A stretch of DNA of 26,150 bases, from IMG/VR virus record IMGVR_UViG_3300006919_000379, positions 1 to 26,150 of that record; one strand, given 5' to 3'. This stretch comes from a virus. Shown in pieces: positions 1 to 26,150 of this stretch. Within the stretch, counting starts at the first letter, position 1. Every line of letters starts with the position of its first letter. Both the position numbers and the translations under genes were made by a program. Below the pieces are notes generated by a model, which worked only from the letters and a program-made list of their open reading frames with translations, was not told the origin of the DNA and made no database searches.

Positions 1-27
1 CTTAAGACCAGTTTTCTTCTTAGCCAT
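1..27 (-). CDS. Lys-rich mini-protein, N-terminus only (cut by left edge)
   Basis: Only nine residues, MAKKKTGLK, are inside the window; the reading frame stays open to the left edge. The opening MAKKKTG is the same as that of the 51-aa basic protein just upstream, so this is probably a fourth member of the lysine-rich series behind the capsid gene, perhaps a paralogue. A GGAGG lies about 14-16 nt before the ATG, further than usual, and a 6-bp inverted repeat (45-50 with 60-65) sits between the two genes. Function unknown; existence is likely from position and composition, but length and family cannot be judged. Confidence 0.5.
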
Positions 28-88
28 CAGCAGCAGCACTCCCTCCACGTCTTACCACAACGTGGACAAATCATCTCAGATGCCGGGG

Positions 89-244
89 TCACTTCTTCTT
101 GCCCCCGGTGCCCCAGTTCTTTGCGCCCTTCTTACGGCACTTGACGAGGGCACCACTGGCATAGGCAGACGGCCACTTCTTGTAACGACTCTTGACCTTG
201 TGGTAACAAGCGTCCTTCTTGCCGCCCGTCTTCTTCTTTGCCAT
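89..244 (-). CDS. Small basic protein, 51 aa (DUF5872-like)
   Basis: Encodes 51 residues beginning MAKKKTGGKKDACYHKVK, with a core of DACYHKVKSRYKKWPSAYAS followed by GALVKCRKKGAKNWG and a Lys-rich tail. The Cys-Tyr-x-Lys-Val-Lys, WPSAYASGALVKCR and NWG elements match my memory of a small phage family of unknown function (DUF5872), common in marine phages; the family name comes from memory. Two cysteines (C13, C37) are retained. The ATG overlaps the TAA of the preceding gene (TAATG), so translation is probably coupled. Very high pI and position behind the capsid gene suggest a nucleic-acid-contacting or virion-associated protein, but that is inference. Confidence 0.8.
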   Translation of the reverse strand: MAKKKTGGKKDACYHKVKSRYKKWPSAYASGALVKCRKKGAKNWGTGGKKK

Positions 245-366
245 TACTTCTTGCCTCGCTTCTTACCCTTCATCATCTTGCCACAACCACCGGGCTTCAT
301 AGCCTTCTTGGCAGCAGCCTTACCCTTCTTGGTGTAGGGGTACTTCTTACCGTTCACGCTTGGCAT
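244..366 (-). CDS. Very small Lys-rich protein, 40 aa
   Basis: A 40-residue peptide beginning MPSVNGKKYPYTKKGKAAAK and ending in a run rich in Lys, Gly and Met (GGCGKMMKGKKRGKK). The opening VNGKKYPYTKKGKAAA resembles short proteins seen beside capsid genes of marine phages (from memory). It starts one base after the TGA of the 88-aa basic gene and ends in a TAATG overlap with the 51-aa gene, so the three are almost certainly translated as one coupled block. There is no enzymatic motif. A DNA-condensing or capsid-decorating role would fit the charge but is not shown by the sequence. Confidence 0.75.
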   Translation of the reverse strand: MPSVNGKKYPYTKKGKAAAKKAMKPGGCGKMMKGKKRGKK

Positions 367-367
367 G

Positions 368-634
368 TCAGCACTTCCATCTGCGGCGAGCCTTGCGGAG
401 CCGACTGTTCGGATCCTTGGCCGCCTTGGGGAACTTCCTCATCTGGCCCGCCGACCGGGCACAGAACGACTTCTTACGGGGACCACCTCCGGGCTGGGGA
501 GCCTTGAGGTTGGAGCCCGTCTTTCGATTGATGGAGGCGCGGCCCTTGGCGGTAAGCCCGCCTTTCTTGGACTTGCAGCCGCTCTTGATCGAGCAACCCT
601 TCATTGCGCCCTTCTTCTTGACCTTCTTAGCCAT
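368..634 (-). CDS. Basic Lys/Arg-rich protein, 88 aa (DUF6321-like)
   Basis: The frame is open further upstream, but the start at 634 is preferred: GGGGAGG lies 5 nt before the ATG, and the protein then begins MAKKVKKKGAMKGC. The middle reads GGLTAKGRASINRKTGSNLK and is followed by APQPGGGPRKKSFCARSAGQ, then a C-terminus ending RRRWKC. The GLTAKGR, TGSNLKAPQPGG, RKSFCAR and closing RWKC elements are what I remember of DUF6321, a domain of unknown function in environmental phages. Several cysteines punctuate the sequence. It lies directly after the capsid gene, separated by two overlapping hairpins that include its ribosome binding site. Role unknown; virion or DNA-binding is a guess from charge. 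Confidence 0.8.
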   Translation of the reverse strand: MAKKVKKKGAMKGCSIKSGCKSKKGGLTAKGRASINRKTGSNLKAPQPGGGPRKKSFCARSAGQMRKFPKAAKDPNSRLRKARRRWKC

Positions 635-639
635 GATGG

Positions 640-680
640 CCTCCCCGAAAGTCGGGGAGGGGGGACTATGCCCCCCTCCC
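640..680 (-). promoter_or_regulatory. Two mutually exclusive hairpins between capsid gene and basic-protein genes
   Basis: Hairpin A: 640-648 pairs with 652-660, nine perfect pairs and a 3-nt loop. Hairpin B: 655-664 pairs with 671-680, ten perfect pairs and a 6-nt loop. Both need bases 655-660, so only one can form at a time. In the leftward mRNA, hairpin B is made first, directly after the capsid stop codon; hairpin A buries the GGGGAGG ribosome binding site of the 88-aa gene. No U-tract follows either stem, so a simple intrinsic terminator is less likely than a processing site or a translation switch. Confidence 0.6.
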
Positions 681-693
681 ATGACTACTGAGA

Positions 694-2268
694 TCAGTCG
701 TCAGCGTAGACGCGGTCCTCAGTCACACCAGTCAACTTGAGACCGGCGGGCTGATCCGGGATCAACTGCATTCGCAGCATACCGGGCATCTGGACGGCTT
801 CCGTCATTCCCTTACCGTTACCAAGAAGGTACGGGAACTTCACGCTGCTACCGCCGGTGAGGGCAGGAACAACGAACCGGAACGGAACGTAGGAGTCCGC
901 TTCGCCCATGTTCTGGAGACCAGCGTAATCAGGCGGCACATACCGCTTCCAGTTGTTGCCGGAAGTCTTCCATCCGTAGACGGTTTCCTTCTCGACGTAG
1001 TTGGAAGTGTGGCCCTTGTAGGTACGACCCTCGAACGTGAAGGCAAAGCCTTCCTGACTTCCCTCGCTGTTGAGGTTCGAGAGGTTGCCGGTACGGTCGA
1101 TCTGGTACTGACCGATCTTCTGGGCTTCGTAGGAAAGCCACACACCGTCCGACGCCACAAGGCTGTCAATGGTCTGGCCGTACTTCATCTTCGCCACATG
1201 GAAGCGACGGAGGTACTGACGCAACTTGTGTTCCGTCAGAACGCCGACACTCGTCTTGGTGAAGGACTTGAACTCGGGGTGGACATCGACATCAATTCGA
1301 GCCGCGGTGTCCGTCGCAGCCTCGCCACCAAGAAGGTTGCCGCTAGCCTTGAGCCAAGAGTTAACACCAGCAATACCCGTGAAGGACGGGTTGCCGACGC
1401 TACCGTCGCTGGTTTCACCACTGTTGGCGTAGACGATGATGTCGCCGTCAGCAATAACAGTGTCAAGACCTTCGGGCGTCACGACGCGGATCAGACCAGT
1501 GAGGTCATCAACCGAAGCGACATACGCGGCCTTGCGAGTCGAGTTGGCTCCGTTACGACGGGTGTTGCCGTTGTAGAAGTCAACACGCTGACCAGTGAAG
1601 AAACGGTCGCCCGCAAGTTCGTCAGTCTTGAAAGTGACCGAACGAACGCTGCCAGCAGTAGCAGTGGTGCTGCCAGAGCCTTCGAGGGAGTCCTCGTTGG
1701 CGACGGTGCTGTCCACGGTGCCGAGACGGTACGAGTCGTTCTGCGACAGGTACCAGTAGTTGCAGAGCGTGTGGCTCAGGTTCTGAGCAAAGCCCTGAAG
1801 GATCGGCGAAACCACATCACCAATGACCGCCGGGGTGGCGTCCATCTGAAGTTCACCAAGGGTGAGCGACAGGTTGGTGTACATAGCCCGCATCGGGATG
1901 GTGAGCCGGAAGGTCTTCGGCTTCGGGCCATCCATCGGATCGGGGAACACGCTGGTGGTGTTCTGCCGAAGGATGCGGCTACCAGACGAAGTGGAGTTCA
2001 CGTCATCGCCGTACAGCATAAAGTCGTTGGCAGGTCCACCCTGCTCAATGACGCCGGTCATGCCGGTGCGGTACAACTTGTTGACCTGAAAGTCCTTCGA
2101 GAACTCGGAAACAGGACCAACGCCCTGAGCCGAGACGACAGTATCACGCCAGATTGGATCCAGCGTCGGGAGGATCGTGTCGATCTGCTTCGACAGGATC
2201 TCCTCGATTCGCGTGGACTCGCTATCAAAGAGCGTGCCCACGGCATTAGTAGAGGCCGTATAAGCCAT
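694..2268 (-). CDS. Major capsid protein (probable)
   Basis: A 524-residue soluble protein, no signal peptide or membrane segment, with long stretches of beta-type, Gly/Thr/Ser/Asn-rich sequence. It begins MAYTASTNAVGTLFDSESTR and ends GLKLTGVTEDRVYADD. The assignment rests on position (directly after portal and scaffold-like genes), on size, and on the N-terminal helical stretch followed by beta-rich sequence expected of HK97-fold capsid subunits; I cannot show the fold itself. A GTGAGG ribosome binding site precedes the ATG, and the gap to the scaffold stop is 11 bp. Base composition is visibly GC-richer than in the scaffold and portal genes, with many C/G-ending codons, consistent with high expression or separate ancestry. 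Main alternative: another abundant head protein. Confidence 0.8.
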   Translation of the reverse strand: MAYTASTNAVGTLFDSESTRIEEILSKQIDTILPTLDPIWRDTVVSAQGVGPVSEFSKDFQVNKLYRTGMTGVIEQGGPANDFMLYGDDVNSTSSGSRILRQNTTSVFPDPMDGPKPKTFRLTIPMRAMYTNLSLTLGELQMDATPAVIGDVVSPILQGFAQNLSHTLCNYWYLSQNDSYRLGTVDSTVANEDSLEGSGSTTATAGSVRSVTFKTDELAGDRFFTGQRVDFYNGNTRRNGANSTRKAAYVASVDDLTGLIRVVTPEGLDTVIADGDIIVYANSGETSDGSVGNPSFTGIAGVNSWLKASGNLLGGEAATDTAARIDVDVHPEFKSFTKTSVGVLTEHKLRQYLRRFHVAKMKYGQTIDSLVASDGVWLSYEAQKIGQYQIDRTGNLSNLNSEGSQEGFAFTFEGRTYKGHTSNYVEKETVYGWKTSGNNWKRYVPPDYAGLQNMGEADSYVPFRFVVPALTGGSSVKFPYLLGNGKGMTEAVQMPGMLRMQLIPDQPAGLKLTGVTEDRVYADD

Positions 2269-2279
2269 TGTGAATTACC

Positions 2280-3164
2280 TCACGCTTTAGATTCGCCGCC
2301 GGGATCCGACAGCGAACGGAGCAGTTGATCAGAAGTCCAGTCACGCAACTGGGCTTCAACATCACCGAAAGTTTTGCCCTTGGTGTCTGGCACCTTGACG
2401 GGCTCCTTACGGTGAAGAACTTCGGTCTGCCCCGCCGTTTCCGGAACTCGTCCAATCTTGGACGGGTCTCCGATTACTGTGAGCATATCCTTTGCAACAG
2501 AATTAGCCGCTTTCTTAACTTCTTCGCTTACCCACGAATCTTCAAAAAGCCCTGCTTGATTTCTGCGATTCCGAAGGTTCTCAAGTGCCTGAGCCCTGAC
2601 TCTTTCAGAAACGCTCTCGCGGGCAGCCTTTGCTTCTTCTTCACTTCGATTGGTACCAAGCCAATCCATAAGAACTTTACCATCGCTATCCGTACTAATA
2701 GCACTAGAAAGAGAATTTTCTAGATTTTGTTGGAGCATTTGAGCCCGCATCTTCAAGACCTGATCATTCAACTGATCCGTCCGGGGATCTTCAAAGTTCT
2801 GGCGTTCCGGGACCTGCTCATTCTTCTCGGGCATTTCGTTTCCTTGGTCGTAGACTTGAACCCATTCTTCCACCTGATCGGGGTCGTAATTCATATCAAG
2901 AAGAATCTGGCGGGCGTTGTGCTTCTTGACTTCTGAATCAGTATTGGGATTCATAAGTCGAGAAGTGGCTTCTTTAAAACCTTCGAGGTGGTCCGTGTAT
3001 TGACGAAGTTCCTCGTAATTCTTGGCAGTCTCAGCCAGTTCCTCTGGGGTGTATTCTTTACCCCCCACATTAATGGTGTTACTGACTGGGGTTTCTTGAG
3101 TCTCTACCGTTTCAGGAGTAGGGGACTCGTTGGTTTCTTCTACCATAGTTGTCTCTTCAGCCAA
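2280..3164 (-). CDS. Scaffolding-like acidic protein
   Basis: 294 residues, strongly acidic at the N-terminus (MAEETTMVEETNESPTPETV) and largely charged alpha-helix thereafter, including likely coiled coil around residues 125-200. The segment NTINVGGKEYTPEELAETAK followed by NYEELRQYTDHLEG is typical of phage capsid-assembly scaffolds. The start is a TTG at 3164, eight bases inside the portal gene, with AAGGAG six bases before it; the first ATG in frame lies six codons later (3146) and lacks a comparable site. Position between portal and capsid supports a scaffold role. There is no Ser-His-Asp triad or other protease signature. The family is inferred from composition and context, not from a diagnostic motif. 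Confidence 0.72.
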   Translation of the reverse strand: MAEETTMVEETNESPTPETVETQETPVSNTINVGGKEYTPEELAETAKNYEELRQYTDHLEGFKEATSRLMNPNTDSEVKKHNARQILLDMNYDPDQVEEWVQVYDQGNEMPEKNEQVPERQNFEDPRTDQLNDQVLKMRAQMLQQNLENSLSSAISTDSDGKVLMDWLGTNRSEEEAKAARESVSERVRAQALENLRNRRNQAGLFEDSWVSEEVKKAANSVAKDMLTVIGDPSKIGRVPETAGQTEVLHRKEPVKVPDTKGKTFGDVEAQLRDWTSDQLLRSLSDPGGESKA

Positions 3165-5154
3165 TGTTCGCTCCTTGAATCATGCCGGGTCCGGGCTGAG
3201 GTCCGGGGCCAGCGGGGGGAGGTGCTTGCTCTGCAAAGAGTGCTGCCGAATCAGGATTCGGAACCATTGCAGGAAGCGAAGCACCCATGAATTGAATCAA
3301 TGCTTCACGATACTTCTTGAACTCGTCAATTACAACAGGGTCCGCCTTCATCATAAGAGTTCCAGACATGAATGAAGACAAGACCCTCATTTGAATTTCA
3401 GGCTTGGAGGTATGGGGTGTAATGACCACCTGTCCCGGCTCTGCTCCATTGCCATAAAGATTCAGGATGTTCTGGACCACCTGCTCATAAGCGGCTTGAT
3501 CTTCGTCAATCCACATCGCAAAGTCCAAGCCTTCCTTCAAGGCGAACAACTTAAGCGAGTCTGGGTCCATCAGGCCCGCTTGGAACATCTGCATGGCCTC
3601 TTGCTTGCGAGCAACCTCTGATCGAGGATTGATCTGCCGTACAGAGAACGTCAAATGAGCCACGTTGGGAATTGGGTTGTTCTTAAAAGATATCTCGCTC
3701 GTATCAAAATCAATCACCGCACCAGCAAGATTCAAGTCTAAAGACTTGACGGGAATTGGAGCAGGGTTAATCATCAACTCCCTGCTGGCATTCGAAAGCA
3801 TACTTCGATACATCTTGCCCCACGCCTGCACAACACCCATGGTCGGGTTTGTCATTGCCCGATTGATCTGCTCGTCGAGGAACTGAAGTCCAGTCGCAGA
3901 ATCGACCCGGCCCTTCTCGGCAATAAGATCTTGTACCGGATTGATGCTTTGCATCAACTGTTTTGCGAACGCGGCAGTCTTGCCCGGCACATCGCCTGCA
4001 TTGTGAGGTTGGATAGTGAAGGGGCTGAACTTTTCGTTCAAGGGATCAGGCTGATACGAGATCATTCGCAAGCCGTCTCCGACTTCACGAAGGATGGATC
4101 GTTCGTTAAAAGATCCCTGCGGCATCACAACAACGCCGTACCTGTCTAGATTCTTGATGTTGTTGAACAACGCCTTCAGCATCTTCTCCATCTCGCGGTT
4201 AATGCTGAAGAGAAGATCAAAGAGACCAGCGCCATGGAAAGAACCGTTCTCCATAAAACGGGCAAACCCGATAGGGCAGTATGTCTGAGAAGAACTAAGG
4301 TCCTGATCTTCAATCAGGTAGTCTCCCGAACAAACCACATATCGAGAGCAAGTACCCCTGTCCCCATCAATCCAAAGTTCCCGAACCCGGACAACCGTCA
4401 TTGAATCGGCACTAGTTGTCTTGTACCCCTTCGTGTTGAAGCCATTGCCCGTAAATCCATGATCTTCAGAGACTTCGGGGTCCTCAAGAGGATCCCCAAT
4501 CTCCATTTCGTAATACTCGCAATCCTCCAGATTCCTTTTGATCTTGTCCCCAAACTTCTCGACAAGAGTCTCAAGAGGAACCATTCTCTGTCGAATCATT
4601 CCACATTGCTTGGTGTAGTCTTGACCAAGGGATGGGAATGGAAGGATTTCCTTCGGGTGAATTACCTCTAAGTCCGAAGTAAGGCCAATCGTATCGTGGT
4701 TTGTGATATGGCCTTGGATCCCGCAAGAGCCCAAAGAAGTAAACAAGTGGGCAAACTTGGTAGATACTTCTGCAACCTGCTCATCAGAGACAAGAGAATC
4801 CGCAAGCATCTGGGCTGTTGCCCTCTGCCGGATCATCGGAAGGCTTGTGCCAGTCCGAAGAATCTTGGGGCGGAGGTCCATAGAGGAAAGACGGGAAGAT
4901 GCCCGGTCAATCGCCGAGAGCATCTCCTGACTCTGAAACTCCATGTTCCCCTCTTCGTCAAGATAGTGGGGGGACAGATTCCCAGACACGGGATCAAAGA
5001 CATCAAACCTACGCATACCGTTCAGGTAGTAATAGGTGAGCAGCCAAGTAATCCGACGATAGGAAAGTCTTGCGATTTCCTTTTCGGCGTGATCACGAAT
5101 GACCTGACAAATCTCAATCTTCTTCTTGGGCAGTTTGAATCGGTGCTGAGACAT
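3157..5154 (-). CDS. Portal protein
   Basis: 665 residues, in the usual size range of portals that carry long C-terminal extensions. It starts MSQHRFKLPKKKIEICQVIR with AAAGGA five bases upstream. Features typical of phage portals: an N-terminal helical region with a YYYLNG stretch, a middle domain with FSINREMEKMLKALFNNIKN (the stem/wing helix region), and a later GRVDSATGLQFLDEQINRAM segment, close to the D-S-A-x-G-L-Q-x-L element of many podo- and siphovirus portals. The C-terminus is Pro/Gly-rich (APPPAGPGPQPGPG). It overlaps the 99-aa gene upstream by 41 bp and the scaffold-like gene downstream by 8 bp. It would form the dodecameric DNA channel at the head vertex. Confident by motif plus position after TerL. 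Confidence 0.85.
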   Translation of the reverse strand: MSQHRFKLPKKKIEICQVIRDHAEKEIARLSYRRITWLLTYYYLNGMRRFDVFDPVSGNLSPHYLDEEGNMEFQSQEMLSAIDRASSRLSSMDLRPKILRTGTSLPMIRQRATAQMLADSLVSDEQVAEVSTKFAHLFTSLGSCGIQGHITNHDTIGLTSDLEVIHPKEILPFPSLGQDYTKQCGMIRQRMVPLETLVEKFGDKIKRNLEDCEYYEMEIGDPLEDPEVSEDHGFTGNGFNTKGYKTTSADSMTVVRVRELWIDGDRGTCSRYVVCSGDYLIEDQDLSSSQTYCPIGFARFMENGSFHGAGLFDLLFSINREMEKMLKALFNNIKNLDRYGVVVMPQGSFNERSILREVGDGLRMISYQPDPLNEKFSPFTIQPHNAGDVPGKTAAFAKQLMQSINPVQDLIAEKGRVDSATGLQFLDEQINRAMTNPTMGVVQAWGKMYRSMLSNASRELMINPAPIPVKSLDLNLAGAVIDFDTSEISFKNNPIPNVAHLTFSVRQINPRSEVARKQEAMQMFQAGLMDPDSLKLFALKEGLDFAMWIDEDQAAYEQVVQNILNLYGNGAEPGQVVITPHTSKPEIQMRVLSSFMSGTLMMKADPVVIDEFKKYREALIQFMGASLPAMVPNPDSAALFAEQAPPPAGPGPQPGPGMIQGANIG

Positions 5155-5413
5155 GTCGTTCCTTTGCGGCTACGCCCCCCGGCTTCCAATGGGACGGGAC
5201 ATCCATCGGGTTAAAGTTAATACCTTCCAGATTAATTTCTCCCCCCACTCGGGCAGGATTCTGGACAGGCACATCGGCATTCTTATCGTGACTGTAATAG
5301 GCACGAGCCATCGCTTCATAAAGAAAGTACGGAATTGTTACTTGTTGGAACGCAGGATCAGACCCGACTGGGTCCAACCTCAGGTCCTTCGGAGGCTCTG
5401 GCGAGAAGTTCAT
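5114..5413 (-). CDS. Hypothetical 99-aa protein between TerL and portal
   Basis: The protein begins MNFSPEPPKDLRLDPVGSDP and continues with FLYEAMARAYYSHDKN before a polar, Pro/Gly-rich second half. It overlaps the end of TerL by 56 bp and the start of the portal gene by 41 bp in different frames, so it is squeezed into a continuous late operon. There is no membrane segment, cysteine cluster or enzymatic motif. Small proteins in this position are often virion or head-completion accessory proteins, but nothing here proves that. Its reality is supported by the tight coupling and by amino-acid composition unlike a shadow frame. It contains one copy of the CCCCCCAC element (5241), encoding Val-Gly-Gly. 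Confidence 0.7.
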   Translation of the reverse strand: MNFSPEPPKDLRLDPVGSDPAFQQVTIPYFLYEAMARAYYSHDKNADVPVQNPARVGGEINLEGINFNPMDVPSHWKPGGVAAKERHVSAPIQTAQEED

Positions 5414-7298
5414 TTACAAATTCCGGACTAATAGAGTCTAGTTTATACGCGAGCGGAGTTCCTGCATCATCCCTTAGTTCGCCGTCGAGCATCTTTTCTT
5501 CGGTCGTTCTATCGTCCACGATGTCCTCGGGATTCCGCATGATACGGCCCTTGAGGATGTTACCTGACATAGAAAGGGTATCAAGATGGTCGTCTTTAGC
5601 GAGACCGCCATCGGCAACCTCCGGGTTGAACTGCTCGATCTGGTCGAATAGGTTCGTCCAGTGGCGGTCCATCCGGCGTTCGAGCGGGAACTTGATAAGG
5701 CCGTTCTCGAACCGGAACTGGAGAGCCCCGATCCGGGCGGACTTCGAGATCATGCCCACCTTGAGGGGCACGATCTTAGGCATGTGGGCTACCCCGAACA
5801 TCTCGGATGCTCGCTGCTTCACCAGACTATCAAGGTTCTGGTAGAGGGCGATGCTCTGGCGGACTACTTCCGGGTGGATGGACGGCACCTTCCATTTGTC
5901 TGCAATCTGGAAGATGTTCTTGATCAGGGTGTTCTCATCACACTGGGCACCCCAGACATCAATAACAAACAACTCATTGTCTGGCGTAGCCGCCATCACC
6001 ATGCAGACCTTGAAATCTGAATCTCCGGTGGCTGTCCAAGAAGTATCCACCGTCATGAAGACCCACGATTCCTTCAAGAAATCGCAGATCGGCATCTTCT
6101 TGGTATCGCCTTCCTGATCCTTCCAATTGATGAGGGTCGCGGATTCTCGGGGGTTGAGGCCATAGTCGGCATCTACGCTCGTCAACCACCAGCGATGGCT
6201 GTCGTCCAGTTCGGGGAAGAACTGGTCTTCACTACTACCGGGATCCGCCATGTACTCCGACGCGAAGTTGGCAGATCCGATCTGCTCCTTGATTTCCTCA
6301 AGGCTAATCCGCTCTTTGAGACGAGGATCGTTTTCCTTCTGCCTTCTGTCTACCGGCCACATCTCGGGCCAGCAAGAAACCATCTCGTCTTCCTTATCCT
6401 TATAGGCAGCCTTGATGATCATCCGGGACCAGTGGTCGAATCGGGGATCACGAGCCTTCAAGCCATTGGCGGTTTCCTGAGTCTCCATCGCATACCACGC
6501 ATAGTGGCGACGGCTCACGAAGGTAGCCAGCCACCGGAGGCTGGTGCCGGGCCTTGTGATCATGGGCATGACCACCTTGAAGAGCAGGGTGTCCATGTAC
6601 GAACGGAGGACGGACATCGAGGTCGATGCACGCGGATCGTACTCAGGGTCATCAAGGACGTAGCAGCGGGGACGACCACCACGCTGACGAGACTCTGACG
6701 AGATCGCTCGGAACCACGAGCCGTTCTTCAGATACATCAACTCAATGCCGAAGGACGCTTCACCACGACGAGGCACAATCCGGTTGTCGTCGAACTCCGG
6801 ACTCCAATCATCGAAGATACGGGAGTTCTGTTGGAACTGCGTCTTGATGATCTGGCCGGTCTGCTTGGCGTTGTCGTTGGTTGAGGTCGCGTAGATGAAG
6901 GAGTAGCCGGGTCTCGTCAACATCTGAAGAAGGATGGACTTCCGGATGCAGTTGGACTTGGCAAATCCTCGCGGTGCAATGGCAATGGATGCCCGGTTCT
7001 GTGCCCACTCCTTATAGATGCCCAAGTGACCGTCCGGTAGGGGGACTGGATCCTCGTCATAGAACATCGGGTTGAAGTCGTCGGCTTCATCCGGACATAG
7101 ATACCAGTGGTCAAAGAAAAGCATGGCCCCGATGAAACGATCCGCCTTATCTTGCGGGGTCGTTACGGGGACAAGCCATTGGCGACAGGCATTGACACGG
7201 GCTTGGCGTTGGCCGTCTTCCGTCAACTCCATGTAGTCGGGAGGCAACGGAAACAGTTCGTTACCCTCAGCCCTTGTCTCTATCCTTTTGATCCGCAT
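5358..7298 (-). CDS. terL: Terminase large subunit (packaging ATPase/nuclease)
   Basis: 646 residues with the two-domain layout of phage large terminases. ATPase domain: Walker A-like IAIAPRGFAKSN at about 106-117, Walker B CYVLDDPEYD at about 212-221, and a likely coupling motif around LRWLATFVSRR. RNase H-fold nuclease domain: first aspartate in FMTVDTSWTATGDSDF (D418), second in LFVIDVWG (D447), and the third acidic cluster in KDDHLDTLSM (D569/D570). It would translocate phage DNA into the prohead and cut it at the portal. The Walker A is the deviant G-F-A-K-S form common in TerL. The start overlaps the previous gene by 32 bp; the later Met in DYMELTEDG is a possible but less likely start. 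GC content looks higher than in the portal gene. Confidence 0.95.
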   Translation of the reverse strand: MRIKRIETRAEGNELFPLPPDYMELTEDGQRQARVNACRQWLVPVTTPQDKADRFIGAMLFFDHWYLCPDEADDFNPMFYDEDPVPLPDGHLGIYKEWAQNRASIAIAPRGFAKSNCIRKSILLQMLTRPGYSFIYATSTNDNAKQTGQIIKTQFQQNSRIFDDWSPEFDDNRIVPRRGEASFGIELMYLKNGSWFRAISSESRQRGGRPRCYVLDDPEYDPRASTSMSVLRSYMDTLLFKVVMPMITRPGTSLRWLATFVSRRHYAWYAMETQETANGLKARDPRFDHWSRMIIKAAYKDKEDEMVSCWPEMWPVDRRQKENDPRLKERISLEEIKEQIGSANFASEYMADPGSSEDQFFPELDDSHRWWLTSVDADYGLNPRESATLINWKDQEGDTKKMPICDFLKESWVFMTVDTSWTATGDSDFKVCMVMAATPDNELFVIDVWGAQCDENTLIKNIFQIADKWKVPSIHPEVVRQSIALYQNLDSLVKQRASEMFGVAHMPKIVPLKVGMISKSARIGALQFRFENGLIKFPLERRMDRHWTNLFDQIEQFNPEVADGGLAKDDHLDTLSMSGNILKGRIMRNPEDIVDDRTTEEKMLDGELRDDAGTPLAYKLDSISPEFVNELLARASEGPEVGPSRV

Positions 7299-7572
7299 GG
7301 AGTGTTCCGTTGGAAATCATGAGGGTGACAGAGATTCTCGCCATGGTCGCAACGAAAGAAATTTCGCTGTGGGCCACCATGGAGTAAGGGTAGATGTTGT
7401 CGAACACCTGAAAGAAGTAAGGAGTCGGCTCATCCTTTTGGATGTAAGAGTCGTAGATGAGAGCCCCAAAACGCTCTCGACTACCGACCAGACCATCAAC
7501 ATCCTTAATCGCCAAGTCGAACAACACCTGACCCGCCGATCTCGCTAGACCCATCGGTCCCATCTGCTTCAT
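7267..7572 (-). CDS. Hypothetical protein upstream of terL, about 101 aa
   Basis: The frame is open far upstream (to 7854), but that part overlaps the 152-aa gene and looks like a shadow, so an internal start is needed. Candidates are the ATGs at 7572, 7563 and 7554; none has a strong ribosome binding site, and I list the longest. From there the sequence is convincing: MKQMGPMGLARSAGQVLFDL, then a region with IYDSYIQKDEPTPYFFQVFD and a C-terminus rich in Ile, Met and Thr. It overlaps the upstream gene by about 68 bp and TerL by 32 bp. Not recognised; position allows an accessory role in packaging. A perfect 7-1-7 inverted repeat (7573-7587) lies just before the start. Confidence 0.6.
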   Translation of the reverse strand: MKQMGPMGLARSAGQVLFDLAIKDVDGLVGSRERFGALIYDSYIQKDEPTPYFFQVFDNIYPYSMVAHSEISFVATMARISVTLMISNGTLHADQKDRDKG

Positions 7573-7963
7573 CTGATTCAGAATCAGTTTTTGCCGGGGC
7601 GAGATACTGGGCAGCAAAGTCTGGGTTTTCGGGGAGTTGGCTTCTGTGGGTCGTGGCTTTGAGACTTGAGAGGAGTTTTTGGTTGCGGGTGATCCTGACA
7701 CTCTTGTTTCCTTCCTTGTCTGTCGCGGTGTACTCCTGAGTCGTAATGAGTCCGTTCGCCTTGGCGACTTCATTGAGTACTCTCCGCAACTGGTTATGGG
7801 CTCTGAGAGCGATCTTAGCGTCTGGGTCTCGAAGATGTTGGACAAGGGTCGCAATCTCTTCTTCGATCGTGAAGGAATTCATGTCCAACGCTTTTGACGC
7901 AGCGTCCGCATCAAAGAACGAAAGGATCTTCCCCCCACTCTCTTCGTGTTGCCATTCGCTCAA
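7505..7963 (-). CDS. Hypothetical protein in the small-terminase position, 152 aa
   Basis: It starts at a TTG (7963) that overlaps the TGA of the 737-aa gene (TTGA), with AAGGA eight bases upstream. Residues about 30-75 are a mostly helical region (EEEIATLVQHLRDPDAKIAL followed by RAHNQLRRVLNEVAKANGLI) that could be a helix-turn-helix or repeat-type fold. It is followed by a basic segment and an acidic, low-complexity tail (SDEADGTDGSSEIGGSG). A helical DNA-binding N-domain plus a flexible tail directly upstream of TerL is what one expects of a small terminase subunit (TerS), but no diagnostic motif is visible, so TerS is a hypothesis. Confidence 0.65.
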   Translation of the reverse strand: MSEWQHEESGGKILSFFDADAASKALDMNSFTIEEEIATLVQHLRDPDAKIALRAHNQLRRVLNEVAKANGLITTQEYTATDKEGNKSVRITRNQKLLSSLKATTHRSQLPENPDFAAQYLAPAKTDSESDEADGTDGSSEIGGSGVVRLGD

Positions 7964-10173
7964 AGTAGTTTCCTTAACAACTTAAATGTATCCATATAAG
8001 GATCTATGCGTGTTGCAAACTTGCTTATTCCCCCTTCTGGGAAACTGCTGATCTTACGCAACTCTCTTATTTCGGGTCTCGTAGTTGGGGGTCTTGTCGA
8101 AGTATCCCTAGCAACCCTGTCAAACATAGCGTCAGTAGAATCAACTTCATTCTTAAGAATATCGAGAGTGGCCTCTAGATGTTCAATTCTACGGACTTGA
8201 GCAGAGGACACTTGATCTACCGGAACCGCTGCGATCGCAGCCCTTCTTCTCTTAATGTCATCTGCAATAATCGCAGCCGGTCCCTTTTGAGCGACAAGAT
8301 TTTCTGCTGCGTCATTAACTGCTTTATTCGCCTTCTCTAGAGCAGCAGCCCTTTCTATCGGGTGAAACTCGTCAATATTCTTTGGGGTAGAACCCACCCC
8401 ATCATTCTTGACAATTTGCCTAGCGACCTTTCTGGCATACTCGCTTGCTTCAGAGGGCTGCATTCCTGTGTAGTCCCCTGACATCAAGATGTTGCCCCTC
8501 TGCCTATCAATCTCAGAAGCCTCAATTTCTTTAAGTCGCGTGGCGGTAAGGGCTGGTTCTGGTTTGTCCTTAGGGGCTTTGGTTATCCTAATAGGCCCGT
8601 CCTCAACCTGACGCATAACGGTTTTCCTAAGGACTCTCTTTGGCCCCTTAGTCCCCTTTACTGCGTCACCACTACGCTTATCCATTACAGCGATAAAAGA
8701 ACCCGCAGCAGCACTCGGAATTCTGAAGAACCTCAGGTTATGACCACCAGCCGGAAGTTCAATACGGCCCTTTTTAATTTGATCCCTAATGCTGATTTCT
8801 AGATCAGAGCCGGGCTCAATTTCAACGGCGTTTCTTTCCTTAAGAAACAGATCCATCCCATCAGATTCATCAAAAGATGGTCCGACCAGATTTCCGATCT
8901 TCTTGTTTCGATGAGTTCGATCTTTACTCTTGCCGGAAAGTGTCGATCGTTCTTCTTCCGAAAAACGACTAACTTCAAAACCAACCGTGTCAAATACCTG
9001 AGACCCCAGATTAGAAAAACCGGGGACAATGACCCTTAGGCCAGTAGGCGTTCGGTAAAGTTCGTAGTTACCAATGTTAGGAAGGTAATTCTTAAGTTTC
9101 TTTCTCTGCTTTGCAGGAAGGTCCTTAAGGGTAATCATCTTCTTAATCCCACCAACGGCTCGCCTCTTTTCAGCGATAGCCTGTTCAGGTGTGACCTGTG
9201 AAAGCGATTGCCCTTCCCTCGGGGGAGTAGTCGCAATGGCTTGTCGGCTTGCTCCCCTCAGGTTTCGAGGACCTTCTATTCCTTCCCTAAAGTCGTCGGT
9301 AAATCTTTCATGGTTGTGGATGCGAGGATTACCGTCAACACCCTCAAACTCTATGTCGTATGTTTCAGCCCTTCTGGTGTTGTACTCAGTTTCGCTGATA
9401 ACTGTTTTTACAGTGGGGTCTAAATCTCCGGCCTTCAAGGGTTCGTCGGGGAGCATCTTAGCAATCAGAGGGTCTGTCGCCTTCCTCCGGTAGATGCGAG
9501 TGCTAGTCCCACCCCTGCCGACTCTTGTCGGATCGTTGACAAGATCCTTGTTGGTAGCAGCCGTCCTTCCTCCCTGTTCTTTAGTAATCTTCTGGTCGAA
9601 GAGAGAAGCCCTTTCCGACATATCCATACGAGCCTTGTTGGGGTCTTCGCCCAGTCTCGGGAAGTCTTCTTGCTGCCTAGACATTTCTGTCGTGGGATCA
9701 ATTACGCCCTTTCGTATTTGCTCCTCGACCTTTGCCCTTGTCCTTAGATTGTCCACCCTCTCTTTAAGGATCTCTCTCTTTCTTTCCTTTACTTCTTTTT
9801 GGCTAAAAATAGGACGCTGTTGCTCAGCGGTTTGCTTGAGGATCGAAGATTCGAATCGAGACCCGAATTTACCACCCCTCTCAACAGTGCGGCGACGACG
9901 CTGAGGCGTTGAACGCTTATCGCCCTTCTGCCTCTTTCCAGCAGACCCTTCACCAAACTCCCTCACAAGCGACATGTAGGCGTCGTCTTCTAGCCTTGCG
10001 TTAAGGTTCCTCAACTCGCTGTTAAGAAACTTCTTGCCTTCAGGCGTCTTGACGAATTCCAGCATCTCGTCACGAACACGACGAGACCCGCCTTCCGTCT
10101 GTCTTTCTCCTTCTTGGATAAGAAGGAGAGCCTCTTTAGTAGTAAGCCCAAGAGTCTGAAGAATAGTCGGCAT
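7960..10173 (-). CDS. Large charged hypothetical protein, 737 aa
   Basis: 737 residues, very rich in Arg, Lys, Glu and Asp. It has a basic helical N-third (KEVKERKREILKERVDNLRT), a middle part with folded-looking segments (NYELYRTPTGLRVIVPGFSN; HNLRFFRIPSAAAGSFIAVM), and another long helical stretch near the C-terminus (QVRRIEHLEATLDILKNEVD). No membrane segment, protease triad, lytic motif or P-loop was found. It follows the 464-aa gene by 10 bp and ends in a TTGA overlap with the next gene. A long, mostly helical, highly charged protein in a late operon could be an internal or ejected virion protein, but no family was recognised. AGGTGA precedes the ATG. Confidence 0.8.
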   Translation of the reverse strand: MPTILQTLGLTTKEALLLIQEGERQTEGGSRRVRDEMLEFVKTPEGKKFLNSELRNLNARLEDDAYMSLVREFGEGSAGKRQKGDKRSTPQRRRRTVERGGKFGSRFESSILKQTAEQQRPIFSQKEVKERKREILKERVDNLRTRAKVEEQIRKGVIDPTTEMSRQQEDFPRLGEDPNKARMDMSERASLFDQKITKEQGGRTAATNKDLVNDPTRVGRGGTSTRIYRRKATDPLIAKMLPDEPLKAGDLDPTVKTVISETEYNTRRAETYDIEFEGVDGNPRIHNHERFTDDFREGIEGPRNLRGASRQAIATTPPREGQSLSQVTPEQAIAEKRRAVGGIKKMITLKDLPAKQRKKLKNYLPNIGNYELYRTPTGLRVIVPGFSNLGSQVFDTVGFEVSRFSEEERSTLSGKSKDRTHRNKKIGNLVGPSFDESDGMDLFLKERNAVEIEPGSDLEISIRDQIKKGRIELPAGGHNLRFFRIPSAAAGSFIAVMDKRSGDAVKGTKGPKRVLRKTVMRQVEDGPIRITKAPKDKPEPALTATRLKEIEASEIDRQRGNILMSGDYTGMQPSEASEYARKVARQIVKNDGVGSTPKNIDEFHPIERAAALEKANKAVNDAAENLVAQKGPAAIIADDIKRRRAAIAAVPVDQVSSAQVRRIEHLEATLDILKNEVDSTDAMFDRVARDTSTRPPTTRPEIRELRKISSFPEGGISKFATRIDPYMDTFKLLRKLL

Positions 10174-10183
10174 GTGTCACCTA

Positions 10184-11578
10184 TCAGTACTGAAAACTAC
10201 CGGGGGGGAAGTTACTAAGGGGGTTTTGCGGTTGAGGGACCGGGGGATAATGAGCGTAGGGGTTTGGACCAAAGACCCCTTGAAGTGGGTTGGGTCGGCC
10301 AGTAAACCCATAGTTTCGAGGTGCAAAAGGACCCTGCTGGATACCGAACCCGCCTTGGTTGTAGTTGGGGCTAATCAAATTCCCAAATCTATCCTTGGGG
10401 CCGTAAGCATCTTCAATGGGAAAAAACTGCGAGCCATCTTCACTTCTATAGAGGGCAGGCTTTCCGTCATTGTGTATAGCACCAAACTCTAGCCCTCGTG
10501 CATATGCAGGATTATCTTCAGGAACTGTCGATGGATCGAAATGCAGACCTCTCACATAACCACCTTCCCTCCCGCCCCTAAACTCAATATCGGGTCTATA
10601 GCCAACGATTCCCTCGTTGCTCCTTCGGTTGATCTGATCATTAGGAACTTCTCCTTCGCGGGGACCATCAGCCCTACGAAGATCGGAGGGATTATCCGTG
10701 ATAATGCCGAGAGGTCTTGCCCCTCCAAACTTCCCCTTTGAGTTCAACTCAGTCGCATATAGCCCGCTGTTCTCAAAGCCGGGAGGGTTATATGGAGGAG
10801 GAGCGGGGGGTGCTGGTCCAAGGCCAGAGTTTTCAAAGCCGGGAGGGTTGTAACTGTTGTTTCTATGCTCATCAGCAGCAATTACACCAGCACGATCCCG
10901 TAGGCCCCCCAGAATAGAATTGCCTTGAGTTTGAGGCTGATTAGCGACGTAGTCTCGAATTGCGTCCTGCTCAGCACGCATTGCATCAGGACCCATGACC
11001 TGAGTTGTAGTCTGGCCTTGGGGTCCATACGCTTGGTTTGCAGGAAGGTTTACAGGAACAGAAGCACTACGACCTTCTTGTCCCATCAATGCGAGTGCAT
11101 CAAGAGGCCCCTTGTCGGGTAGAGGGTTTTCTTCTCTAAAGCGTTGGATCTCACGAGATCGCTTCATTTTATCTACGTCTTTAGCGATTCCTTCGATGGC
11201 TTTAAGTTCTCGGTCGGCAAGTTTATTTGCGGCCTCAAATTTGGTTTTATTTTTTCTTTCCCTTGTTTTCGCCGCATTCGATGCTATGAATTCACTGCGC
11301 CGGTCCGCGCGCCCCTTCTTACGGGCTGCTGCACGTTCTTGCAGTTCAGTCTTTTTCGCCCCGCTGCTTTGCCCCCCACTCGACTTTCGGGTCCCTGCCC
11401 GAGCCCGAGTCGGATTGTTCACTTGGGCATTGGCAACTGCTGTGGCGGTATAGGGGTTGTCAACCCGCTGTCGTCGAGAAGAGGACCCTCTCGCCGCAAG
11501 CATCTGAAGGAGTTGCATAACCTCCCTCATCCCCACGTTTTGATTATTCTGAACTGCACTTACTGACTGCTGAGCCAT
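10184..11578 (-). CDS. Low-complexity, partly disordered late protein, 464 aa
   Basis: First gene of the leftward operon; AAAGGGG lies about 6 bases before the ATG. N-terminus: Gln/Asn-rich then a basic coiled-coil-like region (about residues 65-150, with repeated Arg/Lys/Ala, for example RAAARKKGRADRRSEF). From about residue 200 onward it is Pro, Gly, Asn and Gln-rich, with an exact 11-residue repeat YNPPGFENSGL present twice, 20 residues apart. The C-terminus is an Asn/Pro/Tyr-rich tail (GFTGRPNPLQGVFGPNPYAH). The composition suggests a largely disordered protein, possibly virion or internal; no family was recognised. Confidence 0.75.
   Translation of the reverse strand: MAQQSVSAVQNNQNVGMREVMQLLQMLAARGSSSRRQRVDNPYTATAVANAQVNNPTRARAGTRKSSGGQSSGAKKTELQERAAARKKGRADRRSEFIASNAAKTRERKNKTKFEAANKLADRELKAIEGIAKDVDKMKRSREIQRFREENPLPDKGPLDALALMGQEGRSASVPVNLPANQAYGPQGQTTTQVMGPDAMRAEQDAIRDYVANQPQTQGNSILGGLRDRAGVIAADEHRNNSYNPPGFENSGLGPAPPAPPPYNPPGFENSGLYATELNSKGKFGGARPLGIITDNPSDLRRADGPREGEVPNDQINRRSNEGIVGYRPDIEFRGGREGGYVRGLHFDPSTVPEDNPAYARGLEFGAIHNDGKPALYRSEDGSQFFPIEDAYGPKDRFGNLISPNYNQGGFGIQQGPFAPRNYGFTGRPNPLQGVFGPNPYAHYPPVPQPQNPLSNFPPGSFQY
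10773..10849 (-). repeat. In-gene direct repeat encoding PPGFENSG
   Basis: The 17-bp sequence TCAAAGCCGGGAGGGTT occurs at 10773-10789 and again at 10833-10849, exactly 60 bp apart, so the repeat stays in frame (20 codons). Flanking bases also match in part. It encodes the NPPGFE core of the duplicated YNPPGFENSGL element in the 464-aa protein. Confidence 0.85.
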
Positions 11579-11606
11579 TTTAAACCCCTTTGACGGAATT
11601 CATTAG

Positions 11607-13007
11607 ATGAGTAATGTCACTCAACCCGCCACTTTAGCGTCCCAAGAACCGATGCAGGTTGCACGATACCTTCTAAACACTAGGTTCTCCACCCCCAATA
11701 ATAGAAACGGATTGTGGTTTTGGCGTGGTAATTTTTACGAGTGGTACGGAGAGAGGTGGCAGCAGCGAGATCGGGAGTGGGTCGAAAGTGCTATTTGGGT
11801 GTCGCTGGAAAATACGACGTTCTCCCAGCCAACCAACACCGGAACTCGTCAAGTTCGGTACGCACCCAATATTCCGAAGGTGCAGGGGGTCATGAGAGCG
11901 TTGCAGGCAGTCCAGACCTTACCTCATGAAAAGTCTCCAGTGTGGCTGACCGCCCCCAAGACGAAAACCACAAGAACCTTGGTTTCTTTTGCAGACACTA
12001 TCTTGGATGCAAAGACCGGCGACCGCTTTGAGCGGGACGAAACCTTCTTTGATCCGAATGTTCTGCCCTGTAACTTCGAGCCGGGGGCAAAATGTCCTAC
12101 ATGGCACAAGTGTCTGGAGGAGTGGAGCGGGGGTGATGCAGAATGGTCGAGGCTTTTGCAGCGTATGTTCGGTTATTGCCTGCTTCCTCACCGCGATTAT
12201 GCCAAATGGTTCCTGATGTATGGCAAGATCCGTGGCGGTAAGGGTACGATCATGACGATCCTTAAAGCCCTACTCGGCGAGGGCTACATGGGCACCTGCC
12301 TTGAGGATATCGCTGGTCAGTTCGGGCTCTGGGGCATCGAACAAGCACGGGTGATGGCAATTAATGAAGTCTCTGAGATATCAAATCGTGAAGGCGAAGC
12401 CGCTTGCAGGGTCCTCAAGTCGATCGTGGGTAAAGACCCCATCTCCATCAACCGCAAATTCGAGCAGCCTCTCCGGAACGTGGTCGTGGACGCCGTCCCG
12501 ATCATGCAGTCAAACGAGATTCCGCGTCTTCCCAATAAGGGGCTCGGGCTGTCTGGGAAAATGGTGCTTCTTCCCTTCACGGTGAGTTTCGCAGGGCGAG
12601 AGAACTACCGCCTAGCAGAGCAGTTGCTGGACGAATTGCCCGGTATTGCGTACTGGGCATGGCAGGGTGCTAGGGCTGTAGAAGAAGAATCTGACCCGAA
12701 GCGGAAATTTCCCATGCCCGAGAAGTCGTTGGCTCTTATTGATGAGTACCACACCATCAATAACCCCATTGATGAGTTCTTGGGTTCCTGCTTTGAGGCG
12801 AAGGAGGGGTCGTTTGTCTCTTCCGAAGCCCTCTATAGTAAGTGGGAAGATTGGAGCCGGGGCCTCAGAGTCCCCCCACTCAGCAAGAACCAGTTGATTT
12901 ACCGGGTCGTCGAGGGGTCTACTTGGGACATCTCCAGAGCCCGCATAGGCACCAAGAGGACCAGAGGGCTCCGTGGGCTGGCTTTGCGGCCACAACCCGA
13001 CCATTGA
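11607..13007 (+). CDS. SF3/D5-type replicative helicase (no primase domain)
   Basis: 466 residues. The C-terminal ATPase half carries a D5/P4-type superfamily 3 helicase core: Walker A GKIRGGKGT at about 206-214, a Walker B-type strand RVMAINEVSEI at about 248-258, and a motif C-like VPIMQSNEIPRL near 300. Upstream, WKCLEEW-type and GDAEWSRLLQRMFGYCLLPH segments match the D5_N region that precedes the ATPase in these proteins. It would form a hexameric ring and unwind DNA at the fork. Unlike P4 alpha, there is no N-terminal primase or zinc domain, so priming must come from elsewhere. A TAG directly precedes the ATG in frame, so this is the first possible start, although no good ribosome binding site is visible. 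Confidence 0.85.
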   Translation: MSNVTQPATLASQEPMQVARYLLNTRFSTPNNRNGLWFWRGNFYEWYGERWQQRDREWVESAIWVSLENTTFSQPTNTGTRQVRYAPNIPKVQGVMRALQAVQTLPHEKSPVWLTAPKTKTTRTLVSFADTILDAKTGDRFERDETFFDPNVLPCNFEPGAKCPTWHKCLEEWSGGDAEWSRLLQRMFGYCLLPHRDYAKWFLMYGKIRGGKGTIMTILKALLGEGYMGTCLEDIAGQFGLWGIEQARVMAINEVSEISNREGEAACRVLKSIVGKDPISINRKFEQPLRNVVVDAVPIMQSNEIPRLPNKGLGLSGKMVLLPFTVSFAGRENYRLAEQLLDELPGIAYWAWQGARAVEEESDPKRKFPMPEKSLALIDEYHTINNPIDEFLGSCFEAKEGSFVSSEALYSKWEDWSRGLRVPPLSKNQLIYRVVEGSTWDISRARIGTKRTRGLRGLALRPQPDH

Positions 13008-13032
13008 CGACCATACCGTGCGGTCTACCCTG

Positions 13033-13062
13033 AAGGGGCTTCCTGATAGCGGGAGGCCCCTT
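13033..13062 (+). terminator. Strong hairpin behind the helicase gene
   Basis: Bases 13033-13044 pair with 13051-13062: twelve pairs including two G-U wobbles and a 6-nt loop, with AAGGGGC at the 5' side and GCCCCTT at the 3' side. It lies 26 bp after the helicase stop. Only a short TTCT follows, so it may be a weak terminator or an RNA 3'-end stabiliser. Confidence 0.5.
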
Positions 13063-13132
13063 CTGACCATAGTGACCACACCCTTTCAAAAAGAAGGGTG
13101 TTAATGTATGTATGTATAAGGTATGCCCACGC

Positions 13133-13158
13133 TGCGGTCAGTGCGGTCAATGCGGTCA
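13133..13158 (+). repeat. Iteron-like tandem repeat, 3 x TGCGGTCA at 9-bp period
   Basis: Exact TGCGGTCA at 13133-13140, 13142-13149 and 13151-13158, each separated by one base. Two further TGCGGTC copies lie nearby (13019-13025 direct, 13210-13216 inverted). Elsewhere I found only isolated copies in coding sequence (for example near 21231 and 22457), so the cluster is local. Such iterons usually bind an initiator or a regulator. Confidence 0.6.
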
Positions 13159-13345
13159 AAACCCCCGTGACGACGCCGTAAACGGCGACCACACCCGACC
13201 AGACTACCCGACCGCAGAATTTTGATACGGGAGGGGCCTTTCTACTATATGTAGGTTTGCCATCGAGGGGCCATAGGGGGGTCACCAGACCAATCACTGG
13301 AACCACCACACAAACCACACCATAAACCTAAAACTTTTCCGTTGA

Positions 13346-13376
13346 GGACTCACTTTGTGAAGTCCCCAACGTGGGG
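13346..13376 (+). promoter_or_regulatory. Structured leader of the 102-aa gene (two overlapping hairpins)
   Basis: The first hairpin, 13346-13353 with 13357-13365, has eight pairs and one bulged A around a TTT loop. The second, CCCCA (13364-13368) with TGGGG (13372-13376), has a 3-nt loop. They share bases 13364-13365, so full forms compete. There is no U-tract, and the ribosome binding site (AGGAG just before 13410) lies about 25 nt further on. This could stabilise the mRNA or tune translation. Confidence 0.35.
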
Positions 13377-13409
13377 ATTCAGATTCTAATTTCCTTTTTA
13401 GGAGTAAAC

Positions 13410-13718
13410 ATGTCGAAAGCACCAACTGTGAAGAACGCGGGTACCGGGGTCGAGAAGACCCTGACTATCTCCCTGAAGATCGTCGATTACAGGGACGACC
13501 CGAAGGTCCTAGAGTTTGACAACGGTTATACCGTGGTCTCACTAGGCGAGATTCACATGGGTGGACTGGTTTCGGAGATCTGCAACGCTATCTCCAAGAC
13601 GACTGGTTCTGCAGTGTCCACCTACTGGAACAAGAAGGCTGGCATCCTGAACATCAATCGAGATTCGGTTGATGTCGATGACAAGACCAAGAGTTCCATC
13701 GCAAAGACTTTCAGTTGA
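13410..13718 (+). CDS. Isolated small protein, 102 aa, unknown function
   Basis: The start at 13410 is fixed by AGGAG seven bases upstream, although the frame is open a little further back. The protein begins MSKAPTVKNAGTGVEKTLTI, has a predicted beta-rich middle (SLKIVDYRDDPKVLEFDNGY then TVVSLGEIHMGG), and ends in a helix plus a short basic tail (DDKTKSSIAKTFS). Two other features mark it out: a structured leader, and a perfect intrinsic terminator nine bases after its stop, so it is a single-gene unit. That layout, together with its place next to the candidate origin and helicase, suggests an abundant early product such as a DNA-binding or host-interacting protein. No motif supports either, and no homologue was recognised. 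Confidence 0.8.
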   Translation: MSKAPTVKNAGTGVEKTLTISLKIVDYRDDPKVLEFDNGYTVVSLGEIHMGGLVSEICNAISKTTGSAVSTYWNKKAGILNINRDSVDVDDKTKSSIAKTFS

Positions 13719-13727
13719 CTATGGACC

Positions 13728-13761
13728 TGAGCATGTCCTTAAAATGCTCATTTTTTTTTTT
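13728..13761 (+). terminator. Rho-independent terminator
   Basis: A stem TGAGCAT (13728-13734) with ATGCTCA (13744-13750), loop of nine bases, is followed at once by eleven T residues (13751-13761). This is the strongest intrinsic terminator in the window and ends the transcript of the 102-aa gene. Confidence 0.92.
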
Positions 13762-13859
13762 GGACGCTCATAAATTCGCTCCTTAACAGCACGACATATT
13801 CCATATCCGACATTTGGCATGTTGTTGTTTTAAAGAGGTAAACCATAGCCGGTGAAACA

Positions 13860-13900
13860 GTGGCGCGGGCGGGTCCCCCCCTGATCGCCACCCCGCCCGC
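13860..13900 (+). other. GC-rich hairpin with two alternative pairings
   Basis: GCGGGCGGG (13865-13873) pairs with CCCGCCCGC (13892-13900), nine perfect pairs. Alternatively GTGGCG (13860-13865) pairs with CGCCAC (13886-13891). The two stems cross, and with no linker bases they cannot coexist as a pseudoknot, so they are alternatives. There is no U-tract. It is comparable to the GC-rich hairpins at 15881, 17500 and 24157. Confidence 0.6.
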
Positions 13901-13915
13901 TGACAACGGTTGTCA
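13901..13915. promoter_or_regulatory. Operator-like palindrome TGACAAC-G-GTTGTCA
   Basis: Perfect 7-1-7 inverted repeat, dyad centre at 13908, directly after the GC-rich hairpin and about 35 bp before the zinc-ribbon gene. The size and symmetry are those of a dimeric repressor site. The HTH protein encoded at 18938 would be a candidate ligand; no second copy of the site was found by eye. Confidence 0.4.
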
Positions 13916-13950
13916 ACGGGTATTGGTTTTCTCCTTTTTGGAGTTGTGTT

Positions 13951-14364
13951 ATGCACACTCAGACTTGTTCAAAGTGTTCTGGTTCTGGTACTGACTCTGG
14001 TCATCCTGATCATGGTCGTCCTTGTAACTTCTGTGTTGAAGGAGTTACAGCAGGACCCGGTTACAAATTGGTGTGGTTCATCTACAGGGATTATGGATAT
14101 CCCATCACCAACCATGAGTTTCTTGATGTTGCCCTTGGTGATCTCGAAGCCATGGGATTCGAAGACCCCACATGGGATCAGTGGGGGGAAGCACACGTTG
14201 CCCCCGCAATCATCGACGAGACCACTAACGATATCGTGGATGAAGGAGTTGAAGAGGCAGACGGATGGTACAAGTGGAATGAACAAGGGCCAGTTGATTC
14301 AAAAGGATGGATCGACCACCTCAGTGGCAAGTGGAACAGTTTCAACGTAAAGGAGCAGGCATGA
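13951..14364 (+). CDS. Zinc-ribbon protein, 137 aa
   Basis: Residues 6-28 carry two CxxC knuckles (C6/C9 and C25/C28) in a C-x2-C-x-G-x-G setting that resembles half of a DnaJ-type zinc finger. Zinc binding is therefore likely, while co-chaperone function is not shown because no J-domain is present. The rest is acidic with a conserved-looking LDVALGDLEAMGFEDPTWDQ segment. It is the first gene of a five-gene cluster with ATGA/TGATG overlaps. GGAG lies nine bases before the ATG, inside a small inverted repeat. The gene contains the GTGGGGGG form of the octamer at 14181. The next gene repeats the TWDQW motif, hinting at a shared domain. Confidence 0.78.
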   Translation: MHTQTCSKCSGSGTDSGHPDHGRPCNFCVEGVTAGPGYKLVWFIYRDYGYPITNHEFLDVALGDLEAMGFEDPTWDQWGEAHVAPAIIDETTNDIVDEGVEEADGWYKWNEQGPVDSKGWIDHLSGKWNSFNVKEQA

Positions 14365-14639
14365 ACACGAAAGTAATGGAAGCAGGGCTCTCGGCTATGG
14401 CTAATAAGTACATCGAACTGATGATCGAAGAATCGCAAGACGATCATCAAAGACTGCAAAGAGAAATGGGTCTCACTACTAGGTGGGACTACGAGGACAT
14501 GGAATTGCAGGAAGATCTCATCGGTATCTCAGTTGGAGTTTGGAGAGGGATGCCGGGAGATCAGACATGGGATCAATGGGAACACTTCAGCGTGAACTGT
14601 TCCACTGACTTCGAGTGCTTGGAGAGGTACACCAAATGA
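14361..14639 (+). CDS. Hypothetical acidic protein, 92 aa
   Basis: The start at 14361 is chosen because it forms an ATGA overlap with the preceding stop and has AGGAG six bases upstream; a longer frame exists but runs back into the previous gene. Sequence: MNTKVMEAGLSAMANKYIEL, then a helical acidic stretch, then GMPGDQTWDQWEHFSVNCST. It shares TWDQW with the zinc-ribbon protein, and the underlying DNA (ACATGGGATCA followed by R-TGG) is also shared, pointing to a small duplication or a common short domain. No function recognised. Confidence 0.7.
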   Translation: MNTKVMEAGLSAMANKYIELMIEESQDDHQRLQREMGLTTRWDYEDMELQEDLIGISVGVWRGMPGDQTWDQWEHFSVNCSTDFECLERYTK

Positions 14640-14869
14640 ACACAGAAAACAATGGATGTTGGATGAACTGGTACGACAAGCCCCCCACATATCAAGAGGA
14701 GGAGCCCGAGTACTCCAAGACTGTAAGAGTCTTCGAGATGCTCAAAGACGGCACCAAGGGACAGCAGTTGTTGGTCCGTAGGTACAAGTTTGGCAGCGGA
14801 GAAAGAGCATACTCCCTCGCAAGAGACTTCGAGGGCAATGGTTTCATTGCAGAAGTGGAGGAACACTGA
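14636..14869 (+). CDS. Hypothetical protein, 77 aa
   Basis: ATGA overlap with the previous stop; GGAGAGG upstream. The protein begins MNTENNGCWMNWYDKPPTYQ, includes KTVRVFEMLKDGTKGQQLLV and a RYKFGSGERAYSLARDFEGN segment, and ends acidic. The second half looks like a small beta-strand domain. One CCCCCCAC element (14681) encodes Pro-Pro-Thr near the N-terminus. No family recognised. Confidence 0.68.
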   Translation: MNTENNGCWMNWYDKPPTYQEEEPEYSKTVRVFEMLKDGTKGQQLLVRRYKFGSGERAYSLARDFEGNGFIAEVEEH

Positions 14870-15066
14870 TGAAACGAACAGATAAAGGCACTCTCCACAG
14901 AGAGTACGAGTCATTGGAAACATCCAAAGAAACCGTCACCATTCCTTTGCATTGCTGGAAAGCACAAAGGGAAACGCTTCTCTCCCTGTTAAATGAAATA
15001 GAGGAATGGAAAGCGGCTTACAAGATTGAGAAGGCACGAGCAAACGCAGCACAAAGAAAGGATTGA
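14869..15066 (+). CDS. Hypothetical helical protein, 65 aa
   Basis: Starts at a TGATG junction with GTGGAGGAA upstream. The C-terminal half (LLNEIEEWKAAYKIEKARAN) is a probable amphipathic helix or coiled coil; composition is charged without cysteine. It lies in the middle of the overlapping five-gene cluster. No function recognised. Confidence 0.66.
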   Translation: MKRTDKGTLHREYESLETSKETVTIPLHCWKAQRETLLSLLNEIEEWKAAYKIEKARANAAQRKD

Positions 15067-15067
15067 C

Positions 15068-15340
15068 ATGAACGGAGTCAAACGATTTGGAATGGTGAAA
15101 TGGCAACTCATCATCACGTCGTACTGGACATCATCAGAACCAGACGGTTCAACATTCAGTGAGAGTGACAGCAGGTACAAGTACTACGTTGTACCGGATG
15201 ATTACAAGGAGCAGGATGTCATCAACTACCACCTCAGTGGTGAACCAGATGGCAAGACACCAACCACTGTGGACCTTGCTGACTATGGGGGCTGCTCATT
15301 CGAAGCACAAGTGTACCCTTGGGATAAGAAAGAGATCTGA
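15068..15340 (+). CDS. Hypothetical protein, 90 aa
   Basis: The start at 15068, one base after the previous stop, is preferred over the in-frame upstream Met because of AAAGGA seven bases before it. The sequence begins MNGVKRFGMVKWQLIITSYW and continues with TSSEPDGSTFSESDSRYKYY, then an aspartate-rich middle and an aromatic C-terminus (YGGCSFEAQVYPWDKKEI). The alternation of hydrophobic and polar residues suggests a small beta protein. Last gene of its cluster; a 10-bp hairpin follows 13 bp after the stop. No family recognised. Confidence 0.68.
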   Translation: MNGVKRFGMVKWQLIITSYWTSSEPDGSTFSESDSRYKYYVVPDDYKEQDVINYHLSGEPDGKTPTTVDLADYGGCSFEAQVYPWDKKEI

Positions 15341-15353
15341 TTCCGTCTCCGTC

Positions 15354-15376
15354 GATGCCGTCCGCTGGGCGGCATC
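15354..15376 (+). terminator. Hairpin between the small-gene cluster and the kinase gene
   Basis: GATGCCGTCC (15354-15363) pairs with GGGCGGCATC (15367-15376), ten pairs with one G-U and a 3-nt loop. No T-run follows; the kinase gene starts 38 bp later with its own AAAGGA site. A processing signal or a weak terminator is possible. Confidence 0.5.
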
Positions 15377-15414
15377 TCCTCCGCTCGGAAATCGCAATAA
15401 AGAAAGGATAAGTA

Positions 15415-15876
15415 ATGCAAGGACTAAGAAAACTTCTGATCATCAGAGGTTTGCCCGGTAGTGGTAAGTCCACTCTTGCTCAATTAATTGCTCCTACCAA
15501 ATCTATCTGGTATGAAGCAGATCAGTACTTTCAGAAAGGATGGAAGAGTGGGCCTTATGAGTTCGATGCTTCTAAATTGAAGGAAGCACACGACTGGTGT
15601 TATGGGGGCATTGAACGACACATGGAAGAAGGAAAAGAAAAACTTCTCATTGTCTCCAACACATTCACGACAACTAAAGAGATTGATAGGTATGTGGCTC
15701 TTGCACTCGACCATGGATTTGATTGGGAAATCATCAAGGTTGTAGGTGATCATGGCAGCATTCATGATGTCCCAGAACACACCATCAACAAGATGAGAGA
15801 TCGTTGGGAAGACTATCCTAATGAAGTGACATACGAAACGTGTGGTATCAACAGCAAAGTACAACACTTGCTGTGA
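15415..15876 (+). CDS. P-loop kinase, polynucleotide kinase / N4BP2-like
   Basis: 153 residues with a perfect Walker A, RGLPGSGKST at 11-20, followed by Asp36 in WYEADQYF (the position of the base-activating Asp of T4 polynucleotide kinase-type enzymes). Then SKLKEAHDWCYGGIERHMEE, the strand LLIVSNTFTTTKEI, and a later HDVPEHTINKMRDRWEDYP region where the lid arginines lie. This is the AAA_33-type / N4BP2-like small kinase family, expected to phosphorylate 5'-OH ends of DNA or RNA, or possibly nucleotides; substrate is unproven. It is a single-domain protein without the phosphatase half of T4 Pnk. AAAGGA precedes the ATG. The gene is flanked by hairpins on both sides and looks less GC-rich than its neighbours. 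Confidence 0.85.
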   Translation: MQGLRKLLIIRGLPGSGKSTLAQLIAPTKSIWYEADQYFQKGWKSGPYEFDASKLKEAHDWCYGGIERHMEEGKEKLLIVSNTFTTTKEIDRYVALALDHGFDWEIIKVVGDHGSIHDVPEHTINKMRDRWEDYPNEVTYETCGINSKVQHLL

Positions 15877-15880
15877 CAAT

Positions 15881-15916
15881 ACCCCGGCGGCGGGGTGCAG
15901 TGGCCCCCGCCGGGGT
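15881..15916 (+). other. GC-rich hairpin after the kinase gene
   Basis: ACCCCGGCGG (15881-15890) pairs with CCGCCGGGGT (15907-15916), ten perfect G-C-rich pairs; GGG (15892-15894) and CCC (15904-15906) can extend the stem past one bulged base. It starts 5 bp after the stop and lies directly before the intrinsic terminator at 15932. Confidence 0.65.
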
Positions 15917-15931
15917 CAGGTTTGTTGTTTG

Positions 15932-15957
15932 GATCAGACATGTTGTCTGATCTTTTT
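15932..15957 (+). terminator. Rho-independent terminator after the kinase gene
   Basis: GATCAGACA (15932-15940), a 3-nt loop, TGTCTGATC (15944-15952), then five T (15953-15957). Nine perfect pairs plus U-tract. It should end kinase transcription, so the following gene needs its own promoter, which must lie in the 30 bp before 15987 or depend on read-through. Confidence 0.85.
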
Positions 15958-15986
15958 ATTAGGTCCATTACTTTGAAAGGTAATCA

Positions 15987-16658
15987 ATGGACATCTTGGA
16001 TTTGTGTGATGATCTCGTCACTCCCGTGACTGACAAGTTCGTGCTTGCTGCTGTCAAGCGCAGTAGCAAGAACAAGAACTCTGTCATCTTTGTGTTCGAT
16101 CATCCGGATGATTTCGATAGGTCGAGTAAGACTTACGAGTCTGTCATCTGGACGTACACTAAGGGTGCTGTTCTTCCTGCTTGTCAGTTTGCGAAGCGAG
16201 ACGAAGAGAATGAATTCACCGGAGAGACAGCCAATAAGACTGTCAATCTTGGTGGTGTTCAGTTCGCTAGTCTTGTGGCAGCACTGGTCATGGGTGGTGA
16301 AGATGGCGATGATGAGAAGGTTCCCGGAGTCATCAGGTCTTTGATGATGATGGATGCCTCAGACATCATCATTGAGATGCAGACGTACACGGGTATGGCC
16401 GTCATGACTCCGTTCTCTGGTCGTGTCAAGGGTCGTGACAATGTGGTCCGTACCCAATTCAAGTTCCCGGAATGGGAATACAGTCAGGATCCCCGTGATA
16501 ACACCAACTGTCTTGACCTTCAGCGTCAGTCGTTTGGTGCAGTGTGTTGGGATGAGCAGGCAGCACAACATCGTGAGTCTGGTCGTTATCGCAACACTCG
16601 TCAGGACAATGCTGTCCTTCCCGAAGGCGCAGAAGACGGGGATGAAATTCTCGAATGA
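15987..16658 (+). CDS. Hypothetical protein, 223 aa
   Basis: The protein begins MDILDLCDDLVTPVTDKFVL and has a beta-rich N-half (NSVIFVFDHPDDFDRSSKTY, then ESVIWTYTKGAVLPACQFAK). A middle helical part contains LGGVQFASLVAALVMGGEDG, and the C-terminus is polar and acidic (DNAVLPEGAEDGDEILE). Its size, the absence of cysteine knuckles and the acidic tail recall phage single-stranded-DNA-binding proteins, but this is only an impression and no motif is diagnostic. AAAGG precedes the ATG. It ends in an ATGA overlap with the 174-aa gene, so the two form one unit bounded by the terminators at 15932 and 17367. Confidence 0.78.
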   Translation: MDILDLCDDLVTPVTDKFVLAAVKRSSKNKNSVIFVFDHPDDFDRSSKTYESVIWTYTKGAVLPACQFAKRDEENEFTGETANKTVNLGGVQFASLVAALVMGGEDGDDEKVPGVIRSLMMMDASDIIIEMQTYTGMAVMTPFSGRVKGRDNVVRTQFKFPEWEYSQDPRDNTNCLDLQRQSFGAVCWDEQAAQHRESGRYRNTRQDNAVLPEGAEDGDEILE

Positions 16659-17179
16659 CTCTCATACGACTCTCTGACATCAGAGAGGGTGACGTACACC
16701 CAGACGCAGGGATGTCCAACATCCCATGGGAGTACGAGTACGGATTTCAGCGGGAGGCAGATCTCTCGGATGACCAATGCACTGTACTTCAGGATCTCTT
16801 CGGTTTTGATCCTGAATGCAATGACGAGGAACTCCTTGATGGTCTGTCTCCCGATGCTTCCGGCACCTTCAACACTGATGTTTATGTACGCCGCAAGGAT
16901 GGCAGTGTGCGAGTCGTTTGCTACAACCGTCTTCAACTAATTAAGATAGCCAACAAGATTCTTCTTGATGCCGCAGTAGAGATTGCGTTTGCTGTTCAAC
17001 GTGAGACTCTACTTCCCGGTCCCCATCTTCTTGTTGACTACCAGATGTGCCCTGATGCGGGCGTCACTAAGGCAATCATCGTAGGTGATCTTGCTTTCCC
17101 ACTATCACAAATGCTGTCGCTTCGTGGGTATGAAGGGGTAGGCAAGTTACAGTGGGTAGATCCACCGGATGAGTGTTGA
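16655..17179 (+). CDS. Hypothetical protein, 174 aa
   Basis: ATGA-coupled to the 223-aa gene. The sequence begins MTLIRLSDIREGDVHPDAGM, has an acidic middle with FGFDPECNDEELLDGLSPDA, a beta/helix stretch YVRRKDGSVRVVCYNRLQLI, and ends QWVDPPDEC. There are scattered cysteines but no CxxC pair, and no P-loop or nuclease motif. It probably works together with the protein encoded before it. No family recognised. Confidence 0.75.
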   Translation: MTLIRLSDIREGDVHPDAGMSNIPWEYEYGFQREADLSDDQCTVLQDLFGFDPECNDEELLDGLSPDASGTFNTDVYVRRKDGSVRVVCYNRLQLIKIANKILLDAAVEIAFAVQRETLLPGPHLLVDYQMCPDAGVTKAIIVGDLAFPLSQMLSLRGYEGVGKLQWVDPPDEC

Positions 17180-17360
17180 ATTCAAAGTGGTATGGTTGGG
17201 GAGTAAGGTGGTAAGTGTGTCCACCTCCTCCCCCCACCTACCTAAATGGGAGGCTGAACTTCCTTTGGTATCCAAGGAAGTAAGCCAATCTTCTCGATAC
17301 GAAATGCCCGACGATCAAGCGAAGTTGCACTACAACTTGCTGAAGATCAGCGGGCAATAA
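17169..17360 (+). CDS. Short hypothetical protein, 63 aa
   Basis: Overlaps the end of the previous gene by 11 bp; no clear ribosome binding site, so translation would rely on coupling. It begins MSVEFKVVWLGSKVVSVSTS, with a plausible beta-hairpin, and ends 8 bp before a strong terminator stem, which supports it as the last gene of the unit. It contains a CCCCCCAC copy at 17230. Moderate confidence only because of its length and missing ribosome binding site. Confidence 0.5.
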   Translation: MSVEFKVVWLGSKVVSVSTSSPHLPKWEAELPLVSKEVSQSSRYEMPDDQAKLHYNLLKISGQ

Positions 17361-17366
17361 ACCACA

Positions 17367-17403
17367 GGGTGGCATCGGCTTCGGTCGGTGTCACTCTTTT
17401 TTT
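17367..17403 (+). terminator. Rho-independent terminator with UUCG tetraloop
   Basis: Stem 17369-17379 with 17384-17394, eleven pairs including three G-U, capped by C(UUCG)G, with possible extension to 17367/17396, followed by seven T (17397-17403). The UUCG tetraloop is the unusually stable type found in efficient bacterial terminators. It closes the 15987-17360 unit. Confidence 0.9.
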
Positions 17404-17578
17404 ATGCTGCTTTAGTAAAGGATCACTGCTATGACTTATGTTTCTTTCTTAAATGACGATTCTTATATGCCGACATTTGATTGCATTGGTAAGTTTAGAG
17501 GGGGCTACCGCCCCGCGAGCGGGGCGGCGGTCGCCCCCGTCACAACTAGTAAAGGAGGATTGGCATGGAAAACCCTTA
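17404..17578 (+). other. Intergenic leader before the 86-aa gene
   Basis: Lies between the UUCG terminator and the next secure gene. Contains a GC-rich hairpin (17500-17538) and a very strong AAAGGAGG (17551-17558) that serves a four-codon mini-ORF. A promoter is expected here but no clear -35/-10 pair was found. A 68-codon frame from 17431 runs straight through the hairpin and is not convincing. Confidence 0.45.
17500..17538 (+). other. GC-rich two-tier hairpin
   Basis: Inner stem CCGCCCCG (17508-17515) with CGGGGCGG (17520-17527) around a CGAG loop; outer stem GGGGGC (17500-17505) with GCCCCC (17533-17538). It lies in the leader, 13 bases before the AAAGGAGG site. Confidence 0.7.
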
Positions 17579-17579
17579 A
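17565..17579 (+). promoter_or_regulatory. Four-codon leader ORF (MENP) with ideal ribosome binding site
   Basis: ATG GAA AAC CCT TAA, with AAAGGAGG six bases upstream, the best ribosome binding site in the neighbourhood. Its stop overlaps the ATG of the following 86-aa gene (TAATG). The arrangement suggests translation by termination-reinitiation through a mini-leader, or that the strong site directly serves the ATG at 17579 at an unusually long distance. Confidence 0.45.
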
Positions 17580-17839
17580 TGATTCAGCCCGAAACAGAGA
17601 TGAACTTCAAGACGTTCATCGAAGCAGCAAAGAATGATGACCTCTCCCTTGTCTCGTGCAAAGACGCAAAGGGTAGGTCATTCGACGTGATTGCTGTTTT
17701 ATGTGTAGATGCCAATGACTTTAGTCATGACGTTTACATGCCGTTCGCAGTGATGGCAGGACCAAACATGTATCCTCTCATGCGAAAGATAAAGCCACCG
17801 GAAAATCTCAAAGGAGAATGGTGTTGGGATGACGAATAA
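17579..17839 (+). CDS. Small hypothetical protein, 86 aa
   Basis: Two starts are plausible: 17579 (TAATG overlap with the mini-ORF) and 17600 (MNFKTFIEAAKNDD), which gives 79 residues. The motif FKTFIEAAKNDDLSLVSCKD followed by a hydrophobic strand (FDVIAVLCVD) and YMPFAVMAG resembles a family of small phage proteins of the form F-K-T-hydrophobic-x-x-A-A-x-x-x-x-L-x-L-hydrophobic-x-C (possibly DUF6117; from memory). Function unknown. It ends inside the first codons of the glycosylase gene, so it is the lead gene of the long replication operon. Confidence 0.7.
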   Translation: MIQPETEMNFKTFIEAAKNDDLSLVSCKDAKGRSFDVIAVLCVDANDFSHDVYMPFAVMAGPNMYPLMRKIKPPENLKGEWCWDDE

Positions 17840-18518
17840 CATACAACTTCCACAGTTTTTCTCCGCACCCTCATGCACGTTATGTGATCTGCATCAGGGG
17901 GCCAAGAATCCGGGGGTTCCGACAAGGTTCTTTGAACAGTCGGAACCCTCGTCACATCTCCCCCCACTCATCGTGGTCGGCATGAACCCCGGTGTTCGTG
18001 AAGACACCACCAACACATGCTTTGTTGGGCCAAGCGGCAATCTACTTACCAGCGTCTACCTTAACCACGAAGAGATACTACGGGCTCCTGTGTATCTCAC
18101 CAACGCAGCAAGATGTTCAACGCTGGGCACCAACGAATCCCCCAAGAACAAGCACTACAAAGCGTGCTTCCCCTATCTTCTCAGTGATATCGAGTTGATC
18201 CTTGAGCATCACGCTACAAAGAAAGCCCTCGTCCTTTGCCTTGGCAGCCACTCCTACGGTGTGGTCAGCCAGCATTTCACAGGCAAGAAGCAATCTCTAC
18301 GCCATGGCTTCAACAACCAAGGCCAACCATCCTCCCTTCTGCTCCCGAACGAACTGAACATCTACGCCACCTTCCATCCGGCAGCAGTACTGCGGGAAAA
18401 GAAGTATCTCTACCCCGTATCAGATCACATGGAGTTGGTGGCTCGTGCTATCAACGGTGATCTACCCACACCATCACTACCCGACATATGGGAGGCGACA
18501 TGGCCGACGAAGTTCTAA
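17829..18518 (+). CDS. Uracil-DNA glycosylase superfamily protein (family 4-like)
   Basis: 229 residues. Four cysteines in family 4 spacing, C16-x2-C19, C96 and C113 (C-x16-C), should hold a 4Fe-4S cluster. The first active-site motif is GMNPGVRED (51-59) followed by FVGPSGNLL; the last is TFHPAAVLR near residue 185. Family 4 enzymes usually have GEAPG in motif 1, whereas GxNPG is the mark of the Mug/TDG family, so the active site looks mixed. Expected role: removing uracil or a related damaged base from DNA. It overlaps the previous gene by 11 bp and the next by 19 bp within the replication operon. The superfamily is secure; the exact substrate is not. Confidence 0.87.
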   Translation: MTNNIQLPQFFSAPSCTLCDLHQGAKNPGVPTRFFEQSEPSSHLPPLIVVGMNPGVREDTTNTCFVGPSGNLLTSVYLNHEEILRAPVYLTNAARCSTLGTNESPKNKHYKACFPYLLSDIELILEHHATKKALVLCLGSHSYGVVSQHFTGKKQSLRHGFNNQGQPSSLLLPNELNIYATFHPAAVLREKKYLYPVSDHMELVARAINGDLPTPSLPDIWEATWPTKF

Positions 18519-18694
18519 GCCATCCAGAATCCAAGCGTGTTTTCCTGCAAGCAGTAACCGACATGGTCGAAGACGACATGAAGAATCTTGACCTCAAGAT
18601 GTTCGACGTGTTTTACATTTGGACCATGGGACGCAACCGTTTCATGAAAGAACAATCCGCAAAGGAAGGGAAGCCCAATGTCACAGATAGTTGA
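18500..18694 (+). CDS. Small helical hypothetical protein, 64 aa
   Basis: The ATG at 18500 is preferred to that at 18488 because GGGAGG stands directly before it. Sequence MADEVLSHPESKRVFLQAVT then DMVEDDMKNLDLKMFDVFYI, charged and helical. It overlaps the glycosylase end by 19 bp and the next gene by 17 bp, which supports translation as part of the operon. No motif recognised. Confidence 0.65.
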   Translation: MADEVLSHPESKRVFLQAVTDMVEDDMKNLDLKMFDVFYIWTMGRNRFMKEQSAKEGKPNVTDS

Positions 18695-18944
18695 CCGCTA
18701 CTTTGAATACGAGTTCGATTTCGCCACGATCACGGGAACCGTCACACTCGACATCAGCGGCACATGCACTAAGGTTGTGTGTGTCAGATTGGAATCAGAC
18801 CAAGACGCCCTCACCTACCTGCGTGAAGCAATCATGGAGAGGGTTGATGAAGATGATGACTACGATGCCCGTACTCTTCAGGAAGAAGAGAAGGAGTGGG
18901 CCGCAAGTCAGAACGCAGAAATTCTAAGAGAGGATGAATGTTGA
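18678..18944 (+). CDS. Acidic hypothetical protein, 88 aa
   Basis: Begins MSQIVDRYFEYEFDFATITG with alternating beta-type residues, then VTLDISGTCTKVVCVRLESD, and an acidic helical C-half with EDDDYDARTLQEEEKEWAAS. AAAGGAAGGG lies upstream of the ATG. Overlaps its neighbours on both sides in different frames. Acidic small proteins in phage replication operons can be DNA mimics or inhibitors, but nothing specific is seen here. Confidence 0.68.
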   Translation: MSQIVDRYFEYEFDFATITGTVTLDISGTCTKVVCVRLESDQDALTYLREAIMERVDEDDDYDARTLQEEEKEWAASQNAEILREDEC

Positions 18945-19264
18945 AACTCAAGGCTGTTGAGAGAAGAGACATCGAGGATGGGATCCGTAGGGCTGTAGCC
19001 CTTGAAACCTACACGGCTGAGTGGGATTGGTATGACAAGAGAAAGGCTGTTCGCTTTGTCAACAAAGCCATCGAGCATTCCGGTACATCCAAGAAGCAGT
19101 TGTCGTACCAAACTGGTATTTCGTCTTCTTCTTTTACCAATTTGAGTCGAGGGATAGTTCACCTCAGGCCAAGCCACTTCTTCAAGATCGTAAGATGTGT
19201 TTACCCCGAGTACGCTGCCATCGTTGAAGCAGAGCAAGCAGACATAGAAAGGTTGCGTGACTAA
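18938..19264 (+). CDS. Helix-turn-helix protein, 108 aa
   Basis: Residues about 35-75 (KAVRFVNKAIEHSGTSKKQL followed by SYQTGISSSSFTNLSRGIVH) fit an XRE/Cro-type helix-turn-helix: a helix, a TSKKQLSYQTGIS turn region and a recognition helix SSSFTNLSRG. The C-terminus is an acidic helix. It could be a transcription regulator of the phage program or a replication accessory; the palindrome at 13901 is a possible target (inference). It ends with a TAATG overlap to the polymerase gene, so the two are probably co-translated. AGAGAGG precedes the ATG. Confidence 0.72.
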   Translation: MLKLKAVERRDIEDGIRRAVALETYTAEWDWYDKRKAVRFVNKAIEHSGTSKKQLSYQTGISSSSFTNLSRGIVHLRPSHFFKIVRCVYPEYAAIVEAEQADIERLRD

Positions 19265-21390
19265 TGCTGATCAGCCTCGATATCGAAACTTATGGAGCGG
19301 CACGGGGCAATCACATTGGCTTGCTCCTACCAGAGCAAACTGTCTTTCACCCCCGCAAGTCTTCTTACATTGATGGGGTAGACAAGCAGAACATGATTCT
19401 CACGGCAGCCATCACTCTGCCCAAACAAAAGTTTCCGGAGGAACTATCCTTCCGTACACTGGCCGGGCTTGAACCCGGTAAGACAATGGTGTTCCAACTG
19501 CACGATGAAGAACAACAAGCAATGCTTCACCAATGGTTGAGGCAAGCAACAACCATCATCGGCATGAATCTACAGTTCGATCTTCAATACCTCAGGTACT
19601 GCGGGTATGAAGTGTCTGACAAGATCCCTCTTGTGGATCTCTCGGTCCTCAACTATCTCCACTCTGAACTACGAGAAGAGCGTAGTCTCAAGGCACTTGG
19701 TCCTGTCCTTGGTGCCTTCACCTACACGGACACCCTCAAGACCACACGCTTCAAGCGTGCCACAGACTCGGGCCTCATTTCATACAACGCTCAGGACACC
19801 CACAACACCATGTTGGCTGTTGCGGAATTGTCCCGCCGATTGTTGGACGACAAGTATGACACGCACTTCGACATTGAAGCAGGTACTTACGCTCTTGACT
19901 TCTACTCCGAGAGCATCTGGTCAACCATCGCCATGTCAGAGGCTGGCGTTCCAATGTCATCGCTGGCACTTCAACGTCTCATGGAACGATGCAAGCAAGA
20001 CATTGCAGAAGCAGAAGATGACGCAAACAAGAACGACCTCATACTCAGGGGCGAAGGTTCAGCCAAAAGTAAGGACGAGTTCCTCCTTGAAGTAATCAGG
20101 TTGATCGAGGAGGTGTCCAACCCCGACATCATGGATGCACTTGACGTAACCCCAAAGAGTAAGAAGGTCTCGTTCTCCGACAAGAACCGGACCACCCTGT
20201 ACGAAGCACTGCCCGAAGGCATTGACGCCGACATGTACAGAGAGTGCCTCGACGCTGCTGACAAGCACAGCAAGGCGATGAAGTTGATGTCGTCGTACTG
20301 TTACCCGTTGCTCTACCACCGCCGGAACAAACCGGATGACATGTCTTCCATCATCATTCCCCCCCACATGTCACTGCCGACCCATATGACAATGCCGGTG
20401 CCTATCTTCAAGACACCAGCCGACAGGGTGGAAGCAGCAGCAAAGGATCAAAGCGAAGAGAAGATAAAGAAGATGGGGTGTCGGTTCTCAGGCACACGGC
20501 CTCCGGGGTACGGTGACGCCATTGCGTACCCAACGTGGTACGTCACCCCCAGCCACATCAAGAACGACAGCGGCACAAGCGGCGGCACAATCCAAGGCCG
20601 CATCACCTGCAAGCAACCCTCGGCCCAGACATTCCCGAAGGCAGTGAAGAAGTGCATCCGCAGCCGCTACACCAACGGCAAGATCGTCGCCATGGACTTG
20701 TCGCAGGCAGAACTACGGGTGGCAGCCCTCCTGTCGGGAGAAGAAAGCATGATCACCGCATACCAGAGCAACCAAGATCTACACGCAGACAGAGCCCGAT
20801 CTCTGTGGGGGGACTACGACGACGCCGAAGCAAAGCAGCAAGAACGCAGGCAGGTGGGCAAGATGATGAACTTTGCCGACCTCTTCCTGTCCTCTGCCAA
20901 CACCATGCGTGAGCAGGTGTATGCACAATCCGGCGGTGACATCCTACTTCCCTTGGCCTTCTATCAAGAAGTGGTGAGTAAGAGAGAAGAAGTTCGACCC
21001 CAACTTACGAATTGGCAAAGGGGTCTACTTGCAAAGGTGAAGAGGGACCACCGAATCATGCTGCCCCTTACCGGGCAATCACGCACGTTTCTTGGTGATC
21101 TTGGTAAGTCACGCTCAGAAGTTGTCAACTTCCCCGTCCAAACCACGGCGGGCAACGTGACTCTTGCTATACAACACCACCTCCGCAGGATCCTGCCCGA
21201 AAGAATCCTGATGTTTCTTCAGATATATGATGCGGTCTACCTTGACTGTCCTCCAGACATGATCCATGCTGCAACCAACGCCGTCGATGAGGCGGTCGCA
21301 CATGTGTGCAGCATCGGATACTGGGGGGACTTGCAGCGTGTCTATGACCGCGAAGTCCCCCTCAAGCATGATCTGGAGATATGGGACTAA
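19264..21390 (+). CDS. polA: DNA polymerase I (family A) with 3'-5' exonuclease
   Basis: 708 residues, close to T7 DNA polymerase in size. The proofreading domain is complete and of DEDDy type: D6/E8 in LDIET, D106 in GMNLQFDLQYL, Y174 and D178 in YNAQDTHNTM. Polymerase motifs: motif A VAMDLSQAELR with catalytic D478; motif B RQVGKMMNFADLF with R529, K533 and F537 (the position equivalent to E. coli Phe762); motif C QIYDAVYLD with D656, where the usual His-Asp-Glu is Tyr-Asp-Ala. No 5'-3' exonuclease domain. Replicative polymerase of the phage, working with the D5-type helicase. AAAGG upstream and TAATG coupling to the HTH gene. It overlaps the ERCC4 nuclease by 10 bp. Confidence 0.95.
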   Translation: MLISLDIETYGAARGNHIGLLLPEQTVFHPRKSSYIDGVDKQNMILTAAITLPKQKFPEELSFRTLAGLEPGKTMVFQLHDEEQQAMLHQWLRQATTIIGMNLQFDLQYLRYCGYEVSDKIPLVDLSVLNYLHSELREERSLKALGPVLGAFTYTDTLKTTRFKRATDSGLISYNAQDTHNTMLAVAELSRRLLDDKYDTHFDIEAGTYALDFYSESIWSTIAMSEAGVPMSSLALQRLMERCKQDIAEAEDDANKNDLILRGEGSAKSKDEFLLEVIRLIEEVSNPDIMDALDVTPKSKKVSFSDKNRTTLYEALPEGIDADMYRECLDAADKHSKAMKLMSSYCYPLLYHRRNKPDDMSSIIIPPHMSLPTHMTMPVPIFKTPADRVEAAAKDQSEEKIKKMGCRFSGTRPPGYGDAIAYPTWYVTPSHIKNDSGTSGGTIQGRITCKQPSAQTFPKAVKKCIRSRYTNGKIVAMDLSQAELRVAALLSGEESMITAYQSNQDLHADRARSLWGDYDDAEAKQQERRQVGKMMNFADLFLSSANTMREQVYAQSGGDILLPLAFYQEVVSKREEVRPQLTNWQRGLLAKVKRDHRIMLPLTGQSRTFLGDLGKSRSEVVNFPVQTTAGNVTLAIQHHLRRILPERILMFLQIYDAVYLDCPPDMIHAATNAVDEAVAHVCSIGYWGDLQRVYDREVPLKHDLEIWD

Positions 21391-21914
21391 AACGAGAATA
21401 CGTCATTCTTCGGGACACACGAGAGAAGAAGCCGCTCATCTTCCCCGAGACGCTCGTGATGCTCGATGACACCAAGCCCCCTTGGTTCCGCCGGTCTATC
21501 ACCGTTAGACTGAGAGTCGAAGACTACCCACTCAAGACAGGCGACTACTGTCTCCTCGGATATGAGAAGGTGTGTCTAGTGGAACGCAAGGGTTCCCTCA
21601 GGGAAGTGGCGGGGTACTGCATAACCAAAGACGGTTGTCGCAGGTTCACCTCTCAGGTCGAACGCCTCAAGGAAGAGGCTGCCCTGCCATACCTCCTGAT
21701 GGAAGGAACTCCCATAGATCTTCTCCGGCCAACTCTACATGTAGAGAAACCCGGACAAGCCATGGATTCTTTCCAAAGATTCCTGCTAAAGAATGAGATT
21801 CCGCTTATCCTATTACCCGCAGCAACTACTACGGCCCGCAAGGCAGTGGGCGAGTGGGTTGCTAGGCTTATGATCAACGGAGCATTAACCCATGGCATGG
21901 ATGATCACGAATAG
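21381..21914 (+). CDS. ERCC4/XPF-type nuclease
   Basis: 177 residues carrying an ERCC4 nuclease domain: ILRDTREKKPL (D12, R14, E15) at the N-terminus, LKTGDYCL with D55, the core VERKGSLREV (E68, R69, K70) matching the G-D-x(n)-E-R-K signature, and a downstream RRFTSQVERLKEEAALPYLL segment as in Mus81/XPF-type nucleases. It would cut branched or flapped DNA near junctions. No helix-hairpin-helix motif is obvious in this short protein, so a partner or dimer may supply DNA binding. The ATG lies within the last codons of the polymerase, linking it to replication; GGAG precedes it. Confidence 0.88.
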   Translation: MGLKREYVILRDTREKKPLIFPETLVMLDDTKPPWFRRSITVRLRVEDYPLKTGDYCLLGYEKVCLVERKGSLREVAGYCITKDGCRRFTSQVERLKEEAALPYLLMEGTPIDLLRPTLHVEKPGQAMDSFQRFLLKNEIPLILLPAATTTARKAVGEWVARLMINGALTHGMDDHE

Positions 21915-22173
21915 CGGACCAATCGCAGCAAACGGAACTTTTACCTACCGTCCCGTAGGAGAAGCGTCCTCCCTCTGGGCCTCTGCAAAACTTACAGCAA
22001 CGACCCTCACCAAGTCCATCAATGGAACTGACTTTACAGGTTCAGATAGTGCTTTCGGTGCAGGTCAGACTCCTCATTACGTCACGTCTGCTCCAGTCCT
22101 TGTGTTTACTGCTCCGGGAGTAGGTGTTGAGACTGGCGTTAGCATTGCTGAGTGGGTCCGAGACCCTGCCTGA
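21892..22173 (+). CDS. Hypothetical protein, 93 aa, structural-protein-like composition
   Basis: Overlaps the nuclease end by 23 bp; starts at 21892 and 21901 (MITNSGP) are both possible. The sequence is rich in Thr, Ser, Gly and Ala (MAWMITNSGPIAANGTFTYR; SINGTDFTGSDSAFGAGQTP; PVLVFTAPGVGVETGVSIAE) without charged helices, more like a beta-rich virion or decoration protein than its replication-type neighbours. It ends in a TGATG junction with the phosphoesterase gene. No family recognised; its odd location is noted in the findings. Confidence 0.65.
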   Translation: MAWMITNSGPIAANGTFTYRPVGEASSLWASAKLTATTLTKSINGTDFTGSDSAFGAGQTPHYVTSAPVLVFTAPGVGVETGVSIAEWVRDPA

Positions 22174-22826
22174 TGGCACGAGTCCTCGTCATCGGGGATA
22201 TACATTGTCCTGCTGATCTCACCAAGTATCGGCAGCACTGTCAGCGTGTCCGCGATAAGTACAAGACCACGAAGACCGTCTTCATCGGTGACATCGTAGA
22301 TGCACACAGGTGGGGGAGATGGGATCCCCATCACGAAGCAGACTCTCCCCCCACTGAGTACAAGAAAACACTCAAGCGGGTGGAGTGGTGGCACAAGAAC
22401 TTCCCCGATGCTCATGTCACCATTGGCAACCACGACATGCGGTCGGTGAAGCAGGCTCGTGCGGTCGGCATCCCCGACAACATGGTGAAGTCGTATGCTG
22501 ATGCTTGGAATACCCCCTCGTGGGAGTGGGTGAACGATGTCGAGATCGACAACGTCCGATACTTTCACGGGGAGGGCTATTCAGGTAAATCCCCCCACCT
22601 CAACGCAGCCATGAACTCGATGAAGTCCACGGTCATGGGGCACATTCATGGGGTTGCTGGGATACAATGGTTCTGTAGGCCGGGAGGCAAATACTTTGGT
22701 ATGGCAGTAGGTTGTGGGGTTGACGTAACCCACCCCTACATGGAATACGCAGAGAAGCACCCTACGAAACCCGTTCTCTCTTGTGGCGTAGTTATCGACG
22801 GACACCCTTACCTAGAGGTTCTTTGA
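22173..22826 (+). CDS. Calcineurin-like metallophosphoesterase, 217 aa
   Basis: The start at 22173 (TGATG with the preceding stop) gives MARVLVIGDIHCPADLTKYR, putting metal motif I GDIH at residues 8-11. Motif II is FIGDIVDAHRWG, motif III IGNHDMR, and motif IV GHIHG near residue 160: the full set of two-metal ligands of the superfamily. Members act on nucleotides, RNA, DNA ends (Mre11/SbcD, Lambda-like phosphatases) or phosphoproteins. Here the neighbourhood of polymerase and ERCC4 nuclease suggests DNA or nucleotide phosphoester cleavage (inference). It has two CCCCCCAC copies (22347, 22591) in different frames. Confidence 0.88.
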   Translation: MARVLVIGDIHCPADLTKYRQHCQRVRDKYKTTKTVFIGDIVDAHRWGRWDPHHEADSPPTEYKKTLKRVEWWHKNFPDAHVTIGNHDMRSVKQARAVGIPDNMVKSYADAWNTPSWEWVNDVEIDNVRYFHGEGYSGKSPHLNAAMNSMKSTVMGHIHGVAGIQWFCRPGGKYFGMAVGCGVDVTHPYMEYAEKHPTKPVLSCGVVIDGHPYLEVL

Positions 22827-23068
22827 TGGCTAAAACCGATCAACAGAAAGCAAGAGAAATTGTCGGTGCTTTTGTAGAAGAGTGCGGTGCAGATGCTGTA
22901 GTTGTAATCTACAGTAAAGTAAAAAGGCAGAAGACAGAAACCCATCTTGTTCCATTTGGGAATGCCCACACTTGTAATGCTCTTATTGATTATGCTTATG
23001 AGACTTACGAGCCTCTTACCTCCCCGGATATCGAATTAGAAATAGAAGACGATGACGACGACTCATAG
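22826..23068 (+). CDS. Small protein with acidic tail, 80 aa
   Basis: TGATG-coupled to the phosphoesterase; starts MAKTDQQKAREIVGAFVEEC and shows a compact alpha/beta-like pattern (GADAVVVIYSKVKRQKTETH) before an extreme acidic tail (EIEDDDDDS). No function recognised. Codon use looks more A/T-rich than in the phosphoesterase. The last 17 bp overlap the next gene. Confidence 0.7.
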   Translation: MAKTDQQKAREIVGAFVEECGADAVVVIYSKVKRQKTETHLVPFGNAHTCNALIDYAYETYEPLTSPDIELEIEDDDDDS

Positions 23069-23318
23069 AGCAATCAACATCCAAGCCGTGACCGGAGTAC
23101 TCCAACTCGTAGTGTTGGTGCTTGGAGTAGGCGGTCTTTTCTTTACCATCGGTTCAAGAGATGGGATGCTTAAAGATGCCGCAGAAGAAATCTCTGACCT
23201 CAAGTCAATCTCTTCCGATCTTCTCAAGGCTCAGACTCTTTCTCAAACCCAAGACGCACAGCATAGTCAAATGCTTAAAGACATTCTTCGACGGATCGAC
23301 AGGCTCGAAGGATCCTGA
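23052..23318 (+). CDS. Membrane-anchored coiled-coil protein, 88 aa (possible frameshift partner)
   Basis: One N-terminal membrane segment (residues about 10-34, AVTGVLQLVVLVLGVGGLFF) followed by a heptad-like helix (EEISDLKSISSDLLKAQTLS and a later DILRRIDRLEGS). Topology resembles phage inner-membrane spanin subunits or other small membrane/coiled-coil phage proteins. It ends at UCC-UGA-U; the +1 frame directly continues as a long lipoprotein-like reading frame with no start of its own. So this may be the zero-frame product, with a fused product made by +1 frameshifting. Confidence 0.72.
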   Translation: MTTTHRAINIQAVTGVLQLVVLVLGVGGLFFTIGSRDGMLKDAAEEISDLKSISSDLLKAQTLSQTQDAQHSQMLKDILRRIDRLEGS

Positions 23319-23931
23319 TGAAGCATTTCGTGTACTTGAAAGACGCATCTGGGCATTTATTTTATTGCTCGTTGTACTCTTTTCTCCATTTCTTCTTGGG
23401 TCCTGTTCTGCTTCAACTGAGATCGCCAAGGCGTCGACCGTCATTGGAGACAAGGCAGCATCGTCGAAGAACCGCTTCGCCGTTATTGAAGAGGAAGCCG
23501 GGACGACGACGCCAGACTTGGCAGTGATCAAGAGCGAAGCAGTGGGGGGACAGCGGGAACAGGATGCAATCCTGACCTACGCCTCCGACATTCAACACCT
23601 GCTTCCTTCAGTAGAAGACCAGACGCCCTACTGGCTAAACGTCGTGGAGTACGGCCTCATAGTCTTAGGAATCATTGGGACTTGCTGGCTTCTGTGGTAC
23701 ACTGGTATAGGTTCACTGATAAGGGGGCTGGTGGGATTCATCCCACGAGCAAAGAGACGAGAAGCAAACCTAGCAAGTGAGGCTCTTGATGAGCGTAGTC
23801 CCGTGACGGTTCGGGAACTTGTCGCGGCCAAGCGTGCATCAGACCCGGAGTTCGATAGAGCCTATGAGCGAACAAGAACTGAAAGATCTAGAACGATTCG
23901 CTCGGATGAGAGACCCGCTTCCGGGGACTGA
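23317..23931 (+). CDS. Lipoprotein/membrane reading frame without its own start, 204 codons
   Basis: The frame reads DEAFRVLERRIWAFILLLVV, LFSPFLLGSC, SASTEIAKAST and so on: a charged n-region, a hydrophobic core and a lipobox-like LLGSC, then a soluble stretch. A second hydrophobic helix (VVEYGLIVLGIIGTCWLLWY) and a basic/acidic C-tail follow. No ATG, GTG or TTG lies in frame between 23176 and the hydrophobic core. The in-frame ATGs at 23161 and 23176 lie deep inside the upstream gene and would add a non-signal-like N-terminus; a TTG at 23365 is inside the core. I place the beginning at the UCC-UGA junction, read as a +1 continuation of the 88-aa protein (total about 292 aa). A real indel or an ordinary start at 23161 are the alternatives. 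A lysis or envelope role is possible. Confidence 0.55.
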   Translation, partial: DEAFRVLERRIWAFILLLVVLFSPFLLGSCSASTEIAKASTVIGDKAASSKNRFAVIEEEAGTTTPDLAVIKSEAVGGQREQDAILTYASDIQHLLPSVEDQTPYWLNVVEYGLIVLGIIGTCWLLWYTGIGSLIRGLVGFIPRAKRREANLASEALDERSPVTVRELVAAKRASDPEFDRAYERTRTERSRTIRSDERPASGD

Positions 23932-24094
23932 CTTGTGGATCATCAAAGCGTCTGACATAATCATTAACCTCGTAACCCGTATAAGGAATCTCCAATGCTG
24001 CACCTCGCCTCAATCGAAAGCCTGCTCGGATCAATCTGGTTTGCAGGACTCACCTGTCTCATCGGATACATCGGGGGATGCCTCTTCCGCGTAA
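23864..24094 (+). CDS. Small hypothetical protein, 76 aa
   Basis: Starts inside the end of the preceding frame; the in-frame Met at 23864 (MSEQELKDLERFARMRDPLP) looks like the true beginning. The first 45 residues are a convincing helical protein (GTDLWIIKASDIIINLVTRI), whereas the last 30 are Ser/Cys/Gln-rich and coincide with the overlapping 42-aa membrane gene, so they may be a by-product of that overlap. No function recognised. Confidence 0.6.
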   Translation: MSEQELKDLERFARMRDPLPGTDLWIIKASDIIINLVTRIRNLQCCTSPQSKACSDQSGLQDSPVSSDTSGDASSA

Positions 24095-24123
24095 GTAAGT
24101 TGAATGGCAAGATTTCAGACTGA
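23995..24123 (+). CDS. Small single-pass membrane protein, 42 aa (holin-like size)
   Basis: ATG preceded by AAGGAATCTCC. The sequence MLHLASIESLLGSIWFAGLT then CLIGYIGGCLFRVSKLNGKI ends SD. One membrane helix with a small-residue face (G-S-x-x-F-A-G, G-Y-I-G-G) and a short basic cytoplasmic end. Similar tiny membrane proteins with an S-I-E-S-L-L-G opening occur in aquatic phages near lysis genes (from memory). A holin/pinholin or membrane-regulator role is possible but unproven. It overlaps the 76-aa gene over 100 bp in another frame. Confidence 0.6.
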   Translation: MLHLASIESLLGSIWFAGLTCLIGYIGGCLFRVSKLNGKISD

Positions 24124-24146
24124 CTACGAAACTACGAAACTACGAA
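24123..24146 (+). repeat. Tandem repeat, 3 x ACTACGAA
   Basis: Three exact 8-bp copies at 24123-24130, 24131-24138 and 24139-24146, followed by a broken fourth (ACTG). It directly follows the stop of the 42-aa gene and precedes a GC-rich hairpin. Confidence 0.85.
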
Positions 24147-24156
24147 ACTGCCTGAC

Positions 24157-24186
24157 CCCCGGCCCCGCGTTCGCGGGGGGCCGGGG
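24157..24186 (+). terminator. Very GC-rich hairpin
   Basis: CCCCGGCCCC (24157-24166) pairs with GGGG-GGCCGGGG (24177-24186), ten perfect pairs; two further pairs can close over a short loop. No T-run follows. It separates the membrane-protein group from the next small-gene group and may act as a terminator, a processing site or a stabiliser. Confidence 0.6.
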
Positions 24187-24213
24187 TTCATCACATTAGA
24201 CAAGGAGAATCAC

Positions 24214-24534
24214 ATGTACGTCAATCTAAGTCACAGCAGTATCGAGTCCATCGCAGAAGGTCTGGCGGATGTCGTCAAGGACTACCTTGAATACGCGGAC
24301 TACGAGAACTACAAGAAGTTGAAGGAGCATGAGTACGCCGGGCACTACACCATCGAGGACATGCTCGAAAAAATCTCCAACAACATGGCGGAGGAGTTTC
24401 ATGGTGACATCGAAAGCGTCATCAACGACTACTTCGACCGCAACGGGTTCTGGCAGCAGGACGCAGAGGAAGCCGTGGACAAGGCGCTAGCCGAAGCCGA
24501 CGAAGAAGAAGAACTAAACAAGGAAGACCAATGA
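24214..24534 (+). CDS. Acidic helical hypothetical protein, 106 aa
   Basis: AAGGAG precedes the ATG. The sequence MYVNLSHSSIESIAEGLADV opens a long helical, acidic protein with a C-terminus EEAVDKALAEADEEEELNKE. No motif recognised; composition (Asp/Glu-rich, few basic residues) is like DNA-mimic or interaction proteins, but this is only composition. It ends in an ATGA overlap with the next gene. Confidence 0.72.
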   Translation: MYVNLSHSSIESIAEGLADVVKDYLEYADYENYKKLKEHEYAGHYTIEDMLEKISNNMAEEFHGDIESVINDYFDRNGFWQQDAEEAVDKALAEADEEEELNKEDQ

Positions 24535-24746
24535 GAATCATCACGATCGACGCACCGGATGAAGGCAAGGATGCAGTGAAGTGGACCTTCAAGCAAGATG
24601 ACAGAACTCGCAGGTGGTACAGCACCTTCAACAAGGTCGAAGAACTTGTACCCTTCAATGTCATCCAAGACAAGATTGAACTGGCAAGAGAGAACCATTG
24701 GAGAATCACAGAGCGTACTTTAGATTTTCCATTTACCGCTAAATGA
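24531..24746 (+). CDS. Small hypothetical protein, 71 aa
   Basis: ATGA overlap with the previous gene. MRIITIDAPDEGKDAVKWTF begins a beta-rich opening followed by an amphipathic helix (FNVIQDKIELARENHWRITE) and a short hydrophobic C-terminus. Looks like a compact alpha/beta mini-domain. No function recognised. Confidence 0.68.
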   Translation: MRIITIDAPDEGKDAVKWTFKQDDRTRRWYSTFNKVEELVPFNVIQDKIELARENHWRITERTLDFPFTAK

Positions 24747-24756
24747 GGAGACAGCC

Positions 24757-24996
24757 ATGGCGTATGCGTTCTTCAAGGAACTCAGCGAAGCAGAAGAAGC
24801 AGACTTTCGGCAGTGGGCTAGATCTAATTATGTGATTGGAGACCCCATCCCCTCTACTTGGCACCCGGTTGTCGTGGACGAGTGCATGTACATGCTCACA
24901 GGAAAGGCAAAGAATGGCTTGGATAGCAAAGAACAACCCGGACTGGGACAAGATCCAACGGCAATGGGAAACCAAGATGGAGAAAGAAATGCTTGA
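24757..24996 (+). CDS. Small hypothetical protein, 79 aa
   Basis: GAGGAG five bases before the ATG. It begins MAYAFFKELSEAEEADFRQW and continues with ARSNYVIGDPIPSTWHPVVV; the last 28 residues coincide with the overlapping next gene and are Gly/Gln-rich. The first 50 residues look like a real helical domain. No family recognised. Confidence 0.65.
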   Translation: MAYAFFKELSEAEEADFRQWARSNYVIGDPIPSTWHPVVVDECMYMLTGKAKNGLDSKEQPGLGQDPTAMGNQDGERNA

Positions 24997-25267
24997 AGAC
25001 AACTTCGATCCCCAGTGGGAGGCAGCGATTCGTGGAGACAGAGAGGCACTGTGCCTTGAACTCCAGACCATGGCCGAAACTGTTGATGCACTTGATACAC
25101 ATCTCCATGCACTCATGAGGCAGATCCATGACCTTAGAAGCGGACTTCAATCAGACCCCCCCACCAGTACCTACAAATCATCCGTGGCCGGAGACATTGG
25201 GACGGGAAGCCTACGAGCATCTCCAAGCACACGGAATCAACGCGATCATTCCACCCCTCCGTTCTAG
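24914..25267 (+). CDS. Hypothetical coiled-coil protein, 117 aa
   Basis: The start at 24914 is chosen because GGAAAGG precedes it and the sequence before it looks like a shadow of the previous gene. MAWIAKNNPDWDKIQRQWET leads into an acidic/basic helix, then TMAETVDALDTHLHALMRQI is a probable coiled coil. The final part (about 45 residues, Ser/Thr/Pro-rich) overlaps the start of the nuclease gene and may be little conserved. No function recognised. Confidence 0.6.
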   Translation: MAWIAKNNPDWDKIQRQWETKMEKEMLEDNFDPQWEAAIRGDREALCLELQTMAETVDALDTHLHALMRQIHDLRSGLQSDPPTSTYKSSVAGDIGTGSLRASPSTRNQRDHSTPPF

Positions 25268-26150
25268 TGACTACGGCACCTGCCTGTCAGATCCCTTTGC
25301 CTACTACATGGCACGACGGCTTGGTGTAGTGCCAGCCGTCAAGTGGTCCAAAGCCATGAACCGGGGCACTTGGATGCACCTCAGGTTCCAGCACTACCAC
25401 CGATCAATCATCGACGCACGAACCCGAATGGAAGAAGCCTTAAGCGAAAGGCTTTCAGAACTTACTGAAAGTTGTAAAGACGCTGGCATCATGGGCTCTG
25501 GGTTGAGCAAGATTCTCGAACGCGAGGAGCGTGACATGCGTTCCTCTTTGGCTTGGTACGAAGCAGCACGAGCCCTCCCCTGCTTGGACGGCCAGTCGTT
25601 CGAGGATCTCCTTCTCAACCCACGATGGCACCGGATGGGTACCGAGTACCGACTCGTCACGTCCATCAAGACCGACGACCGGGCTCGACCCATCCGGTGT
25701 ATCTGTCAACCAGACCTCCTTCTCTACAACAAGGAGGACAACACCGTCTGGATCGTGGACCTGAAAACCACCGCCATCTCCCCCAAGATGCGGTTGGCTA
25801 GTGTGCCTATCGAGTTCCAGTGCGAACACTACATGTTCAGCGTCAATGAACTCTTGAAGACAGGACAAATCCAACGAGCCTTCAAGATCCCCAAGGACGC
25901 AACCCTCGGTGGCATGATGCACCTTACCGTTAGGAAGCCAAGTATTGAGTTCGGGATGAAGGATCGAGACTTCACGATCGACATGTCGCCGTTGAAGTCC
26001 GGGCCCCGCAAAGGCTTGCCTCGCAATACCAAGATCTACGAGGGCGAACCACGGTTCGACAACTACCTCGACAGATGCGATGACTGGTATCAAGCACGGA
26101 AAGACTACATCGACAAGGCACCGGAGTGGGCCGAAGATCCACCCGTCAAC
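25128..26150 (+). CDS. PD-(D/E)XK nuclease, RecB/Cas4-like (cut by right edge)
   Basis: At least 341 residues, open to the right edge. GAGG stands eight bases before the ATG. The N-terminal part has the S-S-D-Y-G-T-C-L-S-D-P-F-A-Y-Y-M-A-R-R-L-G arrangement typical of phage RecB-family nucleases. The catalytic core is visible: D196 in CQPDLLLYN, then D211 and K213 in VDLKTT, with a likely QxxxY-type helix motif in FQCEHYMFS. There is no helicase domain. A single-strand or end-resecting exonuclease used in replication or recombination is expected. The missing C-terminus prevents judging whether an Fe-S cluster (Cas4/AddB type) is present. Confidence 0.85.
   Translation, partial: MTLEADFNQTPPPVPTNHPWPETLGREAYEHLQAHGINAIIPPLRSSDYGTCLSDPFAYYMARRLGVVPAVKWSKAMNRGTWMHLRFQHYHRSIIDARTRMEEALSERLSELTESCKDAGIMGSGLSKILEREERDMRSSLAWYEAARALPCLDGQSFEDLLLNPRWHRMGTEYRLVTSIKTDDRARPIRCICQPDLLLYNKEDNTVWIVDLKTTAISPKMRLASVPIEFQCEHYMFSVNELLKTGQIQRAFKIPKDATLGGMMHLTVRKPSIEFGMKDRDFTIDMSPLKSGPRKGLPRNTKIYEGEPRFDNYLDRCDDWYQARKDYIDKAPEWAEDPPVN

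Follow-up and report, generated by a model that had tools for sequence, protein, structure and literature searches.

Chi-like sites have been identified experimentally in few bacteria, and little is settled about the way their sequence evolves. AddAB and RecBCD recognise Chi through helicase-like domains. KOPS/SRS motifs are likewise polar G-rich words carried on a preferred strand, and the stoperators of cluster A mycobacteriophages are asymmetric sites, scattered along the genome, with a consensus that varies from one group of phages to another. A GYGG core is found in the Chi sites of E. coli (GCTGGTGG), B. subtilis (AGCGG) and S. aureus (GAAGCGG) (lists in PMC8022716), and no motif was detected in most Proteobacteria (Buton and Bobay 2021). 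Phages enrich the Chi of their hosts (PMC3784561). The median enrichment is 2.3x in lambdoid phages, with a density of 0.2/kb in those lacking a recombinase, and enrichment is strongest in phages without recombinase (Bobay et al. 2013, PMC3784561). In lambda, RecBCD can enter at the right end only, and it reads Chi from the 3' side of the site (PMC2082072).

We studied a window of 26,150 nt, an uncultured phage fragment spanning positions 1 to 26,150 of IMG/VR record IMGVR_UViG_3300006919_000379. A sequence-only reading of this window had reported 16 copies of an octamer against about one expected by chance, eight of them extending to a decamer, and our recount agrees. The octamer CCCCCCAC, the commonest of the window, occurs 16 times (12 on the plus and 4 on the minus strand) between 3061 and 25164, and the decamer TCCCCCCACT occurs eight times, always as an extension of the octamer; an order-3 Markov model (four-letter words) predicts 1.4 and 0.1 copies, respectively. 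The extended copies lie at 5241..5248, 7931..7938, 12872..12879, 17960..17967 and 22347..22354 on the plus strand and at 4966..4973, 14181..14188 and 23542..23549 on the minus strand. The others are found at 3061..3068, 11372..11379, 14681..14688, 17230..17237, 20360..20367, 22591..22598 and 25157..25164 (plus) and at 20805..20812 (minus), those at 20360 and 25157 falling in seven-C runs. At 3061..3068 the G-rich form GTGGGGGG is on the minus strand, which is the strand coding for the terminase large subunit (5358..7298, minus; phrog_38, 2.7e-43), the marker that defines the phage family and its reference strand.

The over-representation in the window is real. The Poisson tail for 16 copies against 1.4 is 2.8e-12, or about 9e-8 when corrected for all octamers, and 300 synonymous-codon shuffles of the window genes of at least 100 aa gave a mean of 1.67 and a maximum of 6 copies where 12 are observed, ruling out codon bias or composition as the cause. 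Copies use all six reading phases, as had been claimed, which rules out a conserved peptide. Across the clade of the window, words that differ from the core by one base occur about as often as expected, and G runs that lack the flanking GT are not the enriched form, so that a pure G-run effect can be dismissed. That chance, codon bias, base composition or an assembly artefact explains the word is exceedingly improbable: the strand bias by itself comes close to compositional expectation in skewed genomes, but such an origin is contradicted by the Markov model, the codon shuffles, the single-substitution counts and the conservation analysis alike, and the word is present in many independent assemblies.

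The search for the word in related phages, some 200 viral loci, showed that dispersed enrichment recurs while the spelling differs by lineage. In every near-complete relative a dispersed G-rich word is among the most over-represented k-mers and is nearly always the top one, and almost all PDDEXK/Sak4 loci of at least 9 kb carry such a word among their top k-mers. Read on the G-rich strand, the word is (A/C)GTGGGGGGA in the clades of the window and GCTGGTGGGG, AGCGGGGAA, TAGTGGGGAA or GAGTGGGGG in other clades, all with a common GYGGGG core. Examples include 23 copies against 2.7 expected in G004, 44 against 6.3 in G025, 35 copies of GCTGGTGGGG against 0.5 in G032 and 18 of AGCGGGGAA against 0.4 in G036; in the clades of the window, whole-record counts are high and reversed controls near zero. 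Enrichment across the family is about 10-80x and density about 0.35-1.2/kb. Where the amino acid is identical between relatives, copies are kept at 56 of 100, 36 of 44 and 104 of 129 sites (12.9, 9.8 and 48 expected), and conservation of the word at synonymous positions is 2-4 times that of controls and about equal in both orientations. The codon shuffles, this synonymous-site conservation and the relatives strongly back the earlier claim that selection acts on DNA and not on protein. Mapped on the Sak4 tree, motif type requires 4 label changes, the minimum possible, and thus tracks phage phylogeny and not GC, which ranges from 0.41 to 0.61 in the family. A single phage family supplies five or more related spellings with their places on a tree, and hundreds of conserved copies, which opens the evolution of a recombination signal and of its reader to direct tests. 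Searches with terminase, nuclease or Sak4 found no cultured relatives, the literature searched held nothing on the motif or the phage family, and no plasmid carriage of DUF6117 was found.

The strand split of 12 to 4 in the window was confirmed, and it is weak when taken alone (p = 0.08 against 1:1, 0.04 against composition). Across the family, 423 copies have their G-rich form on the terminase-coding strand and 217 on the opposite one, about 2:1; in six genomes of low skew, from clades A and A2, the split is 106 to 41 (p = 2e-5). The bias is absent from clade D, and in skewed genomes it is about what strand composition alone predicts; it therefore deserves less weight than the sequence-only reading gave it. 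The claim that the bias goes with the DNA strand, not with transcription, is supported, since in most records the same strand is preferred in genes of both directions. Copies on each strand are spaced more evenly than random (p = 7e-6 and 1e-5 with one genome per subclade), and control 6-mers are not.

Strand preference, a major-strand spacing of about 2 kb that is near Okazaki fragment size, and phage-encoded replication proteins (in the window, a D5/DUF5906-type replicative helicase at 11607..13007 and a family A DNA polymerase at 19264..21390, both plus) would suit an initiation signal for lagging-strand synthesis, where a primase (or helicase-primase) of phage or host would begin on a single-stranded template. 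We consider such a role unlikely. Minor-strand copies are equally conserved and equally evenly spaced, near-complete genomes show no orientation switch along their length, known primases recognise 3-5 bases, and no primase domain was found, the helicase part alone giving a match. The even spacing and equal conservation of minority-orientation copies, together with the missing switch, speak against both priming and packaging or segregation in their simple forms. A KOPS-like or pac-like polar signal, serving a DNA translocase, packaging or segregation, would share with KOPS/SRS a dispersed, directional G-rich word with one preferred strand, and we regard it as very unlikely: unlike KOPS/SRS, the family words have no point of convergence and are conserved in both orientations, no FtsK-like family appeared in a Pfam scan of one near-complete genome (G014), and known pac or cos sites do not work as dispersed copies. 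A KOPS-like translocase signal was rejected, as the orientations do not converge on a terminal site and do not switch in near-complete genomes.

Among the functions listed in the sequence-only reading, a Chi-like signal fits best, and our comparison suggests that the word, kept throughout a family of uncultured tailed phages, is most likely a dispersed polar signal working like Chi, a reading we hold as probable though well short of certain. Like E. coli Chi (RecBCD) in lambdoid, T5-like and P1-like phages, the word is short, polar, G-rich, over-represented in the genome that it would serve and mostly in coding DNA; its one-strand skew has exceptions in clade D and in the skewed genomes that lie near composition. 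The relation to known Chi sites lies in the shared GYGG core, a resemblance judged by eye that does not extend to the L. lactis site. The clade B word contains E. coli Chi, GCTGGTGG, and the clade C word AGCGGGGAA contains AGCGG of B. subtilis. In clade B the match is partial, GCTGGTGG without the final GG being at expectation. Clade B therefore needs the final GG and its word is not plain E. coli Chi, which was rejected as a candidate also on the grounds that other clades use other words. Compared with the Chi-like sites of AddAB bacteria (AGCGG, GAAGCGG), the family words share the core but are longer and more specific. Judged by the position of the terminase genes in lambda, the preferred strand gives the orientation that Chi needs in that phage.

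We infer reading by an end-processing enzyme, with the following effect. An enzyme of RecBCD, AddAB or AdnAB type would load on a double-strand end of the phage DNA (injected, broken or packaging-cut), travel along the DNA, reach the motif from its 3' side, cease degradation and deliver a 3' strand to a recombinase. In this way the phage genome would be repaired or joined into concatemers and escape destruction. Several observations count against a Chi-like role. Enrichment and density are far above those of lambdoid phage Chi, several spellings occur in one family, and these phages carry the Sak4 recombinase, unlike the most Chi-enriched phages of Bobay et al. Furthermore, a motif that follows phage phylogeny across a GC range this wide is not predicted by a purely host-set Chi. 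On the same side stand the clade B need for a final GG, the strand bias that is near composition in skewed genomes and missing in clade D, and the unenriched chromosome of the only genome bin with a member, weak as that bin is as host evidence. A modification target fits poorly; restriction-modification was rejected, the word being strongly enriched and not avoided, and the Pfam scan of G014 having turned up no methyltransferase.

The identity of the reader bears on a candidate gene at the right end of the window. A PD-(D/E)XK nuclease of RecB/AddB/Cas4 type (25128..26150, plus; PF12705, 2.2e-10) is cut by the window end and contains the copy at 25157. This nuclease adjoins Sak4 in all near-complete genomes, whatever their clade, and intact relatives are about 407-441 aa long. 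There is a small ORF between nuclease and Sak4. The gene and its relatives have the conserved active-site residues of the RecB family (H84, D196, D211-x-K213, Q231-x3-Y235), and the predicted fold best matches the nuclease domains of AdnA and AddB (AddAB 4cei/4cej, AdnAB 9np6/6ppr; Z 12-14.7, residues 20-404), from which it differs in standing alone, without helicase parts. PDB sequence searches with nuclease and Sak4 profiles returned nothing meaningful. A second nuclease, of ERCC4 type (21381..21914, plus), is also kept in the near-complete genomes of the family.

The stand-alone nuclease, with Sak4 and the small intervening ORF, could itself read the motif, phage DNA being spared or recombined and motif-less host DNA degraded. 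The constant pairing with Sak4, the conserved active site, the structural matches, a motif type that follows phage phylogeny and a host-candidate chromosome without motif enrichment all speak for this possibility, which we nevertheless judge doubtful. The 441-aa protein is too small for the SF1 helicase domains with a Chi-reading pocket, so it is not itself an AddAB, RecBCD or AdnAB holoenzyme; the Pfam scan of G014 found no SF1/UvrD-like helicase family; and co-inheritance with the motif fails to single out the nuclease, since any gene tree would track lineage. That the phages own a Chi system in which nuclease and Sak4 read a lineage-specific word, word and reader having co-diverged within the family, is slightly more doubtful still. 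For the Chi-like reading, a host enzyme is tentatively proposed as the reader, and is more probable than a phage-encoded one. A host reader would make the motif a prediction of Chi in uncultured aquatic hosts; a phage reader would make the word a virus-carried self/non-self mark.

Evidence on the host comes from a terminase search of GTDB contigs, which matched a single Myxococcales bin (MAG) that has the phage spread over three contigs. As evidence for a host this bin is weak; 378 other Myxococcota genomes contained no phage relatives. The MAG chromosome is not enriched in the motif, with 39 sites in its roughly 3.55 Mb and 61 reversed controls counted over the whole bin, and enrichment was also absent from 57 other Myxococcota genomes, negatives to be read with the weak host link in mind. 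The 36 scanned pieces of relatives contained no tRNA genes that could serve as host clues.

Placement relative to genes distinguishes the word from regulatory sites. Sites bound by a regulator of the phage or by a DNA-organising protein (stoperator-like or nucleoid-associated) would resemble the family words in being asymmetric, dispersed and lineage-specific, as mycobacteriophage stoperators are in form. Such an origin is improbable, given that family words lie in coding DNA and respect neither gene boundaries nor the direction of transcription, whereas promoter-like motifs of two control phages have about half of their copies in intergenic regions. The stoperator (the cluster A repressor site) was rejected on gene-boundary location and transcription orientation. 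The claim that copies avoid intergenic regions is not supported: 15 of the 16 lie within ORFs, where 94% is expected at random, and 433 of 473 do so family-wide (445 expected). An intergenic or promoter motif was also rejected on placement. The window has 11 further G/C runs of at least six, most of which had been assigned to hairpins; this is only partly right, as about 5 of them are mostly paired in local folds.

The dispersed G-rich word is strongly enriched in the window, a virus record of 26,150 bases. CCCCCCAC occurs 16 times (12 on the plus and 4 on the minus strand) and TCCCCCCACT eight times, as the sequence-only reading had counted, against expectations of 1.4 and 0.1 under a Markov model derived from four-letter words. 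When codons were shuffled synonymously within genes, leaving protein and codon usage unchanged, the 300 shuffles gave a mean of 1.67 and a maximum of 6 copies against the 12 observed in genes, so the enrichment stands. The genes form a leftward structural arm, with the terminase (5358-7298, leftward) and its neighbours, and a rightward replication arm encoding a D5/DUF5906 helicase, uracil-DNA glycosylase, family A polymerase, ERCC4 nuclease, metallophosphoesterase and a PF12705 nuclease truncated at the window end. All six coding phases hold copies, in agreement with the earlier reading. Its claim that copies avoid intergenic regions was not upheld: the motif ignores gene boundaries, with 15 of 16 window copies in ORFs where 94% is expected, and 433 of 473 family-wide against 445 expected. 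The uracil-DNA glycosylase superfamily gene (17829-18518) is conserved across most near-complete family genomes. A strong, terminator-like hairpin lies at 650-690, close to where the leftward gene 694-2268 ends; local folds of about -30 kcal/mol place every base of GGGGGG (659) and of CCCCCC (671) in a pair.

A terminase search recovered 74 loci in IMG/VR and no cultured relative among 50,697 cultured phage records, and nuclease and Sak4 profile searches (up to 80 loci fetched each) contributed about 140 new loci in all; the genomes compared are incomplete. In the window's clades, whole-record counts show enrichment of the octamer and a strand bias (e.g., 20:3, 25:11 and 30:14), with few copies of the reversed control. 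Other clades hardly use it and have words of their own: GCTGGTGGGG in genome G032 (35 copies vs. 0.5 expected), AGCGGGGAA in G036 (18 vs. 0.4), TAGTGGGGAA in G047 (11 vs. 0.1), and GAGTGGGGG in a low-GC clade. A G-rich word ranked among the top over-represented k-mers in nearly every nuclease- or Sak4-fetched locus of at least 9 kb; it showed weakly in two (L194 and L211), was absent from the top k-mers of L164, and was missed in some 20-kb pieces of known family members. Alignment by hand revealed G-Y-GGGG in all spellings, with clade-specific flanks. Words one base away from each core have counts close to expectation, apart from flank positions at which clade B tolerates substitution. Within the window's clade, one subclade (G014 and G050; L100-L102, L136-L138) favours seven G over six, GTGGGGGGGA, a small step in motif drift.

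On the Sak4 tree, the distribution of the five motif types can be explained by four changes, the smallest number that five types allow. GC on that tree ranges over 0.45-0.59 for type A, with values as low as 0.41 at loci elsewhere, and over 0.50-0.64 for type B. Motif type follows lineage and neither GC nor any known host. A family member turned up in a single genome bin, a Myxococcales MAG (PCCS01), in which the phage occupies three contigs (L154, L155 and L156) with 35 motif copies in 48.6 kb. The remaining 3.55 Mb or so of this MAG hold 39 copies, compared with 61 reversed controls counted across the entire bin. None of 57 other Myxococcota genomes showed a motif excess. Since the family terminase occurred in only 1 of 379 Myxococcota genomes, that same MAG, the bin is weak evidence on host identity; its phage either points to the host or is a contaminant.

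Conservation was examined at aligned codons with identical amino acids in two relatives, with GC-rich 8-mers as controls. The motif was retained at 56 of 100 sites in clade A (12.9 expected), 36 of 44 in A2 (9.8) and 104 of 129 in B (48), while same-composition words were retained at 16%, 11% and 42%, respectively. Majority and minority orientations were about equally retained (A, 31/54 and 25/46; A2, 25/26 and 11/18; B, 56/72 and 48/57). Copies of each orientation were also more evenly spaced than random placement (one genome per subclade, combined p = 7e-6 major, 1e-5 minor), with no extra evenness in equal numbers of control 6-mers; conservation and spacing counts are partly non-independent, as pairs of relatives have common ancestry. 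A priming signal, also proposed earlier, is less likely because both strands are used and conserved, and packaging or translocase signals and regulator sites fit this layout worse.

With records oriented to place the terminase on the plus strand, the G-rich word lay on the terminase-coding strand in 423 of 640 cases. In most records this preference persists whichever way the genes point, bearing out the suggestion that it is independent of transcription, and near-complete genomes show no switch point along their length. Strand-specific composition predicts 64% where 66% is observed, which is explanation enough for the skewed genomes. In clades A and A2, six genomes with low skew (the window, G004, G008, G024, G040 and G043), chosen after the table was seen, gave 106:41 against 55% expected (p = 2e-5); G047, a low-skew clade D genome, showed no bias (8:9). 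In lambda, the terminase genes lie at the left end and are read rightward. Terminase occludes that left end, leaving only the right end open to RecBCD, which recognizes Chi when approaching from its 3' side (PMC2082072). Active lambda Chi consequently lies on the terminase-coding strand, an orientation that most family copies would match.

Phages are known to enrich host Chi, with a lambdoid median of 2.3 times expectation, higher values in lambdoids without a recombinase, and the strongest enrichment among other groups in T5-like and P1-like phages (PMC3784561). The family motif is likewise enriched, polar and located in coding DNA, and has a GYGG core in common with E. coli Chi GCTGGTGG and B. 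subtilis AGCGG (PMC8022716); however, its signal is far stronger and takes several spellings inside one phage family. Of the functions suggested earlier, a Chi-like signal is the best supported, and we hold it somewhat more probable than not that the motif works like Chi.

The spellings track phage phylogeny, which would suit a Chi read by the phage's own enzyme. Near-complete genomes of five clades encode together a PD-(D/E)XK nuclease (about 407-441 aa) with conserved RecB-family catalytic residues, a small ORF and the Sak4 recombinase. The AlphaFold model of the nuclease (pLDDT 89) most resembles the nuclease domains of AdnA (Z 14.7, 247 residues, rmsd 4.9) and AddB (Z 12.8, 278 residues, rmsd 5.5), followed by Cas4-family and RecE nucleases; in Foldseek, AddB was the only PDB match below 0.001. 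However, the nuclease lacks helicase domains, the parts of AddAB and RecBCD that read Chi, and a Pfam scan of G014 detected no SF1 helicase. Because Chi reading requires a helicase that the phage seems to lack, we consider a phage-owned Chi rather unlikely and lean towards a host reader; all family genes have one common history, so no single gene can be identified as the reader.

Repeated words also occur in other phages. In the 40.8 kb of Rhodobacter phage RcTiptonus (L303), the palindromic CAATCGATTG has 16 copies where about 0.1 per strand would be expected; most lie within ORFs, and the word is unrelated to the family motif. Vibrio phage KarBoss (L305) and Stenotrophomonas phage Summit (L302) carry dispersed TTAATTGCA and CAATGGAGTG, about half intergenic, which look like promoter or regulator sites. 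In Alteromonas phage R9Y2 (L299), a local array at 30153-30657, where the piece ends, repeats CCAAGGCAAC 24 times and is possibly an origin iteron or coding repeat.
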